Shown here piece by piece: positions 1-64,000 of a stretch of 64,000 bases of DNA. Every line of letters starts with the position of its first letter. Position 1 is the first letter of the stretch. The DNA comes from Leisingera sp. NJS204. GTDB lineage: Bacteria > Pseudomonadota > Alphaproteobacteria > Rhodobacterales > Rhodobacteraceae. Under the pieces are notes generated by a model. That model had not been told where the DNA came from and did not search any database. It was given only the letters and a program-made list of their open reading frames with translations. The position numbers were made by a program, and so were the translations under genes. The DNA lies in assembly GCF_004123675.1 (NCBI RefSeq), contig NZ_CP035417.1:3401501-3465500 (forward strand), read 5' to 3'.

Positions 1-30
1 GCACAGCGTGACCGGCTGAAGCGTATATGA
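1..30 (+). CDS. possible 3' tail of an upstream gene (partial)
   Basis: Reading from base 1 in frame 1 gives a nine-residue tail ending in TGA at 28-30. It could be the end of the gene upstream of xsc; in relatives that position is often the taurine regulator tauR, which is inference only. Another frame also stops early (16-18), so the assignment is weak. Confidence 0.2.
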   Translation, partial: AQRDRLKRI

Positions 31-53
31 AAATCCACCTTTGCTATTTTCAT
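27..53. promoter_or_regulatory. inverted repeat upstream of xsc
   Basis: Eight-base arms ATGAAAAT (27-34) and ATTTTCAT (46-53) flank an 11-base spacer about 130 bases before the xsc start. The arms could be an operator for the sulfonate operon or a weak terminator of the upstream gene. No clear -35/-10 pair was recognised in 54-182; an AGGAG ribosome-binding site sits just before the xsc ATG. Confidence 0.3.
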
Positions 54-182
54 CATGCCAGTTTTGGACCTATCCGGGTTTGGCAACTGGCCCTAACCCG
101 GTCTCCCCCCGCCCCCTAAACCAGAGTCAATTCCCGGCACTGCGCCCGGGGGAATTCCGCGTCTCACTCAGGAGAACCCGCC

Positions 183-1955
183 ATGAAAATGACCACCGAA
201 GAAGCCTTCGTCAAAACCCTGCAAATGCACGGCATCGAACACGCCTTTGGCATCATCGGCTCGGCCATGATGCCGATTTCCGATATCTTTGAGCCGGCAG
301 GCATCACCTTCTGGGACTGCGCCCACGAAGGTTCCGGCGGCATGATGGCGGACGGCTACACCCGCGCCACCGGCAAGATGTCGATGATGATTGCCCAGAA
401 CGGCCCCGGCATCACCAACTTTGTGACCGCCGTGAAAACCGCCTACTGGAACCACACCCCGCTGCTGCTGGTCACCCCGCAGGCCGCGAACAAGACCATG
501 GGCCAGGGCGGTTTCCAGGAAATGGAACAGATGCGCATGTTTGCCGACTGCGTCTGCTACCAGGAAGAAGTGCGCGACCCCTCGCGCATGGCCGAAGTCC
601 TGAACCGCGTGATCATGCAGGCCAAGCGCAACTCGGCGCCGGCCCAGATCAACGTGCCGCGCGACTATTTCACCCAGGTGATCGACATCGACCTGCCCGC
701 AATCGTCGACTTTGAACTGCCCTCCGGCGGCGCGGATGCGGTGAGCCAGGCAGCCGAGCTGCTGTCGAACGCCAAGTTCCCGGTCATCCTGAACGGTGCC
801 GGCGTTGTCATCGGCGGCGCGATCCCCGCGTCCATGGCCCTGGCCGAGCGTCTGGATGCCCCGGTCTGCGTTGGCTACCAGCACAACGACGCCTTCCCCG
901 GCTCGCACCCGCTGTTTGCAGGCCCGCTGGGATACAACGGTTCCAAGGCCGGCATGGAGCTGATCTCCAAAGCTGACGTAGTGCTGGCACTTGGCACCCG
1001 CCTGAACCCGTTCTCGACCTTGCCCGGCTACGGCATCGACTATTGGCCGACCGACGCGAAAATCATCCAGGTTGACATCAACCCGGACCGCATCGGCCTG
1101 ACCAAGAAAGTATCCGTGGGCATCGTCGGCGACGCAAAAACCGTTGCAGACACGATCCTTGGCCAACTGGCAGACACTGCAGGCGACGCGGGCCGCGATG
1201 AGCGCAAGGCGCTGATCTCGCACACCAAGTCGGCTTGGGCCCAGGAACTGTCCTCGATGGACAGCGAGCAGGACGATCCCGGCACCACCTGGAACGAACG
1301 TGCCCGCGCTGCCAAGCCCGACTGGCTCAGCCCGCGCCGCGCATGGCGTGCAATCCAGGCCGGCCTGCCGAAAGATGCGATCATCTCCTCGGACATCGGC
1401 AACAACTGCGCCATCGGCAACGCCTACCCGTCGTTTGAAGACGGCCGCAAATACCTGGCCCCCGGCCTGTTCGGCCCCTGCGGTTACGGCCTGCCGGCAG
1501 TTGTCGGCGCGAAAATCGGCTGCCCCGACGTTCCGGTTGTCGGTTTCTCGGGCGACGGCGCATTCGGCATCGCAGTGACCGAGCTGACCGCGATCGGCCG
1601 CGAAGAATGGCCCGCCGTGACCCAGGTTGTTTTCCGCAACTACCAGTGGGGCGCGGAAAAGCGTAACTCCACCCTGTGGTTCGACGACAACTTTGTCGGC
1701 ACCGAGCTGGACCAGCAGGTCTCCTATGCCGGCATCGCCAATGCCTGCGGCCTGAAAGGTGTGATTGCCCGCACCCAGGACGAGCTGACCGACGCCCTGC
1801 GTCAGGCCTGCGAAGACCAGAAGAAAGGCATCACCACCCTGATCGAAGCGATGATCAACCAGGAACTGGGTGAGCCGTTCCGCCGCGACGCAATGAAGAA
1901 ACCGGTCGCCGTTGCTGGCATCAGCAAGGACGACATGCGTCCGCAGCAGGTCTGA
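183..1955 (+). CDS. xsc: sulfoacetaldehyde acetyltransferase
   Basis: This cytoplasmic thiamine-diphosphate enzyme converts sulfoacetaldehyde plus phosphate to acetyl phosphate and sulfite. It is the desulfonation step of taurine, isethionate and related C2 sulfonates. The 590-aa length is normal for Xsc. The N-terminal pyrimidine-binding domain has a conserved CAHEGS stretch with Glu at residue 49, and the C-terminal domain has the ThDP/Mg motif GDG (about 457) with the following RNYQW Asn about 25 residues on. An AGGAG ribosome-binding site lies 8 bases before the ATG. The gene is followed at once by a TauE-type exporter, pta and soeABC, which handle its two products. Acetolactate synthase is the nearest alternative, but the neighbours and motifs favour Xsc strongly. 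Confidence 0.97.
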   Translation: MKMTTEEAFVKTLQMHGIEHAFGIIGSAMMPISDIFEPAGITFWDCAHEGSGGMMADGYTRATGKMSMMIAQNGPGITNFVTAVKTAYWNHTPLLLVTPQAANKTMGQGGFQEMEQMRMFADCVCYQEEVRDPSRMAEVLNRVIMQAKRNSAPAQINVPRDYFTQVIDIDLPAIVDFELPSGGADAVSQAAELLSNAKFPVILNGAGVVIGGAIPASMALAERLDAPVCVGYQHNDAFPGSHPLFAGPLGYNGSKAGMELISKADVVLALGTRLNPFSTLPGYGIDYWPTDAKIIQVDINPDRIGLTKKVSVGIVGDAKTVADTILGQLADTAGDAGRDERKALISHTKSAWAQELSSMDSEQDDPGTTWNERARAAKPDWLSPRRAWRAIQAGLPKDAIISSDIGNNCAIGNAYPSFEDGRKYLAPGLFGPCGYGLPAVVGAKIGCPDVPVVGFSGDGAFGIAVTELTAIGREEWPAVTQVVFRNYQWGAEKRNSTLWFDDNFVGTELDQQVSYAGIANACGLKGVIARTQDELTDALRQACEDQKKGITTLIEAMINQELGEPFRRDAMKKPVAVAGISKDDMRPQQV

Positions 1956-1960
1956 ACCTG

Positions 1961-2707
1961 ATGCCCCTGCCCTTTGACCTTTCAATGGGCCAGGGGGCCT
2001 ATCTGGCCGCCGCGTTATTCGCGGCGGCCTTGATCCGCGGCTTTTCCGGCTTTGGATTTTCCGCGATCTTTATCATTCTGGCAGCATTGACCACCAATCC
2101 GCTGCCGCTGATCCCGGTGGTGTTTTCCTGCGAAATCGCCATGACCGTCTTTCAGGCGCGCGGCATCCGCCCGCATATCGACTGGCGCCGCGCCTTTGCC
2201 CTGCTGGCCGGTGCCGCGGTCGCCACCGTACCCGCCATCGCCATCATGGCCCGGCTGGGAGAGTATGAGGCAAGGCTGGCGATCTCGTGCCTGATCCTGG
2301 TGCTGAGCCTGGTACTGCTGAGCGGCTGGCAACTGGAACGCCCGGTCGGGCGCAATGGCACCGCAGGCGTCGGCGCCATCGCAGGCATCGCCAACAGCGC
2401 CGGGGTCGGCGGGCTGCCGGTGGCGGCCTTCCTGACGGCACAACCGGTGCCGCCTGCGGTGTTCCGCGCCACGATGATCGTATTTTTGACCGGTATCGAC
2501 CTGATGGCGCTGCCGGTGATGGCCGCAAACGGATTGGTTGGTCCGGAAACGCTGACCGGCATCCTGCTGGCCTTTCCCATTCTGGGGCTTGGCATCTGGG
2601 CCGGCTCCCGCGGTTTTCATGCGGTCTCCCAAAGACTGTTCCGGCGCGCGGTGGTGCTGATGCTGACCGCCTTTTCGCTGATCAATATTGCGCGGCTGGC
2701 GTTCTGA
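1961..2707 (+). CDS. TauE/SafE (TSUP) family sulfite/anion exporter
   Basis: A 248-aa polytopic inner-membrane protein of the TauE/SafE family. It has the family's two-fold internal repeat, visible as RGFSGFG near residue 26 and ANSAGVGG near residue 145, within seven to eight hydrophobic segments. The likely role is export of sulfite released by Xsc, inferred from position. Its ATG lies 5 bases after the xsc stop, so translation is probably coupled, and it precedes pta. TSUP proteins also carry other anions or sulfur compounds, so the substrate is not proven by sequence. Confidence 0.85.
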   Translation: MPLPFDLSMGQGAYLAAALFAAALIRGFSGFGFSAIFIILAALTTNPLPLIPVVFSCEIAMTVFQARGIRPHIDWRRAFALLAGAAVATVPAIAIMARLGEYEARLAISCLILVLSLVLLSGWQLERPVGRNGTAGVGAIAGIANSAGVGGLPVAAFLTAQPVPPAVFRATMIVFLTGIDLMALPVMAANGLVGPETLTGILLAFPILGLGIWAGSRGFHAVSQRLFRRAVVLMLTAFSLINIARLAF

Positions 2708-2741
2708 ACGCCCGACGCCCCGAACCGCAGCTACAGGACCA

Positions 2742-3776
2742 ATGCCCGTGACCAAAACACTCTCGCCCCTCGAACTGCTGCAGGCCGAAGCCCCGGCCGT
2801 CCGTCCTGTTGTCGCGCTCAGCGAGGGCAGCGATCCCCGCGTCGTGGCGGGTGCCCTGGCCGCGCATCAGGCCGGCATCGCCGATGTGATCCTGATCGGT
2901 CCCAAAGCCGACGTCACCGCCGCCCTGCAAGCCGAAGGTGCCAGCGCAAGCGAGGGCGTCGCGGTTCATGACCCGGCCGCATCCGGGCTGACCGAAGCCT
3001 TCGCGGCTGAGTACCACAGCCTGCGCAAGCACAAGGGCGTGGATGAGGCCAAGGCCCGCGCCGCTGCCGAAACCCCGCTGGTCTATGCCGCCATGCTGGT
3101 GCGTCTGGGCCACGCCACCGGCACCGTTGGCGGTGCAGTCCACACCACCGGCGATGTGGTGCGCAGTGCCATTCAGGTGATCGGCATGGCGCCGGATGCG
3201 GGCATGGTCTCCTCTTTCTTTCTGATGTACCCGCCCGACGGCGCCCCCGATGGCGCCCGGGCGATGCTCTATTCCGACTGCGGCCTGGTGATTGATCCGA
3301 ACCCGGCTGAGATGGTCTCAATCGCCGCCGCCTCGGCCCGGTCAGCCAGCGCGCTGCTGCGGGTGGATCCGAAACTGGCCTTCCTCAGCTTCTCCACCAA
3401 AGGCAGCGCCAAGCATCCGGCGGTGGACAAGGTGACCGAGGCTTTGGGGCTGTTTCAGAATGCGCATCCTGATCTGCAGGCTGATGGCGAACTGCAGTTC
3501 GACGCCGCCTTTGTGCCTGCCATAGGGGAGCGGAAATCGCCCGGCTCCAGCGTGGCGGGCCAGGCCAATGTAATGATCTTCCCCAATCTGGATGCCGGCA
3601 ACATCGGCTATAAGATCACCCAGCGGCTGGGCGGTTATTCCGCCATCGGCCCGGTGCTGCAGGGGCTGGCAAAACCCGCCAACGACCTGTCGCGCGGCTG
3701 CAGCGCCGAAGACGTCACCCAGATCATCGCCGTCACCATCCTGCAGGCCGCAGGCGCCCCGGGTCCGGATATTTGA
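2742..3776 (+). CDS. pta: phosphate acetyltransferase (short form)
   Basis: Converts the acetyl phosphate made by Xsc to acetyl-CoA. The 344-aa protein is the short single-domain Pta type, without the N-terminal DRTGG/AAA regions of E. coli Pta. Recognisable blocks include VALSEGSDPR near the N-terminus, GGAVHTTGDVVRSAIQVIG in the middle, and SAIGPVLQGLAKPANDLSRG near the C-terminus. An upstream in-frame ATG at 2688 would overlap the exporter gene and adds a low-complexity tail. The ATG at 2742 has an AGGA ribosome-binding site and gives the family N-terminus MPVTKTLSPLELL. It is the third gene of the sulfonate operon. Confidence 0.95.
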   Translation: MPVTKTLSPLELLQAEAPAVRPVVALSEGSDPRVVAGALAAHQAGIADVILIGPKADVTAALQAEGASASEGVAVHDPAASGLTEAFAAEYHSLRKHKGVDEAKARAAAETPLVYAAMLVRLGHATGTVGGAVHTTGDVVRSAIQVIGMAPDAGMVSSFFLMYPPDGAPDGARAMLYSDCGLVIDPNPAEMVSIAAASARSASALLRVDPKLAFLSFSTKGSAKHPAVDKVTEALGLFQNAHPDLQADGELQFDAAFVPAIGERKSPGSSVAGQANVMIFPNLDAGNIGYKITQRLGGYSAIGPVLQGLAKPANDLSRGCSAEDVTQIIAVTILQAAGAPGPDI

Positions 3777-3872
3777 ACCATCCTCCCAAAAATCCGAACC
3801 CTCGCAGAACACTATTCCCAAATTGAGGCTTTCCGTCATACGGTCGCCCGAAACACCCAACAGGACCCGCCC

Positions 3873-6695
3873 ATGACCCATCAGCAGCCAATCCTGAACA
3901 CGTCGCCCAAGGTCTCGGACGAGATCCGGCAGACCACCTGTTACATGTGCGCCTGCCGCTGCGGCATCAACGTGCATATGAAAGACGGCAAGGTTGCCTA
4001 TATCGAGGGCAACCGCGACCACCCGGTGAACAAGGGCGTGCTCTGCGCCAAGGGGTCGGCCGGCATTATGCAGGTCAACGCGCCGTCACGGCTGAAGGCG
4101 CCGATGATCCGCACCGGCCCGCGCGGCTCGGGCCAATACAAGGAAATCTCCTGGGACGAGGCGCTGGCAATTGCGGTGGGCTGGCTGGAGCCGGTCCGCC
4201 ACGAGGCGCCCGAGCAGCTGGCGTTCTTCACTGGCCGCGACCAGTCGCAAAGCTTCACCAGCTTCTGGGCGCAAAGCTTCGGCACTCCGAACTATGCGGC
4301 GCACGGCGGTTTCTGCTCGGTCAACATGGCGACCGCGGGCATCTACACCATGGGCGGCGCGTTCTGGGAGTTCGGCCAGCCCGACTGGGACCACACCAAA
4401 CTGTTCATGCTGTTCGGCGTCGCCGAGGACCACGATTCCAACCCGATCAAGATGGGTCTGGGCAAGATCAAGAAGCGCGGCGCACGGGTGATCGGCGTCA
4501 ACCCGATCCGCTCAGGCTATAACGCGATTGCAGATGAATGGGTCGGTATCACGCCGGGCACCGACGGGCTGTTCATTCTGTCGATGATTCACGTGCTGAT
4601 GAAGGCCGGCAAGATCGACCTCGACTATCTCAGCCGTTACACCAATGCTCCGGTGCTGGTGAATGCCTCCGAAGGGCCGGACAAGGGCCTGTTCCTGCGG
4701 GACGATGACGGCAAGATGCTGGTGATCGACCGCAACACCGGCAAGCTGACCCCGTTCGACCAGCCCGGCGTGCGCCCCGACCTGTCGGCTGTGTACGAGG
4801 CAGATGGCGTCACCCACCGTCCGGTGTTCCACCAGATGGCCGAGCGTTACCTGGCCGACGAATACACCCCCGAAGCCGTCGCGGAAAAATGCGGCATCCC
4901 GGCCAAACGCATTCGCGCCATTGCGGGCGAGCTGGCCCGCGTCGCCTTTGACGAGGCGTTTGAGCTGGACGTCGAATGGACCGATTTCCGCGGCGAAAAA
5001 CATACCAAGATGACCGGCCGCCCGGTCTCGATGCACTCGATGCGCGGTGTCTCGGCCCATGCCAATGGTTTCCAGACCTGCCGCGCGCTGCATGTGCTGC
5101 AGATCATCCTTGGCACGGTTGAGGTCCCCGGCGGCTTCCGCTTCAAACCGCCCTACCCCAAACCGGTCGAGGCGCACCCGACCCCGCATTGCAAGGCAAC
5201 CCCCGACACCCCGTTGGACGGTCCGCACCTGGGTTTCGTGCGCGGACCGGAACATCTGGCACTGAAGGAAGACGGCAGCCCGGCGCGGATCGACAAGGCA
5301 TTCACCTGGGAAAACCCGATGTCGGCCCACGGGCTGATGCATATGGTGATCTCCAACGCGCATGCGGGCGACCCCTACAAAATCGACACGCTGTTCATGT
5401 ATATGGCCAACATGTCGTGGAACTCCTCCATGAACACCAAAGGTGTGATGGAGATGCTGACCGACAAGGATGAAAACGGCGACTACAAGATCCCGCACAT
5501 CATCTATTCGGATGCCTATTCTTCGGAGATGGTGAGTTTTGCCGATCTGATCCTGCCCGATACCACCTATCTGGAGCGCCACGACTGCATCTCGCTCTTG
5601 GACCGCCCGATCTGCGAGGCGGATGCCGCAGCCGATGCCATCCGCTGGCCGGTGATTGAGCCGGACCGTGATGTGCGCGGCTTCCAGACGGTGCTGGTCC
5701 AGCTCGCCAACCGGATGAAGCTGCCGGGCTTCACCAATGCAGACCGCACCGCCAAGTGGAAAGACTACGCCGACTACATCGTCAACCACGAGCGCAAGCC
5801 GGGGATTGGCCCGCTGTCCGGTTTCCGCGGTGAAGACGGCAGCAAGACCGGCCGCGGCGAAGTGAACCCGGAACAGCTGAACCAATACATCGAAAACGGC
5901 GGCTTCCATGTGGCCCACATCCCCGAAGAGGCAGGGTATTACAAACCCTGGAACACCGCCTATCAGGACTGGGCCGTGGACATGGGTATCTATGACAGCC
6001 CGCAGCCCTATCTGTTCCAGCTTTACGTCGAGCCGATGCGCAAGTTCCAGCTGGCCGCCGAAGGCCATGGCGACCGCCAGCCGCCCGAACATCTGCGCCA
6101 GCGGGTCAAGGACGTGATGGACCCGCTGCCGATCTGGTACGAGACCGACCAGCAGGGAAACGAGGGCTTCACTGTCAACGCGCTGACCCAGCGTCCGATG
6201 GCGATGTACCACTCCTGGGGCACCCAGAACGCCTGGCTGCGCCAGCTGCACGGCCGCAACCCGCTGTATGTTCCAACCAAGCTGATGCGCGAGAACAACC
6301 TGCAGGACGGTGACTGGGCCAAGGTCACCTCGCCGCATGGGTCGATCACCGTGCCGGTGATGGAAATGGCGGCGCTCAACGACAACACCGTCTGGACCTG
6401 GAACGCCATCGGCAAGCGCAAGGGCGCCTGGGCGCTGGAAGAGGACGCGCCGGAAGCCACCAAGGGTTTCCTGCTCAATCACCTGATCCATGAACTGCTG
6501 CCCCCCAAGGGCGACGGCATGCGGTGGGCAAACTCGGACCCGATCACCGGCCAGGCGGCCTGGTTCGACCTGAAAGTCAAAATCGAAAAGGCCGCCGCCC
6601 CGGCTGACCTGCAGGAAAGCCAGCCGGCCTTCCCTGCTCAGGAGTCGCCCGTTGGCACCGGCCCGAAAGAACTGAAGTGGAAAGTAGGCAAATGA
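3873..6695 (+). CDS. soeA: SoeA-type sulfite dehydrogenase, molybdopterin subunit
   Basis: Catalytic subunit (940 aa) of a DMSO-reductase-family complex. A [4Fe-4S] motif is visible at C23-x2-C26-x3-C30-x27-C58, followed by the molybdopterin domains. C148 in the GGFCSVN stretch is placed to be the Mo ligand (inference). There is no twin-arginine signal, so the enzyme should be cytoplasmic, as known for SoeABC and unlike periplasmic SorAB. The following genes encode a four-cluster ferredoxin subunit and a DmsC/NrfD-like anchor, the expected SoeB and SoeC. The place behind xsc and pta indicates oxidation of sulfite to sulfate with electrons going to quinone. Polysulfide or thiosulfate reductase is the structural alternative. 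Confidence 0.92.
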   Translation: MTHQQPILNTSPKVSDEIRQTTCYMCACRCGINVHMKDGKVAYIEGNRDHPVNKGVLCAKGSAGIMQVNAPSRLKAPMIRTGPRGSGQYKEISWDEALAIAVGWLEPVRHEAPEQLAFFTGRDQSQSFTSFWAQSFGTPNYAAHGGFCSVNMATAGIYTMGGAFWEFGQPDWDHTKLFMLFGVAEDHDSNPIKMGLGKIKKRGARVIGVNPIRSGYNAIADEWVGITPGTDGLFILSMIHVLMKAGKIDLDYLSRYTNAPVLVNASEGPDKGLFLRDDDGKMLVIDRNTGKLTPFDQPGVRPDLSAVYEADGVTHRPVFHQMAERYLADEYTPEAVAEKCGIPAKRIRAIAGELARVAFDEAFELDVEWTDFRGEKHTKMTGRPVSMHSMRGVSAHANGFQTCRALHVLQIILGTVEVPGGFRFKPPYPKPVEAHPTPHCKATPDTPLDGPHLGFVRGPEHLALKEDGSPARIDKAFTWENPMSAHGLMHMVISNAHAGDPYKIDTLFMYMANMSWNSSMNTKGVMEMLTDKDENGDYKIPHIIYSDAYSSEMVSFADLILPDTTYLERHDCISLLDRPICEADAAADAIRWPVIEPDRDVRGFQTVLVQLANRMKLPGFTNADRTAKWKDYADYIVNHERKPGIGPLSGFRGEDGSKTGRGEVNPEQLNQYIENGGFHVAHIPEEAGYYKPWNTAYQDWAVDMGIYDSPQPYLFQLYVEPMRKFQLAAEGHGDRQPPEHLRQRVKDVMDPLPIWYETDQQGNEGFTVNALTQRPMAMYHSWGTQNAWLRQLHGRNPLYVPTKLMRENNLQDGDWAKVTSPHGSITVPVMEMAALNDNTVWTWNAIGKRKGAWALEEDAPEATKGFLLNHLIHELLPPKGDGMRWANSDPITGQAAWFDLKVKIEKAAAPADLQESQPAFPAQESPVGTGPKELKWKVGK

Positions 6696-6700
6696 CGGGC

Positions 6701-6747
6701 GCAATTTTCTTCGAAGAAAATTGCCAGGAAAATTTGAATTTTCCTGG
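6701..6747. repeat. 47-bp double-palindrome element, copy 1 (inside the soe operon)
   Basis: Two 24-bp palindromes share one C at 6724. The first (6701-6724) has 11-bp arms GCAATTTTCTT / AAGAAAATTGC around CG. The second (6724-6747) has 11-bp arms CCAGGAAAATT / AATTTTCCTGG around TG. It begins 5 bases after the soeA stop and ends 27 bases before the soeB ATG. A copy with the same 11+2+11 architecture but different arm bases is at 51151-51197. In RNA it would give two strong adjacent hairpins that could tune relative soeA/soeBC output or mRNA stability (inference). Confidence 0.9.
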
Positions 6748-6774
6748 CTCCGCAAGCCGCACACGGAGTATGCA

Positions 6775-7581
6775 ATGACTGAGCTTCCCGCCAAGACCGA
6801 CCGCAAAATGGGTCTGGTCATCGACCTGGACACCTGCGTTGGATGCCATGCCTGTGTGATTTCCTGCAAAGGCTGGAACACCGAAAACTACGGCGCGCCC
6901 CTGTCGGACCAGGATCCTTACGGCAGCGACCCTTCGGGCACCTTCCTGAACCGGGTGCATTCCTATGAGGTGAAGCCATCCCCCTGCAGCAGCCAGCCGG
7001 ATCCGGCAGCGCAGCTGATCCATTTCCCCAAATCCTGCCTGCACTGCGAAGACGCGCCCTGCGTCACCGTCTGCCCCACCGGCGCCAGCTACAAACGGGT
7101 GGAAGACGGCATCGTGCTGGTGAACGAAGACCACTGCATCGGCTGCGGCCTGTGTGCCTGGTCCTGCCCTTACGGCGCACGCGAATTGGACCTGGCCGCA
7201 GGTGTGATGAAGAAATGCACGCTTTGCGTGGACCGGATCTATAACGAAAACCTGCCGGAGGTGGACCGCGTTCCTTCCTGTGTTCGGACCTGTCCGGCAG
7301 GCGCGCGCCATTTCGGCGACCTTGGCGATCCCGGCAGCGATGTCTCCAAACTGGTGGCGGAGCGCGGCGGCATGGATCTGATGCCGGAAATGGGCACCAA
7401 ACCGGTGAACAAATACCTGCCGCCCCGGCCCAAGGACACAATCGAAGAAGAGATCGACATCCTCGCCCCGCTGCTGGCGCCAGTCGCTGAAGAACCTCAG
7501 GGTTTCCTGGGCTGGCTGGACAAAGCACTCGACAAAATTCCAGGTCAATCTTCAGGCCGATCTTCAGGGGGGGCGAACTGA
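6775..7581 (+). CDS. soeB: SoeB-type sulfite dehydrogenase, iron-sulfur subunit
   Basis: A 268-aa electron-transfer subunit with four [4Fe-4S] cysteine groups: DTCVGCHACVISC, KSCLHCEDAPCVTVCP, DHCIGCGLCAWSCP, and the split KKCTLC...SCVRTCP. This is the DmsB/PhsB/NrfC arrangement. It should pass electrons from SoeA to the membrane anchor. The ATG at 6775 has a GGAG ribosome-binding site and gives MTELPAKTDRKMG. An earlier ATG at 6721 would begin inside the palindromic element and is unlikely. No Tat signal is present, consistent with a cytoplasmic complex. The stop overlaps the soeC start (TGATG). Confidence 0.92.
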   Translation: MTELPAKTDRKMGLVIDLDTCVGCHACVISCKGWNTENYGAPLSDQDPYGSDPSGTFLNRVHSYEVKPSPCSSQPDPAAQLIHFPKSCLHCEDAPCVTVCPTGASYKRVEDGIVLVNEDHCIGCGLCAWSCPYGARELDLAAGVMKKCTLCVDRIYNENLPEVDRVPSCVRTCPAGARHFGDLGDPGSDVSKLVAERGGMDLMPEMGTKPVNKYLPPRPKDTIEEEIDILAPLLAPVAEEPQGFLGWLDKALDKIPGQSSGRSSGGAN

Positions 7582-8468
7582 TGCATCCCGCACCATCCGT
7601 CATCATATTCACCACACTGTCGGGGCTGGGCTTTGGCCTGCTGGCATTCCTTGGTCTCGGCCAACCCGCGGTGACCGGCACAGTGGCCTTTGTCTTTTAC
7701 GCCATCGCCTTTGGCCTGGCTTGCGGCGGCCTGATGGCCTCGACCTTCCACCTTGGCCGCCCGGAGCGTGCTTGGCGTGCATTCACCCAGTGGAAAACCA
7801 GCTGGCTGTCGCGCGAGGGTGTCTGCGCCGTCGGTGCCCTGCTGGTCATGGGGCTTTACGCGCTTGGCGCGGTGTTCCTGGACAGCCAATGGACGTTGCT
7901 GGGCTGGATCGGCGCCGCTCTCAGCCTTGCCACGGTATTCACCACCTCGATGATCTACACACAGCTCAAGACCATCCCGCGCTGGAATATGGAACTGACA
8001 CCGGTGATGTTCCTCTCCTTCAGCCTTGCTGGCGGCGCCTTGCTGGCGGGGGCCGAGGCCGTGGCGCCCTGGCTGCTGGCCATCGCAGGTGCTGTGCAAC
8101 TGGCCTATTGGGCCAAGGGCGACCGCGCGCTGGAGGCCTCCGGCACCGACATCGGCACCGCCACCGGTCTGGGTGAGCGCGGCGCGGTCCGCGCCTTTGA
8201 ACCGCCGCACACCGGCTCCAACTACCTGTTGCGCGAATTTGTGCATGTGGTGGGCCGCAAACACGCGCAGAAGCTGCGGATGATCGCATTTGTGCTGGGC
8301 TTTGCCTTGCCCCTGCTGCTGATCCTGACCCCGGTTCAGGGTGTGGTGATCAAACATCTTTTTGCAGCCCTTGCGGTCATTTCGCACATCGCTGGCATCG
8401 CCGTATCGCGCTGGCTGTTCTTTGCGCAGGCCGAACATGTGGTCGGCCTCTACTACGGCAAACGCTGA
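7581..8468 (+). CDS. soeC: SoeC-type membrane anchor (DmsC family)
   Basis: A 295-aa polytopic membrane protein with about eight hydrophobic helices, of the DmsC type. It anchors the SoeAB heterodimer to the cytoplasmic membrane and delivers electrons to quinone. Its ATG shares a base with the soeB stop, so it is translationally coupled. Blocks such as GLMASTFHLGRPERAWRAF near residue 55 and a PPHTGSNYLLREFVHVVGRKH loop near residue 215 are typical of the family. It is the last gene of the operon and is followed by a strong terminator. Confidence 0.9.
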   Translation: MHPAPSVIIFTTLSGLGFGLLAFLGLGQPAVTGTVAFVFYAIAFGLACGGLMASTFHLGRPERAWRAFTQWKTSWLSREGVCAVGALLVMGLYALGAVFLDSQWTLLGWIGAALSLATVFTTSMIYTQLKTIPRWNMELTPVMFLSFSLAGGALLAGAEAVAPWLLAIAGAVQLAYWAKGDRALEASGTDIGTATGLGERGAVRAFEPPHTGSNYLLREFVHVVGRKHAQKLRMIAFVLGFALPLLLILTPVQGVVIKHLFAALAVISHIAGIAVSRWLFFAQAEHVVGLYYGKR

Positions 8469-8475
8469 CATATTC

Positions 8476-8507
8476 CGGGGCGCCCACTGCGGCGCCCCGA
8501 TTTTTTT
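8476..8507 (+). terminator. rho-independent terminator of the xsc-soeC operon
   Basis: A 9-bp perfect GC-rich stem, CGGGGCGCC (8476-8484) with GGCGCCCCG (8491-8499), has a 6-base loop and is followed by a run of seven T (8501-8507). It starts 7 bases after the soeC stop. Confidence 0.93.
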
Positions 8508-8526
8508 GTGTATTTTTACGACGGCA

Positions 8527-8553
8527 TGTCACAAACGCCCCTGCTGTCTCGTC
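8527..8553 (+). promoter_or_regulatory. predicted ECF41-type promoter
   Basis: TGTCACA at 8527-8533 is followed after 16 bases by CGTC at 8550-8553. These match the -35 and -10 elements that I recall for ECF41 sigma factors. The match lies 31 bases before the ATG of the decarboxylase gene, whose downstream partner encodes an ECF41 sigma factor. Autoregulation is therefore predicted. Confidence 0.75.
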
Positions 8554-8584
8554 CTGTTCCTGAAGCCATCTGAAAAGGAACAGA

Positions 8585-9049
8585 ATGATGACCCAGCGCC
8601 TTGATTACTTCGCAGCCGCCCCCGACTTGTTTCAGCCGATGCTGACGCTTGAAGCCACGCTCAAAGACAGCGGGCTGGAACACAGCCTGATTGAATTGGT
8701 GAAGCTGCGGGCCTCGCAGATCAACGGCTGTGCTTACTGCATTCACATGCACACGCATGATATGCGCTCGAAAGGTGAGAGCGAAGACCGGATGCATCTG
8801 CTGAATGCCTGGCGGGAGTCCTCGCTTTACTCCGCACGGGAACAGGCCGCCCTGGCCTGGACCGAAGCCCTGACAAGGATTGAAGCCACTGCGGCGCCGG
8901 ACGCGGATTATGATTTGGTCGCACAGCAGTTTTCCCCCCGTGAACAGGCGGCGCTGACACTGGTGGTTTCCACCATCAACGCCTGGAACCGGATTGCAAT
9001 CGGCTTCCGCACCTCGCATCCTGCCGGACAGGAGGCAACTGCCGCGTGA
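8585..9049 (+). CDS. carboxymuconolactone decarboxylase / AhpD-like protein (ECF41 partner)
   Basis: A 154-aa all-helical protein of the CMD/AhpD family with the redox motif CAYC (in NGCAYCIHMHTHD) followed by His, as in alkylhydroperoxidase AhpD. The reaction is probably thiol-dependent peroxide or organic hydroperoxide handling; the true substrate is unknown. The gene is followed by an ECF41 sigma factor in GTGA overlap. CMD proteins are one of the three standard partners (carboxymuconolactone decarboxylase, oxidoreductase, epimerase) of ECF41 factors. An AAGGAA ribosome-binding site precedes the ATG, with the predicted ECF41 promoter just upstream. Confidence 0.9.
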   Translation: MMTQRLDYFAAAPDLFQPMLTLEATLKDSGLEHSLIELVKLRASQINGCAYCIHMHTHDMRSKGESEDRMHLLNAWRESSLYSAREQAALAWTEALTRIEATAAPDADYDLVAQQFSPREQAALTLVVSTINAWNRIAIGFRTSHPAGQEATAA

Positions 9050-9927
9050 TTGCAAACCCCGAAACAGACGAAACCGATGCGTTTCTGAAAGCGCGGCCGC
9101 GATTATTCGCGGCCGCCTACCGGATGCTGGGCAGCGTAAGCGACGCCGAGGACATCCTGCAGGATGCCTTTTTGCGCTGGCAGGCAGCCCCGCAAGCGCA
9201 GGTGCAGGATCCGACCGGATATCTGATACGGATCACCACGCGCCTGTGCCTGGACCAGCTGAAATCGGCCCGCGCCCGGCGCGAGACCTACCCCGGTGAA
9301 TGGCTGCCCGAACCGATTCTGACAGAAGACGCGACCGAGCTTCTGGATCACGATGTCACCGTTGCCCTGCTGCTGGCGCTGGAGACCCTGTCGCCGCTGG
9401 AACGCGCCGCCTTTTTGCTGCACGATATCTTCGACAGCGCCTATGAGGACATTTCCGCGGCGCTGAACCGAACCCCGGAGGCCTGCCGCCAGCTCGCGGC
9501 AAGGGCCCGGCGCAAGGTACAGAAGCTTCGGCCGCATGCCCCCGCGGATCCGGACCAGGGACGCGATCTGACCGAAGCCTTTTTCCGCGCATCCAAGACC
9601 GGCGACACAGCGGCGCTGACCCGGCTGCTGACCCAGGAGGTTCAGCTGATCTCCGACGGCGGCGGCAAGGCAATGGCGGCTCTCAACCCGATCTACGGGC
9701 GGGACAAGGTGCTGCGGCTGCTTGAGGGGCTTGCCCGCAAATCCGGCCGCAGGACGCCGGACCGCTGGCGGTTTTGCCAGTTGAACGGCCTGCCGGCCAT
9801 ATTGAACTGGGCAGAGGACGGTATTCTGCAAGCAACAGCGCTGGAAATCCGGGATGGCCGGATTTCCCGGATCTACGTGACCCGCAATCCCGACAAGACG
9901 CGGCATCTGGCCAAAGCACTGGATTGA
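9046..9927 (+). CDS. ECF41-family RNA polymerase sigma factor with SnoaL-like C-terminal domain
   Basis: A 293-aa extracytoplasmic-function sigma factor. Region 2 (about 15-80) contains AAYRMLGSVSDAEDILQDAF and region 4 (about 110-170) contains ALETLSPLERAAFLLHD. The linker has the ECF41 signature WLPEP (86-90). A C-terminal extension of about 110 residues resembles the SnoaL/NTF2 fold and ends with NPDKT (281-285), close to the ECF41 NPDKL motif. In this group the C-terminal domain replaces an anti-sigma factor, and none is encoded nearby. The GTG start overlaps the decarboxylase stop. Confidence 0.92.
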   Translation: MIANPETDETDAFLKARPRLFAAAYRMLGSVSDAEDILQDAFLRWQAAPQAQVQDPTGYLIRITTRLCLDQLKSARARRETYPGEWLPEPILTEDATELLDHDVTVALLLALETLSPLERAAFLLHDIFDSAYEDISAALNRTPEACRQLAARARRKVQKLRPHAPADPDQGRDLTEAFFRASKTGDTAALTRLLTQEVQLISDGGGKAMAALNPIYGRDKVLRLLEGLARKSGRRTPDRWRFCQLNGLPAILNWAEDGILQATALEIRDGRISRIYVTRNPDKTRHLAKALD

Positions 9928-9973
9928 GCGGGAGAGAGGGGCCAGCCCCTCTTGCCCCTCAAGGGGCAATTCA

Positions 9974-10002
9974 CCCCGGGGTATTGAAGACCAGAAAGAA
10001 GC
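9974..10002 (+). repeat. AACCAGAAAGAAGC-type intergenic repeat, copy 1
   Basis: CCCCGGGGTATT followed by GAAG and ACCAGAAAGAAGC lies between the convergent ECF sigma and dapA genes. Related copies are at 29533-29562, 54946-54974 and 60501-60530, all in convergent intergenic regions. Confidence 0.75.
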
Positions 10003-10059
10003 AAACAGGACGGCGCTCCATCGGAGGCCGCCCTTGATTTTGTGACAGTGACCCGAGGC

Positions 10060-10938
10060 TTACAGCAGGCCGGCATGCCCCATGGCAGCGTCGATGGCGG
10101 CCTTGGTGCTATCTTCCAGCGTAGTCAGCGGCGAACGGACCTCTTCGCTGCACATGCCGAGTTTCGACAGGCCGTATTTGGCACCAACCAGGCCCGGCTC
10201 GATGAAGATCGCTTCATGCAGCGGCATCAGCTTGTCCTGATAGGCCAGCGCCGATGTGTAATCGCCTGCGAGGGTCGCGGCCTGGAATTCGGCGCAAAGT
10301 TTCGGCGCCACATTGGCGGTGACCGAAATGCACCCCACCCCGCCATGGGCGTTGAAGCCCAGCGCGGTGGCGTCTTCGCCGGACAGCTGCACAAATTCCG
10401 CACCGCAGGAGGCGCGCTGCTGGCTGACACGGGCGAGATCGCCGGTGGCATCCTTCACACCCGCAATGCGCGGCAGCTTGGCCAGCTCGCCCATAGTGGC
10501 CGGGCTCATGTCGACGATTGAACGGCCCGGGATGTTGTAGATGATGATCGGCAGATCCGCGCAGTCATGGGCTGCGGTAAAATGCTGCACCATCCCGCGC
10601 TGGGTCGGCTTGTTGTAATAGGGGGTCACAACCAGCGCCGCATCGGCGCCGGCCTTTTTGGCAAACTCGACGAATCGAATCATCTCGACGGTGTTATTGG
10701 AGCCGGCACCGGCAATCACCGGCACCCGGCCTGCTGCCGCCTTGACCGTTTCCGCGATGACCAGCTCGTGCTCGTCATGGGTCAGCGTCGGGCTTTCGCC
10801 GGTGGTGCCGACGGGCACAAGACCAGTGGAGCCTTCGGCAATCTGCCATTCCACCAAGCGTTTGAGCGCATCCAGATCCAGCTCGCCGTTCGAAAACGGG
10901 GTGACGAGTGCTGGCATAGAGCCTTTGAACATGGGCAC
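10060..10938 (-). CDS. dapA: 4-hydroxy-tetrahydrodipicolinate synthase
   Basis: Condenses pyruvate with aspartate semialdehyde in the diaminopimelate/lysine pathway, in the cytoplasm. The 292-aa TIM barrel shows GTTGES (44-49), Tyr134 in YNIPGRS and the Schiff-base Lys162 in GVKDATGD, all expected for DapA. It stands alone on the minus strand, convergent with the ECF sigma gene and divergent from the lytic transglycosylase. Other members of the family (NanA, HpaI-like) are less likely because the DapA motifs are complete. Confidence 0.95.
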
Positions 10939-11062
10939 GCTCCCTTTGCTGCAGGTGCAGGCGGCAATCCGCCGCCGTCAAGATATAGAATGCCGGGGAT
11001 TTGAGTTGATACCGGCACGCCAATGAGTAACGTTCAAGCCTCTATCCCCGGACCGCTGGAAA

Positions 11063-13030
11063 ATGCAAGAGATGACACGCATCCTGGCCCTTATTCTGCT
11101 AATCTCGGCGGCCCTTCCCGGGTCGCCTGCCTTGGCGCGCGGCCTTGGCTCCGCCCTGGATCTGATGCGGGCAGAGAAATGGGATCTGGCCGCCCGCGAA
11201 GCCGGGCAGCGGCACAGCACCACCCGCGATATCATCGAATGGCACCGGCTGCGGGCCGGGCTGGGCTCGGCCCGCGACGTGATGGCGTTTCTGGAGCGGC
11301 GGCAGGATTGGCCTGGTCTCGCCTATCTGCGGCGCCGGAACGAGGATGCGATTGCGGCCGCCGGCCGCAATGCCATTCTGGCCTTTTACGCGGATGAACG
11401 CCCGCAGACCGCCGAAGGCGCGCTGAGCCTGGGCAAGGCGCTGATTGCCGCCGGGCGGCGCGGCGATGGCGAGGCGGAGATCGTTCTGGCCTGGCGCACC
11501 AAGGCAATGGGCAGCGCCATTCAAAAGGCGTACCTGCGGGATTTCTCCAAGCTGCTGAAACCGCATCATGCGGCGCGGCTGGACCGGCTGTTGTGGGAGG
11601 ATCATCTGGTCAGTTCCAAACGGATGCTGCCACTGGTGCCCGAGGGCGAACGCAAGCTGGCGGAGGCACGCATCGCCCTGCAGGAACGCGCGCCCGGAGT
11701 GGATGCCAAAATCGAGGCCGTTCCGGACCGGCTGAAGGGATCGGCAGGCCTTGCCTATGACCGGTTTGCCTGGCGCGACCGCAAGCGGCTGCAGGATGGC
11801 GCCATTCAGATGCTGATGGAGCGCAGCACCAGTGCCGAAAAACTGGGCGAGCCAGCCAAATGGCTGCGCCGCCGCCGCGATCTGGCGCGGCAAGTGATGC
11901 GGGACAAGGATTACGAACGCGCCTATCAGCTGGCCGCCTATCATTTCTCCTCACCCGAGGACGGTTATGGCTACTCGGACTGTGAATGGCTGGCGGGATA
12001 CATCGCCCTGCAAAAACTGCGGGACCCGGAATTGGCCGCGGTGCATTTTCAGCGCTTCCTGGCCTCGGTCGAGACCCCGATTTCGATCGGACGCGGCGGC
12101 TATTGGCTGGGCCGCGCTTATGCGGCGATGGGCCAGCCGGACAAGGCGCATGAGGCCTATGCCAAGGGTGCGGAGTACCAGACGTCATTCTATGGGCTGC
12201 TGGCCGCCGAACAGCTGGGCCGCCCGTTTGATCCGGCGCTGGTGAAACCGGCAGACCTGCCGGACTGGAGCAAGGCCGGTTTTGCCAAATCCTCGGTCAC
12301 CAGGGCCGGGCTCGAACTTCTGAAAGCTGGCGATCTGGCATTGGCCGAGCGTTTTTTCACCCATCTGGTCGAAACGCTGCCGCCGGTGCAGGCGCGCCAG
12401 CTTGGGCAGATGGCAGTGGAGCTGAACCAGCCGCATCTGGCAGTGATGATCTCCAAACGCGCGGCGCGCGGCGGGGTGGAGCTGGAGGGCGCCTACTACC
12501 CGTTGCACCCGGTGGCCAAGCGGCAATTGCCGATGGCCGAGGAAATGACCCTGGCCATCGCCCGCCGCGAAAGCGAGTTCGACTCGGCGGTGATCAGCCA
12601 TGCCGGCGCGCGCGGGCTGATGCAGGTGATGCCTGCCACTGCGAAACTGGTGGCGACCGAGCTGGGCATCCTGGCAGGCCACAAGACCTCCCGCCTGACC
12701 GCCGAATGGGATTACAACGCCAAGCTGGGGGCCAATTACCTGGCTGGGCTGGCCGGCAAATTCCGCGGTAATGTGGTGATGATGGCAGCAGGGTATAATG
12801 CCGGGCCGCACCGGCCCACAGCGTGGATGCAGCGCTATGGCGATCCGCGCGATGGCAGCCCGGATATCGTCGACTGGATCGAGCACATCCCGTTCAACGA
12901 GACCCGCAACTATGTAATGCGGGTAACTGAAAGCCTGCCGGTCTATCGCGCCCGGCTGGGCAAGGCTCCGCTGCCCGTCCCGTTCTCAGAGGAACTGCGC
13001 GGCTCAACCCTTCACGCGTTCGCGCCATAG
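11063..13030 (+). CDS. soluble lytic murein transglycosylase
   Basis: A 655-aa periplasmic enzyme with an N-terminal signal peptide (hydrophobic LALILLISAALPGSPALA), a long alpha-helical superhelical region, and a C-terminal SLT (GH23) domain. The catalytic Glu is in ARRESEFDSAVIS (about residue 505), followed by GARGLMQVMPATA and NYLAGL. It cleaves peptidoglycan to 1,6-anhydromuropeptides, as Slt70 does. The ATG at 11063 and one 9 bases later both keep the signal peptide. The 3' end overlaps the convergent EamA gene by 27 bases. Confidence 0.92.
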   Translation: MQEMTRILALILLISAALPGSPALARGLGSALDLMRAEKWDLAAREAGQRHSTTRDIIEWHRLRAGLGSARDVMAFLERRQDWPGLAYLRRRNEDAIAAAGRNAILAFYADERPQTAEGALSLGKALIAAGRRGDGEAEIVLAWRTKAMGSAIQKAYLRDFSKLLKPHHAARLDRLLWEDHLVSSKRMLPLVPEGERKLAEARIALQERAPGVDAKIEAVPDRLKGSAGLAYDRFAWRDRKRLQDGAIQMLMERSTSAEKLGEPAKWLRRRRDLARQVMRDKDYERAYQLAAYHFSSPEDGYGYSDCEWLAGYIALQKLRDPELAAVHFQRFLASVETPISIGRGGYWLGRAYAAMGQPDKAHEAYAKGAEYQTSFYGLLAAEQLGRPFDPALVKPADLPDWSKAGFAKSSVTRAGLELLKAGDLALAERFFTHLVETLPPVQARQLGQMAVELNQPHLAVMISKRAARGGVELEGAYYPLHPVAKRQLPMAEEMTLAIARRESEFDSAVISHAGARGLMQVMPATAKLVATELGILAGHKTSRLTAEWDYNAKLGANYLAGLAGKFRGNVVMMAAGYNAGPHRPTAWMQRYGDPRDGSPDIVDWIEHIPFNETRNYVMRVTESLPVYRARLGKAPLPVPFSEELRGSTLHAFAP

Positions 13031-13894
13031 GGTGAACAGACCTGCCCCGATGATGATACCGGCGCCGATGGCGACATTGGTGCGGATCACCTCGCCGAAC
13101 ACGGCCATGCCCAGCGCCGCCGCCCAGATCAGGTGGAAATAGGCAAAGGGCTGCACCGCGCTGGCCTCGGCCATCTCGTAGCATTTGATCAGCAGCCAAT
13201 GGCCGGTCACGCCGGACACGCACAGCAGCGCCATCCAGAACCAGTCGGTCTGGCTCATCGGTTCCCAGTACCAGATACCGATGGCGGTCATGAAAACCAT
13301 GCCGGCAACCCCGGTCCAGAAGAAGCTGGTGGCGGTGCTGTCCTTGCGCGCCGCATAGCGGGTGACCAGCCCGTAGACGGCAAACATCAGCGCCGAGATA
13401 AACGGGATGATTGCCGCGGGGTTGAACACCCCCATGCCCGGTTGCAGGATGATCAGCACGCCAATCAACCCGACGCCAATCGCCGCCCAGCGCCGCCAGC
13501 CGACGCTTTCGCCCAGCACCGGCCCGCTGAGGGCCGCCACCAGCAGCGGATAGCAGATGAACACCGCCTGGCTCTCAATCAGGCCAAGCACGGTAAAGCC
13601 ATAAACCGCCACGCAGATTTCACCGACCAGAAAAACACCGCGGAATATCTGCAGCCACAGCTGATCGGTCCGCGCCGCAGCCCGGATGCCGCCCGGCGCC
13701 CGTACTGCCAGGAACATCACAAAGGCGGCAAAAAACCAGTAGCGTACCATCACCACCATGTAGGTATTGTAGGTGCCCGCCAGATGGCGCGAGATACCAT
13801 CCTGCAATGCAAAGACAACCGTCGCGCCAATCATCAGCAGAATGCCCAGCGGCACGTTATTGGTCTGGGCCCGGGCCGGGGCTGCCTGTGTCAT
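13004..13894 (-). CDS. EamA/DMT-superfamily transporter
   Basis: A 296-aa protein with ten predicted membrane helices and the two EamA repeats typical of RhaT/YdcZ-like drug/metabolite exporters; a central GESVGWRRWAAIGVGLIGV block marks the start of the fourth-helix region. It probably exports a small metabolite; the substrate cannot be told. It is co-transcribed with mnmD, whose stop overlaps its start (ATGA). Its 3' end overlaps the convergent transglycosylase gene. Confidence 0.88.
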   Translation of the reverse strand: MTQAAPARAQTNNVPLGILLMIGATVVFALQDGISRHLAGTYNTYMVVMVRYWFFAAFVMFLAVRAPGGIRAAARTDQLWLQIFRGVFLVGEICVAVYGFTVLGLIESQAVFICYPLLVAALSGPVLGESVGWRRWAAIGVGLIGVLIILQPGMGVFNPAAIIPFISALMFAVYGLVTRYAARKDSTATSFFWTGVAGMVFMTAIGIWYWEPMSQTDWFWMALLCVSGVTGHWLLIKCYEMAEASAVQPFAYFHLIWAAALGMAVFGEVIRTNVAIGAGIIIGAGLFTLWRERVKG

Positions 13895-14559
13895 GGCTTC
13901 ACTGCCTTTGTCATATGCCGCTTGCGCCCGTAACCGGGGATGCGGGTCACCTCAAATCCTGCGGCCTCCAGCCCGCGGCGCACAAAACCCGCCGCCGTGT
14001 AGGTCGCCGCCGAGCCGCCCGGCACGGTATGCGCCGCAACCTCGCCCATCAGTGCCTCTTCCCACAATTCCGGGTTCTTGGCCGGAGAGAACCCGTCCAG
14101 AAACCAGGCATCCGCCTGCCCTGTCCACTCCGCCAGCGACACGCGCGCGTCGCCGGCAATCACCTCCAGCTGCAGGCTGCCCAGATCACAGGTGCCAGTG
14201 CCTTGCCATTTCTCCAGAAACCGCGCGGCCCAGGGGGCAACCGCGGGGAAGGCCTCCAGCGCTTTGGCCATGTCGGCGGGCGCCATCGGGAAAGCCTCGA
14301 AACTGGTGAAGTGCAATGGCCCTGCCTGCCCTGCCGCCTCCCAGGCGCGCCAGACGGCCAGCATGTTCAAGCCGGTTCCGAACCCCAGTTCGGCAATGCG
14401 GAATCCGGGCGCAAAGCGCGCAGGCAGGTCGTTGCCCGCCAGAAACACATGCTCGGTTTCCGCCAGCCCGTCCTGAAGCGAGAAATAGGGATCATCGAAC
14501 TGGTCCGACACCGGCACGGTGCCATCGCGCCAGCTGAGGCGGGCCTGCTGGTCTGCCAT
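13891..14559 (-). CDS. mnmD: MnmD-like tRNA 5-methylaminomethyl-2-thiouridine methyltransferase
   Basis: A 222-aa SAM-dependent methyltransferase that matches the N-terminal half of bifunctional MnmC. It methylates nm5(s2)U34 to mnm5(s2)U34 in tRNA wobble positions. Visible marks are the N-terminal FDDPYFSLQDGLAETEHVFL block, the SAM motif ELGFGTGLN (about 78-86) and DAWFLDGFSPAKNPELW (about 150). In E. coli the FAD oxidase domain is fused behind this domain. Here a FAD oxidoreductase resembling that domain is encoded separately and divergently, with 58 bases between the two starts. Confidence 0.9.
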   Translation of the reverse strand: MADQQARLSWRDGTVPVSDQFDDPYFSLQDGLAETEHVFLAGNDLPARFAPGFRIAELGFGTGLNMLAVWRAWEAAGQAGPLHFTSFEAFPMAPADMAKALEAFPAVAPWAARFLEKWQGTGTCDLGSLQLEVIAGDARVSLAEWTGQADAWFLDGFSPAKNPELWEEALMGEVAAHTVPGGSAATYTAAGFVRRGLEAAGFEVTRIPGYGRKRHMTKAVKP

Positions 14560-14617
14560 GCTATAATCCCCTAAGTGGTTGTCCGGAACGGCGCGACACT
14601 GGCGAAAGGATCCTCAA

Positions 14618-15658
14618 ATGGCAATGGCAGATGTAACGGTGCGCGGGGCTGGCATATTCGGCCTGTCCATCGCCTGGATCTGCGCCCGGCGCGGCGCGCA
14701 TGTGCAGATCGCGGACCCGTTCGGAGCAGGCGCCGGTTCCAGCGGTGGTCTTGTCGGTGCGCTGGCACCGCATGTGCCGGAGAACTGGAACGCCAAGAAG
14801 CAGTTTCAGCTGGAAAGCCTGCTGATGGCCGAAGGTTTCTGGGCCGGGGTCGAGGCGGCCGGCGGCGTCTCCGCAGGCTATGGCCGCACCGGGCGGCTGC
14901 AGCCGATCAATGACGCGCGCACGCTGGAGCTTGCCCGTCAGCGCGAAATCACCGCCCGCGAGCTGTGGAAGGACACCGCCGAATGGCGCGTCTGCAAGGC
15001 GGACAGCCTGGGGCCTTGGGTCCCGCCCAGCGCAACGGGCTATGTCATTCACGACACTCTCAGCGCCCGGATGCACCCCCGCCGCGCTTGTGCGGCACTG
15101 GTCTCTGCCCTGGCTGTGATGGGGGTCGAGGTGCAGCCGGAGGCCGCCGATCAGGGCAAGGTGGTCCATGCCAAAGGCTACGCCGGCCTGTTGGAGCTGA
15201 ACGAGGCGTTCGGCAAAACTGTGGGCGGCGGCGTCAAGGGCCAGGCCGCGCTCCTGCGCTTTCACGAGGGCGCGGTGCCGCAGCTTTACGCCGACAGCCT
15301 GCACATCATTCCGCACGCCGACGGCACCCTGGCCATCGGTTCCACCAGCGAGCGTGAATTTGAGGACGGCAAGACGACCGACGCCCAGCTCGACGATATC
15401 GTCGAACGCGCCCGCACCGCGGTGCCGGTGCTGCACGGCGCCGAGGTGATCGAACGCTGGGCCGGCGTGCGCCCCCGCGCCAAGTCCCGCGCCCCGATGC
15501 TGGGTGCCTGGCCCGGCCGCGACCGTCATTTCATCGCCAACGGGGGCTTCAAGATCGGCTTTGGCATGGCCCCCAAAGCGGCCCAAGTGATGGCTGATCT
15601 GCTGCTGGAGGATGCGGACAGCATCCCCGAAGGTTTCCGCGTCGAAAACAATCTTTGA
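14618..15658 (+). CDS. FAD-dependent oxidoreductase, likely the MnmC oxidase half
   Basis: A 346-aa DAO-family flavoprotein. The N-terminus has a Rossmann dinucleotide motif GAGIFGLSIAW, and the C-terminal RWAGVRPRAKSRAPMLG and NGGFKIGFG blocks are typical of DAO enzymes including the MnmC C-terminal domain. Facing mnmD head-to-head, it probably oxidises cmnm5U34 to nm5U34 before methylation by MnmD; this is inference from context. The ATG at 14618 has a GAAAGGA ribosome-binding site 7 bases upstream; a TTG at 14579 in the same frame lacks one. A general amino-acid oxidase is the alternative. Confidence 0.78.
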   Translation: MAMADVTVRGAGIFGLSIAWICARRGAHVQIADPFGAGAGSSGGLVGALAPHVPENWNAKKQFQLESLLMAEGFWAGVEAAGGVSAGYGRTGRLQPINDARTLELARQREITARELWKDTAEWRVCKADSLGPWVPPSATGYVIHDTLSARMHPRRACAALVSALAVMGVEVQPEAADQGKVVHAKGYAGLLELNEAFGKTVGGGVKGQAALLRFHEGAVPQLYADSLHIIPHADGTLAIGSTSEREFEDGKTTDAQLDDIVERARTAVPVLHGAEVIERWAGVRPRAKSRAPMLGAWPGRDRHFIANGGFKIGFGMAPKAAQVMADLLLEDADSIPEGFRVENNL

Positions 15659-15669
15659 CCTGCGCGCGC

Positions 15670-15881
15670 CTCCTGCCCTTTGGCGGGTCAAGGGCGGCGC
15701 AGCCGTCGCGCGGCACGCGCGGTTCACCCTTGAGGCGTCAACGGGCTGTTCACAATTGAATTGGCGCCTTGAGGGGCAGCATTGCCCGTCAAGCGCTTCT
15801 CAGCAATATTCCCTGCGCTGCGCAGCAGCGCCACGCCCAAGCCGCTAATCTGCCCGGCAAGGGCAGCTTGGGGCGCGGGAG
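15670..15881. repeat. composite hairpin element, copy F
   Basis: This convergent intergenic region is bounded by CTCCTGCCC (15670-15678) and GCGCGGGAG (15873-15881), degenerate forms of the arms seen in copies A-C. It contains imperfect inverted repeats such as CTTGAGGCG...CGCCTTGAG. It holds no gene. Confidence 0.5.
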
Positions 15882-15890
15882 CCTCCCGTT

Positions 15891-16712
15891 TCAGCCTCTG
15901 GGCACTGCGACTGCGCTCATGCATTGCCGCCCGTCCGGGCCGCGCACCCACAGGTCCTGGCCATTGCAGCACAGGCTGGCGGTCTCGAAATGCATCAGCG
16001 GTGAAGACGCCCGGAAGGAAAACTCCGCCAGCGGTCCCATCAGTTCTTCCGCCAGCAGCATCAGATGCTGCGCCAGCAGCGGGCCGTGAACAACCAGCCC
16101 CGCGTAGCCCTCTGTTTCACGGGCATATTCCAGGTCATAGTGGATCCTGTGCCCATTGAAAGTCAGCGCAGAATACCGGAACAGCAGGGTCGAGTTGAAC
16201 GAGATCTGCCGCACCTCTGTCTCGTCGGTGCGGGCTGTCGGCGGCACCGGTTTGGCGGCCGCAGGATCCGGGTCTTCGCGGTAGACCAGATCATGCCATT
16301 CCGTCAGGCACAGCGCCCCCTGCTGGCGGATCTCATGACGCAATGTGACCAGCCCCAACGGCCCGGTGCGGCCCGTTTTTTTCTCAGCTCTTTCCAGCAC
16401 GGACGTTTTTTCTGCCGCAATCCCGGCCCGCAAGGACGCCGCGAAGCGCAGCCGCCCGCCGGCCCACATCCGCCGCGGCAGGCCCATGTCCGGGATCAGA
16501 CCAGCGCCGCCCACCTTAGGGTGGCCATCGCGGCCCAGATCCGCGGGCGGCAGCGGTTTCCAGAAGTAGAGCTGATGAAAAAACGGCGGCAGCACACTGC
16601 CCGCCGAAATGTCCATACGCCGCCCCAGCGCCGCCTGAAAGGCAGCCGCCCGGGCCGGGTCTATCATGTCCATAGAATGCTGCACGGGAGTGAAGGCCAT
16701 ATCACGTTTCAT
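15891..16712 (-). CDS. MaoC/FAS1-like hotdog-fold acyl-CoA dehydratase (mesaconyl-C4-CoA hydratase type)
   Basis: A 273-aa double-hotdog hydratase. The N-terminal half looks like a FAS1-like dehydratase domain; the C-terminal half has FRYSALTFNGHRIHYD and YAGLVVHGPLLAQHL, the MaoC active-site region with Asn/His followed by the HGP block. Relatives include mesaconyl-C4-CoA hydratase and itaconyl-CoA hydratase. The substrate is probably a short dicarboxylic acyl-CoA (inference). It lies 36 bases downstream of the FMN reductase start region on the same strand, with no overlap. An internal ATG four codons in is an alternative start. Confidence 0.8.
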   Translation of the reverse strand: MKRDMAFTPVQHSMDMIDPARAAAFQAALGRRMDISAGSVLPPFFHQLYFWKPLPPADLGRDGHPKVGGAGLIPDMGLPRRMWAGGRLRFAASLRAGIAAEKTSVLERAEKKTGRTGPLGLVTLRHEIRQQGALCLTEWHDLVYREDPDPAAAKPVPPTARTDETEVRQISFNSTLLFRYSALTFNGHRIHYDLEYARETEGYAGLVVHGPLLAQHLMLLAEELMGPLAEFSFRASSPLMHFETASLCCNGQDLWVRGPDGRQCMSAVAVPRG

Positions 16713-16748
16713 GCCGTCACCTTAACCCCGCGCTGCGGCAAGGCAAGC

Positions 16749-17291
16749 TCAGCGGTCCAGTTCACCGCGCAGCTTCAGCATCAGCTTGCTCAGCGTCGCC
16801 TCATAGTGATCGCTGGTCAGCCTGCCGGTCTCATCAAACTCCTTGCTGGATCCCGCCAGATGCACCCCCGGCCCAGTCAGGATCCGCGGCTGGAACGGCA
16901 CCAGAAAACCGCGCAGCAGCGCCTGCGCCAGCTCGCCCCCGGCCCGGCCTGCCGCCGCCGACATCACCGCCACCGGCTTGTCCACCCAGGGGTTGCCCTC
17001 GGTGCGGCTCACCCAATCGAGCGCATTTTTCAGCACGCCGGACGGGCCTTTGTTGTATTCCGGGGTAGAGATCGCCACCGCATCTGCTGCCGCGATCTGA
17101 TCCGCCAAAAGCTGCACAGCAGGCGGGATGCCGTCCGCCGCTTCGGCGTCGCCGTCATACAGCGGCAGGTGCAGATCCGCCTCGACCACGGTCGCAGGCC
17201 CGAATACCCGCGCAGCTTCGGCCAGCAGTTTGCGGTTGGTGGCCTCGCGGCGCAGGGAGCCGGAAAGGGTCAGCAAGACAGGGTCAGCCAT
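16749..17291 (-). CDS. NADPH-dependent FMN reductase
   Basis: A 180-aa flavodoxin-fold protein of the FMN_red family. The N-terminal phosphate-binding loop reads LSGSLRREATNRKL and the second FMN contact is STPEYNKGPSGVLKNALDW, which closely follows the ChrR/AzoR-like pattern. The likely activity is NAD(P)H-dependent reduction of FMN, quinones or chromate-type oxidants in the cytoplasm. It runs on the minus strand ahead of the hotdog dehydratase gene and may share its transcript. Confidence 0.9.
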   Translation of the reverse strand: MADPVLLTLSGSLRREATNRKLLAEAARVFGPATVVEADLHLPLYDGDAEAADGIPPAVQLLADQIAAADAVAISTPEYNKGPSGVLKNALDWVSRTEGNPWVDKPVAVMSAAAGRAGGELAQALLRGFLVPFQPRILTGPGVHLAGSSKEFDETGRLTSDHYEATLSKLMLKLRGELDR

Positions 17292-17412
17292 AGGAGTACC
17301 TCTTTGTTCGCGTCTCTGTTGCGGCCATCATGCAGGAGGCAGGCCCCGCGAAGAAACAGCTTTCACCGCGCAGGCCATGTGCAGCGTTACGTAAGCCGGT
17401 GCCCCTGAGACG

Positions 17413-17443
17413 GAAAAAGCCCGCCCCGGGGAAGGGGCGGGCT
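17413..17443 (-). terminator. terminator behind the OmpA lipoprotein gene
   Basis: Read on the minus strand, a 10-bp stem AGCCCGCCCC / GGGGCGGGCT (17434-17443 with 17418-17427) has a 6-base loop and ends in a T run at 17414-17418. It begins 26 bases after the stop of the minus-strand OmpA gene. Confidence 0.88.
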
Positions 17444-17468
17444 GCGAAACATGCCGGGGGCCGGCGGA

Positions 17469-18128
17469 TCAGGCCGCCTGCGGGATCACCACCACCTCGA
17501 CGCGGCGGTTGCGGGCCTTGCCGTCGGGCGTCAGGTTCGAGGCCACCGGCTGCTCTTCGCCGCGGCCGATGATGCGCATCCGGTGATAGGGCACCCCGCC
17601 GGCCTGGATCTGGCTGGCCACCGCATTGGCGCGGCGCTCGGACAGGCCCTGATTATAGCCGGCATCGCCATCGCTGTCGGTATGGCCGATCACCTGGATT
17701 GTGCTGTTGGGATAGCGCACCAGGCTGTCGGCCACCCGGCGCAGGTCGCCCTGCACAGCCGGCGCCACTGCGGCGCTGTCGGTGGCAAATGTCAGATCGT
17801 TCGGGAAGGACAGGATCAGCCGGTCGCCAGTGTTGACGATGGTGATATCGTCATTGGCCAGGGTCTGGCGCAGCTCGCGTTCCTGCGCGTCCAGCTGGTT
17901 GCCGATCACCCCGCCCGCAGTGGCCCCGACCAGTGCACCGGTCACCGCCCCCAGGCCGCGGTCAGAATCATTGGCAATAGCGCCGACGCCGGCGCCGATA
18001 ATGCCGCCCAGGATCGCGCCCTGCTGGGTGTTGCTGCCCGGCGTGCCAACGGTTGCCGGATCGGTGCAGGCGCCCAGGCCCAGTGCTGCGGCAACAATAC
18101 CTGCCGTGGTGAGTTTCATCTGCATCAT
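17469..18128 (-). CDS. OmpA-family lipoprotein with glycine-zipper region
   Basis: A 219-aa outer-membrane lipoprotein. The signal peptide ends in the lipobox LGAC (Cys21 from the chosen start). A glycine-rich GAILGGIIGAGVGAIA...GALVGATAGGVIGN zipper spans about 45-85, and a C-terminal OmpA peptidoglycan-binding domain contains VIGHTDSDGDAGYNQGLSERRANAV and NRRVEVVV. This YiaD/Pal-like layout tethers the outer membrane to the wall. The start at 18128 has AGAAGG upstream; a longer reading from 18203 adds a non-signal tail. A terminator follows. Confidence 0.88.
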   Translation of the reverse strand: MMQMKLTTAGIVAAALGLGACTDPATVGTPGSNTQQGAILGGIIGAGVGAIANDSDRGLGAVTGALVGATAGGVIGNQLDAQERELRQTLANDDITIVNTGDRLILSFPNDLTFATDSAAVAPAVQGDLRRVADSLVRYPNSTIQVIGHTDSDGDAGYNQGLSERRANAVASQIQAGGVPYHRMRIIGRGEEQPVASNLTPDGKARNRRVEVVVIPQAA

Positions 18129-18262
18129 CAAATTGCCTTCTTTTTTCTCAGTCCCGGGCAACGCCCGGCATTCCGAACGAATATCGGGGTGCGGCGCCGC
18201 CATCTCAAGTCAGGATCCGCAATCATGGGCGAAATACCGCGCAAAATCCGCCTGAGCCCTTG

Positions 18263-18952
18263 TTATGGCGCAAAGGCAAAGTCCCAGCTTTCCTGCTCCA
18301 TCCACAGCTTGCGCAAGGCGCCGGCCTCTGGCGCAAAACTATCCTCCAGCAACTCCGCTGCCAGCATCCGGTCAGTGCGGAAATGCCGGAACCCGCCGCG
18401 CAGCTCGCACCAGGCAGCCAGCATGGTGCATTCAATGTGGTAGATCAGCGCCAGGGGGCGCAAGGTCCGGCGGCTTTCACCCCGCTCCGGGCTTAGATAG
18501 GTAAGGTGCAGCTTGCAGCTGTCCCGCACCGCCTGGCGCAGCAGCGCCTTGGACACACAGCCCAGTTCTGGATCATCCAGCGGTGCCCCCCAGGGAGCCA
18601 CCTGCAACCAGTCGGCAGTGGCATGCACGTCCTTGATCTTGTGGCTGACCCGTTCCGCGGCCTTTTGCAAGGCGCCGTCCCCCGTGCGCATCAGCATCGC
18701 CAGACCCACGTGCAGCGCTTCCAGCTCTTCTTCGTCAAAATTCAGCGGCGGCAGATCATAGCCTTTGCGCAGAATATAACCGATCCCGGCCTCCCCCTCG
18801 ACCGGGGTGCGCATCGCCTGCAAGGCAGAGATATCGCGGTAGATGGTGCGTTTGGAAACCTCCAGCTTCGCTGCCAGATCCTCGGCCCGCAGCGGGGCTG
18901 CGGCGGATCGCAGGATCTGGATAATTTCGAACAAGCGGCCAGTGCGCGGCAT
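18263..18952 (-). CDS. HTH/WYL-domain transcriptional regulator (YafY type)
   Basis: A 229-aa regulator with an N-terminal DeoR-like winged helix (MPRTGRLFEIIQILRSAAAPLRAEDLAAKLEVSKRTIYRDISAL in the first 45 residues) and a C-terminal WYL-type ligand domain. The HTH_11 plus WYL layout is that of YafY regulators. The start at 18952 removes a 34-residue extension that would read through the operator-like region. It is divergent from a small gene at 19056, with TGACA-based repeats between them that are its likely binding site. Confidence 0.88.
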   Translation of the reverse strand: MPRTGRLFEIIQILRSAAAPLRAEDLAAKLEVSKRTIYRDISALQAMRTPVEGEAGIGYILRKGYDLPPLNFDEEELEALHVGLAMLMRTGDGALQKAAERVSHKIKDVHATADWLQVAPWGAPLDDPELGCVSKALLRQAVRDSCKLHLTYLSPERGESRRTLRPLALIYHIECTMLAAWCELRGGFRHFRTDRMLAAELLEDSFAPEAGALRKLWMEQESWDFAFAP

Positions 18953-18964
18953 GGGCAGGCTCCT

Positions 18965-19017
18965 GTGACAGTCTGCTGACACCCTAGCACAATCCACTGA
19001 CAACAGGCTGTCAGCAG
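18965..19017. promoter_or_regulatory. operator-like TGACA repeat cluster between the WYL regulator and a small gene
   Basis: TGACA occurs at 18965-18969, 18977-18981 and 18998-19002, and its complement TGTCA at 19009-19013. Nine-base arms CTGCTGACA (18973-18981) and TGTCAGCAG (19009-19017) are a perfect inverted repeat over 27 bases, with an inner CTGACA/TGTCAG pair. The cluster lies between divergent starts at 18952 and 19056. Confidence 0.6.
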
Positions 19018-19055
19018 TGGTCTGGTTGTCTGCACCTCCAAGAAGGAGACACACA

Positions 19056-19298
19056 ATGCTGACTTATGAATGGATTTCCATGATCACCCTGGGCAAGGAC
19101 CGCTGGGACACGCAGCACCATCTGCCGAAACCTTATGAAGCGGAACGCGAAGCCGCCCGCCAGCGCCACGAAGCCCGGTTACCGGCCAAACCGTCACATC
19201 CGGGCCTGCTGCGGCGCCTGTTCAGCCGGCAGCGCGCATATCATCTGCCGCAGCCTCCTCGTCCCGCGCCGCCTCATAAGCAAGCATCGCGCGCTTGA
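19056..19298 (+). CDS. small hypothetical protein, divergent from the WYL regulator
   Basis: An 80-aa protein of unknown function beginning MLTYEWISMITLGKDRW. The middle is charged (EAEREAARQRHEAR) and the C-terminus is rich in Arg and Pro. A strong AAGGAG ribosome-binding site lies 8 bases before the ATG, supporting a real gene. Its last 77 bases overlap the end of the convergent Ada-like gene. The position suggests it is the target of the WYL regulator (inference). No signal peptide or membrane helix is seen. Confidence 0.6.
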   Translation: MLTYEWISMITLGKDRWDTQHHLPKPYEAEREAARQRHEARLPAKPSHPGLLRRLFSRQRAYHLPQPPRPAPPHKQASRA

Positions 19299-20091
19299 CC
19301 GGCAGGCCCCAGTGATAGCCGCCCAGCGCCCCGGATTTGCGCAGGGCCCGATGGCAGGGGATCAGCCAGCTGACCGGGTTCCGCCCGACTGCAGTTCCAA
19401 CCGCACGCACGGCCTTTGGGGATCCGATTGCCTGCGCCAGCTCGGAATATGTAGTGACGTGACCTGACGGGATGCGCAGCAGCGCTTCCCAGACCTTGAT
19501 CTGCAGCGGCGCGCCGATCATGTGCAGCGCGGTCTCGCCTTTTTGGGCAAATGCAGCCTCTGCCAGCGGGCGCAGGGCTGCGGGATCCTCGACGAATTCC
19601 GCCTGCTGCCACCGCGCGCGCATGTCTGCCATGGCTGGTTCCGCCCCGGTTTCGGCAGCGAACCCCAGCCCGCAGATGCCCTTTTCCGTGCCCATCACCA
19701 GCGCCAGGCCAAAGGGGCTGTCGAACCAGCCCCAAAAGATCCGCAGGCCATCCCCCTTGCGGGCATATTCGCCGGGGCTCATCGCCTCCCAGCGCAGGAA
19801 CAGATCATGCAGCCGGCCGGACCCCGACAACCCCACAGCGTGCGAGGCCTCCAGCGTGGTGAACCGCTCGCGCAGCAGTGCCTTGGCATGGCCCAGCCGC
19901 AGATACTGCTGGTAGCGTTTGGGCGAAACACCGACCCAGGAGGAAAACAGCCGCTGAAAATGCGCCGGACTCATATCCATGCGGGCGGCCAGCTGCTCCA
20001 GCGTCAGATCCTCGCCGCCGTCGTCGATCAGCTCAATCGCCCGGCGCATGACGCCGTAATGATAGGTGTTTTCCCGTGTTTCGATATTCAT
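19222..20091 (-). CDS. AraC-type HTH / O6-alkylguanine-DNA alkyltransferase (Ada-like)
   Basis: A 289-aa fusion of an AraC-type DNA-binding domain (about 15-115, with LEQLAARMDMSPAHFQRLFSSWVGVSPKRYQQYLRL) and a C-terminal methyltransferase domain carrying the acceptor Cys246 in the IPCHR motif. It repairs O6-methylguanine by suicidal methyl transfer and may regulate an alkylation response. It lacks the N-terminal zinc/phosphotriester domain of E. coli Ada (Cys38). The start at 20091 (MNIETRENTYHYG) is preferred; the extra 40 residues of a longer reading look untranslated. Confidence 0.88.
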   Translation of the reverse strand: MNIETRENTYHYGVMRRAIELIDDGGEDLTLEQLAARMDMSPAHFQRLFSSWVGVSPKRYQQYLRLGHAKALLRERFTTLEASHAVGLSGSGRLHDLFLRWEAMSPGEYARKGDGLRIFWGWFDSPFGLALVMGTEKGICGLGFAAETGAEPAMADMRARWQQAEFVEDPAALRPLAEAAFAQKGETALHMIGAPLQIKVWEALLRIPSGHVTTYSELAQAIGSPKAVRAVGTAVGRNPVSWLIPCHRALRKSGALGGYHWGLPVKRAMLAYEAARDEEAAADDMRAAG

Positions 20092-20372
20092 CGGCCCAAC
20101 CTGTTCTGACTTATGGACCAACTTACTACGCCTGCTCCGGCCGTTCGACCCGGAACTTGCGAAATCCCCTGCCCCGCGCACTCGCTTGGCAAAGCGGGAC
20201 CGGAGCGGCAATCACAGAAGTGCCGGGCCGGACCGGAAAAATTCTGTAAAATCCGCTGCCGCAAACGCAGCATTAAAAGCTGCCCGCCTGCTCTCTTACA
20301 TGCCGCCGCAAACTGTCCCGGCACCGCAATTTCAATTGCTCTTTAAGGTCTGACCTGTACATAAGCGCTGCC

Positions 20373-21017
20373 ATGGCAAAGCAACTCGACTATCATACGC
20401 TGCGCGAGATTTTCACGCGCTTCAAGGCAGCTGAGCCCGAACCCAAGGGCGAGCTGGAACATGTCAATGTCTACACGCTGGTGGTGGCGGTGGCGCTGTC
20501 GGCGCAGGCGACCGATGCCGGCGTGAACAAGGCAACCCGCGCGCTGTTCAAGATCGCCGATACCCCGCAAAAAATGCTGGATCTGGGGCTTGAAGGGCTG
20601 ACCGAACACATCAAGACCATCGGCCTGTTCCGTCAGAAGGCCAAGAACGTGATGAAGCTCAGCCAGATCCTGGTTGATGACTACGGCGGCGAGGTGCCCA
20701 ATTCCCGCGCCGCACTGCAATCGCTGCCGGGGGTGGGCCGCAAGACTGCCAATGTGGTGCTGAATATGTGGTGGAAACAGCCCGCACAGGCAGTGGACAC
20801 CCATATCTTCCGCGTTGGCAACCGGTCCGGCATTGCCCCGGGCAAGGATGTGGACGCCGTCGAACGCGCGGTGGAGGATAACATCCCGGCAGATTTCCAG
20901 CAGCACGCCCACCATTGGCTGATCCTGCATGGCCGCTATCACTGCAAGGCACGCAAACCGATGTGCGGCAGCTGCCTGATCCGCGATCTGTGCATGTATG
21001 AAGACAAGAACCTATAA
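20373..21017 (+). CDS. nth: endonuclease III
   Basis: A 214-aa base-excision-repair DNA glycosylase/AP lyase for oxidised pyrimidines. The helix-hairpin-helix LPGVGRKTANVVL (118-130) carries catalytic Lys124, followed by catalytic Asp142 in VDTHIFRV. The C-terminal [4Fe-4S] loop has Cys191-x6-Cys198-x2-Cys201-x5-Cys207, exactly the Nth spacing. It is followed after 60 bases by adenosine kinase on the same strand. Confidence 0.97.
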   Translation: MAKQLDYHTLREIFTRFKAAEPEPKGELEHVNVYTLVVAVALSAQATDAGVNKATRALFKIADTPQKMLDLGLEGLTEHIKTIGLFRQKAKNVMKLSQILVDDYGGEVPNSRAALQSLPGVGRKTANVVLNMWWKQPAQAVDTHIFRVGNRSGIAPGKDVDAVERAVEDNIPADFQQHAHHWLILHGRYHCKARKPMCGSCLIRDLCMYEDKNL

Positions 21018-21077
21018 ACCTTTGGCGCGGCATATTTTCCGAACCGGAACCGCTCCGGATTTTCCCGAGGAGGGACC

Positions 21078-22070
21078 ATGACCAAAACCTATCAGCTCGT
21101 CGGTATCGGCAACGCCGTCGTCGATGTGATTGCACAATGCGAAGACAGCTTCCTGGCCGAACAGGGCATCGAAAAAGGCATCATGCAGCTGATCGAGCGC
21201 GACCGCTGCGAGGATCTTTATGCTGCGATGGGCAACCGGGTGCTGACCCCGGGCGGCTCGGTCGCCAATACCATTGCCGGCGCCGGCGCGCTGGGGCTGC
21301 AGGCCGCCTTTATCGGCCGGGTCCGCGGCGATGCGCTGGGACAATTCTATGCCGATGCGATGAACAACGAAGGCGTCGCCTTTGTGAACCCGCCGGTTAC
21401 CGATGGCGAGCAGCCGACGTCACGGTCAATGATCTTTGTGTCGCCCGACGGTGAACGCTCAATGAACACTTACCTGGGGATTTCTTCCGAGCTGAGTTCG
21501 GAGGATGTTCCCGAAGACGCCGCCGGCAAGGCCAGGATCATGTTCCTGGAAGGCTATCTGTTCGACAAGGACAAGGGCAAGACCGCCTTCATGGAAGCGG
21601 CCCGCAAGTGCCGCGAGGGCGGCGGCCGGGTCGGCCTGTCGATTTCCGACCCGTTCTGCGTTGAACGGCACCGGGACAGCTTCCTGAGCCTGATCGGCAA
21701 CGAACTGGATTTTGTGATCGGCAACCAGGACGAAATTTGCGCGCTGTTTGAAACCGATGACCTGGAGGCCGCGATGGCATCGACCGCCGCAATCTGCCCG
21801 CTGGTGGTCTGCACCCGGTCCAGCGACGGGGTGACCGTGCTGAATGACGGCGTGCGCATCGACGTCCCGGTCGAAGCCATTGTGCCGGTCGATGCCACCG
21901 GCGCGGGCGACCAGTTTGCCGCCGGCTTCCTGTTCGGCATGGCCACTGGCCGCAGCCTGGACGTCTGCGCCCGGATGGGCTGCATCTGTGCAGGCGAAGT
22001 GATCCGCCATATCGGCCCGCGCCCGGAAACCAATGTTCTGCACCTGCTGGAAGAAGCCGGACTGGCCTGA
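21078..22070 (+). CDS. adenosine kinase (PfkB family)
   Basis: A 330-aa PfkB sugar/nucleoside kinase. The N-terminal GIGNAVVDVIA and PGGSVANTIAGAGALG (first PfkB signature) and C-terminal DATGAGDQFAAGFLFG (second signature with catalytic Asp) are present. The overall layout matches the adenosine kinase annotated in many Roseobacters, which phosphorylates adenosine to AMP. Other ribokinase-type sugars cannot be excluded. A GAGGAGGG ribosome-binding site lies just before the ATG. Confidence 0.88.
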   Translation: MTKTYQLVGIGNAVVDVIAQCEDSFLAEQGIEKGIMQLIERDRCEDLYAAMGNRVLTPGGSVANTIAGAGALGLQAAFIGRVRGDALGQFYADAMNNEGVAFVNPPVTDGEQPTSRSMIFVSPDGERSMNTYLGISSELSSEDVPEDAAGKARIMFLEGYLFDKDKGKTAFMEAARKCREGGGRVGLSISDPFCVERHRDSFLSLIGNELDFVIGNQDEICALFETDDLEAAMASTAAICPLVVCTRSSDGVTVLNDGVRIDVPVEAIVPVDATGAGDQFAAGFLFGMATGRSLDVCARMGCICAGEVIRHIGPRPETNVLHLLEEAGLA

Positions 22071-22082
22071 ATTCAGCGGCGT

Positions 22083-22169
22083 TCTCCCGCCCGTCGAACC
22101 AGCACCTGACGGTGCAGTTTCTCCCGTTGGGGGTGGCGCAGAGCGGCTTTGCCGCGCTGCGCCACCCCC
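22083..22169. repeat. composite hairpin element, copy D
   Basis: In the convergent gap between adenosine kinase and marR, a CTCCCGCCC arm is followed by CTCCCGTTGG. A 19-bp hairpin then follows (22129-22147 with 22151-22169, loop TTT, one A/G mismatch) built on GGGGGTGGCGCAG / CTGCGCCACCCCC. It shares the arm and GTTGGG-hairpin plan of copies A-C, but the right outer arm is not evident. Confidence 0.6.
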
Positions 22170-22252
22170 GCCCCGCCGTCCGCAGGACGCAAGGGCGCCA
22201 GCCCGCGCAGCCCTCTTACTTCAGCGCATTTGGACTTTTTGAACTCTTGGCG

Positions 22253-22738
22253 TCAGCTGTCAGCCGCTGCCTGGGCTTTGCTCAAAAGCGTCTTGAAGGT
22301 CTCAACCTCCTGTGTCCCCAGCCCCTCCAGCAGCCGCGCCTGCGTCTGCACATGCGCGGTTACCGCCCGGTCAACCAAGGCAAGGCCCTCCTTAGTCAGA
22401 CCCACCAGAAAGCTGCGGCTGTCCTCCGGATTCACGTCGCGCTTGACCAGCCCGTCCGCTTCCAGCCGGTCGATCCGGTTGGTCATCGTGCCCGAGGCCA
22501 CCATTGTTGCCTTCAGCAACTCGCCCGGCGACAATGTGTAAGGATCTCCCGAACGGCGCAGCGTGGCCAGCACATCGAATTTGGCCGCATTCAGCCCGAA
22601 CTCTGCAAAGGTCGTGTGCATTCCGCGCTGATACGCCAGGTACAGCCGCGCCACCCGGCCAATCACGCCCATGGCCGTGACATCAAGGTCCGGCCGCTCC
22701 CGTTCCCATTGCTGGGTAATAAAATCCACATGGTCCAT
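22253..22738 (-). CDS. MarR-family transcriptional regulator
   Basis: A 161-aa winged-helix regulator. The HTH includes AAKFDVLATLRRSG and LSPGELLKATMVASGTMTNRIDRLEADGLVKR, then the wing VNPEDSRSFLVGLTKEG, the canonical MarR DxRxxxVxLT motif. It is divergent from an EamA exporter, and two palindromes between the genes are the probable operators. It likely represses the exporter and itself until a ligand binds. Confidence 0.92.
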   Translation of the reverse strand: MDHVDFITQQWERERPDLDVTAMGVIGRVARLYLAYQRGMHTTFAEFGLNAAKFDVLATLRRSGDPYTLSPGELLKATMVASGTMTNRIDRLEADGLVKRDVNPEDSRSFLVGLTKEGLALVDRAVTAHVQTQARLLEGLGTQEVETFKTLLSKAQAAADS

Positions 22739-22759
22739 ATCCCCGGTTTAGAAGATTGC

Positions 22760-22802
22760 ATCTTGACGTCAAGATAAAATTCATTATCTCGACATCAAGA
22801 TA
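22760..22802. promoter_or_regulatory. twin MarR-type operators between marR and the EamA gene
   Basis: A perfect 16-bp palindrome ATCTTGACGTCAAGAT (22760-22775) and an 18-bp near-palindrome TATCTCGACATCAAGATA (22785-22802) have the same core. The second site abuts the GGAGAA ribosome-binding site of the exporter gene, so binding would block its expression; the first covers the start region of marR. Confidence 0.82.
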
Positions 22803-22813
22803 AGGAGAACCCC

Positions 22814-23689
22814 ATGCCCATCCGGACCCTTCTGCTGACCGCGCTTGCCCCTGCCATCTGGGGCAGCAGCTATATCGTGACGACCTCTTTGCTGCCCGGC
22901 CACTCGCCGCTGGTGGTGGCCTTGCTGCGGGCGTTGCCTGCGGGGCTTTTGCTGCTGCTGCTGGTGCGCCGGCTGCCGCCGCTCAACTGGCTGCCGCGCC
23001 TGGCGGTGCTGGGGGCGCTGAATTTCTCGCTGTTCTGGGTGCTGCTGTTTGTATCCGCCTACCGCCTGCCCGGCGGCGTCGCCGCGACGCTGGGCGCAGT
23101 GCAGCCGCTGATCGTGGTGTTTCTGTCGGCCTTGCTGCTGAAATCGCAGATCCGCGCCGCCGCCGTTGCCGCCGCCCTGCTGAGCATTGCCGGCGTTGCT
23201 CTTTTGGTGCTGACCCCTGCGGCCGGACTCGACACATGGGGCGTGCTGGCCGGCCTAGGCGGGGCGCTGTCAATGGCTGGCGGTGTGGTTCTAAGCCGCA
23301 AATGGCAGCCGCCTGTGCCGCCGCTCACCTTCACTGCATGGCAGCTGACTGCTGGCGGGCTGCTGCTGGTGCCGGTAACACTGTGGATGGTGCCGGAGGT
23401 CCCCGTTTTCACCGCCGCCAACATCGCCGGCCTCGCCTATATGAGCCTGATCGGCGGCGCGCTGACTTATATCCTGTGGTTCCGCGGCCTGGCCCGGATC
23501 GAGCCGTCGCAGGTGTCTTTGCTCGGTGTGCTCAGCCCGCTGTCGGCCGTGATCCTGGGCTGGCTGCTGCTGGCTGAGACCCTGACGCCCAACCAGATGC
23601 TGGGCGCCCTGCTGGCCCTGTTCAGCCTGTGGCTTGGCCAGTCCCGGCTGCGCTTGCGCGCCAAACGGCACCCAGCCCCGGCGGAGTAA
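22814..23689 (+). CDS. EamA/DMT-superfamily exporter under MarR control
   Basis: A 291-aa protein with ten membrane helices and two EamA repeats. It starts MPIRTLLLTALAPAIWGSSYIVTT, the classic first helix of the family. It probably exports an amphipathic metabolite or toxic compound; the substrate is unknown. The AAGGAG ribosome-binding site overlaps the second MarR palindrome. It ends only 6 bases before the convergent gene at 23696. Confidence 0.9.
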   Translation: MPIRTLLLTALAPAIWGSSYIVTTSLLPGHSPLVVALLRALPAGLLLLLLVRRLPPLNWLPRLAVLGALNFSLFWVLLFVSAYRLPGGVAATLGAVQPLIVVFLSALLLKSQIRAAAVAAALLSIAGVALLVLTPAAGLDTWGVLAGLGGALSMAGGVVLSRKWQPPVPPLTFTAWQLTAGGLLLVPVTLWMVPEVPVFTAANIAGLAYMSLIGGALTYILWFRGLARIEPSQVSLLGVLSPLSAVILGWLLLAETLTPNQMLGALLALFSLWLGQSRLRLRAKRHPAPAE

Positions 23690-23695
23690 CCCCGG

Positions 23696-24295
23696 TCACC
23701 GCGGCATTGCGGGCTCGCACGCCTTGCCGCGGTGGCAATCCAGAACCTGCCGCCGCACCTCTGACGTATCGGCAAACACAAACCCGCCGCAGGCACCCGC
23801 CCGGATCACCAGCTCCTGCCCGCGTTGTTCGGCAAAGAACACCTGCTCCGCGCCCGAGGCCATGCCGCCGCACCAGGGGCCGAGGCATTCCACCTCAAGC
23901 ACTGCCTGCGCGTTGACCCGTTTAGAGAAATACTTGCCGTCCAGCATCTTGCCTGACAGCTGCGCCGGGATGCGGGTCAGCGGCGGCGTGTCATTCGGGT
24001 TGTCAGCATGGGATTGCGGCAGCAGATTTTCGTCGAACCGCAATTCCCCCGCGATGACATTGTAGACGCTGTCCGATTTTGCGGCCTGCAGATAGGCGTC
24101 CGCAGGTCCCCAAGGAAGGCAGCTGAGGGCGGCAGCAGAATTGGCAAATATTGTCACAACCATTGCCGCGATAAGAACGCTTAGGGCAGCGCCTGACCTT
24201 GGCGAGGTGCAAAGCGCCGTCCCGCGGGGAAGGTCAGGCGCTGCCCGGCCTTTCGGCCAGGCTGAACAGCTTAGGAGAGGCCGGCGCAATCCCAT
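23696..24295 (-). CDS. secreted cysteine-rich hypothetical protein
   Basis: I do not recognise a family. The protein has a hydrophobic segment (ALSVLIAAMVVTIFANSAAALS) and then a soluble part with Cys pairs (ALSCLPW, VECLGPWCGG, GACGG, LDCHRGKACE), as for an exported disulfide-containing protein. The start is uncertain. The ATG at 24295 lies 1 base after the nudH stop and suits coupling, giving 199 aa with a long n-region. The ATG at 24163 would cut the hydrophobic core. A 17-bp inverted repeat lies within the first 40 codons of the long version. Confidence 0.6.
   Translation of the reverse strand: MGLRRPLLSCSAWPKGRAAPDLPRGTALCTSPRSGAALSVLIAAMVVTIFANSAAALSCLPWGPADAYLQAAKSDSVYNVIAGELRFDENLLPQSHADNPNDTPPLTRIPAQLSGKMLDGKYFSKRVNAQAVLEVECLGPWCGGMASGAEQVFFAEQRGQELVIRAGACGGFVFADTSEVRRQVLDCHRGKACEPAMPR
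24184..24246. repeat. 17-bp perfect inverted repeat near a gene start
   Basis: GGGCAGCGCCTGACCTT (24184-24200) and its exact complement (24230-24246) are separated by 29 bases. The repeat lies just downstream of nudH (minus strand) and within the 5' part of the following reading frame. Confidence 0.8.
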
Positions 24296-24296
24296 C

Positions 24297-24779
24297 TCAC
24301 AAATACTCCCTGAACTCATCCACCACCCGCGCATAAACCTCGCGCTTAAACGGCACGATCTTCTCCACCAGCTGCGCCACCGGCTGCCAGCACCAGGCCG
24401 AGAATTCCGGGTGATCCGTCGCAATATCAACCTGATCATCGCGGCCCAGAAACCGCATCAGAAACCATTTCTGCTCCTGCCCACGGTACTTGCCGCCCCA
24501 GAATTTGGGCACCACATCATGCGGCAGGTCATAGGGCAGCCAGCCATCGCTCTCGGCGATGATCTCCACCAGTTCCGACGCCACGCCGGTTTCCTCTTCC
24601 AGTTCACGCAAGGCCGCCGCGCGCGGGTCCTCGCCCGCATCAATTCCGCCCTGCGGCATCTGCCAGGCGTCCTTGTAACGGTCCTTGCGCTGGCCGACAA
24701 ACACCGCGCCCTCGGCATTGATCAGCATCACGCCCACGTTGGGGCGGTAGGGCAGCTTGGCAATCTCTTCCGGCGTCAT
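24297..24779 (-). CDS. nudH: RNA pyrophosphohydrolase
   Basis: A 160-aa Nudix hydrolase (RppH/NudH/IalA type). The Nudix box runs from [12 protein letters not shown] (44) through [10 protein letters not shown] (66) with all catalytic Glu residues. The N-terminus [20 protein letters not shown] and the segment [15 protein letters not shown] are typical of RppH. It removes pyrophosphate from the 5' end of mRNA, starting decay, and in alphaproteobacteria it is also linked to dinucleoside polyphosphate hydrolysis. It is the first gene of a minus-strand pair. Confidence 0.93.
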
Positions 24780-24813
24780 CAGGCTCTCCTAACCATACAT
24801 TGCTCAACCTTAG

Positions 24814-26943
<2,130 letters not shown>

Positions 26944-26956
26944 AAGCAGGCAAGGC

Positions 26957-27105
26957 GCTCCCGCCTGCCGCTCCAGGTCCTGACGGACCCGGCCTGCAGT
27001 TGGGCCCGGCCGCGCCTGCGGCGCGGCAGATGGCAGCGCGCAAAGGCGCGCTGCCACGCCCAACGGGCGCAGAGCATGTTTCATGCTCCTAAGCCGGGCG
27101 GGAGC
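26957..27105. repeat. composite hairpin element, copy A
   Basis: Outer arms GCTCCCGCC (26957-26965) and GGCGGGAGC (27097-27105) enclose an inner GTTGGGC (26999-27005) / GCCCAAC (27058-27064) pair and several short hairpins such as GCAGCGCGC/GCGCGCTGC. It fills the convergent gap between the FadH-like gene and the ABM gene. Confidence 0.8.
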
Positions 27106-27199
27106 CGCCACCCGGCGCGCTGTCTTATTCCGCAGCCGCCACAAGCTGCCTCTCGTCCGGGTTCCCCCGGAACGGGCATCTGTTGTAATTCAGTCCCGG

Positions 27200-27544
27200 T
27201 CAACCATGCATTGACCGGCTGTCCGCCGGCGCATGCAGCCGGTCCGCCATACCATAGTCCCGGATCACTCCAGCCACCCGCAGCCGGTAATCCGCAAAGA
27301 CACCTTTCCGGCCGCTGCCTTGTGCTGCCCGGTGTTCTGCGCCCTCGCGCCAGCGCTGCACCGCTGCCTCATCCCGCCAGAAAGAAAGCGACAACAGCTT
27401 CTCCGGCGCGCTCAGGCTTTGAAACCGCTCAACCGAGATAAAGCCGTCCACCTGCTCCAGCAGCTCTCGCAGTGCGGCCGCGGCCTGCAGATAAGACTCT
27501 TTCTGTCCCGGAGCAATCTCCGCTTCGAACATCACGGCTATCAT
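27200..27544 (-). CDS. antibiotic biosynthesis monooxygenase (ABM) domain protein
   Basis: A 114-aa ferredoxin-like fold protein with the ABM core: MIAVMFEAEIAPGQKESYL, DGFISVERFQS and LLSLSFWRDEAAVQRWR. Small ABM proteins act as monooxygenases on aromatic or quinone substrates, or as heme-degrading or stress proteins; the role here is unknown. The start at 27544 has GAGGGGG 6 bases upstream; the longer reading from 27568 would overlap the NIPSNAP gene. It follows that gene closely and is probably co-transcribed with it. Confidence 0.85.
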   Translation of the reverse strand: MIAVMFEAEIAPGQKESYLQAAAALRELLEQVDGFISVERFQSLSAPEKLLSLSFWRDEAAVQRWREGAEHRAAQGSGRKGVFADYRLRVAGVIRDYGMADRLHAPADSRSMHG

Positions 27545-27554
27545 ATCCACCCCC

Positions 27555-27875
27555 TCAACCAGCCCCATGCGGTGCCGAGACCAGTTTCAGCCAGGTCCGG
27601 TCCTCGCGCAGCAAAAACCGCTCTTTCTGCGCAAACTCATAGTTCTCGCGCCCTAAGGGGTCCGCCGCCAGCCGGGCACGATAAGCTTCATACTCAGCTA
27701 AGTTCTCCACATTGTAGATGCCATAAGCCAGTGTCGACGACCCTTCATGCGGCGCAAAATACCCGACCAAATCCGCGCCGCAGCGCGGGATCGCCTGCCC
27801 CCAGTTGCGGGCGTAGAGTTCGAACTGCGCCCTCTTGGCAGGGTCGATACGGTAACGGATTATGCAGGTCAGCAT
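27555..27875 (-). CDS. NIPSNAP family protein
   Basis: A 106-aa small protein with the NIPSNAP dimeric alpha/beta barrel pattern: MLTCIIRYRIDPAKRAQFELYARNW, a central YGIYNVENLAEYEAYRARL, and a C-terminal ENYEFAQKERFLLREDRTWLK. The function is not established; the family is often next to ABM proteins of the same fold, as here. It is the first gene of a two-gene minus-strand operon, and a palindrome at 27934-27949 lies about 60 bases upstream. Confidence 0.85.
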   Translation of the reverse strand: MLTCIIRYRIDPAKRAQFELYARNWGQAIPRCGADLVGYFAPHEGSSTLAYGIYNVENLAEYEAYRARLAADPLGRENYEFAQKERFLLREDRTWLKLVSAPHGAG

Positions 27876-28183
27876 GTGAAAGTCCTCTGTTTCTTCGGAA
27901 CCTCCTGTCTAGCCCGCACCGCCTCCTGGATGCTTCGGTCCAGACCGAAACGTTACGCGACGATGATGGTGATCAGTTCCGAAACATCCGGCGTGGCGTG
28001 CGGCACATGGCCAGCGTCGCCCGCCACCAGCAGCAGCGTGCGGCGCCAGAGCGCAGCCCGTACCATCTGATGGGCCTTTCTCCGAATGCGTGATTATTGT
28101 TTGCAGGATCAAATCACAGATTGTAGTTAGCAGGTGAGTTAACCCAAATCGCGGCCTTTTCCTGCGGTTTAAAAGGATCCAAT
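27876..28183. other. 308-base gap with a palindrome and a possible gene remnant
   Basis: The gap holds a 7-bp-arm palindrome TTCGGTC/GACCGAA (27934-27949) and a 37-codon minus-strand reading frame (27953-28066). That frame starts MVRAALWRRTLLLVAGD and ends SELITIIVA, which looks like the C-terminus of a larger protein. I cannot name the family. The rest up to the lipoprotein gene shows nothing I can support apart from an AAAAGGA ribosome-binding site before 28184. Confidence 0.5.
27934..27949. promoter_or_regulatory. palindrome upstream of the NIPSNAP-ABM operon
   Basis: TTCGGTC (27934-27940) and GACCGAA (27943-27949) flank CA, about 60 bases before the NIPSNAP start. The size and symmetry suit an operator for a dimeric regulator; no regulator gene adjoins it. 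Confidence 0.45.
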
Positions 28184-28519
28184 ATGAAAACTGCATCGTT
28201 TCTTGGCCTGCTCGCAGCAGGTTCGTTGCTCCTGTCGGGCTGCGTTTCACCGGACGTTGTCACCACAAATAATGTCGATGACGCTTCGCTGACCTGCGAA
28301 GGGATCAAGACCCAGATGGGCCAGCTTGATGAAATCCGTGCCGAAGCCAAGAAAGGCAAAACGGCATCTGGAAAGAACGTTGCGGCGGCACTGCTGTTCT
28401 GGCCCGCCGTGATTGGGAACTATGCCAACGCAAACGAGGCGTTGGAGGCGGCAAACAAACGTCACGAAGTGCTGGTCGGTCTGGCAAAGAAGAAGCGTTG
28501 CAAGTTCGAAGCCGCTTGA
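28184..28519 (+). CDS. small lipoprotein
   Basis: A 111-aa lipoprotein. The signal peptide MKTASFLGLLAAGSLLLSGC ends in lipobox LSGC with Cys20. The mature part has a charged helix (DEIRAEAKKGKTASGKN) and a hydrophobic AAALLFWPAVIGNYANANEALEAANKRHEVL segment, a pattern common to small lipoproteins with a membrane-contacting helix. The function is unknown. It has an AAAAGGA ribosome-binding site and its own terminator, so it is a single-gene unit. Confidence 0.85.
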   Translation: MKTASFLGLLAAGSLLLSGCVSPDVVTTNNVDDASLTCEGIKTQMGQLDEIRAEAKKGKTASGKNVAAALLFWPAVIGNYANANEALEAANKRHEVLVGLAKKKRCKFEAA

Positions 28520-28538
28520 ACTTCGGGGTATAAACAGG

Positions 28539-28568
28539 AATGCAGGGGGTCTTCTTCCTGCATTTTTT
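28539..28568 (+). terminator. rho-independent terminator of the lipoprotein gene
   Basis: An 8-bp stem AATGCAGG (28539-28546) / CCTGCATT (28557-28564) has a 10-base loop and runs into TTTTTT (28563-28568). Confidence 0.85.
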
Positions 28569-28645
28569 GTTTCCGGCTTTGCCGCAGCCGGGCATGACGG
28601 GTAAGCTTGTGACCTGCAGCCATTCCCGAATAGAGGCAGACCACC

Positions 28646-29308
28646 TTGCCCAAGACCTATCCGACCCCGAAACTGGTGATCTTCGACTGCGACGGCGTGC
28701 TGGTGGACAGTGAGCCGGCCTCGAACCAGGCGATGGCAGACAACCTTGCGCGCCACGGGCTGGATCTGACCTTAGAGCAGGCAATGGCTTATTTTACCGG
28801 CGGCACCATGGCGGATGTGATGGCCAAGGCCCGCAGCCTGGGCGCGGACCTGCCGGAAAACTGGATCGCGGAAATCCATGCCGAGACCTATGCCCGGCTG
28901 AAAGAGGGCATACCGCTCACAGCGGGTATTCCCGATTTGCTGGCACAGCTTGATGCACATGGCATCCCGGTCTGCGTGGCCTCCAATGGCAGCGAGGAAA
29001 AGATGCGCATCACTTTGGGCCAGAACGGGCTGTGGGAGCGGTTCCACCCGCAGGCCATGTTCTCAGCCCAATCCTTGGGTGTGGCCAAGCCGGAACCGGG
29101 GTTGTTCCTGGCCGCCGCCAGCCACTTCGGTGTGCAGGCACGCGATTGCCTGGTGATCGAGGACAGCGGCAGCGGCGTCACCGCTGCGGTGCGCGCGGGC
29201 ATGCGCTGCCTCGGGTATGCTCCGCAAGGCAGCGGCAGCAGGCTTGCCGCGCTGGGGGCTGAGGTGTTCAACGATATGGCAGAGGTGCCGGCCCTTTTGT
29301 CGATCTGA
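28646..29308 (+). CDS. HAD-superfamily (subfamily IA) phosphatase
   Basis: A 220-aa haloacid-dehalogenase-fold hydrolase. Motif I is DCDGVLVDSE near residue 14, motif II is VASNGSEEKM, and motif III/IV covers KPEPGLFLAAA and VIEDSGSGVTAAVRAGM. It resembles beta-phosphoglucomutase/phosphoglycolate-type phosphatases; the substrate is unknown. The start is the TTG at 28646 with AGAGG upstream, giving MPKTYPTPKLVIFDCDG; no ATG lies closer to the family start. Confidence 0.88.
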   Translation: MPKTYPTPKLVIFDCDGVLVDSEPASNQAMADNLARHGLDLTLEQAMAYFTGGTMADVMAKARSLGADLPENWIAEIHAETYARLKEGIPLTAGIPDLLAQLDAHGIPVCVASNGSEEKMRITLGQNGLWERFHPQAMFSAQSLGVAKPEPGLFLAAASHFGVQARDCLVIEDSGSGVTAAVRAGMRCLGYAPQGSGSRLAALGAEVFNDMAEVPALLSI

Positions 29309-29332
29309 GGCCGTTGTGGTATTGTCGCCCGC

Positions 29333-29515
29333 ATGGAGCAGACATTGCGCACCCCGTTTCTGCCCTCCCTTGCAGAGACTGAAACCAGGGCAAGACCCAA
29401 GCCGAAACCACTGCGGGCACCGCTGTTCATTCAGGACGCGGTAACCCCATGGGCAGGCAGCACCATGCTGCTGGCCTTGTGGAAGCAGCAGGAAGCAGAG
29501 GACCGGGACAGTTAA
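29333..29515 (+). CDS. possible small hypothetical protein
   Basis: A 60-aa reading frame lies 24 bases after the HAD gene, starting MEQTLRTPFLPSLAETETRA and ending GSTMLLALWKQQEAEDRDS. There is no good ribosome-binding site, so coupling to the HAD gene would be needed. It has no motif I recognise. It may be a real downstream small gene or a chance frame. Confidence 0.35.
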   Translation: MEQTLRTPFLPSLAETETRARPKPKPLRAPLFIQDAVTPWAGSTMLLALWKQQEAEDRDS

Positions 29516-29532
29516 AGCCGCAGCCCGCTGCT

Positions 29533-29562
29533 GCTTCTTTCTGGTTGAAAATACCCCGGGGG
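29533..29562 (-). repeat. AACCAGAAAGAAGC-type intergenic repeat, copy 2
   Basis: Read on the minus strand: CCCCCGGGGTATT, TTC, then AACCAGAAAGAAGC. It lies in the convergent gap before map and is followed by a GGGGGCCGGCCCCC palindrome. Confidence 0.78.
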
Positions 29563-29596
29563 TGCGGGGGCCGGCCCCCGCCGCCGCCCTGACAGC

Positions 29597-30421
29597 TTAC
29601 CCGTAGGTCGGGTGGAATCTCCCGGCCGGCGACAGGGTGAAAATATCGGCCCCGTCCGCGGTGACCCCGATCGAATGCTCAAACTGCGCCGACAGCGACT
29701 TGTCGCGGGTGACGGCGGTCCATTCATCCGCCAGGATCTTGGTCTCCGGGCGGCCGATGTTGATCATCGGCTCAATGGTGAAGAACATGCCCTCTTCCAG
29801 CACCGGGCCGGTACCGGGGCGGCCATAGTGCAGCACGTTGGGCGGCGCGTGAAAGACCGTGCCCAATCCGTGGCCGCAGAAATCGCGCACCACGCTCATC
29901 CGCTGGCTTTCGGCGTAAACCTGGATCGCATGGCCGATGTCGCCAAAGGTATTGCCGGGCTTCACCGCCTCGATCCCTTTCATCAGCGAATCATGGGTGA
30001 CCTGGATCAGACGCTCGGACTTGCGCGGCAGCTTGCCCGCCACAAACATCCGCGAAGTGTCGCCGAACCAGCCGTCGACAATCACAGTCACGTCAATATT
30101 CAGGATGTCGCCATCCTTCAGCTTTTTGTCGCCGGGAATGCCGTGGCAAACCACATGGTTCACCGAGATGCAGCTGGCGTGCTGATAGCCTTTGTAACCG
30201 ATGGTTGCGGACTTGGCGCCGGCATCCTCAACCTTTTGGGTGATCAGGCGGTCGATCTCGCCAGTGGTCTGGCCCGGAAACACATGCGCGGCAATCTCGT
30301 CCAGAATACGCGCCGCCAAGGCACCCGCCTTGTGCATGCCGGCAAAATCGCCGGCTTCATGAATGCGGATGCCGTCCTTGGTTGTGCGGCCGTCTTTCGA
30401 TCTCATCAGGCGGAGCTCCAT
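29597..30421 (-). CDS. map: type I methionine aminopeptidase
   Basis: Removes the N-terminal Met from nascent proteins. The 274-aa protein has the pita-bread fold metal ligands: Asp in NIDVTVIVDGWFGD (two Asp), His in CGHGLGTVFH, Glu in TIEPMI and Glu in QFEHSIGVT. The substrate His is in NHVVCHGIPG. An alternative start 5 codons later (30406) has a GGAG ribosome-binding site 9 bases ahead. It stands alone on the minus strand, divergent from mscS. Confidence 0.96.
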   Translation of the reverse strand: MELRLMRSKDGRTTKDGIRIHEAGDFAGMHKAGALAARILDEIAAHVFPGQTTGEIDRLITQKVEDAGAKSATIGYKGYQHASCISVNHVVCHGIPGDKKLKDGDILNIDVTVIVDGWFGDTSRMFVAGKLPRKSERLIQVTHDSLMKGIEAVKPGNTFGDIGHAIQVYAESQRMSVVRDFCGHGLGTVFHAPPNVLHYGRPGTGPVLEEGMFFTIEPMINIGRPETKILADEWTAVTRDKSLSAQFEHSIGVTADGADIFTLSPAGRFHPTYG

Positions 30422-30561
30422 CGGGTTTTGTTCCGTAGCTATCTAAGGGGTCTTGGCCAAAAGGGCCAGAGGGGGCAGCGGCGGCTTGGTGGAACTTTTT
30501 CAGCCTTGCTGCGTTGGACCGGGAGAGCGGAAACGGCACAAGCCAGGAGGAATGCAGCGGC

Positions 30562-31449
30562 ATGGATAACATTGATGACCTGATGAAGACTGAGATTTAC
30601 GGAGGAAAATCACTGGCCGATCTGGTGACGCTGGAATTTCTGGCACAGGCCTTGGGCAACGTGCTGGCCGCAACTGTCATTCTTCTGGCAGGCTTCATCG
30701 CCGCGCGCTGGGTCAAGCGGCGGATCGTGGCACTGGGCGATACCCACGCCAAACTCGACGTGACCCTGTTTCATTTCCTCGGCAATCTTGCGCGCTATGT
30801 CATTCTCGCCTTTGCGGTGCTGTTTGTTCTGAATACCTTTGGCGTCAAGACCACCTCGATTGTGGCGGCCATCGGTGCTGCCGGCCTGGCGATCGGCCTG
30901 GCCATGCAGGGTGCGCTGTCGAATGTGGCAGCAGGCGTGATGATCATCCTGTTCCGCCCGTTCAAGCTGGGTGATTTCATCGATGTGAACGGCGAAATGG
31001 GCACGGTGCATGAAATGACGCTTAACAATACTGTCATCGCCAGCCTCAGCAATCTGAAGGTGATCATTCCCAACTCCGAGGTTTGGGGCAATACCATCAC
31101 CAATTACTCGTCTTTCGACACCCGCCGGGCAGAATGGACTTTTGGTGTCGGCTATGGCGCCAACCTGGCCACGGCAGAACAGGTGATCCGCGACACGATC
31201 ATGGCCGACAGCCGCTCGCACAGCGATCCGGAACCCTTCATCCAGGTCAATGCGCTGAACAGCAGTTCGGTGGATTTTCTGGTGCGTGTCTGGGTCGATG
31301 CAGCCGAGTACTTTCAGTATCAGGCCGACATGAAGCGCAAGGTCAAAGAAGCACTGGATGCAGCCGGGGTCGACATTCCCTTCCCGACCCGGACACTGGT
31401 TCACGCCGAAGCTGCCAGCCAGGAAGACGAGGCCAGCAAGGCCGCCTGA
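30562..31449 (+). CDS. small-conductance mechanosensitive channel (MscS family)
   Basis: A 295-aa protein with three N-terminal membrane helices (LAQALGNVLAATVILLAGFIAARWV; LARYVILAFAVLFVLNTFGV; the pore helix AIGAAGLAIGLAMQGALSNVAAGVMIILFRPFKLGD) and a C-terminal cytoplasmic cage. Gly/Ala packing in the pore helix is typical of MscS. It releases osmolytes during hypo-osmotic shock. The ATG at 30562 has AGGAGG upstream; an earlier in-frame ATG at 30514 adds a tail with no helix. Confidence 0.93.
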   Translation: MDNIDDLMKTEIYGGKSLADLVTLEFLAQALGNVLAATVILLAGFIAARWVKRRIVALGDTHAKLDVTLFHFLGNLARYVILAFAVLFVLNTFGVKTTSIVAAIGAAGLAIGLAMQGALSNVAAGVMIILFRPFKLGDFIDVNGEMGTVHEMTLNNTVIASLSNLKVIIPNSEVWGNTITNYSSFDTRRAEWTFGVGYGANLATAEQVIRDTIMADSRSHSDPEPFIQVNALNSSSVDFLVRVWVDAAEYFQYQADMKRKVKEALDAAGVDIPFPTRTLVHAEAASQEDEASKAA

Positions 31450-31466
31450 CCAGCAGGCCGGCGTTG

Positions 31467-32171
31467 CTAAGGTGCAGCGGCGATCGGTGCGCCGGCCTCG
31501 ATCCCTTGCGGCGTGATCCTGGTGCCCAGCACCAGCCGCTCCACCCCGGCCGAATAGGCGCTGGCAAAGGCGGCGGCATAGGCCGGGTCGATATCTGCAG
31601 CCAGTTGAAACCGGTCGCAGTCGGTGCGTTGCACCAGATACAGCATCACCGCGCGGTGGCCCCGGGCCGCCATATTGGCCAATTCGCCAAGGTGTTTTGT
31701 GCCGCGGGCGGTGACGCTGTCCGGGAATTCCGCCAGGCCCGGTTCCCGCGACAGCGTCACGCTTTTCACCTCGACATAGCAATCCGGCAGACCGCCTTGC
31801 TGCAACAGAAAATCGACGCGGCTGTTCTCGCCGTATTTCACCTCCGGGCGCACGGTATTATAAGCGCTAAGTTCCGCGATCTCTCCGGCTTCCAGCGCAG
31901 CCCGCAGGGCGCGGTTCGGAACCGAAGTATCAACGCCGGTGAAATGGCCGTCCGCGTGCTCAACCAGGCGCCAGCCGTATTTCAGCTTTTTCTTCGGGTC
32001 GTCGTTCGGCTCCAGCCAGATCTTCATGCCCGGCTCTGCCAGCCCCATCATGCTGCCGGGATTGGCGCAATGGGCGGTAGCCTCGCGCCCGTCCTCCAGC
32101 CGGCAATCGGCAAGGAAACGTTTGTAGCGGCGGATCAGCACGGCGGGGATCAGAGGGGTTTCAAAGCGCAT
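31467..32171 (-). CDS. sfsA: SfsA-family protein (sugar fermentation stimulation protein homolog)
   Basis: A 234-aa protein matching SfsA throughout, with RYKRFLADCRLEDGREATAHCANPGSMMGLAEPG near the N-terminus and SRVDFLLQQGG...CYVEVKSVTL in the centre. The latter is a restriction-endonuclease-like (D...ExK) core, consistent with a nuclease-like fold. The biological role is unclear in the family. The start is the ATG at 32171; the long upstream extension is antisense to the neighbouring gene. Divergent from the cinA-like gene. Confidence 0.93.
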   Translation of the reverse strand: MRFETPLIPAVLIRRYKRFLADCRLEDGREATAHCANPGSMMGLAEPGMKIWLEPNDDPKKKLKYGWRLVEHADGHFTGVDTSVPNRALRAALEAGEIAELSAYNTVRPEVKYGENSRVDFLLQQGGLPDCYVEVKSVTLSREPGLAEFPDSVTARGTKHLGELANMAARGHRAVMLYLVQRTDCDRFQLAADIDPAYAAAFASAYSAGVERLVLGTRITPQGIEAGAPIAAAP

Positions 32172-32219
32172 GGGCTTAGGCCTATATCTGCAAAGACGAG
32201 GTATCAAGGGAGGAAGATC

Positions 32220-32942
32220 ATGGCCAATCCAACGGCTGCCATGCTGGTCATCGGAGATGAAATCCTGTCGGGCCGCACCCGCGATGCCAATATGCATTAT
32301 CTGGCGGGCGAGCTGACCAAACACGGCATTGATCTGATGGAAGTGCGCATCGTCAGCGATGACGAGGCCGCGATCATCGGCGCGGTGCAGGCGCTGGCCG
32401 GGGCTTACGGCCATGTATTCACCAGCGGCGGCATCGGTCCAACCCATGACGACATTACAGCCGATTGCATCGCCAAAGCCTTTGACGCGCATCTGGACGT
32501 GCGCGGCGACGCCCGCGCGATCCTGCAAGCGCATTACGACACCCAAGGCTTGGAATTGAACGAGGCCCGCCTGCGGATGGCACGCATTCCGGAGGGCGCC
32601 GCGCTGATCGAAAATCCGGTCTCGGCCGCGCCGGGGTTCACCCTTGGAAATGTGCATGTGATGGCCGGTGTACCGCTGATCTTTCAGGCGATGGTGGCCA
32701 GCGTGATGCCGACCCTGACCGGCGGCCAGCCGATGCTGTCGCAGACCCTGCGGGTGCTGCGCGGCGAAGGGGAGATTGCCGGACCGCTGCGCGTACTGGC
32801 CGAGGCTTATGCGGATCTGTCAGTCGGCTGTTATCCGTTCCAAAAAGACGGCGCCTTTGGCGCCAATATCGTGATCCGCGGCACCGATGGCGCGCGCATT
32901 GATGCGGCAATGACAGAACTGGCAAAGGAGCTGGATCAGTGA
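32220..32942 (+). CDS. competence/damage-inducible CinA N-terminal (MoaB/MogA-like) domain protein
   Basis: A 240-aa protein with the molybdopterin-binding fold of MoaB/CinA, with motifs LVIGDEILSGRTRDAN and FTSGGIGPTHDDITAD. The C-terminal PncC amidase domain of full-length CinA is absent. It may handle ADP-ribose/pyrophosphate or pterin compounds; this is uncertain. The ATG at 32220 has an AGGAAG ribosome-binding site. It is the first of four closely packed genes, and the next starts in GTGA overlap. Confidence 0.88.
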   Translation: MANPTAAMLVIGDEILSGRTRDANMHYLAGELTKHGIDLMEVRIVSDDEAAIIGAVQALAGAYGHVFTSGGIGPTHDDITADCIAKAFDAHLDVRGDARAILQAHYDTQGLELNEARLRMARIPEGAALIENPVSAAPGFTLGNVHVMAGVPLIFQAMVASVMPTLTGGQPMLSQTLRVLRGEGEIAGPLRVLAEAYADLSVGCYPFQKDGAFGANIVIRGTDGARIDAAMTELAKELDQ

Positions 32943-33664
32943 CCACCGATCCCCGTTACTACGCCGTGACCGACGCGACATGGCCGCCTGCCGCCACCCG
33001 CAGCCTGGGCCCCGTGACCCTGCGCGACGGTCAGGGCGGCGGCAGCCGGGTGTCGGCGGCGACCGTACACGGCACTGCCTCGGATGCGGAAATTGCCGCC
33101 GCTGAGGACGCAATGCGCGCGATGGGCCAGGACTGCCTGTTTATGATCCGCGATGGCGAGACGGATCTGGACGCGCAGCTGGCTGCACGCGGCTATGCGG
33201 TCAAGGATCCGGTCAGCCTGTGGACCTGCCCGGCCGCGCATTTGACGGACATCCCGGTGCCGCGGGTCACCGCCTTTTGCGTATGGGAACCGCTGGCGAT
33301 CCAGCGCGAGATCTGGGCGCAGGGCGGCATCGGGCCTGAACGCCTGGCGGTGATGCAGCGGGTACAGGGGCCAAAGACCGGGCTGCTGGCCCGTCACAAG
33401 GACAAACCGGCAGGCGCCGGGTTTGTCGCCATTCACAATGGGGTGGCAATGGTCCACGCACTGGAAATCCTGCCGCACCAGCGCCGCTGCGGCATGGGCG
33501 CCTGGATGATGCGCCAGGCGGCATTCTGGGCGCTGGAAAACGGCGCGACCGAGCTGGCGGTGCTGTGCACGAAACGTAACGAGGGCGCCAACGGGCTTTA
33601 TGCTTCCCTCGGCATGAAATGCGCCGGACAGTACCACTACCGGATTTTACAGGAAGGTCATTGA
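32939..33664 (+). CDS. GNAT-family N-acetyltransferase
   Basis: A 241-aa protein. The C-terminal half is a GNAT domain: VHALEILPHQRRCGMGAWMMRQAAFWALENG (acetyl-CoA motif A with Q/RxxGxG/A) followed by VLCTKRNEGANGLYASLGMKCAGQYHYR. The N-terminal half is a degenerate GNAT-like repeat. The substrate is unknown. The GTG start overlaps the cinA-like stop, so it is coupled to it. Confidence 0.85.
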   Translation: MTTDPRYYAVTDATWPPAATRSLGPVTLRDGQGGGSRVSAATVHGTASDAEIAAAEDAMRAMGQDCLFMIRDGETDLDAQLAARGYAVKDPVSLWTCPAAHLTDIPVPRVTAFCVWEPLAIQREIWAQGGIGPERLAVMQRVQGPKTGLLARHKDKPAGAGFVAIHNGVAMVHALEILPHQRRCGMGAWMMRQAAFWALENGATELAVLCTKRNEGANGLYASLGMKCAGQYHYRILQEGH

Positions 33665-33667
33665 ACA

Positions 33668-34240
33668 ATGACGGATCAGACCCCGCCCACAGCCCTGGAT
33701 CTGCCGATGGCGGATTCGCTGCCGCCTGAGACGCAGAAGTATTTCGATATCTGCGTCGAAAAGCTGGGCTTTGTGCCCAACGTGCTCAAGGCCAATGCCT
33801 TTGATATCGAAAAGCTGAATGCGTTTACCGCCATGTACAATGACCTGATGCTGGCGGACAGCGGCCTCAGCAAGCTGGAGCGTGAGATGATCGCCGTGGT
33901 GGTCTCGGCGATCAACCGCTGTTTCTACTGCCTGGTGGCGCATGGCGCAGCAGTGCGGCAGCTGTCGGGCGATCCGGCTCTGGGTGAAATGCTGGTGATG
34001 AACTACCGGGTGGCGCCTCTGGAGGCGCGCCAGCGCGCGATGCTGGATTTTGCAGCCAGGATGACCACTGCCAGCGCGGAAATCGGTGAGACGGACCGGC
34101 AAGGCCTGCGGGATGCAGGCTTCAGCGACCGGGACATCTGGGACATTGCCAATGTTGCGGGTTTCTTCAACATGTCCAACCGGGTGGCCAGCGCCACTGC
34201 CATGGTTCCCAACCCGGAATACCACAGCCAGTGCCGCTAA
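33668..34240 (+). CDS. AhpD-like peroxidase-related protein
   Basis: A 190-aa helical protein of the alkylhydroperoxidase/CMD superfamily with the CFYC-x3-H redox motif (RCFYCLVAHG). The preceding MIAVVVSAIN supplies the conserved hydrophobic helix. It resembles peroxidase-related enzymes of the uncharacterised YciW/AhpD-like group. It probably reduces organic peroxides using a thiol partner (inference). It lies 3 bases after the GNAT gene and overlaps the following OmpA gene by 10 bases. Confidence 0.88.
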   Translation: MTDQTPPTALDLPMADSLPPETQKYFDICVEKLGFVPNVLKANAFDIEKLNAFTAMYNDLMLADSGLSKLEREMIAVVVSAINRCFYCLVAHGAAVRQLSGDPALGEMLVMNYRVAPLEARQRAMLDFAARMTTASAEIGETDRQGLRDAGFSDRDIWDIANVAGFFNMSNRVASATAMVPNPEYHSQCR

Positions 34241-35163
34241 GACGTTTGATTTGGGCAGCCGCGGTGATGCTGCTTCCGGCTTTGCCGGCGGCGGCTGAGA
34301 TCACCCTGCCGGCCGGCGCGTCTGCTGTTTCGGAACGGATCACGGCGCTTGGTGTTTACCAGCTGCCGACCGGGCCGGAAGAGGCGGACAAAGTCCCCTC
34401 GCGCCGGTTCGAAGGGCAGATTCTGCGCCGCACCTGGCGGGTCGAGGGAAACAGCACCGTGCTGCAGATCCTGGCGCCCTTGCGGGACCAGCTGCAGGCT
34501 GATGGCTATGAGGTGCTGCTGGATTGTGCCGCGCGCGATTGCGGCGGCTTCGGCTTCCGCTTCGGGATCGAGGTGGTGCCGTCGCCGGACATGATGGTGG
34601 ATATCTCCAGCTATCACTTCCTGTCTGCGGCCAAGGGGGATGAGGCGGTCTCGCTTCTGGTGTCGCGCGCAGGCGGCGCGGCTTTTTTGCAAATGATCAC
34701 AGTGCATCCGCCTGGATCGGCTGCAACGGCAACAGCCGCGCCGGCAGTGGTGAAACCTGACGCCGGGACGTCCGGAACGGTGCGGCCGGTAGAACTGGCC
34801 AAGCTGCTGGAGGTGCGCGGCCACGCTGTTCTGACGGATCTGGTGTTTCAAAGCGGCTCCACCCGGCTGCAGGACGGCTCCTATGCCAGCCTGCGCGCGC
34901 TTGCGGACTATCTGGCCGTCAATCCGCAATACCGCCTGCTGCTGGTGGGGCATACCGACACGGTGGGTTCGCAGCAGCAGAACATCGGTATTTCCAAACG
35001 CCGCGCGCAATCGGTGAAAGACCGTTTGATCAAGGAGCTGGGCGCGGATGCGGCACGGATCGAGGTCGCCGGTGCCGGTTTCCTGGCCCCGATTGCCAGC
35101 AATCTGATCCCGGAAGGCCGAGAAGCCAACCGGCGGGTGGAAGCGGTGCTGCTCGCCGAATGA
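34231..35163 (+). CDS. OmpA-family outer-membrane/periplasmic protein
   Basis: A 310-aa exported protein. The signal peptide MPLRRLIWAAAVMLLPALPAAA is followed by a region of unknown type and then a C-terminal OmpA domain with LLVGHTDTVGSQQQNIGISKRRAQSV and EGREANRRVEAVLL, which binds peptidoglycan. It begins at a GTG 10 bases inside the preceding gene, so translation is coupled. No beta-barrel is apparent. Confidence 0.88.
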   Translation: MPLRRLIWAAAVMLLPALPAAAEITLPAGASAVSERITALGVYQLPTGPEEADKVPSRRFEGQILRRTWRVEGNSTVLQILAPLRDQLQADGYEVLLDCAARDCGGFGFRFGIEVVPSPDMMVDISSYHFLSAAKGDEAVSLLVSRAGGAAFLQMITVHPPGSAATATAAPAVVKPDAGTSGTVRPVELAKLLEVRGHAVLTDLVFQSGSTRLQDGSYASLRALADYLAVNPQYRLLLVGHTDTVGSQQQNIGISKRRAQSVKDRLIKELGADAARIEVAGAGFLAPIASNLIPEGREANRRVEAVLLAE

Positions 35164-35191
35164 GGCGCTGCAAAAGATGCGCTCCGGAAAC

Positions 35192-35320
35192 CTCCCGCCC
35201 CCGCAGGTGCCTTGGCTTTGCCAAGACCCCTTGGCGGCGTTGGGCCTGGCTCGGCGCTGTGCGCCGAGCCAGGCCCAACGGGCGCGGGTCAATCTGTGAT
35301 TGATCCGGGACGGGCGGGAG
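35192..35320. repeat. composite hairpin element, copy B
   Basis: Outer arms CTCCCGCCC (35192-35200) and GGGCGGGAG (35312-35320) enclose a perfect 19-bp hairpin, 35239-35257 with 35261-35279 (loop TGT), beginning GTTGGGCCTGG and ending CCAGGCCCAAC. It lies in the convergent gap between the OmpA and LysR genes. Confidence 0.88.
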
Positions 35321-35362
35321 CCTTCCGGCTGTGTTTTTCGCGGACGGCAGAATGTCGACCCC

Positions 35363-35390
35363 AAAAAGCCCCCGCATTCGGTGCGGGGGC
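35363..35390 (-). terminator. terminator of the LysR gene
   Basis: Read on the minus strand, a 9-bp stem GCCCCCGCA / TGCGGGGGC (35382-35390 with 35368-35376), loop of 5, runs into a T stretch at 35363-35367. Confidence 0.85.
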
Positions 35391-35434
35391 AGGTCTTCGA
35401 GGGATATCTTGGTCCGGTTTTCCGTAGTACCGGT

Positions 35435-36346
35435 TCAGGTTTTCCATTCCGACGGGTCGCGGTCGGCAAAGGCCTGCACCAGAAAGTCAATGAAGGCCCG
35501 GACTTTTGGCTGGGTGAATTTTCCGGGCGGGTAGACCGCATAGATGCCTTGGGTTTCCACCGGCAGGCTGGGCATCACGTCTTCGACCAGCCCTTCTTCC
35601 AGCGCCTCCGAGTAGAGAAAGCTGGGCAGGTAGGCGATGCCGAGGCCCGAAATCGCCGCATTCAGCAGTGACTGCCCGTCATTCACCGACAACCAGCCTG
35701 AGGTGCGCACCTGGCGTTTTTCACCCGACGGCGCTGTGATCTTCCAGACGTTGCCGCTGGACTGGCTGGAGTAATGCAGCAGCTTGTGGCTGTTCAATTC
35801 ATCAATCTTTTGCGGGCGGCCGTATTTCTCCAGATAGGCGGGAGAGGCGATCATCCGCTTGGTGGTTTCGGTCAGCTTGCGGGCCCGCAGGGAGCTGTCT
35901 TCCAGCTCGCCGATCCGCACCGCCATGTCAAAGCCTTCGGAGATCAGCTCCACATAGCGGTTGTTCAGCACCATGTTGACGGTGATGTCCGGGAAATCCT
36001 GCAGGAAGTCCGACAGCACCGGCGACAGGTGATTGACGCCGAAATCAGTGGCGACCGAAATCCTGAGCAGACCCGAAGGGGCAGATTGCATCGAGGTGAC
36101 CAGCGCATCCGCTTCGCCTGCGTCATTCAGCACCCGGCGGGCACGGTCATAATAGGCGAGGCCAATCTCGGTCGGGGACACCCGGCGGGTGGTACGGTTC
36201 AAAAGCCGTGCGCCAAGCCGGGTTTCCAGGCTTGAAACATGCTTGGAGACTGCGGATTTCGAGATCCCCATCTTGCGTGCCGCATCGGTGAAGCCGCCCT
36301 GGTCCACCACATTGGCAAAGGCCTCCATCTCGGTCAGTCGGTCCAT
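35435..36346 (-). CDS. LysR-family transcriptional regulator
   Basis: A 303-aa regulator with an N-terminal winged HTH (MEAFANVVDQGGFTDAARKMGISKSAVSKHVSSLETRLGARLLNRTTRRVSPTEIG) and a C-terminal periplasmic-binding-like co-inducer domain. The HTH sequence belongs to the CrgA-like LysR group often tied to oxidative or solvent stress. The start at 36346 has GGATGGGTG upstream; a longer frame adds 81 residues of non-coding look. No clear divergent target lies beside it. Confidence 0.92.
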   Translation of the reverse strand: MDRLTEMEAFANVVDQGGFTDAARKMGISKSAVSKHVSSLETRLGARLLNRTTRRVSPTEIGLAYYDRARRVLNDAGEADALVTSMQSAPSGLLRISVATDFGVNHLSPVLSDFLQDFPDITVNMVLNNRYVELISEGFDMAVRIGELEDSSLRARKLTETTKRMIASPAYLEKYGRPQKIDELNSHKLLHYSSQSSGNVWKITAPSGEKRQVRTSGWLSVNDGQSLLNAAISGLGIAYLPSFLYSEALEEGLVEDVMPSLPVETQGIYAVYPPGKFTQPKVRAFIDFLVQAFADRDPSEWKT

Positions 36347-36562
36347 ATTCACCCATCCTCGTGTATCCGTGTTGCCCCCAGTGATGCGGGTGAAATCGGG
36401 CAAGATCGGGGCAAGGGTGGGATAATTGCGAGGTTTCGCCGGGATCGTATTCGCTGTGGAAACGGCAACAGCCTTGGCAAAACCTGCCGGGGATCCGCAG
36501 CAGTGATGCGCCAAAAGACTGCGGCCCTGCACTGGGAAACGCGCCGGACCAGCGGCTGTGAA

Positions 36563-36600
36563 CTGCACGGAAAATGCCCTGTTTTCCACTATCCGTGCAG
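36563..36600. other. nested inverted repeats in the lysR-rsmD gap
   Basis: Arms CTGCACGGA (36563-36571) and TCCGTGCAG (36592-36600) enclose a second pair GGAAAA (36569-36574) / TTTTCC (36582-36587). The two stems share bases, so they are alternatives. The gap of 286 bases holds nothing else I can support. Confidence 0.5.
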
Positions 36601-36632
36601 GACTTGCAGCAAATTGCCACAGGAAGGCTGCC

Positions 36633-37187
36633 TCAGGCGGCTTTCCACATCAGCGAAATGTGGGTATCGCCGTATTTCCGGCTGTCCTGCAGCTCGAATC
36701 CTTCCGGTGCGGCGACCGGTGCGTTTTCTTCCCAGACCACCAGAGCGTCTTGCGCCACCCAGCCGCCGGCCACAGCTGCGGCCAGGGCCTTTTCCCCCAG
36801 TCCCTTGCCATAAGGCGGATCAAGGAAGATCAGATCAAAGGGTGCCGCCGGGTTCTGCCCCAGCTTCAGCGCGTCGCGGCGGGCCAGGGTGCAGCGGTTT
36901 TCGGCGCGGCAAATGGTGATGTTTTTGCGGATCAAACCGCCTGACACGCGCCCGTCGTCCACAAAAACCGCCTCAGCCGCGCCGCGTGACAGCGCCTCCA
37001 GCCCCAGCGCGCCGGTGCCTGCAAACAGGTCCAGAACCCGGGCGCCGGGAATGGCGCCGGTGTGCATCAGCACGTTGAACAGGCTTTCGCGCACCCGGTC
37101 GGTGGTCGGGCGCAGATGGGCGCCCGCATCGCCCTTGCCCACCGCGGCCAAGGCACGGCCGCGGAAGTCTCCTGCGATGATCCTCAC
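36633..37187 (-). CDS. rsmD: 16S rRNA (guanine966-N2)-methyltransferase
   Basis: A 184-aa SAM methyltransferase. It starts MRIIAGDFRGR and has LRPTTDRVRESLFNVL, the SAM-binding DLFAGTGALG (53-62) and the catalytic DPPY (123-126). These are the RsmD marks. It methylates G966 of 16S rRNA during 30S assembly. It overlaps the upstream ferredoxin reductase gene by four bases (ATGA), so they are one transcript. Confidence 0.95.
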   Translation of the reverse strand: MRIIAGDFRGRALAAVGKGDAGAHLRPTTDRVRESLFNVLMHTGAIPGARVLDLFAGTGALGLEALSRGAAEAVFVDDGRVSGGLIRKNITICRAENRCTLARRDALKLGQNPAAPFDLIFLDPPYGKGLGEKALAAAVAGGWVAQDALVVWEENAPVAAPEGFELQDSRKYGDTHISLMWKAA

Positions 37188-38395
37188 GCTTTCAGCAGCG
37201 GCTTCAGATCGGCAGCCGGGTCGGCAACCACCGCTTTATCCGCTGTCTTACCCATATCGATCAGGCGTTTGCCCACCATATAGGCGCGCGGGTCATTCAT
37301 CGCGTCCACTGCCACCAGCTGATCGCCCTTGTAATACCAGAACGACACCTGCCGGCCCTCGCCCTGGCGGGTGACCACATTGTCATAGCCGGTGTTCAGG
37401 CCCGCGATCTGCAACTTGACGTCATACTGATCGGACCAGAACCAGGGTGTGGCAATATACTCTTTGTCCGCACCCAGCATGTTCTGCGCCACCACTTCGG
37501 CCTGATCAATGGCGTTCGGCACGCTTTCCAGGCGGATGCGCTTGCCCTGAAACGGGAAGGAGGCACAATCGCCCGCCGACCAGATCGCGGCGTCCGATGT
37601 GCGGCCCTTGGCGTCTGCCTTAATACCGTTGTCTAGCTCCAGCCCGGCCATTTCAGCCAGTTGCGACGTCGGGGTGATACCGACGCCAACGACGACAAAA
37701 TCCACCTCAACGGCTTCACCGCCGCTCAGCACTGCGCGGGTCACCTTGCCGTTCTCGCCTTCCAGCCGCTCCAGCCCGACGCCTTCTCGGATGTCCACTC
37801 CGTGGGAGGAATGCAGGCTGCGGAAGAAGTCCGAGGTTTCCGGCGCCGCCACCCGCTGCAGGATGCGGTCGGCCATCTCGACCAGCGTCACTTGCACTCC
37901 GCGCTTGGCGCAGACCGCGGCTGCCTCCAGCCCGATGTAGCCGCCGCCGACGATCAGCGCGCGCTTGCCCTCGGTCACATGCGGCGCCATTGCATCCACG
38001 TCGGTCAATCCGCGCACCACATAGACGCCGTCCAGATCGCCGCCGATCGCCGCCGGCAAGCGGCGCGGGTCGGAACCGGTGGTCAGCGCCAGCTGGTCGT
38101 AAGGGATCAGCTCATCGCCCAGGCTCACAGTTTTGGCTGCGGGATCGATGCCAGTCACCCGCTGGCCCAGCTTCAGGGTGATGTTGTTGTCCGCATAGAA
38201 ACTTTCTGGCCGCAGGAACAGGCGTTCCAGCTCCATCTCGCCCAGCAAATAGGCCTTGGACAAGGGCGGGCGCTGATAGGGCAGCGCCGCTTCAGCGCCG
38301 ATCAGGGTAATCTCCCCGTCAAACCCGTCCTTGCGCAGTTTTGCCACCAGCGACGATCCCGCCTGCCCTGCTCCAATAACGACGATGTGGGACAT
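37184..38395 (-). CDS. NAD(P)/FAD-dependent ferredoxin/rubredoxin reductase
   Basis: A 403-aa flavoprotein of the BphA4/rhodocoxin-reductase type. Two Rossmann motifs are visible, VVIGAGQAGSSLVAKL at the N-terminus and LIVGGGYIGLEAAAVCAKRG around residue 150, and WSAGDCASFPF supplies the FAD ribityl contact. It transfers electrons from NAD(P)H to a ferredoxin or rubredoxin; no partner ferredoxin gene is adjacent. It is the first gene of the operon with rsmD. Confidence 0.9.
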   Translation of the reverse strand: MSHIVVIGAGQAGSSLVAKLRKDGFDGEITLIGAEAALPYQRPPLSKAYLLGEMELERLFLRPESFYADNNITLKLGQRVTGIDPAAKTVSLGDELIPYDQLALTTGSDPRRLPAAIGGDLDGVYVVRGLTDVDAMAPHVTEGKRALIVGGGYIGLEAAAVCAKRGVQVTLVEMADRILQRVAAPETSDFFRSLHSSHGVDIREGVGLERLEGENGKVTRAVLSGGEAVEVDFVVVGVGITPTSQLAEMAGLELDNGIKADAKGRTSDAAIWSAGDCASFPFQGKRIRLESVPNAIDQAEVVAQNMLGADKEYIATPWFWSDQYDVKLQIAGLNTGYDNVVTRQGEGRQVSFWYYKGDQLVAVDAMNDPRAYMVGKRLIDMGKTADKAVVADPAADLKPLLKA

Positions 38396-38490
38396 AATCC
38401 CTTGCCTCCCTCAGCAGTTCCCGTCACGCTTTCATCGGACCCTATATACCCGGGGCTCCAAAACGCAATCATGAGAAAGAGGAACCTGCG

Positions 38491-38979
38491 ATGATTTCTG
38501 TTGGAGACCAACTGCCGGACGCGACACTGACGCTCATCGGAGACAACGGCCCCGAGCAGGTGCAGCTGTCAGACAAGCTGAAGGGGCGCAAAGTCGTGCT
38601 GTTCGCGGTTCCCGGCGCCTTTACCAGCACCTGCCATTCGGCGCATGTGCCCAGCTTCATCCGCACCAAGGATCAGTTCGCGGCCAAAGGTGTTGAGGAA
38701 ATCATCTGCCTGGCGGGCAATGACCCGTTTGTCATGAACATCTGGGGCGAAAACACCGGTGCGGCCGAGGCCGGGATTACCATGCTGTCGGATGCCGAAT
38801 GCACGCTGACCGAGGCAATCGGCATGCGTCTGGACGTGCCCTCAGCCGGTCTGATCGGCCGCTCGCTGCGCTATGCGATGCTGGTGGAGGACGGTGAAGT
38901 GAAAGTTCTCAACAAGGAAGAAAACCCCGGCCAGTGCGAACTTTCCGCGGGCGAGGGTTTGCTGGAATCAATGGGCTGA
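38491..38979 (+). CDS. peroxiredoxin (PRX5/AhpE-like)
   Basis: A 162-aa peroxiredoxin with the peroxidatic Cys48 in PGAFTSTCHSAHVPSF, the Prx5 signature. Further Cys at 73, 104 and 149 may act as resolving residues. It reduces hydrogen peroxide and alkyl hydroperoxides with thioredoxin, glutathione or glutaredoxin. It stands alone on the plus strand, divergent from the ferredoxin reductase gene with about 95 bases between. Confidence 0.93.
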   Translation: MISVGDQLPDATLTLIGDNGPEQVQLSDKLKGRKVVLFAVPGAFTSTCHSAHVPSFIRTKDQFAAKGVEEIICLAGNDPFVMNIWGENTGAAEAGITMLSDAECTLTEAIGMRLDVPSAGLIGRSLRYAMLVEDGEVKVLNKEENPGQCELSAGEGLLESMG

Positions 38980-39049
38980 CCCCTGTTCCGGCTGCGGCTG
39001 CCTGCCCCGGCGGCCGCAGGGCAACCCCTTAATAAACGGTGAAAAATAA

Positions 39050-39111
39050 GGTCAGCATGCCTGCCGGAATGTTTCGCGCGCGAAACATTTGGACACAATT
39101 GCTGACCTTTT
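39050..39111. repeat. nested cruciform in a convergent gap
   Basis: A 10-bp outer stem AAGGTCAGCA (39050-39059) / TGCTGACCTT (39102-39111) encloses, after 10 bases on each side, a perfect 22-bp palindrome (39070-39091) with core TTTCGCGCGCGAAA. The outer stem has A/T runs on both sides (A-rich left, T-rich right), so it could end transcription in both directions. It lies between the convergent peroxiredoxin and pterin dehydratase genes. Confidence 0.85.
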
Positions 39112-39126
39112 CGTCAGAGCGTCCGT

Positions 39127-39435
39127 TCACGTCTGCGGCTCGCCGAACAGCCCGTCCATCTTGCGCGCCAGTTTGGCATCCAGCGCGCTGACCCCGTCCA
39201 CATCATGGGTGGTAAGAACCACCGTCACCCGGTTGTAGACATTGCTCCACTCCGGGTGGTGGTTCCATTTTTCGGCCCAGATCGCGGCGCGGGTCATCCA
39301 GCCGAAGGCATCGGCGAAATTGCTGAACTTGAATATCTTGGTGATAGCATCCCGGCCCTCCACCATTTCCCAGCCGGTGGCAAACAGCGGCTCCAGCAGC
39401 GGACCGCGGGTGGCGTCGGACAGTTTCTCCGTCAT
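39127..39435 (-). CDS. phhB: 4a-hydroxytetrahydrobiopterin dehydratase
   Basis: A 102-aa pterin-4a-carbinolamine dehydratase. It has the family motif [32 protein letters not shown], with the catalytic His pair. It recycles the pterin cofactor of phenylalanine hydroxylase or acts on a related pterin; no hydroxylase gene is seen here. Its start overlaps the stop of the upstream FemAB-like gene (ATGA), placing it last in a four-gene minus-strand operon. Confidence 0.95.
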
Positions 39436-40619
39436 TCTTGCTCCTCCACTTGGGCTTTGCGGAACGGGCCGTAATCGGTCAGGATTTCAATCTCTTCCTC
39501 GGTGGCGGCCCGTTCAGCCTCGAGGTAGCGTTCAACGGCCCCGGCAAACCCGGGATCGCCGATCCAGTGCAAGCTGTGCGTCTCGCACGGCAGATAGCCG
39601 CGCGCCAGCTTGTGTTCACCCTGCGCGCCCGCCTCAGCCCGGTCATGCCCCAGGGCTATCGCCAGCTCTATCGCCTGATAATAACACAGCTCGAAATGCA
39701 GGCAGGGATGGTGCTCAACACAGCCCCAATAGCGCCCGTAAAGCGTTTCGCGGCCAATGAAATTCAAGGCGCCCGCAACATACCTCCCGTTGCGCTCCGC
39801 CAGAATCAGCGCCATATTCTGCGCCATCGTGTGATGGGCGATATCGAAGAATTGCCGCGTCAGATAAGGCGCGCCCCATTTTCGCGCACCGGTGTCCTGA
39901 TAGAATTCCCAGAAGGCATCCCAATGCTCAGGCTGCAGGCTGCTGCCCTGAAACACCCGGATCTCGCCGCCAAAGCACTGCGCCTGCATCCGCTCCTTGC
40001 GGATGTTCTTGCGCTTGCGCGAGGACAGCGCCCGCATGAATCCTTCGAAATCGGCATAACCGTCGTTTTGCCAGTGAAACTGCTGGGTAGAGCGGCGCAT
40101 CAGCCCCATCTCCGCCCCCATCCTTGCCTCGTCCTGCGTGCAAAAGGTCACATGCAGCGATGACAGTTTGTTGTCGGCTGCCAGTTGCACCGCCCCCTGA
40201 ACCAGCGCCGAATGGCCGATACCGTCAAAGCCGGGGCGCACCAGAAAACGCCGTCCCGTGGCCGGGGTAAAGGGCACCGCGACCTGCAGCTTGGGGTAGT
40301 AATGACCGCCGGCCTGTTCGTAAGCATGCGCCCAATTGTGATCAAAGATATATTCGCCCTGGCTGTGCCCCTTGGCGTAAAGCGGCGCACAGGCGATCAG
40401 CAGCCCGTCCTGATAGGCTGTCAGATATTGCGGCTGCCAGCCGGTGCCCGGCCCGACCGAGCCGCTGTCTTCCAGCGCGCTCAGAAACTGGTGGGTGGTG
40501 AACGGGTCCAGCGGACGGGTGCCGTCTGCCGCCTCAGGACAGGCACAGGCATCCCAGTCCTCTGCCGCGATCTGCGACAGTGAGGCCAGCATCCGGATTT
40601 CGATTTGCGCCTGGGTCAT
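39432..40619 (-). CDS. GNAT/FemAB-like protein (peptidogalycan biosynthesis/DUF482 type)
   Basis: A 395-aa protein with the GNAT-fold FemAB-like layout often called peptidogalycan biosynthesis protein (DUF482). Recognisable parts are the N-terminal [48 protein letters not shown] and the C-terminal [58 protein letters not shown]. The function is unproved; an acyl/aminoacyl transferase role is plausible. The ATG at 40619 has GGAGG 6 bases upstream. It is co-transcribed with phhB. Confidence 0.85.
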
Positions 40620-40667
40620 GCAATTCCTCCGCACCGCTTCAAAGATGTGGGGTCTGCGCCTGCGGGA

Positions 40668-41441
40668 TCAAGGTGTTAGCGGCGAGAGGTACTGTTCAAA
40701 CGTCACATTGTCGGCAAAGACGCGCGCCGCGGTTTCCTCCGCCGCAGAGGTCACGGTCCAGCATAGCACCGGCACCCCATCGTTGCGCAGCGCCTGCACC
40801 CGCGGACGGGGCAGATCGCCAGCCTCGTGGCTGATAAAGCTCGACCCGGTGCGCGCGAAATCCGGAATGCCGCGCAGGCCGTCGCAGACCGCCCTGGGCA
40901 GCTCCGGCCATTCCGCGGGATCATAGGCGCTGGTGGTGATGCCGCGGGCAATATCCGGCGCCAGCCGGGCCAGTTCCGCAACTGAATTGGGGTTAAAGGA
41001 CATCACAGCCACAGGGCCGGCATAGCCCTTAAGCGCCTTTGCCGTGGCCCGCTCCAGCGCACCATCGGTAAGGCCCATTTCCCCGTTCTGATCCTTCAGC
41101 TCGATCAGCAGCGGCACCTGGCCTGCCACCAACTCCAGCACTTCAGACAGCTCCGGAATGCCTTCCCCGTCGCCGCCTTTCAACGGAATTGCCTGCAACG
41201 CGCTGCAGGTCCTGGCGCGGACCGGCCCCGAGGCTTCCGCCAGCCGGTCCAGATCGTTGTCATGAAAGACCATGGCGCAGCCGTCACTGGACAGCTGCAG
41301 ATCGATCTCAATCCCATAACCCGCCGCAATCGCTGCCCGGATGGCAGCGCGGCTGTTTTCCGGGCGCCCGTCCGCGGCATCATGCAGTGCACGATGGGCC
41401 AGCGGGACAGTCAGGATAGCGGCAGGCAGGGCGGGCTTCAT
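40668..41441 (-). CDS. glycerophosphodiester phosphodiesterase
   Basis: A 257-aa TIM-barrel phosphodiesterase. The GDPD motif is HRALHDAADGRPENSRAAI with the catalytic His, then EIDLQLSSDGCAMVFHD holding the Glu/Asp metal ligands and the second catalytic His. It splits glycerophosphodiesters to an alcohol and glycerol-3-phosphate. With no signal peptide it is probably cytoplasmic. The ATG overlaps the ridA stop (ATGA), so both genes share a transcript; a 48-base gap precedes the FemAB-like gene. Confidence 0.92.
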   Translation of the reverse strand: MKPALPAAILTVPLAHRALHDAADGRPENSRAAIRAAIAAGYGIEIDLQLSSDGCAMVFHDNDLDRLAEASGPVRARTCSALQAIPLKGGDGEGIPELSEVLELVAGQVPLLIELKDQNGEMGLTDGALERATAKALKGYAGPVAVMSFNPNSVAELARLAPDIARGITTSAYDPAEWPELPRAVCDGLRGIPDFARTGSSFISHEAGDLPRPRVQALRNDGVPVLCWTVTSAAEETAARVFADNVTFEQYLSPLTP

Positions 41442-41896
41442 TTGATCTGGAAAACGCCGTCGATTTCCACTGCGACACCCAGTGGCAGCGACACCGAGCC
41501 GACCGCAGAACGCGCATGGCGGCCGATATCGCCCAGGGCTTCGACCAGGAAGTCGGAGGCGCCGTTCACAACCATCGGCTGGCCGGTGAAGTCAGGGGCC
41601 GAGTTCACAAATGCGCCCAGCTTGACGACCCGCACCAGCCGGTCCAGATCACCGCCGCAAGCTGCCTTGAGCTGGGCCAGAAGCGCGATTGCACAGCGCT
41701 TGGCCGCAGCCTGGCCGGCCTCGACGTCCAGATCAGCGCCCAGCTTACCAGTGATCAGCCCGTTTTCATCAGCCGAGATCTGGCCCGCGATGTAAACCAT
41801 ATCGCCCGAAACCACATAAGGCACATAGTTCGCCGCCGGTGCCGGTGCTTCGGGCAGGGTTACGCCAAGCTCCTTCAGTTTTGCTTCAATGCTCAT
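41438..41896 (-). CDS. RidA/YjgF-family protein
   Basis: A 152-aa RidA-like protein with the family start SIEAKLKELGVTLPEAPAPAANYVPYVVSGDMVYIAGQIS and the later GAFVNSAPDFTGQPMVVNGASDF. RidA proteins hydrolyse reactive 2-aminoacrylate/imine intermediates. This copy belongs to the longer YjgF subtype with a C-terminal VGSVSLPLGVAVEIDGVFQI. It is the first gene of the ridA-gdpD-FemAB-phhB operon. Confidence 0.9.
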   Translation of the reverse strand: MSIEAKLKELGVTLPEAPAPAANYVPYVVSGDMVYIAGQISADENGLITGKLGADLDVEAGQAAAKRCAIALLAQLKAACGGDLDRLVRVVKLGAFVNSAPDFTGQPMVVNGASDFLVEALGDIGRHARSAVGSVSLPLGVAVEIDGVFQIK

Positions 41897-42039
41897 GGCC
41901 GATTTCCTTCCGAGTCTTTGCTGGCCGGGACGCTACCCGGACAGATGGAATTCGGAAAGAGCAAATGCGAAGCACCAGTGCGGCTTTGCGCATTCTTGGC
42001 CCCGTTGAAGGGACGCCGTTTTCCCGGGGCAGGCAGCCT

Positions 42040-43344
42040 TCAGCTTTCGCGGAAGGCCTTGTTGAAGTAGTCTGCGAGCGGCTTGACCAGATAGGCCAGC
42101 GGCGAGCGGTCGGCGGTGCGGATGTAGCTTTCCACCGGCATCCCCGGAATCAGCACCGTGCCCGCAGGCAGGCGGCCGCGTTCGCCGGGGTTGAGCTCGA
42201 TCTCGGCGCGGTAATAGGAAATCCCGCTGCCCTGATCCTCAAAGGAATCCGCCGAGACCTGGGTGACATGGCCAAACAGCTCGGGCGTCGAGCGCTGGTC
42301 CAGCGCCGAGAACCGCAAAGTGACCTCCTGGCCGGTGTACAGCTGGTCGATATCGGTCGGCGCCACCTGCGCCGCAATCACCAGCGGCCGGTCCTGCGGC
42401 ACCAGGTACAAAACCGGATCCGCAGGGCGAATCACCGAGCGAGGCGTCTGCACCTGCAGCCCGTAGACAATGCCGGAAACCGGCGCGGTGATATCCAGCC
42501 GCGCCAGGCGGCCCTGCAGCGAGCGGCGGTTTTCGGCCAGCTCCAGCTCCTGGTAGCGCAGGTCGCGCAGCCGGCTGATCGCCTCCTCGCGCTGGCTGGT
42601 GGCCAGCTTCAGGATCTCGATGTCGATCTCGGTGATGCGGCCCTCGGACTGTGCTTCCGAGGCCACCAGCTCGCCCAGCCGGCCCTGCAGATCGGCCTGG
42701 GTGCGGCGCAGGTTCAGCACCGTCGCCGCCTGCGCCAGCCCGCGGTCCAGGAGCGATTGCTGGCTCTCCAGCTCCTCGCCGATCAGCCCCAGCTGCACAT
42801 TCATCGAGGTCTGCTGCGCCTCGACGCCGCGGATCTGCTCCTGGATCTGGGTGCGGCGCTTCTCCAGCTGCTCGATCTCGCGGGCGGTGGTGTCCTTGCG
42901 GGCCTGGAACAGGCGGCGCTGGCCCTGCACCAGATCGCTGACATCCGGCTGCACTTCAGCCGCCTGCAGCAGCTCCGGCTCAAAGGTGATCGCAGCGGCG
43001 GTGTCGCGCTCGGCTTCCAGCCGGCCGCGGCGCGCCATCAGCTCGAACAGCTGGCCCTCGGTGATCACCAGCTGCGAGGTCAGCTCATTGGCGTCCAGCC
43101 GGATCAGCGTGGCGCCTTCGGTCACCGTGTCGCCCTCATCAACCAGGATTTCAGCCACGATGCCGCCGTCCAGATGCTGCACGATCTGGCGGTTGCGGTC
43201 GACCTCGATGCGCCCCGTCGCCACCACCGCGCCGGAAATCGACGACAGCACCGACCAGGAACCGAAGCCGCCCACCAGCACCAGCAGCGCCAAAAGGCCG
43301 ATGATCAGCGGCCGCCGGGCCGGCCAGTTGCTTTGCCCGCTCAT
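42040..43344 (-). CDS. type I secretion periplasmic adaptor (HlyD/PrtE family)
   Basis: A 434-aa membrane fusion protein. A short N-terminus and one membrane helix ([21 protein letters not shown]) precede a biotinyl-lipoyl domain ([29 protein letters not shown]), a long coiled coil (about 90-260) and a C-terminal beta-barrel ([24 protein letters not shown]). It joins the ATPase to an outer-membrane TolC channel. It overlaps the upstream ABC gene by 4 bases. No TolC or substrate gene adjoins it. Confidence 0.93.
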
Positions 43345-45074
43345 CGCACGCCTCCTGTGCCAGTGGCCTGGCGGATGTTCTGGTGGTTGGCGACCATTTC
43401 CTGCAGCACCTTGTCCTTGGGGCCAAAGGCGGTCTGGGTGCCCTTGTCGATCACCAGCAGCATGTCGCATTCCTGGATCGCCGCGGGCCGGTGCGCCATG
43501 ATCAGCACCGAGCGGCCCTCGGCCTTGATCTGCTTGATCGCCTGATTGAGCGCGATCGAGCCTTCGTTGTCGAGGTTCGAGTTCGGCTCGTCCAGGATCA
43601 CGATCACCGGATCGGCATAAAGCGCCCGGGCCAGGCCGACCCGCTGCATCTGGCCGCCCGACAGCCGCCCGCCGGTGGCGGTAACCTTGGTGTCATAGCC
43701 TTCGGGCAGTTTCAGGATCATCTCATGGGCGGCGGCCTTCCTGGCGGCTTCCACCACCTTTTCGGCATCCGGCTGCTGCTGCAGCCGGGCGATGTTCTGG
43801 GCAATGGTGCCGTCAAACACCTGCACCCGCTGCGGCAGATAGCCGATATGGCCGCCCAGCACATCCGGCGCGTATTGATCCAGCGCCGCCCCGTCCAGCC
43901 GCACCGAGCCCGCGGCCGGCGCCCAGACCCCGGTCAGCGCCCGTGCCAGGGTCGATTTGCCCGAGCCCGACGGCCCGATCACCCCGATTGCCTGGCCCGG
44001 CTGCACCCGGAAGCTGACATTGCGCAACAGCGGCGTCTTGCTGCCCGGCGGCACCACCGCCATGCCCTGCACTTCCAGCAGCGCCTTGGGTTTCGGCAGC
44101 GCCGTGCGCTCGGCCTCTTCCGGCACTTTGGCCAGCAGTTCGGCCAGGCTGTGCCAGCCCTTCAGCGCCCGCTGCACCATCGCCCATTGGCCCAGGCCCA
44201 GTTCGATCGGCGCCAGGGCGCGGCCCATCAGGATCGACCCCGCGATCATCGCCCCCGGCGTCACCTCGCCCTGCAGCACCAGATAGGCGCCAAGCCCCAG
44301 CATCGCCGACTGCAGGAACAGCCGCAGCGTCTTGGTCAGCGTGGTGAAGCCGCCGCCGGTGTCATTGGCCGTCACACTGTCGGTGAGCGCCGCATCGCGG
44401 CCTTGCTTCCAGCGCCCGAAAGCCGCGCCGCGCATGCCCATCGACTGGATCATCTCGGCCTCGTTGCGGATCTCCTCGGACATCAGATTGGCCTTGTGGC
44501 CGGTCATATTGGCCTTTTGCACCGGCAGCCTGGTGAACAGCTGGTTGAGGATCGCAATCATCACCAGCACTGCGCCGCCGCCCAGGGCCAGCAGCCCAAG
44601 CCAGGGATGGAACAGGGCAATGCCCGCCAGAAAGACCGGGGTCCAGGGCAGGTCGAAGGCGGCGGTCAGCACCGGCGAGGAGATCAGCCGCTGCACCGAT
44701 TCCAGATCCTGCAGCCCGGTCTGCGCCGCCGGATCCTGCGCCACCGCCGAGCGCCGGATCATCGCATCGAACACCCGGTGGTCCAGCGCCGCCTGCAGCC
44801 GCGCCCCGACCCGCGCCATGATCCGGCCGCGGGCGTAATCCAGCAGCCCCATCATGCCGTAGAGGAACACCACCAGCAAAGACAGCGCCAAAAGCGTCGC
44901 CTCCGAGCGGCTGCCCAGCACCCGGTCATAGACCTGCATCATGTACAAAGGCCCGGTCAGCATCAGCAGGTTCACGAAGAAACTGAAAATCCCGGTGAAC
45001 CAGTACAGCCCCCGGCTCTGCTGACGCACAGCCCGAAGCTCATCATAACCGCTCTTATAAATGCTTTTATTCAT
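43341..45074 (-). CDS. type I secretion ABC transporter permease/ATPase (PrtD family)
   Basis: A 577-aa half-transporter. Membrane helices lie in about 25-300, followed by a nucleotide-binding domain with Walker [10 protein letters not shown] (about 366), signature LSGGQMQR and Walker [14 protein letters not shown]. The layout is that of PrtD/AprD exporters for RTX-type proteases and similar C-terminally signalled proteins. It forms an operon with the adaptor gene. The substrate must be encoded elsewhere. Confidence 0.94.
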
Positions 45075-45236
45075 GGTCAGTCTGCAATAGAAGTTCCCGG
45101 GCCATTGGTAGTGCCTGAAATTGTATCAGAACAGACACAAGCTGGTGAATAAATGTAATCGCACTGGAAATAGGCTGAGGAACCCTTATTTGCCCTCCGA
45201 CCCGTCTGTTCCAGCATCAATTGGACACTTACCCGA

Positions 45237-45998
45237 ATGCCTTTTCTTTTGCGACCGCTGAAATTTGTATCTGCGCTGATTTTGGCCGTTTTTGCGGCCG
45301 GCTGCGCAACGCAGGATCCGGTTGCACGGGCCTCGGGTGAAGTCTTTGATCCTTATGAGCGCACCAACCGCACCATTCACAGCTTTAACCGCGGCGTTGA
45401 CCGGCTGGCCTTCCGGCCTGCCTCCAAAGGGTATGTGGCAATCGTGCCGGCGCCGATGGTGACCAGCTTCTCGCATTTTGCCGAGAACCTGTCGATGCCC
45501 GGCCAAATGGTCAATGCGCTGCTGCAGGGCGATCTGAAACTGGCCGGCAATGCATTTTCGCGGTTTGTGATCAACTCCACCGTCGGATTTGCCGGGCTTG
45601 CCGACCCGGCCAGCGAATTCAACGTGCCCGCAGTCGATACCGATTTCGGCGAGACATTGCACACCTGGGGCGTCGGCGAAGGCGCCTATGTGGAGCTGCC
45701 CCTGCTGGGCCCCTCCACCAGCCGTGATGCCGTGGGGGTCGCTGTCGATTTCTTCACCAACCCGCTGGGCTATGCCGAGCAGAATACTGCCGACAATATC
45801 ACAATTTACGCTGAGATCGTGCGCCGCATGGGCGATCGTGGCAACTATTCCGACACGATCGACTCGATTCTCTACGAGAGCGCCGACAGCTATGCGCAAT
45901 CGCGCCTGATCTATCTGCAGAACCGCCGGTTCCAGCTGGGGGATGGAGAGGAGATCCAGGAGATTGATCCGTTCGAACTGAACACTGAAGGATTTTGA
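45237..45998 (+). CDS. mlaA: MlaA/VacJ phospholipid-removal lipoprotein
   Basis: A 253-aa lipoprotein. The signal peptide ends in the lipobox AAGC at Cys23. The mature part has DPYERTNRTIHSFNRGVDRL, FVINSTVGFAGLADPASEF, DFGETLHTWGVGEGAYVELPLLGPSTSRDAVG and a YAEQ region, all MlaA hallmarks. It removes phospholipid from the outer leaflet of the outer membrane. It is followed 2 bases later by the mlaC-like gene. Confidence 0.94.
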   Translation: MPFLLRPLKFVSALILAVFAAGCATQDPVARASGEVFDPYERTNRTIHSFNRGVDRLAFRPASKGYVAIVPAPMVTSFSHFAENLSMPGQMVNALLQGDLKLAGNAFSRFVINSTVGFAGLADPASEFNVPAVDTDFGETLHTWGVGEGAYVELPLLGPSTSRDAVGVAVDFFTNPLGYAEQNTADNITIYAEIVRRMGDRGNYSDTIDSILYESADSYAQSRLIYLQNRRFQLGDGEEIQEIDPFELNTEGF

Positions 45999-46000
45999 AT

Positions 46001-46597
46001 ATGGACCGCCGCAAATTCCTGACCGGCCTGGGTGCCGGAGCCGCTGCTCTGATTGCCGCACCGCAAGCCCTGTGGGCGCTGACCGAAAACAGAGCCAGCA
46101 CGCTGATCAACGGCCTGGTCGGCGACATCAACCGGGTGATCGATTCCGGCAAGGGCGAGAACGCCATGTTCCGCGAGTTCGAGCGGATCTTCAAGCGCTA
46201 CAGCGACACATCCTATATCGCAGCCTATGCGCTGGGTGTGGACGGGCGCCGGGCGTCTGCGTCCCAGAAGAAGGCCTTTTCCAAGGCGTTCCAGGGCTAC
46301 ATCTCGCGCAAATACGGCAAGCGCTTTCGCGAATTCATCGGCGGCAAGCTGGAAGTCAAAGGCGTCAAGAAGGTGAAGAAATGGTATGAGGTGAGCACCA
46401 TTGCCTACCTCAAGGGCCAGTCGCCGTTTGAAGTGACCTTCCTGGTGTCGGACCGCTCCGGCCGGGATCTGTTCTTCAATATGTTCATCGAAGGCGTGAA
46501 CCTGCTCTTGACCGAACGCACCGAGATCGGCGCCATTCTGGACAGCCATAAGGGCGACATCGACGCGCTGATTGCAGAGTTGAAGCGGTTGAGCTGA
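46001..46597 (+). CDS. mlaC: MlaC-type phospholipid-binding protein (toluene tolerance/Ttg2D)
   Basis: A 198-aa periplasmic protein with a Tat-like signal (MDRRKFLTGLGAGAAALIAAPQALW, twin Arg in positions 3-4). The mature part follows the Ttg2/MlaC plan, with KRYSDTSYIAAYALG and the VKKWYEVSTIAYLKG core that holds lipid. The ATG at 46001 is preferred over a TTG two codons earlier. It shuttles phospholipid between MlaA and the MlaFED ABC transporter, which is not encoded in this window. A good terminator follows. Confidence 0.9.
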   Translation: MDRRKFLTGLGAGAAALIAAPQALWALTENRASTLINGLVGDINRVIDSGKGENAMFREFERIFKRYSDTSYIAAYALGVDGRRASASQKKAFSKAFQGYISRKYGKRFREFIGGKLEVKGVKKVKKWYEVSTIAYLKGQSPFEVTFLVSDRSGRDLFFNMFIEGVNLLLTERTEIGAILDSHKGDIDALIAELKRLS

Positions 46598-46622
46598 AAC
46601 AGGCACACAAAGAATGACAGTC

Positions 46623-46651
46623 AAAGGGCTCCCTTCGGGGAGCCTTTTCTT
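46623..46651 (+). terminator. rho-independent terminator of mlaA-mlaC
   Basis: GGCTCCC (46627-46633), loop TTCG, GGGAGCC (46638-46644), then TTTTCTT (46645-46651); the A run at 46623-46625 extends the stem. Confidence 0.9.
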
Positions 46652-46693
46652 GTTTGCAGTCCGGCCTGGCGCATTGCGGAGCAAAGGCAAAAA

Positions 46694-46842
46694 CTCCCGC
46701 CCGTCGCTGCAGCATCCAGGATGCTGCGCTCCCGTTGGGCCTGGCGTCCTGCCCGGCGGGCAGGACGTGCGCCGCACCGTCAGGTGCGGCGCCGGACCCA
46801 ACTGGCGGAGGCCCCCCTCAGGGGGCCTGCACCGGGCGGGAG
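46694..46842. repeat. composite hairpin element, copy C
   Basis: Outer arms CTCCCGCCC (46694-46702) and GGGCGGGAG (46834-46842) enclose four hairpins: GCAGCATC/GATGCTGC, CGTCCTGCCC/GGGCAGGACG (46745-46767), GCGCCGCACC/GGTGCGGCGC (46770-46793) and a GGCCCCCC/GGGGGGCC-like stem. It occupies the convergent gap between mlaC and the PBP gene. Confidence 0.85.
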
Positions 46843-46863
46843 CCCCACGTTTGCTGCAATCGG

Positions 46864-49089
46864 TCAGTTTCCGAGGATGTCGCGCAGGATGTTGTCCACC
46901 GCGCGGCCCAGTTCCTTGCCCAGCTGCGGCCCCTGACGGCGGCGGCGCTCGCGCCGGGCTTGCTGCGGCGGCGGGGCGATCGGGGCAGGCTCCAGCATCG
47001 GCAGCGGTTTGGGAGTAAGTCCGTCATGCACCCGCACCATGGTCTCGCGCCAGATCTCGGCCGGCAGGCCGCCGCCGGTCACACCCGATAGCGGCGTGTT
47101 GTCGTCATAGCCCATCCAGACCCCTGCCACATACTCCGCGGTAAACCCGATGAACCAGGCATCCTTGGCGGCAGAAGTCGTCCCCGATTTGCCAGCCGCC
47201 TGCCAGCCCGGGATCTGCGCCCGCTTGCCGGTGCCGCCCGAAATCACTTTCTCCATCATCCAGACCAGCTGCTGGGCGGCTTCGGGGCGGATCACCCGCT
47301 CGCCGATGCCGCCGCTGGCACCCATCAGCGCGTCGCTGTCGTTCACCAGTTTCAGCTCGGTCACCCCATAGGGCGTCACCGACGAACCGCCATTGAGGAT
47401 GCCCGCATAGGCTCCGGTCATCTCCAGCAGAGTGCTTTCCGAGGCCCCCAGCGCCAGCGCCGGGCCTGCGGCCAGATCGCTGTCGATGCCGAAATCCTTG
47501 GCCACGATGCTGACCTTGTCCCGGCCCACCGCCTCGGAGACTTTCACCGCCGGCACATTCAGCGAATCCCGCAACGCCCGTGCCAGGGTGACTTCACCAT
47601 AATACTTCCGGGTATAATTCTCGGGGCACCACTGGCCGGAGCCGGGAATATTCATGCAGTATTTTGCGTCCAGCACCCGGTCGTAGGGGGAATAGCCCAA
47701 CTCCAGTGCCGTGGCGTAAACAAAAGGTTTAAAGGCCGATCCGGTTTGCCGTTTGGCCTGGGTCGCGCGGTTGAACACGCCGGAGACCCGCGTCTTGCGG
47801 CCGCCCACCATCGCGCGCACCGCGCCATCGGCGCTCATCACCACAATGGCCGCCTGCGCCTTGGAGCCCGGGCGGACCTTATTCTCAAAGATGTATTTCA
47901 GTGCTTCCTCTGCCGCGCCCTGCAGGCGCTGATCCAGGGTCGAGCGGATCACCACATCCTCGGTGGTCTGATCGCCCAGGAAATCCGGGATGGAATCCAT
48001 CACCCAATCGGCAAAGTACCCCCCTGCCCGTGCCGCCGCGGCTTCGCTCAGCACGGCGGGGGCGTTCTGGTTCTGCTGCATCTCGGCGGTGGTCAGATAG
48101 CCCTGTTCCTGCATCAGCCGCAGCACAGTGGCCGCCCGGTCCTGTGAACGTTGCAGGTTGTTGGTGGGCGCCAGCGTCGAGGGCGCAGTCAGCAGACCCG
48201 CCAGCATCGCGCCTTCGGCCGGGTTCAGCTGGTTGGCGGACTTTCCGAAATAGCGTTGCGCTGCAGCCTCGGCACCGTATGCACCGCCGCCCATGTAGGC
48301 GCGGTTCATGTAGATCGAGAGGATCTCGTCCTTGGTATACTTTGCCTCCATCGCCAGGGCAAAGATCGCCTCGGTGCCCTTGCGCCACAGCGAGCCCTTG
48401 CGGCAGTCGGCCTCATAAGCGCTTTCGCTTTTCCATTCGTCCGGATCATAGACCCGGCCCAGACACAGCAATTTGGCGGCTTGCTGGGTGATGGTGGAAC
48501 CGCCATGGCCGGACAGCGGACCGCGGCCTTCGCGCAGGTTGATGCGGATGGCGCTGGCGACGCCGCGCGGGGAGATGCCGAAGTGGCGGTAAAACCGCTT
48601 ATCCTCGGTCGCGACAACCGCGTTCTTCAGGTGCGGCGAAACGGTATCTGCCCGAATAACCCCGCCAAACTGATCGCCGCGCCAGGCAAAGACGTCCCCC
48701 TTGCGGTCCAGCAGGGTGACCGACCCGCGCGCGCGCCCGTCCAGATAGGCCGAGACCTCGGGCAGCTTGGCATATTGCAGCGCCACCGCCAGACCGACCA
48801 GCAGGCAGACCACCATGCCGACGCGCCAGCTGAAGCCCCAGACCAGCCGGAACGCCCAGACAAAAGGCGCCAGCAAGAGACCGATGAAGCCGCGCTTCTT
48901 TGGCGCTGCTTTCGCCCGTGTCTTTTTGCGGGAAAACAGGCCGAACAGGCCGGTCTTCTTGGGTTTGGCCTTGCGTGCAGGTTTCTTGCGCCCAGGCTTT
49001 TTCGCAGCGGAAGGTTTGCCCTTGCCGCCCGCGGAATAGCGTTTTTCTGCCACCAAAGGCTTGCGCCCGGATCCTTGTGCCATCGTCAT
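46864..49089 (-). CDS. class A penicillin-binding protein (bifunctional transglycosylase/transpeptidase)
   Basis: A 741-aa inner-membrane cell-wall synthase. A Lys/Arg-rich cytoplasmic tail and one membrane helix (VGMVVCLLVGLAVAL, near 95) are followed by a GT51 domain with EDKRFYRHFGISPRGVASA (catalytic Glu) and HGGSTITQQAAKLL. The transpeptidase domain has SAFKPFVYATAL (SxxK), SLNVPAV (SxN-like) and KSGTTSAAKDAWF (KTG-like). It resembles PBP1A/1B types rather than PBP1C. A start two codons in is equally possible. Confidence 0.94.
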   Translation of the reverse strand: MTMAQGSGRKPLVAEKRYSAGGKGKPSAAKKPGRKKPARKAKPKKTGLFGLFSRKKTRAKAAPKKRGFIGLLLAPFVWAFRLVWGFSWRVGMVVCLLVGLAVALQYAKLPEVSAYLDGRARGSVTLLDRKGDVFAWRGDQFGGVIRADTVSPHLKNAVVATEDKRFYRHFGISPRGVASAIRINLREGRGPLSGHGGSTITQQAAKLLCLGRVYDPDEWKSESAYEADCRKGSLWRKGTEAIFALAMEAKYTKDEILSIYMNRAYMGGGAYGAEAAAQRYFGKSANQLNPAEGAMLAGLLTAPSTLAPTNNLQRSQDRAATVLRLMQEQGYLTTAEMQQNQNAPAVLSEAAAARAGGYFADWVMDSIPDFLGDQTTEDVVIRSTLDQRLQGAAEEALKYIFENKVRPGSKAQAAIVVMSADGAVRAMVGGRKTRVSGVFNRATQAKRQTGSAFKPFVYATALELGYSPYDRVLDAKYCMNIPGSGQWCPENYTRKYYGEVTLARALRDSLNVPAVKVSEAVGRDKVSIVAKDFGIDSDLAAGPALALGASESTLLEMTGAYAGILNGGSSVTPYGVTELKLVNDSDALMGASGGIGERVIRPEAAQQLVWMMEKVISGGTGKRAQIPGWQAAGKSGTTSAAKDAWFIGFTAEYVAGVWMGYDDNTPLSGVTGGGLPAEIWRETMVRVHDGLTPKPLPMLEPAPIAPPPQQARRERRRRQGPQLGKELGRAVDNILRDILGN

Positions 49090-49368
49090 GTCCTGCCCGG
49101 TTTGCCCGTTTCCCGGGACAATACCCTGCCCGCCCCGGTTTGTAGAGGGGGCAGAATCCGGAGCTTGCCCCCTTTGCCAGATGGCCGGTTTTTAAGCGAA
49201 GCGGGCAAAAGGCGCAAAATTATTGTGCGTGCGCAGAATGACACGCGGAAACTTGCTGGCCTTGGGCTTTGCACGACTCGGGCCGGGGGTTTTGCTGCAG
49301 GTGCACAATGCGTCGGCCCAGACATGATGCTCAGGGCCGGAGCAGCGCGGAAACCAAGGGATGCAGAG

Positions 49369-49722
49369 ATGAAAATGATCATAGCCGCCATCAAGCCCTT
49401 CAAGCTGGACGAGGTCCGCGAGGCGCTGACCGGTCTTGGCGTGAGCGGGCTGATGGTCACCGAAATCAAAGGCTTTGGCGCCCAGGCCGGGCACACGGAA
49501 ATCTACCGCGGCGCCGAATACGAGGTGAATTTTATCCCCAAGCTGAAGCTGGAACTGGTGGTGCCCGCCGATCAGGCCGACCAGGCCATCAGCGCAATCT
49601 CCGGGTCCGCCCGCACAGGGAAGCTGGGTGAAGGCAAGATCGGCGACGGCAAGATTTTTGTTCTGGACGTGGAACAGGCCGTGCGGGTGCGCACCGGCGA
49701 AACCAACCTCGAGGCGCTCTGA
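49369..49722 (+). CDS. glnK: P-II family nitrogen regulator GlnK
   Basis: A 117-aa P-II signal protein beginning MKMIIAAIKPFKLDEVREAL. The T-loop HTEIYRGAEYEV places the uridylylation residue at Tyr51. The C-terminal GDGKIFVLDVEQAVRVRTGE is the P-II nucleotide/2-oxoglutarate region. It blocks AmtB when nitrogen is sufficient. The start at 49369 is fixed by the family; a much longer frame in phase through the upstream gene is antisense to the PBP. amtB follows after 26 bases, the classic glnK-amtB pair. Confidence 0.97.
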   Translation: MKMIIAAIKPFKLDEVREALTGLGVSGLMVTEIKGFGAQAGHTEIYRGAEYEVNFIPKLKLELVVPADQADQAISAISGSARTGKLGEGKIGDGKIFVLDVEQAVRVRTGETNLEAL

Positions 49723-49748
49723 AGGCGCCCGGCATGGAGGAAAGACTT

Positions 49749-51083
49749 ATGAAGACCCTGAAACTTCCCCTGGCGGCGCTGGCACTGGCCGCGCTGCCGG
49801 GTCTGGCACTGGCCCAAAACGGCCCTGCGCCGGGCGTGAACCCCGCGACCGATACCGTATTCATCCTGAACTCGCTGCTGTTTTTGATCGGCGGCTGCCT
49901 GGTGTTCTGGATGGCCGCTGGCTTTGCCATGCTGGAGGCCGGCCTGGTGCGCTCCAAGAACGTGACCATGCAGCTGACCAAGAACATGGCGCTATTTTCA
50001 TTGGCTGCCGTATTCTACTGGTTGATCGGCTATAACCTGATGTATCCGCTGGGCAATTGGGCGGTTGACGGTGTGCTGTCCGGAGTATTCGGCCCCGGCG
50101 TGCTGGAGGCGGTGGGGATCACCGCGGAAGGTGCAGATGACTATTCCTATGCCGCCACCGGCTCAGACTTCTTCTTTCAGCTGATGTTCTGTGCCGCCAC
50201 TGCCTCGATCGTTTCGGGCACTTTGGCAGAGCGCATCAAACTGTGGCCTTTCCTGATTTTCACCATCGTTCTGACCTCGGTGATCTACCCGTTCCAGGCC
50301 AGCTGGAAATGGGGCGGCGGCTTCCTGGAGCAGATGGGTTTCCTGGACTTCGCGGGCTCGACCGTGGTGCATTCGGTGGGCGGCTGGGCGGCGCTGACCG
50401 GGGCGCTGATCCTGGGGCCGCGCATTGGCAAATACAAGGACGGCAAGACCATCCCGATGCCCGGCTCCAACCTGGCGCTGGCAACGCTTGGCACGTTCAT
50501 CCTGTGGATGGGCTGGTTCGGCTTCAACGGCGGCTCGCAGCTGGCGATGGGGTCGATTGGGGATGTGGCTGACATTAGCCGGATCTTCGCCAATACCAAT
50601 GCCGCCGCAGCGGGTGGCGCGGTGGCCGCGCTGGTGCTGACGCAACTGCTGTTCAAAAAGCCGGACTTGACCATGATCCTGAACGGCGCGCTGGCCGGTC
50701 TGGTGGCGATTACTGCCGAACCGCTGACGCCGGGTCTGGGGCTCTCCACCCTGATCGGTGCCATTGGCGGCGTGATCGTGGTCTTTGCAGTACCGTTCCT
50801 GGACAAGCTGCAGATCGACGACGTGGTCGGCGCCATCCCGGTGCATCTGCTTTGCGGTATCTGGGGCACTGTTGCGGTCGTGTTGTCGAACCCTGATGCA
50901 ACACTGTTGAAACAGCTGACCGGGATTGCCGTGGTGGGGGTCTTCACCATCGCCGCCTCGGCCATAGTGTGGATCATCCTGCGCACCACCACCGGCATCC
51001 GGGTGGAGGAAGAGGATGAGGTCAACGGGCTGGACATGGCGGAGCTGGGCATGGAGGCCTATCCGGAATTCTCGCCAAGCTGA
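49749..51083 (+). CDS. amtB: ammonium transporter AmtB
   Basis: A 444-aa ammonium channel. A signal peptide (LKLPLAALALAALPGLALAQ) precedes eleven membrane helices. Signature regions include DFAGSTVVHSVGGWAALTGALILGPRIGK and GWFGFNGGSQLAMG, with the twin-His pore His pair in TVVHSVGG and VHLLCGIWG. It imports ammonium under GlnK control. The ATG at 49749 has AGGAAAG upstream; the frame from 49734 adds five residues. Confidence 0.97.
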   Translation: MKTLKLPLAALALAALPGLALAQNGPAPGVNPATDTVFILNSLLFLIGGCLVFWMAAGFAMLEAGLVRSKNVTMQLTKNMALFSLAAVFYWLIGYNLMYPLGNWAVDGVLSGVFGPGVLEAVGITAEGADDYSYAATGSDFFFQLMFCAATASIVSGTLAERIKLWPFLIFTIVLTSVIYPFQASWKWGGGFLEQMGFLDFAGSTVVHSVGGWAALTGALILGPRIGKYKDGKTIPMPGSNLALATLGTFILWMGWFGFNGGSQLAMGSIGDVADISRIFANTNAAAAGGAVAALVLTQLLFKKPDLTMILNGALAGLVAITAEPLTPGLGLSTLIGAIGGVIVVFAVPFLDKLQIDDVVGAIPVHLLCGIWGTVAVVLSNPDATLLKQLTGIAVVGVFTIAASAIVWIILRTTTGIRVEEEDEVNGLDMAELGMEAYPEFSPS

Positions 51084-51150
51084 CCCATTGCACAGCATTG
51101 AAACAAAAGGACGGCGCTTTCATGGAGCGCCGTCTGTGCATTTGCAGCGC

Positions 51151-51197
51151 GCAAAAGTTTTGGAAAACTTTTGCCAAGACTTTTCCAAAAGTCTTGG
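51151..51197. repeat. 47-bp double-palindrome element, copy 2
   Basis: The first palindrome (51151-51174) has 11-bp arms GCAAAAGTTTT / AAAACTTTTGC around GG. The second (51174-51197) has arms CCAAGACTTTT / AAAAGTCTTGG around CC. They share the C at 51174. The architecture is identical to 6701-6747. It lies in the convergent gap between amtB and the aminotransferase gene. Confidence 0.9.
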
Positions 51198-51212
51198 ATT
51201 TGCCGCCGCCAT

Positions 51213-51243
51213 AGAAAAACGCGCCCCGGAAGGAGCGCGTTTC
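51213..51243 (-). terminator. terminator of the sseA-aminotransferase operon
   Basis: Read on the minus strand, a near-perfect stem AAACGCGCTCC / GGGGCGCGTTT (51230-51243 against 51217-51227) has a loop of a few bases and runs into TTTTTC. One C/T difference lies in the stem. Confidence 0.7.
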
Positions 51244-51265
51244 GGGTTGTCCTGACGGCGTGGCC

Positions 51266-52450
51266 TCAGACGCCGGCGTCGACAATCGCCTTGGCCAGCA
51301 CCGGCACGGTTTGCGCATTAAGGCCCGCGATATTCAGGCGGCTGTCCCCAACCATGTAGATGCCGTTGTCCTGCCGCATCTTCTCGACCAAATCCGGCGT
51401 GGTGCCCAGAAGCGAGAACATGCCGCGGTGCTGGGCGATGAAGCCGAACCGGTCCGAGCCGGTCAGCCGCTGCAATTCATCCGCAAGGTTTTGGCGCAGG
51501 TCCAGCATGCCAAGGCGCACTTCTTCCAGCTCTGCCGCCCAATCGGCGCGCAAAGCCTCATCGTTCAGGATCATCGTCACCAGACGCGCGCCGTGATCCG
51601 GCGGGAAAGAGTAATTCTGGCGGTTCAGAAACGCCAGCGTGCCCTGGTTCAACCCTTGCGCCCCCGCGTCGTTGGACACCGCCATCAACAGGCCGGTGCG
51701 CTCGCGGTAGATGCCGAAGTTTTTGGAGCAGCTGGCCGCAATCAGCACCTCGGGGCAGCTGGAGGCGACCAGGCGCACACCCAGCGCATCCTCTTCCAGA
51801 CCGTCGCCGAAGCCCTGATAGGCAATGTCGATCATCGGGATCAACCCGCGTTCGTTCAGTAGCGCGATGACCTCTTTCCACTGCACCTCATTAAGGTTGG
51901 CACCGGTCGGATTGTGGCAGCAGCCGTGCAGCAGCACCACGTCGCCTTTTTGCGCGCCTTTCAGGTCTTCCATCATGCCATCAAAGTTCACACCGCGGGT
52001 TTCGCGGTCGAAATAGCGGTAGGTGATGGTCTCAATGCCGACATAGTTCAGGATCGACACATGGTTCGGCCAGGTCGGATCCGACACAAACACCCGGGCC
52101 TTGGGGTTGGCCATCCTGATCAGCTCAAACGCCTGGCGCACTGCGCCGGTGCCGCCGGGGGTCGCGGCTGCCGCGATATTGCCACGCGCCACCGCATCGC
52201 CCAGAATCAGCTTGATCATCGCATCCGCATAGGCCGGATCGCCGGCCAGGCCGACGTAGGCCTTGCTGGTCTGTTCTTCCCACAGCTTGTGCTCAGCCGC
52301 CTTGATCGCGCGCATCACCGGGGTGACGCCCTCGGCGTTCTTGTAAACACCGACGCCAAGGTCGATCTTGTCCGCGCGCGGGTCGTCGCGGTACATTTGC
52401 ATCAGCGCCAGGATCTTGTCAGCGGGCTGGGGTTTCAGGGTCTCGAACAT
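51266..52450 (-). CDS. class I aminotransferase (aspartate/aromatic amino acid type)
   Basis: A 394-aa PLP enzyme of the AspC/TyrB subfamily: LGVGVYKNAEG near the N-terminus, SDPTWPNHVSI, GCCHNPTGANL and the PLP lysine Lys243 in SCSKNFGIYRER. It transfers amino groups between aspartate or aromatic amino acids (possibly also cysteine) and 2-oxoglutarate. Its ATG at 52450 overlaps the sseA stop (TGATG), so the two are translationally coupled. A terminator follows. Confidence 0.93.
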   Translation of the reverse strand: MFETLKPQPADKILALMQMYRDDPRADKIDLGVGVYKNAEGVTPVMRAIKAAEHKLWEEQTSKAYVGLAGDPAYADAMIKLILGDAVARGNIAAAATPGGTGAVRQAFELIRMANPKARVFVSDPTWPNHVSILNYVGIETITYRYFDRETRGVNFDGMMEDLKGAQKGDVVLLHGCCHNPTGANLNEVQWKEVIALLNERGLIPMIDIAYQGFGDGLEEDALGVRLVASSCPEVLIAASCSKNFGIYRERTGLLMAVSNDAGAQGLNQGTLAFLNRQNYSFPPDHGARLVTMILNDEALRADWAAELEEVRLGMLDLRQNLADELQRLTGSDRFGFIAQHRGMFSLLGTTPDLVEKMRQDNGIYMVGDSRLNIAGLNAQTVPVLAKAIVDAGV

Positions 52451-53304
52451 CAGTTCTCTCCGGTAGCAACGGGAAGGGTCGGGAAGGCACCCCATTCCGA
52501 CCACGACCCATCATAGACCGCATGATCGGTCTTGCCGATGCGCTCCAGTGCAAGGCTGAGGACGGCGGCGGTGACGCCCGACCCGCAGGTGGTAATCACA
52601 GGTTTGTTCAGATCGGCACCGGCCGCGGCAAACACGGCGCCCAGTCCATCAGCATCTTTCATGGTGCCATCCGCATTCAGCAAGCTGCCAAAGGGCACGT
52701 TTTTCGATCCGGGGATATGCCCTGCCCGCAGACCTTCGCGAGGTTCCGGCACATCGCCGCGGAACCGCTCGGCGGCGCGGGCGTCGATGATTTCATGGTC
52801 GCCCAGTTTGGCAGCAGACGACACCTGTGTGACATCACGGACCATGTGGTTTTGCACCCGCACGGTCATATGGCGGTCGCGGATCACCGGCGGCAAGTCT
52901 TCAACCGGGCGGCCTTCGGCCTGCCATTTCGGGAAGCCGCCGTCCAGCACGGCGATGTTGTGCTGGCCCATCAGCCGGAACAGCCACCAGACCCGGGCGG
53001 CGGATTTCAGCCCGGCAGTGTCATAGACCACAACCTGATGGCCGTCGCCCACACCCATCGCCCGCAGGCGGGACATGAACTTCTCAACCGGCGGCACCAT
53101 ATGCGGCAATTCCGAGCGGTGGTCCGAGATATCATCAATGTCAAAAAAGCGCGCGCCGGGGATATGGGCCGCATCATATTCAGCCTTGGGGTCGCGGTCT
53201 TCCTGCGGCAAATACCAGGATGCGTCCAGCACCCGCAGGTCCGGATCCTTCAGATGGGCGGCCAGCCAGTCGGTGGAAACCAGCGTCTTCGGATCATCCT
53301 GCAT
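52450..53304 (-). CDS. sseA: 3-mercaptopyruvate sulfurtransferase
   Basis: A 284-aa double-rhodanese protein. The N-terminal inactive rhodanese domain includes RVLDASWYLPQEDRDP, and the C-terminal domain has the active Cys240 in TTCGSGVTA, the CG[S/T]GVT loop that separates mercaptopyruvate sulfurtransferase from thiosulfate sulfurtransferase. It moves sulfur from 3-mercaptopyruvate to thiols or cyanide. The ATG at 53304 has GGGAGA upstream; a longer frame from 53343 is unlikely. It heads the operon with the aminotransferase, which could supply its keto acid. Confidence 0.93.
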   Translation of the reverse strand: MQDDPKTLVSTDWLAAHLKDPDLRVLDASWYLPQEDRDPKAEYDAAHIPGARFFDIDDISDHRSELPHMVPPVEKFMSRLRAMGVGDGHQVVVYDTAGLKSAARVWWLFRLMGQHNIAVLDGGFPKWQAEGRPVEDLPPVIRDRHMTVRVQNHMVRDVTQVSSAAKLGDHEIIDARAAERFRGDVPEPREGLRAGHIPGSKNVPFGSLLNADGTMKDADGLGAVFAAAGADLNKPVITTCGSGVTAAVLSLALERIGKTDHAVYDGSWSEWGAFPTLPVATGEN

Positions 53305-53468
53305 CAAAGCGTCTCCCTTTCTGCGCATGCGCCATGGGTACATCCGGCGGCGCAGCGGTGCAAGACCGCGCCGCCCTCTACCTGCGGTTACAAAAATCTT
53401 GCGGGGCTTTAACGGAGCGGTAATAACATGGACCCCAGTTTCAGCATATCACTGCAAAGGCCCATTGT

Positions 53469-54677
53469 ATGTCCGGTTTCCCCAGTTTCCTTGCAGCATT
53501 TCTGATTGCAGCGGGCATGTGCTGCCCCGGTGCCTTGCGCGCGGAATGCGTGGATTTCGGCAAAACATGCATTGGCAGCAACGACTTGAAGGCAAAGGTC
53601 CGGATTGGAAACCACACGCCGGACTTGCAGGGGCTGATCCAGTTCACTGAGCTGACTGACCTTACACTGATGGCCGACCTGCGGTTCAAGGAGCCTGTCG
53701 ATCTGTCCCCCCTCGCCGCGATGCCAAAGCTGGAAAGGCTGGCCTTGGTCAACATCACCGCGCCAGGCCTTGTGCCACTGACCCGGCTGCCGCGGCTGAA
53801 GCGGCTCAGCCTTGATTCTGTCCGCGCGCCGGATTTCACCCCGCTGGCCCGGATGACACAGCTTGAACACCTCTCGGTCTGGGGTGCCGGGGACGTCACC
53901 GATCTGTCCTTTGCCAGCAGCCTGACCCGGCTGCAAAGCCTGAATATCGCGGATTCCGGTATCTCCGACCTAAGCCCGCTGTCAGGCCTTACCGGGCTGG
54001 AGGTTTTTCTTGCCTTCAACACTCAGGTCTCTGACCTCAGCCCGCTGGCAGGCACCAACCTGCAGGTGGCCTGGATCTCCAATTGCCCGGTCCAAAGCGT
54101 GGCTGCACTGGCCGCCTCCGACCGGCTGGAGATGCTGCGCGCCGATGGAACTCAGCTGAAAAACCTGGAGGGGCTGGAGGGAAAACCTGCATTGCACACC
54201 CTGATCCTGTCAGACACGCAGGTGGCGGACCTGATCCCGATAAAAGGGGCAACCGGTCTGAAGGAGCTGGCCTTGGACGGAACCCGGATCAGCGACATCA
54301 CACCGCTGAAAGGGCTGGATGCGCTGCACAAGCTGAACCTGACAGACACGGACGTCTCCAGCCTTGCGCCTCTGGCGGGCAAAAACCTGCGTGTGCTGTC
54401 GCTCACCAATACTGCCGTGTCCAGCCTTGCTGCGGTGCAGGACATGGAGACCCTTTGGGACTTCAGCATTTCCGGAACAGCCGTCACCGATCTCACCCCG
54501 CTTAAGAACCTTAAAGAGCTTTCGATTCTCCGGGCGATCGGTCTGCCCGTCGAGGCGCTGCAGCCGTTGCTGGAGGTTGAAAACCTGCGGATTGTCTTTG
54601 CCGGCCCTGACTTCGAGACGCACAGGCGCCTGCTTGGGAAAGAGAATATAGCCCAGTACATCGCAGCCACCCCCTAA
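53469..54677 (+). CDS. secreted leucine-rich-repeat protein
   Basis: A 402-aa protein. A signal peptide (MSGFPSFLAAFLIAAGMCCPGALRA) is followed by about fourteen tandem repeats of 21-22 residues with the plan L..L.L..T.ISDLSPL.G, spanning about 60-380. These are internalin-type leucine-rich repeats that build a curved solenoid for protein binding. No sorting motif or membrane helix is seen after the signal, so it is probably periplasmic or released. The function is unknown. It is alone, divergent from sseA. Confidence 0.85.
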   Translation: MSGFPSFLAAFLIAAGMCCPGALRAECVDFGKTCIGSNDLKAKVRIGNHTPDLQGLIQFTELTDLTLMADLRFKEPVDLSPLAAMPKLERLALVNITAPGLVPLTRLPRLKRLSLDSVRAPDFTPLARMTQLEHLSVWGAGDVTDLSFASSLTRLQSLNIADSGISDLSPLSGLTGLEVFLAFNTQVSDLSPLAGTNLQVAWISNCPVQSVAALAASDRLEMLRADGTQLKNLEGLEGKPALHTLILSDTQVADLIPIKGATGLKELALDGTRISDITPLKGLDALHKLNLTDTDVSSLAPLAGKNLRVLSLTNTAVSSLAAVQDMETLWDFSISGTAVTDLTPLKNLKELSILRAIGLPVEALQPLLEVENLRIVFAGPDFETHRRLLGKENIAQYIAATP

Positions 54678-55015
54678 CAGGTACAGTTTCAGCGCGGTCT
54701 GCACTGGCGCTGATCTTCGGCAGCGGCGGCGGCACATCCCGCTGGGCCGCGGTCTCTGTCCGGGCTTGATCCAAAAGCGAACCTGCAGGGCAACGCATGT
54801 CTGACTTAACCAGTCAGACACCCAAAGCACCCCCAGAACCCCGGGACCAGCCCCGGCGGCACCGGCCGGCTGCAGGGGATTGTCAGGCAGAATAACACCA
54901 ATGCCATGACACGCATCGGTATCCGCTTGCAGGCGCACAAACCCTGCTTCTTTCTGGTTGGAAATACCCTCGGGTGAATTGGCCGCCAGGCCAAGAGGGC
55001 AGCGCCCTCCCCTGA
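54678..55015. other. 338-base gap between the LRR and smpB genes
   Basis: This convergent gap holds the AACCAGAAAGAAGC repeat (copy 3) and a CTGACTTAACCAGTCAG palindrome region (about 54798-54814). A 36-codon minus-strand frame (about 54806-54916) looks like a tiny lipoprotein-like peptide (MRVMALVLFCLTIPC start); I would not call it a gene. No RNA gene is recognised, and nothing here resembles tmRNA despite the smpB neighbour. Confidence 0.4.
54946..54974 (-). repeat. AACCAGAAAGAAGC-type intergenic repeat, copy 3
   Basis: Read on the minus strand: CCCGAGGGTATTT, CC, then AACCAGAAAGAAGC. It lies in the convergent gap before smpB. Confidence 0.75.
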
Positions 55016-55498
55016 TCAGCGTGCGTCCTTCAACAGCCGCTGCTTCTGGCGGGACCAGTCGCGCTTGGCCTCACTCGCCCGCTTGTCGTGGTTCTTCTTG
55101 CCCTTGGCGATGCCCAGCTTGATCTTGGCGCGGCCCTTGTGGTTGAAGTACAAAACCAGCGGCACCAGGGTCATCCCCTTGCGCTGGGTGGCGTTCCACA
55201 GATCCGACAGTTCTTTGCGCGATACCAGCAGCTTGCGGCGGCGGCGCTCTTCATGCTTGAACAGCTTGGCCTGCTCGTAAGGCGGGATATAGGCGTTCAC
55301 CAGCCACAGCTCGCCGTTCTCCACCGCGGCATAGCTGTCGGCGATGTTGGAACCGCCCCCGCGCAGCGCCTTGACCTCGGACCCCTCCAGCATGATGCCG
55401 CATTCGATATCATCTTCGATCGCGTAATCGTACCGCGCCCGCCGGCTTTCGGCGATCACTTTGTAATTCGGGTCGGATGTCTGCTTCTTATTGGCCAT
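55016..55498 (-). CDS. smpB: SsrA-binding protein SmpB
   Basis: A 160-aa trans-translation factor that binds tmRNA and rescues stalled ribosomes. The OB-fold core reads [67 protein letters not shown]. The basic C-terminus [32 protein letters not shown] is the tail that enters the ribosome. The length and motifs are fully typical. It is alone on the minus strand ahead of an EamA gene. Confidence 0.97.
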
Positions 55499-55543
55499 GG
55501 GAGGCAGATGTAAGGCGGCGCGGCGGCGGGCGCAAGGCGCGCA

Positions 55544-56398
55544 TCACGCCTTGCGGCTGCGCAGCAGCGTGAAAACACCGCTGCCGACAATCACCGCACT
55601 GCCGATCAGGGTCAGCATATCGGGCCGTTCGCCAAAAACCAGCACCCCCAGCACCATGGCAAAGATCAGCCTGGTATAGCGGAACGGCGCAATCACCGAG
55701 ATTTCGCCCGCCCGCATCGCCCCGGACAAAGCGTTATAGGCAATGACGCCGATCACCGTGGCTGCCGTGATTTTCAGCGAATTGCCCAGGCTTGGCCAGA
55801 CCGCCCCGCCCGTCCAGCCCAGCGCGGCCACACCGGCAACCACCAGCATGGCAAAACCAAGGAACCCCAGCTGGTTGTTGCTCATATCTTTAGGCGCCGC
55901 GCGAGTGGCCAGATCACGGCCCGCAAACCCTAGCGTGCCGGCAACCGCAAACAGCGAGGCAGGTTCAAACCCGCTTAGCCCCGGCCGCAGGATCAGCAGC
56001 ACCCCGGCAAACCCCAGCCCGATCGCCAGCCAGCGCCGCCAGCCCACCGTCTCGCCAAAGAACACCACAGCACCTGCAGCCACAACCAAAGGCGTTGCCT
56101 GCAGGATGGCCGAGGCCGAGGACAAAGGCGTCAGCGCAATCGCCAGCGTGTAGCACAGGCGTCCTGCGACCTCTGCCACAGACCGCAGCAGCATCGGGCG
56201 CGTGCCGAAACCCGGGTGCCAGGGGGCGTGACCCTGCGCACGCGCCATCGCGGCAAAGATCACCATGCCGCCCAACCCGAACAGGATCAGAATCTGTCCC
56301 ACAGGAATGTCGCGGGCCGCGGATTTGATGAACATATCCTCCAGCGCAAAAGTGGCCATGGCCAGCACCATCAACAGGCTTCCGCGCAGCGTGTCCAT
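55544..56398 (-). CDS. EamA/DMT-superfamily transporter
   Basis: A 284-aa protein with ten membrane helices in two EamA repeats, starting MDTLRGSLLMVLAMATFALEDMFIKSAA. The second repeat has SAILQATPLVVAAGAVVFFGETVGWRRWLAIGLGFAGVLLILRPG. It is likely a metabolite exporter; the substrate is unknown. It ends 45 bases before the smpB start region on the same strand and lies 82 bases downstream of the XRE gene, so it may be read from the same promoter. Confidence 0.88.
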   Translation of the reverse strand: MDTLRGSLLMVLAMATFALEDMFIKSAARDIPVGQILILFGLGGMVIFAAMARAQGHAPWHPGFGTRPMLLRSVAEVAGRLCYTLAIALTPLSSASAILQATPLVVAAGAVVFFGETVGWRRWLAIGLGFAGVLLILRPGLSGFEPASLFAVAGTLGFAGRDLATRAAPKDMSNNQLGFLGFAMLVVAGVAALGWTGGAVWPSLGNSLKITAATVIGVIAYNALSGAMRAGEISVIAPFRYTRLIFAMVLGVLVFGERPDMLTLIGSAVIVGSGVFTLLRSRKA

Positions 56399-56480
56399 TC
56401 CGGTGCCCTTTCAAATCCAGAAAACTCAATGGCTTGGGCAAGTGGTAGGCCCGCCGCAGACAATGCACAAGTGAAGGATT

Positions 56481-57041
56481 TCAGTCCCGCTGCGTCAGAC
56501 CTGCCTGCCGGTAATGGTGCATGTTGAGAAAAGCCGCGCCGGTCCCGGCGCTGCGGTAGCCATGCGGCTGGTCGGCGGCAAAGCGCAAGCCCTGCCCGGC
56601 CTCCAGCGGCACCCATTCGCCGCCCCGCAGCACCTCCATTGACCCGTGCAGCACAAACACTTCCTCGGTCACACCGGTGTCATGCGGCTGGGACTGGTGG
56701 CTTTGCCCTGGCCGCAGCGTGACCTTAAAGGTCTCGGCCCCCAGCAGCGGATCGAAGGGAAAAACGATTTTCACACCGATGCTGCCGGGAAACTGCACGG
56801 TTTCATAAACACCCGCCGCCTCTCCCACGGGTCGCGTCGCTTCGCCGATCAACGCGGTCAGCGGCAGGTGAAACCCTTTGGCGATCTTCCACAGGGTGGC
56901 AATCGTCGGGCTGGATTCGCCGCGCTCGATCTGCCCCAGCATTGCCTTGCTGACCCCTGTGATCTCCGCCGCTTTGGACAGGCTAAGCCCCGCCTGCGTA
57001 CGGATGTTGCGCAGGTTCAGGGTGATGGTTTCATCGCTCAT
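56481..57041 (-). CDS. XRE-family regulator with C-terminal cupin domain
   Basis: A 186-aa repressor-type protein. The N-terminal Cro/C1 HTH is LRNIRTQAGLSLSKAAEITGVSKAMLGQIERGESSPTIATLWKIAKGFHLPL (about 8-58). A C-terminal cupin has VTEEVFVLHGSMEVLRGGEW and FAADQPHGYRS. The arrangement is common for regulators of amino-acid or small-molecule genes. It is divergent from benE, and a large dyad between them is the probable operator. Confidence 0.93.
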   Translation of the reverse strand: MSDETITLNLRNIRTQAGLSLSKAAEITGVSKAMLGQIERGESSPTIATLWKIAKGFHLPLTALIGEATRPVGEAAGVYETVQFPGSIGVKIVFPFDPLLGAETFKVTLRPGQSHQSQPHDTGVTEEVFVLHGSMEVLRGGEWVPLEAGQGLRFAADQPHGYRSAGTGAAFLNMHHYRQAGLTQRD

Positions 57042-57064
57042 AAGATCCGCCGCTCAAAAAACAC

Positions 57065-57110
57065 TTGTGCGTTATAGCGCACGATGTGTAGTGTGCGCTA
57101 TAACGCACAA
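57065..57110. promoter_or_regulatory. twin dyad operator between the XRE regulator and benE
   Basis: GTGCGTTATAGCGCAC (57067-57082) and GTGCGCTATAACGCAC (57093-57108) are exact reverse complements, and each is itself a near-palindrome GTGCGYTATARCGCAC. With two more bases each side they form an 18-bp inverted repeat with a 10-base spacer. The TATAAC/TATAG core could overlap a -10 element. Confidence 0.88.
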
Positions 57111-57146
57111 CACCCCTAGCCGATCCGGCGCCAGAGGAAAAGCCGC

Positions 57147-58325
57147 ATGCTCAAGGATCTGAAACTCTCGCATCTTGTCTCCGGCGCGGTGGCTGTGCTG
57201 GTGGGCTATACCGGTTCGGTTGCGATCATCTTTCAGGCGATTGAGGCCGTCGGCGCCACCCCGTCCCAGGCGGGCAGCTGGATGCTGGTGCTGGGGCTGG
57301 GCATGGGGATCACCTGCCTGATCCTGTCGCTGATCTACCGGATGCCGATCCTGACAGCCTGGTCCACCCCCGGCGCGGCGCTGCTGGCGGTCAGCCTGAA
57401 CGGCGTGCCGCTGGCCGAGGCGGTCGGCGCTTTCCTGTTATGCGCCGTGCTCTTGACCCTTACCGGCGTCACTGGCTGGTTTGCCGCCCTCTCCCGCCTT
57501 ATCCCGGACAGCCTGGCCAGCGCTATGCTGGCGGGCCTTCTGTTCCAGTTCGGCCTCTCGGCTTTCACGTCGCTGCAAAGTGACACCGCGCTGGTGACGG
57601 TGATGGGTCTCACCTTCCTTGCGGGCCGCAAACTGTTTCCGCGCTACACAATCCCAGCGGTGCTGGCGGCAGGTGTGGCCTGGTGCTCAGGCACCGGAGC
57701 TTTTGGCAGCTTGGAGGCGCTGGACCTCACCCTGGCCCGCCCCGAATTCATAATGCCGGCTTTTTCGCTGCCTGTGCTGATCGGTATCGGCCTGCCCTTG
57801 TACATCGTCACCATGTCCTCGCAGAACATGCCTGGTGTGGTCGCGCTGAAGGCCTGCGGATACGCACCCCCTGTCTCCGCTAGCCTAACCGTCACCGGGC
57901 TGGCCTCGCTGATCCTTGCGCCCTTCGGCGGCTTTGCCTTCAACCTCGCCGCCATCACAGCTGCGATCTGCGCAGGGCCGGAGGCGGATGAGAACCCGGA
58001 CACCCGCTATCTGGCCGGTGTCATGACGGGTCTCGTCTACATTCTGGTGGGTCTGGGCGGCGCCACCGTGATCAGCCTGTTTCTGATCGCACCCAAGGCG
58101 TTGGTGGCCACCGTCGCGGGCCTTGCGCTGCTGTCAACTATCGGCAACAGCCTGTCTGCCGCGCTGTTAGATGCCAAGGGCCGGGAGGCGGCACTGATCA
58201 CCTTTATGACCACGGTGTCCGGTGTCAGCTTCTTTGGAATCGGTGCGCCGTTCTGGGCGCTGGTGCTGGGACTGGCGGTGAATCACTGGCTGAAAAGCCC
58301 CGAACCAGCGCCCGCCCGCGCCTGA
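57147..58325 (+). CDS. benE: BenE-family benzoate/aromatic-acid transporter
   Basis: A 392-aa polytopic membrane protein. It starts [27 protein letters not shown] and has [35 protein letters not shown] and [33 protein letters not shown], all BenE blocks. The family is related to nucleobase-cation and sulfate carriers and moves benzoate by proton symport. No benzoate catabolic genes are adjacent, so the real substrate may differ. Regulated by the divergent XRE/cupin gene (inference). Confidence 0.9.
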
Positions 58326-58458
58326 GAAACAACCCGAGAGACATTTCACCGCTGAAATCCGGCGCCAACTGCGCCAAAATTACCGAACAGCCCCCCGGCA
58401 GGTTGCCTTTATTGCGCAAATCGTGTCCCTGAGGGCAAAGACTAAGGGAAATAGCCTG

Positions 58459-60303
58459 ATGCCAATGTACCGATCCAGAACCTCCACCCATGGCCGCAAC
58501 ATGGCGGGCGCGCGCGGATTGTGGCGCGCCACCGGCATGAAAGACGATGATTTTGGCAAACCGATCATCGCCATCGTCAACTCTTTTACCCAGTTCGTGC
58601 CCGGCCACGTCCATTTGAAGGACCTGGGCCAGATGGTCGCCCGTGAGGTTGAGGCGGCCGGCGGCGTCGCCAAGGAATTCAACACCATCGCGGTGGATGA
58701 CGGTATCGCCATGGGCCATGACGGCATGCTGTATTCACTGCCGTCGCGCGAAGTGATTGCCGACAGCGTCGAATACATGGTCAACGCCCATTGCGCCGAT
58801 GCCATGGTCTGCATCTCCAACTGCGACAAGATCACACCGGGCATGCTGATGGCCGCGATGCGGCTGAACATCCCGGCGATCTTTGTCTCCGGCGGCCCGA
58901 TGGAAGCAGGCAAGATCGACATTGCCGATCTGGACATGAAGAAGATCGACCTGGTCGATGCGATGGTCGCCGCAGCGAATGACAAGTTCACCGATGAGCA
59001 GGTCCAGCACATCGAAGAGAACGCCTGCCCCACCTGCGGGTCGTGCTCGGGCATGTTCACTGCCAACTCGATGAATTGCCTGGCCGAGGCCCTGGGCCTG
59101 GCGCTGCCCGGCAACGGCTCGACCCTGGCGACCCATGCGGACCGCAAGCACCTGTTCCTGGAGGCCGGCCGCAAGATCGTCGATATTACCAAGCGTCACT
59201 ATGTCGGCGAGGAAAAGGGCCTGCTGCCGCGCGAGATTGCCACGTTCAAGGCGTTTGAGAACGCGATGAGCCTGGACATTGCCATGGGCGGCTCCACCAA
59301 CACGGTGCTGCACCTGCTGGCCATCGCCAATGAGGGCGAAGTCGACTTCAACATGTCCCACATGGACCAGCTGAGCCGCAAGGTACCCTGCCTGTGCAAG
59401 GTGGCGCCGAACACAGCCAATGTGCATATGGAAGACGTGCACCGGGCCGGCGGTATCTTCTCGATCCTGGGTGAATTGTCCCGTGCAGGCCTGTTGCATA
59501 ATGATTGCAGCACCGTGCACTCCTCGACCATGGGCGAGGCGATTGCCAAGTGGGACGTCAAGGTTGCCAATAACCCCGAAGCCGAAGAGCTGTTCAAGGC
59601 AGCCCCCGGCGGCGTGCGCACAACGCAAGCCTTCAGCCAGTCGAACCGCTATAAAGAGCTGGACGTGGACCGCGCAGGCGGCGTGATCCGCTCGCAAGAG
59701 CACGCCTTCAGCCAGGACGGTGGCCTTGCGGTGCTGTTCGGCAATATCGCGCTGGACGGCTGCATCGTGAAAACCGCCGGCGTCGATGCCAGCAACCTCA
59801 CCTTCAACGGCTCGGCCTATGTCTGCGAAAGCCAGGATGCGGCGGTGAACGACATCCTGACCGGCAAGGTCAAAGAAGGCGACGTGGTTGTGATCCGCTA
59901 TGAGGGTCCGCGCGGCGGTCCCGGCATGCAGGAAATGCTCTACCCGACCTCCTATTTGAAGTCGAAAGGCCTGGGCAAGAAATGCGCGCTGCTGACCGAC
60001 GGGCGCTTCTCCGGCGGCACCTCGGGCCTGTCGATCGGCCATGTCTCGCCCGAGGCCGCCGAAGGCGGCACCATCGGCCTAGTGCGCCAGGGCGACACCA
60101 TCGAGATCGACATCCCCAACCGCTCGATCCACCTGGCAGTCTCCGACGAAGAGCTGGCGGCACGCCGCGAGGAACAGGACGCCAAAGGCTGGAAACCCGC
60201 CGAGCCGCGCAAGCGCAAGGTTTCCAAGGCGTTGAAGGCCTATGCGCTGCTGGCCACCTCCGCCGCCAAGGGCGCCGTCCGCGCGCTGCCCGACGAGGAT
60301 TGA
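58459..60303 (+). CDS. ilvD: dihydroxy-acid dehydratase
   Basis: A 614-aa iron-sulfur dehydratase that makes 2-keto acids from dihydroxyisovalerate and dihydroxymethylvalerate, the third step of valine/isoleucine biosynthesis. Cluster Cys residues are visible in [12 protein letters not shown] and [16 protein letters not shown]. The C-terminal [23 protein letters not shown] is the substrate loop. The ATG at 58459 with AAGGGA upstream gives the usual [22 protein letters not shown]; a frame from 58423 adds 12 residues. No attenuator leader was recognised in 58326-58458. Confidence 0.97.
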
Positions 60304-60330
60304 AGCCCTTCAGTCACGAAACATTCAACA

Positions 60331-60362
60331 CCCGCCGCAAAAAACGCGGCGGGTTTTCTTTT
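60331..60362 (+). terminator. rho-independent terminator of ilvD
   Basis: CCCGCCGC (60331-60338), loop AAAAAAC, GCGGCGGG (60346-60353), then TTTTCTTTT (60354-60362). Confidence 0.93.
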
Positions 60363-60413
60363 GGCGCCTGTCCCTGAACCGCCTCTCAGCATCATTCCTG
60401 TTTCAGCAAAAAA

Positions 60414-60626
60414 CTCCCGCCCCCGCTACGCCCCGCTAGCTAACGCCAGCGCGCCAAGCGGCGTTGGGCCAAGCGCCGCGCTAGCGCACGGCGTGCCTCC
60501 CGCGGTGAGTATTTGGAACCAGAAAGAAGCTGTGCGGGCTTTTCTGGAGCGCCGCCGCGCCGCGCCAGCGGCGCCCGGCCCAAGGCTTGCCGCTGCATCT
60601 TTGATGCTGCGGCTCAGGCGCGGGAG
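60414..60626. repeat. composite hairpin element, copy E
   Basis: Outer arms CTCCCGCCC (60414-60422) and GCGCGGGAG (60618-60626; one mismatch to the consensus) enclose GTTGGGCC and GGCCCAAG stretches, GCGC-rich short stems and, at 60501-60530, the AACCAGAAAGAAGC repeat. This is the longest copy. Confidence 0.65.
60501..60530 (+). repeat. AACCAGAAAGAAGC-type intergenic repeat, copy 4
   Basis: CGCGGTGAGTATTT, GG, then AACCAGAAAGAAGC. The right half is identical to copies 2 and 3; the left half is more diverged. It is nested in composite element E. Confidence 0.75.
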
Positions 60627-60648
60627 CCCCCTTTTCCTCCCTGCCGCC

Positions 60649-61467
60649 TCACTCCCCCAGCTTGGCGTGTACTTCGTCCAGGTCGATTTCGCCCACCGGC
60701 ATCTTGTTGCCCGGGTTCTCGAAATCGTATTTGAACAGCTCGAAATCGCGTTTGTAGATCTCGTAGACCAGATGCATCGACAGGTCGTCGAAGTAGTCCT
60801 CAACGGCGTGCGCGCGCTTGGGGCCGTGGCCTTCGCTTTCGTTGAACCGAGGGATCGACGCCAAATCTACCGCATGCGGCGTTTCGATCGCATCAAGCAC
60901 CCCTTGCATGCCGGCGTTGAAATCTTCGGTCCAGAAGATCCGGTTGTAGCGCCCGCCGTTCAGGATGAAGGTGGACACATGCCCCGACATCGCCGACCAG
61001 TGTATGTCCGGGTCCATCGGGCGGCGCCAGCGGATGGTGTCGCGCACGAACAGCAGAAACCGGCGGAAGCTGGCGATCTGGTCGAATTCCTGCTTGCCGT
61101 CGTCGCCGCCGACCTCGATGCCGTATTCATAGGCCAGCTTGGGCACCAGATTGCCGCGGTAGCGCCGCCCGTTGCGCTGGATGCCGCAGATCTTGTCAAA
61201 GAACGAGCTGAGCACGCGGGTGTAAGGATTGCGAACACAGGTAAAGGCGTAAGACCGATGCCCCTGTACATTGCGGGTGATCGGACCCTGGCTGTGTTCC
61301 AGCGCCCATTTGTGCAGGCCCTGCTTGGCGTCATGGATATCGCCCTCGAAGAACTGCCCATGATCGGAGTAATGCAGGATCTGCCCGATCGTCGAGCAGG
61401 CGCATTTCGGCACCACCCGGTAGACCACACTTTCACTTTCCGTCATCCAAGTGCCGGGAAACCCCAT
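60649..61467 (-). CDS. sulfotransferase family 2 protein
   Basis: A 272-aa carbohydrate-type sulfotransferase. The 5'-phosphosulfate loop PKCACST (20-26) and the 3'-phosphate site with Arg79 and Ser87/88 (CVRNPYTRVLSSFF) for the donor PAPS are present. It would transfer sulfate to a sugar of a surface or extracellular glycan (inference). It is divergent from a GT14 glycosyltransferase with a 143-base gap between starts. The ATG at 61467 has GAGG upstream; an alternative is 7 codons in. Confidence 0.85.
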   Translation of the reverse strand: MGFPGTWMTESESVVYRVVPKCACSTIGQILHYSDHGQFFEGDIHDAKQGLHKWALEHSQGPITRNVQGHRSYAFTCVRNPYTRVLSSFFDKICGIQRNGRRYRGNLVPKLAYEYGIEVGGDDGKQEFDQIASFRRFLLFVRDTIRWRRPMDPDIHWSAMSGHVSTFILNGGRYNRIFWTEDFNAGMQGVLDAIETPHAVDLASIPRFNESEGHGPKRAHAVEDYFDDLSMHLVYEIYKRDFELFKYDFENPGNKMPVGEIDLDEVHAKLGE

Positions 61468-61610
61468 CCGCTGCCCTCTTGATTATTCTTGCCTTGTCCC
61501 CAGCAGTATTCGCATATGTTTACCGAAACGGGAACTATCTGGTTTATTCGTGCCTTAAGCCCGCTTATCAAGGGAAACAATCAGGCAAAACAAGGCAATC
61601 CGTCCACGCC

Positions 61611-63188
61611 ATGGCAAAAATCGCATATATTCTGCTCTGCCATAAAGACCCCGAGGCGATCATCCAGCAGGCTGAGCGGCTGACCGCGGCTGGTGATTAC
61701 ATGGCGATTCACTTTGACGGACGGGCGGCGCCGGAAGACTACCAGTTGATCCGGGCTGAACTGGCAGACAATCCAAATGTGACCTTTGCCAAAAAGCGGA
61801 TCAAATGCGGCTGGGGGGAATGGTCGCTGGTTGAGGCGACGCTGCACGCGCTGCGCAGCGCGGTTGATGAATTCCCGCGTGCCACCCATTTCTACATGCT
61901 GTCGGGCGATTGCATGGCGGTGAAAACTGCGGAGTATGCCCACCGGTTCCTTGATCAGCATGACAAGGATTTCATCGAAAGCTTCGATTTCTTCGAAAGC
62001 GACTGGATCAAGACCGGCATGAAGGAAGACCGGCTGATCTACCGGCACATTTTTAACGAGCGCAAGCACAAGCAGCTGTTCTACTGGAGCCACGGCCTGC
62101 AGAAACGCCTGGGGCTGCAGCGCGAGGTGCCGGCCGATATCCAGGTGCAGATCGGCAGCCAGTGGTGGTGCCTGCGCCGCCGCACGGTGGAGTGGATTCT
62201 GGATTTCACCCGCAGGCGCCGCGATGTGATGCGGTTCTTCCGCACCACCTGGATCCCGGATGAAACCTTCTTTCAGACCCTGGTGCGCCACCTGATCCCG
62301 GAAGGCGAGATCGAGACCCGGACCCTCACCTTCCTGATGTTCACCGATTACGGGATGCCGGTGAATTTCCACAATGACCATTACGACCTGCTGCTGAGCC
62401 AGGACTTTTTGTTCGCCCGCAAGATCAGCCCCGAAGCGACAGAATTGAAATCGCGGCTTGGGCGGCTTTATGCGGCGCAAGGCATCGACTTTCAAATCTC
62501 GAACGAGGGGCGCAGCCTGTATACATTCCTGGTCCAGCGGGGCCGGATCGGGCGCCGGTTTGCACCGCGGTTCTGGGAGACCGAAAGCTCGCTGGGGCGT
62601 GAACGCGAGCTGCTGATCGTGATCTGCAAGAAATGGCACGTGGCCAAGCGGCTGCTGGAACAGATCCGCCAAGTGACAAATATCCCGGCCATCGAATACC
62701 TGTTCAACGAAGAAGACACCCCGTTGCCCGACCTCGGCGGCATCCAGGCGGCGCTGTTGAAGCGCACCCGGCACCGCCGCGCGCTGATGCGGATGCTGTT
62801 CGAATACTACGAATCCGATCAGCTGATCATCTGCCTGGATCCCGGCGCCATCGACCTGATGAACGATTTCGATTCCGACCGCTCCTCGACCCGTTTCCTG
62901 CAGATCGAATGCGAGTTCAGCAACGACTATCTGACCGGCCACGCGCACCGGGTCGGACTGGCGGGTGAGCGCACACCGCAATTGACGCTGGAGCGCCTGC
63001 TGCCGACTATCCGCAACGACATCCTGCATGAAAACGACCGCATCCGCGATGCCGGGTTCAGCCAGCTGTTTCATATGCGGGAAAGCAGCAGCCCGGAGGA
63101 AAACGCCGGGCAGCTGCGCGGTTTCCTGGGTCTGACCGAGGAGAAAGCCATGCAGATTGCAGGAACCCATTACCTGTTCGCAGATTGA
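61611..63188 (+). CDS. GT14-like beta-1,6-N-acetylglucosaminyltransferase
   Basis: A 525-aa protein. The N-terminal two-thirds match the core-2/I-branching (GT14) fold: MAKIAYILLCHKDPEAIIQQAERL, MLSGDCMAVKTAEY, and WWCLRRRTVEWILDF with the later DETFFQTLVRHL. A C-terminal domain of about 200 residues is of unknown type (it begins near RFWETESSLGRERELLIVICKKWHVAKRLLEQI). The start at 61611 fits the family; a longer frame from 61479 adds 44 unsupported residues. The likely role is GlcNAc transfer to a cell-surface or exopolysaccharide glycan. Confidence 0.85.
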   Translation: MAKIAYILLCHKDPEAIIQQAERLTAAGDYMAIHFDGRAAPEDYQLIRAELADNPNVTFAKKRIKCGWGEWSLVEATLHALRSAVDEFPRATHFYMLSGDCMAVKTAEYAHRFLDQHDKDFIESFDFFESDWIKTGMKEDRLIYRHIFNERKHKQLFYWSHGLQKRLGLQREVPADIQVQIGSQWWCLRRRTVEWILDFTRRRRDVMRFFRTTWIPDETFFQTLVRHLIPEGEIETRTLTFLMFTDYGMPVNFHNDHYDLLLSQDFLFARKISPEATELKSRLGRLYAAQGIDFQISNEGRSLYTFLVQRGRIGRRFAPRFWETESSLGRERELLIVICKKWHVAKRLLEQIRQVTNIPAIEYLFNEEDTPLPDLGGIQAALLKRTRHRRALMRMLFEYYESDQLIICLDPGAIDLMNDFDSDRSSTRFLQIECEFSNDYLTGHAHRVGLAGERTPQLTLERLLPTIRNDILHENDRIRDAGFSQLFHMRESSSPEENAGQLRGFLGLTEEKAMQIAGTHYLFAD

Positions 63189-63312
63189 TCCGGCCGCCGC
63201 GTGTGCGGCAGCGCGCATTGACAAGACCGGGATTGCGGCTTTGCCTTAGGCCGGCGGCCGGATTTGCCCGGACCACCCGGACCTGGGCCATGAAGACCGA
63301 AAGGAATGAACG

Positions 63313-64000
63313 ATGGCAGACCAGCCGGACCGCAAAGCCGTCTTTCTGACCGGCAGCCTGATGCGGCATGTCACCCGCATGTCGCTGACCGCCAGCATCG
63401 GGCTGATGGCGATGTTTGCGGTTGATTTCGTCGACATGGCCTTTATCGCGATGCTGGGAAACGACTCTCTGGCCGCTGCGGTGGGCTATGCCGGAACGCT
63501 GCTGTTTTTCACCAATTCGATCAATATCGGACTGTCGATCGCTGCAGGTTCGCTGGTAGCGCGGGAGCTGGGGGCGGGGCGGCCGGATCAGGCGCAGCAC
63601 TACGCCACCAGCGTGGCCGCCATCGGGGTGCTGGCCGGGCTTTTGATGCCGGTTCTGGTGCTGGCGTTTCTGGAACAGATCCTGGCGCTGCTCGGCGCCG
63701 AGGGCGAGGTGCTGCGGCTGGCCATGCGCTATGTCTGGATCATTCTGCCGACGATGTGGGTAATGGCGCTGGCGATGACCGGCATGGCGGTGCTGCGCGC
63801 CCATGGCGATGCGCGCCGGTCGATGATGGCGACGCTGTATGGCGGCGGCTTGAACGCGGTGCTGGACCCGCTGCTGATCTTTGGTTTGGGACTGGGGCTG
63901 GACGGGGCAGCCATTGCCTCGGTGCTGGCGCGGGCCTGTATGCTGGGGGCCGCCTTCTGGCCCGCCATCAGGGTGCATCAGGGCTTCATGCGGCCCTCGC
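63313..64000 (+). CDS. MATE-family efflux transporter (5' part, cut by window end)
   Basis: The open frame begins at 63313 (MADQPDRKAVFLTGSLMRHVTRMSLTASIG, with AAGGA 8 bases upstream) and runs off the window after about 229 codons with no stop. The MATE plan is clear: the first helices with FAVDFVDMAFIAMLG, AAGSLVARELGAGRPDQAQHYA, and GMAVLRAHGDARRSMMATLYGGGLNAVLDPLLIFGLGLGLDGAAIASV. It is a drug/metabolite antiporter coupled to Na+ or H+. It lies 124 bases after the GT14 gene on the same strand and could be read with it. Confidence 0.92.
   Translation, partial: MADQPDRKAVFLTGSLMRHVTRMSLTASIGLMAMFAVDFVDMAFIAMLGNDSLAAAVGYAGTLLFFTNSINIGLSIAAGSLVARELGAGRPDQAQHYATSVAAIGVLAGLLMPVLVLAFLEQILALLGAEGEVLRLAMRYVWIILPTMWVMALAMTGMAVLRAHGDARRSMMATLYGGGLNAVLDPLLIFGLGLGLDGAAIASVLARACMLGAAFWPAIRVHQGFMRPS

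Follow-up and report, generated by a model that had tools for sequence, protein, structure and literature searches.

Hairpin-forming repeat families behind stop codons of a Leisingera-type chromosome, enriched at convergent gene junctions and possibly standing in for conventional terminators

Does every long gap between converging genes of this chromosome hold a repeat, and what might such a repeat do there? The question is raised by a 64,000-nucleotide stretch (the window) of the chromosome of a marine Leisingera-type bacterium, for which a sequence-only reading had claimed a repeat or palindrome at all 11 convergent junctions longer than about 50 bp, and at no other junction except the codirectional gap at 6696. 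Junctions and gap types were set here by a home-made gene caller, in which some start codons, and therefore the ends of codirectional and divergent gaps, are uncertain. The caller gives 13 convergent ends, of which 11 have a gap >50 bp and are identical to the 11 listed before; it leaves two short or overlapping ends where four had been counted. Compared by blastn with 1.6 Mb of the same chromosome outside the window and with the window itself, each of the 11 gaps has matches (1 to 29), as claimed. Under a stricter rule, requiring at least 20 bases in common with at least two other gaps, 10/11 convergent, 2/16 codirectional and 0/13 divergent gaps are positive, gap 22071-22252 missing the rule solely through having a single partner, with the F1 end motif present. 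The claimed exclusivity held for divergent gaps (0/13 by blastn) and failed for codirectional ones, since 24164-24296 had been overlooked; this gap holds a repeated hairpin with nine matches, seven codirectional, one convergent and one in a called gene. Palindromes as such are not confined to element gaps, as divergent gap 57042-57146 has an inverted repeat with 18-bp arms. An Rfam search of the window returned no match at the gathering score, and no tRNA genes were found in it. The elements of the window, with their blastn matches, are the following.

6699..6749, unstranded: F3 double palindrome, codirectional gap; 11 matches
9940..10003, + strand: F2 element with two hairpins ahead of TTCACCCCGGGGTATT..GACCAGAAAGAAGC, sigma/dapA; 15 matches elsewhere, copies aligned
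15660..15884, unstranded: F1 element with F5 insert, FAD oxidase/hotdog; 10 matches, F5 copies aligned
22084..22205, unstranded: composite hairpin of F1 type, adenosine kinase/marR; 1 partner among the sampled gaps
24183..24262, unstranded: separate hairpin repeat family, codirectional gap; 9 matches at 8 places
26958..27106, unstranded: F1 element, paired inverted ends, FadH/ABM; 18 matches, end pair detected
29530..29592, - strand: F2 element, HAD/map; 18 matches
35191..35322, unstranded: F1 element, OmpA/lysR; 29 matches
39048..39110, unstranded: F4 element, core palindrome TGTTTCGCGCGCGAAACA, peroxiredoxin/phhB; 10 matches at 5 places
46694..46844, unstranded: F1 element, two inner hairpins, mlaC/PBP; 16 matches
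51150..51198, unstranded: F3 double palindrome, amtB/aminotransferase; 8 matches
54946..55008, - strand: F2 element, LRR/smpB; 18 matches
60413..60627, unstranded: F1 element with inner F2 core, ilvD/sulfotransferase; 24 matches, end pair detected

The elements are several hairpin families, counted as five rather than the four types first distinguished: F1 (paired inverted ends, variable cargo), F2, the F3 double palindrome, F4 and F5, with 15659-15890 being F1 with an F5 insert. Terminal inverted repeats, as expected of MITEs, were found in F1 only, where 25 pairs account for 50 of the 121 intergenic end units, under a loose pattern that also matched 172 intragenic places. For F3, the hairpin structure is borne out by covariation among all 16 copies: 93.8 % of cells are paired, compared with 78.5 in shuffles, and 46 double changes occur, compared with 15.1, neither value being reached in any of 500 shuffles; limiting the set to 12 copies, with four less regular ones omitted, gave the same outcome. 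F1 was also considered as an integron-type attachment site and set aside, its GTTGGGC and GCCCAAC boxes standing in reverse order to the integron pattern.

Outside the window, repeat-bearing gaps >50 bp number 77/176 among convergent, 96/592 among codirectional and 10/222 among divergent junctions, so that the 11/11 of the window is a local extreme (segments of the sample range from 8/39 to 21/31). The sequence-only reading had staked its suggestion on the elements not being equally frequent in codirectional gaps of similar length, and they are not: the Mantel-Haenszel odds ratio of convergent over codirectional gaps, matched on element-free length, is 3.91. Genome-wide, the convergent-junction bias is an enrichment and not a rule. 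The 50-bp limit is not general either, as 3 of the 43 sampled convergent gaps 1-50 bp long hold a repeat; one of these three, of 48 bp, is filled by F3. Convergent junctions can do without the elements, because 99/176 have none, orthologous junctions lose them, and conventional terminators already serve one gene at several window junctions. They also lie downstream of genes in codirectional gaps, and enrichment is strongest in convergent gaps because these have two 3' ends and no promoter, and the elements favour gene 3' sides. The convergent rate of 0.44 exceeds the 0.30 expected for two ends from codirectional gaps, the codirectional rate including gaps inside operons.

One explanation of this placement, that the elements are supercoil-handling sites between converging polymerases, bound by gyrase or topoisomerase as for E. 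coli BIMEs, would fit the enrichment between convergent genes, and the same argument has been made for REPs in PMC1525189; with no common motif noticed across the families beyond hairpins, and with the 99 repeat-free convergent gaps, we consider it very improbable. A stronger contender, though still the less probable reading to our minds, is that these are neutral or selfish MITE- or REP-like repeats inserted wherever harmless, convergent gaps being safest for lack of a promoter or ribosome site. Their near absence from divergent gaps (10/222) would follow directly from it; the excess of the convergent rate over the two-ends expectation, subject to the operon gaps just mentioned, speaks against it.

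The explanation that we favour, at about even confidence, is that several unrelated REP-like hairpin-forming repeat families of one Roseobacter lineage most likely substitute, where they lie near a stop codon, for a conventional terminator. The elements follow stop codons, lying either way round, and are rarely placed ahead of genes; a stop-adjacent copy would form the 3'-end hairpin of that gene in place of the usual terminator, and near symmetry would allow a single element to serve both converging genes. On this view they would terminate transcription or shield the end of the mRNA, and presumably spread by copying. Conventional terminators were scored by a simple home-made rule, under which 22/600 random intragenic windows also score. 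Gaps with at least 10 N were excluded (two convergent ones, 189 becoming 187), as were gaps >1500 nt from the terminator counts per gap, per gene end and space-matched. In the window, one of the two genes already has a conventional terminator at several junctions:

35359..35390, - strand: terminator of the lysR-type gene, hairpin and T run, also in G017, G007 and G003
46623..46651, + strand: terminator of mlaC
51215..51242, - strand: terminator of the aminotransferase gene
60331..60362, + strand: terminator of ilvD

At the same convergent gene end, elements and conventional terminators are mutually exclusive. Where an element lies <=40 nt from the stop codon, an element-free terminator was scored at 8/110 convergent ends, compared with 16/62 ends with the element farther off and 83/200 without an element (Fisher 3e-10 for near-element ends against the rest). 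With space matched, the odds ratio is 0.30, and as few or fewer terminators occurred in 3/2000 permutations. A terminator displaced beyond the near element was seen at 7/110 convergent ends only, which disfavours plain insertion ahead of an existing terminator, since this would have left displaced terminators; that they are missing and not displaced also counts against neutral insertion. Ends with a farther element are also somewhat terminator-poor relative to element-free ends (16/62 vs 83/200, p 0.035), a shortfall for which adjacency alone does not account. With whole convergent gaps as the unit, only a weak deficit is seen (38/86 vs 60/100, p 0.04), and it is gone at element-free lengths >100; codirectional gaps have no per-gap deficit (25/98 vs 136/510), and their space-matched exclusion is non-significant (207/2000 permutations). 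Overall the elements are not canonical intrinsic terminators, in which a T run follows a GC-rich hairpin: only 24/110 near convergent ends have a terminator-like signal within the element, and most elements are without a T run, although a minority of copies may count as canonical.

Comparison with seven relatives showed the elements to be conserved where retained, yet often lost or swapped between species. In all seven, identity is higher in retained copies than at fourfold sites or in the remaining gap (in G007, 0.896, 0.768 and 0.668, respectively), 'kept' being defined as identity >0.6, which inflates these values, and copies scored lost or degraded being left out of the divergence table. 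Loss or decay was scored in 17/59 orthologue comparisons; three further junctions without any remaining gap lie outside the 59. Counts of retention, divergence and compensatory change exclude zero- or negative-length gaps (6696 in G018 and G008; 26944 in G003), and gaps >1.8x the own length are also left out of the orthologue counts (13 element-gap comparisons). Individual histories vary: the 22084..22205 element was scored kept in G017, G007, G020, G005, G018 and G008 (identity 0.63-0.98) and reduced in G003; the F2 element at 29530..29592 is 100 % identical in G017, 90 % in G007 and 94 % in G003; the 46694..46844 F1 was scored kept in 7/7 relatives but is degraded or partly deleted at loci L091, L092, L094 and L095; the 51150..51198 F3 is lost in G007, G005 and G018; and the 24183..24262 hairpin is lost or degraded in 4/7 relatives, with gaps there of 55-76 nt. 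Site 6696 has F3 in its own genome, G007, G020 and G005, an F2-like element (judged by eye) in G003, and overlapping genes in G018 and G008. In the named-locus set (n=80), orthologous junctions are present in 38, 69, 10 and 42, those among L089-L104 having been read. Among orthologous copies, compensatory changes are in modest excess (33 against a null of 18.1), as are non-pairing double changes (28 against 19.7), and pair-breaking single changes number 156 against 192.5; a compensatory T-A to A-T change is seen in the 35191..35322 F1 of G017.

The slower evolution of retained copies relative to fourfold sites argues against neutral or selfish repeats, for which the frequent loss, the paired inverted ends and variable cargo of F1, and the finding of F1 ends around an 85-aa ORF at four other Leisingera loci are favourable points; in addition, most convergent gaps of the window differ strongly in length among species, and most divergent ones hardly. 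No transposase could be tied to the elements: Y1 transposase domains occur at three loci in the genome, and a single weak element match (24 bp, E 0.006) near one of them leaves an origin of the families from these transposases unsupported. Indirect support for the terminator role comes from the mutual exclusion of elements and terminators at a given gene end and from the conservation of retained copies.

F4 may be a separate case. We lean slightly towards viewing this family alone as a candidate centromere (parS-like) site for partition of RPA-type plasmids, with further copies scattered over the chromosome, and not as a terminator. Its core TGTTTCGCGCGCGAAACA has 13 exact copies in the genome and follows parB at a distance of 95-195 bp downstream in 6/6 readable genomes (G000, G001, G002, G003, G005, G006) of the 14 with this parB, a palindrome close to parAB like a parS site. 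F4 matches were found in 81 PLSDB plasmid records (58 Phaeobacter, 12 Leisingera), two of which were opened: in Leisingera M527, F4 is 169 bp downstream of the ParB gene in a RepA-ParA-ParB block, and in Phaeobacter P128 the best-matching copy lies, less favourably, between two sugar genes ~1.5 kb from parB. Also unfavourable, the palindrome is present in 7/7 genomes without a parB >44 % identical (among 21 genomes), and the F4-linked ParB protein has no Pfam match and falls below the NCBIfam ParB/RepB cut-offs. The own genome hinted at a depletion of chromosomal F4 around the origin, as which the parS pair was taken, and G004 and G017 did not speak against it; the idea was dropped because G003, G005 and G007 have a site within ~0.25 Mb of that pair. 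The fuller proposal, that F4 is the centromere of a widespread Roseobacter RPA-type plasmid (the 'biofilm plasmid') and that the chromosome keeps about ten copies of it among gene ends, also in species that do not have the ParB of this plasmid, is rather improbable. If it were true and a ParB-like protein bound, the chromosome would carry scattered plasmid-type centromeres, mainly behind genes, and the F4 set could tether plasmids to the chromosome or organise it. This tie of a repeat found at chromosomal gene ends to a site of plasmid partition forms a lead of its own.

Whether REP-like repeats are junk lodged where it does no harm or function as gene ends is an old question, which element/terminator exclusion at the same stop codon and the conservation of retained copies now make countable, in a genus that is cultivable. 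Other bacteria are already known to have repeats of this sort at gene ends and convergent junctions; these families and the terminator stand-in pattern look new. As with Neisserial and Haemophilus uptake sequences, whose inverted pairs at gene ends serve as terminators, a repeated sequence stands here at gene ends. In PMC3733652 and PMC1525189, REP/BIME of the GTAG- or CGTC-tagged super-families are short palindromic intergenic repeats with many copies, a genome having several families of them, and they lie mainly on the downstream side of genes, where neighbours are convergent or unidirectional. F1-F5 share these traits, including the preference for gene 3' sides and convergent gaps and the rarity in divergent ones (77/176, 96/592 and 10/222); they differ in their greater length (about 50-225 bp here), in their composite build, in the paired inverted ends of F1, in having an end tag only partly (CGTC immediately ahead of hairpin D in 14/27 distinct local F1 ends, F1 alone having been scanned), and in showing no link to a REP-associated transposase at the three Y1 loci searched. 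F1 resembles MITEs and enterobacterial RU-type elements in its inverted ends, size and mostly non-coding nature, and departs from them in its structured hairpin ends, in an interior open to other repeats and, at other Leisingera loci, to an ORF, and in that no autonomous partner was found. The repABC parS described in PMC9040568 is, like F4, a perfect palindrome with few copies adjoining parB, and belongs to another replicon type; F4 has about ten extra chromosomal copies, within a longer nested repeat and mostly in gene-end gaps. Finally, intrinsic and hairpin-cluster terminators, as treated in PMC8355165, also place hairpins after the stop codon, and mutual exclusion suggests that the elements take the same place in the gene, although as repeated families rather than unique sequences, and mostly without a T run.

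Genes were called with a home-made gene caller in the window (C1:3401501-3465500), whose genome (5.04 Mb, 8 contigs) is, among the named members of the genome collection, most closely related to Leisingera. Window gaps were compared with stretches of the same chromosome totalling 1.6 Mb and with the window itself; in the counts across this sample, a gap >50 bp was scored as repeat-carrying if it had at least 20 bases in common with at least two other gaps. The window contains 13 convergent ends, 11 with gaps >50 bp, and these are exactly the 11 junctions listed in the sequence-only reading, which held that all of them carry a repeat or palindrome and that divergent gaps are free of these elements. 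Both statements hold for repeat families, with matches for 11/11 long convergent and 0/13 divergent gaps, but not for palindromes in general, as the divergent gap 57042-57146 contains a large inverted repeat (TTGTGCGTTATAGCGCAC ... GTGCGCTATAACGCACAA), probably an operator. Matches were also found for 3/16 codirectional gaps, two of them intergenic repeats (gaps starting at 6696 and 24164) and one a single match within a gene (31450); the earlier reading had conceded the first and overlooked the second. The repeat at 24183-24262 belongs to a separate hairpin family (GGGCAGCGCCTGACC...GGTCAGGCGCTGCCC), chiefly in codirectional gaps, and the copies seen sit about 45-100 nt past the upstream stop.

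The same preference is found across the whole sample including the window, where repeats are carried by 87/187 convergent, 98/608 codirectional and 10/235 divergent gaps >50 bp. With the window left out, the counts are 77/176, 96/592 and 10/222 (Fisher test, p 3e-13 for convergent versus codirectional and 2e-6 for codirectional versus divergent). Because an element lengthens its own gap, gaps were also compared by element-free length, giving an odds ratio of 3.91 for convergent versus codirectional gaps, again without the window. The observed convergent rate of 0.44 compares with 0.30 expected if each 3' end had the codirectional rate, in a codirectional set that includes operon-internal gaps. 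One sampled segment, C1:1-400000, is poorer in repeats (8/39 convergent gaps, compared with 28/54, 20/52 and 21/31 in the other three).

The elements fall into five hairpin-forming families, F1-F5. F1, a composite, has inverted ends and consists of CTCCCGCC, a hairpin, GTTGGGC ... GCCCAAC, a hairpin, and GGGCGGGAGC; in most pairs, its inner part is about 15-20, 45 or 76-200 nt long, and it contains further hairpins, F2 or F5. The outer hairpin varies in sequence over 27 distinct right ends, yet 20/27 have a stem of 5 bp or more, versus 9 % of shuffles. F2 has two hairpins and, after them, a conserved GGGTATTTNNNACCAGAAAGAAGC-like tail, and occurs in both orientations. In F3, two hairpins of about 24 nt each abut; over all 16 copies seen, 93.8 % of cells pair versus 78.5 % in shuffles, and double-sided changes affect 46 cells versus 15.1. 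F4, a nested inverted repeat, has an 18-bp core that is identical in 13/15 copies of this genome; F5, a repeat about 150-185 bp long, is found inside or beside F1. Counts by gap type include the window. Of 25 F1 end pairs, 16 lie in convergent gaps, 7 in codirectional gaps and none in divergent gaps, and 2 are not confined to one gap. Of 33 F2 sites, convergent gaps contain 16, codirectional gaps 12 and divergent gaps none, with the other 5 in called genes. The 15 F4 sites (up to 2 mismatches) comprise 8 in convergent gaps, 6 in codirectional gaps and 1 in a divergent gap. Single F1 end units, sought with a loose pattern, number 66 in convergent gaps, 49 in codirectional gaps, 6 in divergent gaps and 172 within genes. 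The simple F1 pattern is present in 18/149 genomes drawn from the order, and in 13/72 genera.

Gene ends tend to be shared out between elements and conventional terminators. Conventional terminators serve mlaC, ilvD and the lysR gene of the window, and the element adjoins the partner gene, which has none; at amtB/aminotransferase, a terminator-like hairpin is found at both genes, with F3 (51150-51198) in between. Among convergent ends, an element-free terminator is present in 8/110 with an element within 40 nt, 16/62 with an element farther away and 83/200 with no element; the corresponding codirectional counts are 4/56, 15/42 and 136/510, under a terminator rule that also scores in 22/600 random intragenic windows and 8/171 divergent gaps. 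Matched for free space, the odds ratio is 0.30 for convergent ends (3/2000 permutations as extreme), and 0.42 for codirectional ends, which is not significant (207/2000). Only 7 of the ends with a near element have a terminator beyond it, and the deficit per gap is weak (38/86 versus 60/100), disappearing at element-free lengths >100. The elements thus probably serve as 3'-end hairpins, and we infer that they end transcription; most of them lack a T run. Neutral insertion of the elements at safe places remains the main rival explanation, and supercoil handling, also suggested in the sequence-only reading, is a hypothetical further role.

Orthologous gaps were compared in seven genus members and, for up to four junctions, in named loci among L089-L104. 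Most convergent window gaps vary strongly in length across the genus members (exception 29516-29596), while most divergent gaps are nearly constant (exception 20092-20372). Elements are kept, decayed, absent or exchanged. The F1 of mlaC/PBP (46694-46844) is kept by rule in 7/7 genus members; among the loci listed, it is degraded in four (L091, L092, L094 and L095), and one Pseudophaeobacter (L101) has the terminator alone. Site 6696 carries F3 in the window's genome, G007, G020 (with quite different stems) and G005, and an F2-like element in G003, while the genes overlap in G018 and G008. The 59 comparisons gave 42 copies scored as kept (identity >0.6, gaps up to about 25 %) and 17 scored as lost or degraded. 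By sequence identity, retained copies are conserved under this rule, which is biased towards the element; in most relatives, conservation is higher still in divergent gaps.

Identity of kept copies in each genus member (element, fourfold sites, rest of gap)
G017: 0.941, 0.880, 0.900
G003: 0.872, 0.800, 0.634
G007: 0.896, 0.768, 0.668
G020: 0.810, 0.695, 0.586
G005: 0.821, 0.681, 0.598
G008: 0.757, 0.643, 0.542
G018: 0.712, 0.632, 0.552

Paired double changes in orthologous copies number 33 versus 18.1 in the shuffled null, and pair-breaking single changes 156 versus 192.5 expected. Since unpaired double changes also exceed the null (28 versus 19.7) and 156 pair-breaking changes occur, structural constraint on the elements is partial. 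At amtB/aminotransferase, an 85-aa ORF is flanked by F1 ends about 510 nt apart in L090, L093, L094 and L095, and accompanied by a left F1 end without a close right end in L089; the gaps in the window's genome, G017 and G007 (182, 183 and 147 nt) are too short to accommodate this ORF.

The F4 core (TGTTTCGCGCGCGAAACA) occurs both in gaps at gene ends of the chromosome and in the rep-parAB region of plasmid contig C4, with 13 exact copies, 10 on the chromosome (window copy 39048-39110) and 3 on C4 (at 3347, 7798 and 9309 of stretch L258). Those on C4 lie around genes for a replication initiator (Pfam RPA), a ParA-type ATPase and a candidate ParB, which has ParB/RepB matches under NCBIfam cut-offs and no Pfam match. 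F4 looks like a plasmid parS with chromosomal copies. Among the matches listed, an F4 copy lies 95-195 bp downstream of parB in 6/6 genomes, of 14 with this parB. In PLSDB, 81 plasmid records have a match (58 Phaeobacter, 12 Leisingera). Two were examined: in the Leisingera record the match is 169 bp downstream of parB, and in the Phaeobacter record the best copy is flanked by two sugar genes, at about 1.5 kb from parB. The F4-bearing plasmids are probably RepA-I 'biofilm' plasmids. Of 21 Leisingera genomes, 14 have a ParB with 84 % identity or more (in one, split into two matches), and all 21 have the F4 palindrome (up to 1 mismatch); the exact core is present in 21/149 genomes of the order. 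G007 and G017, which lack this ParB, have 13 and 10 exact cores, all on contigs of 4.1 and 4.3 Mb. At both 3347-3498 and 9309-9460 of L258, F4 precedes two F2 motifs in inverted arrangement, which suggests a duplicated composite. A literature search, including the available text of PMC3910702 and PMC9040568, found no printed account of the F4 site.

Nor did a search of the available text of open-licence papers find families F1-F5 or the measured terminator exclusion. REP elements are described as lying downstream of coding regions, for the most part between genes that are convergent or unidirectional (PMC3733652), and the location of REPs between convergent genes has been tied to supercoiling as well as to safety from regulatory signals (PMC1525189); the placement seen here is therefore already known. 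As to the REP end tag and transposase, 14 of 27 distinct F1 ends found locally have CGTC immediately ahead of the hairpin, and Y1 transposase domains occur at three loci of the genome, with a single weak element match (24 bp, E 0.006) near one of them. In copy number and in place, the elements agree with the REP class.
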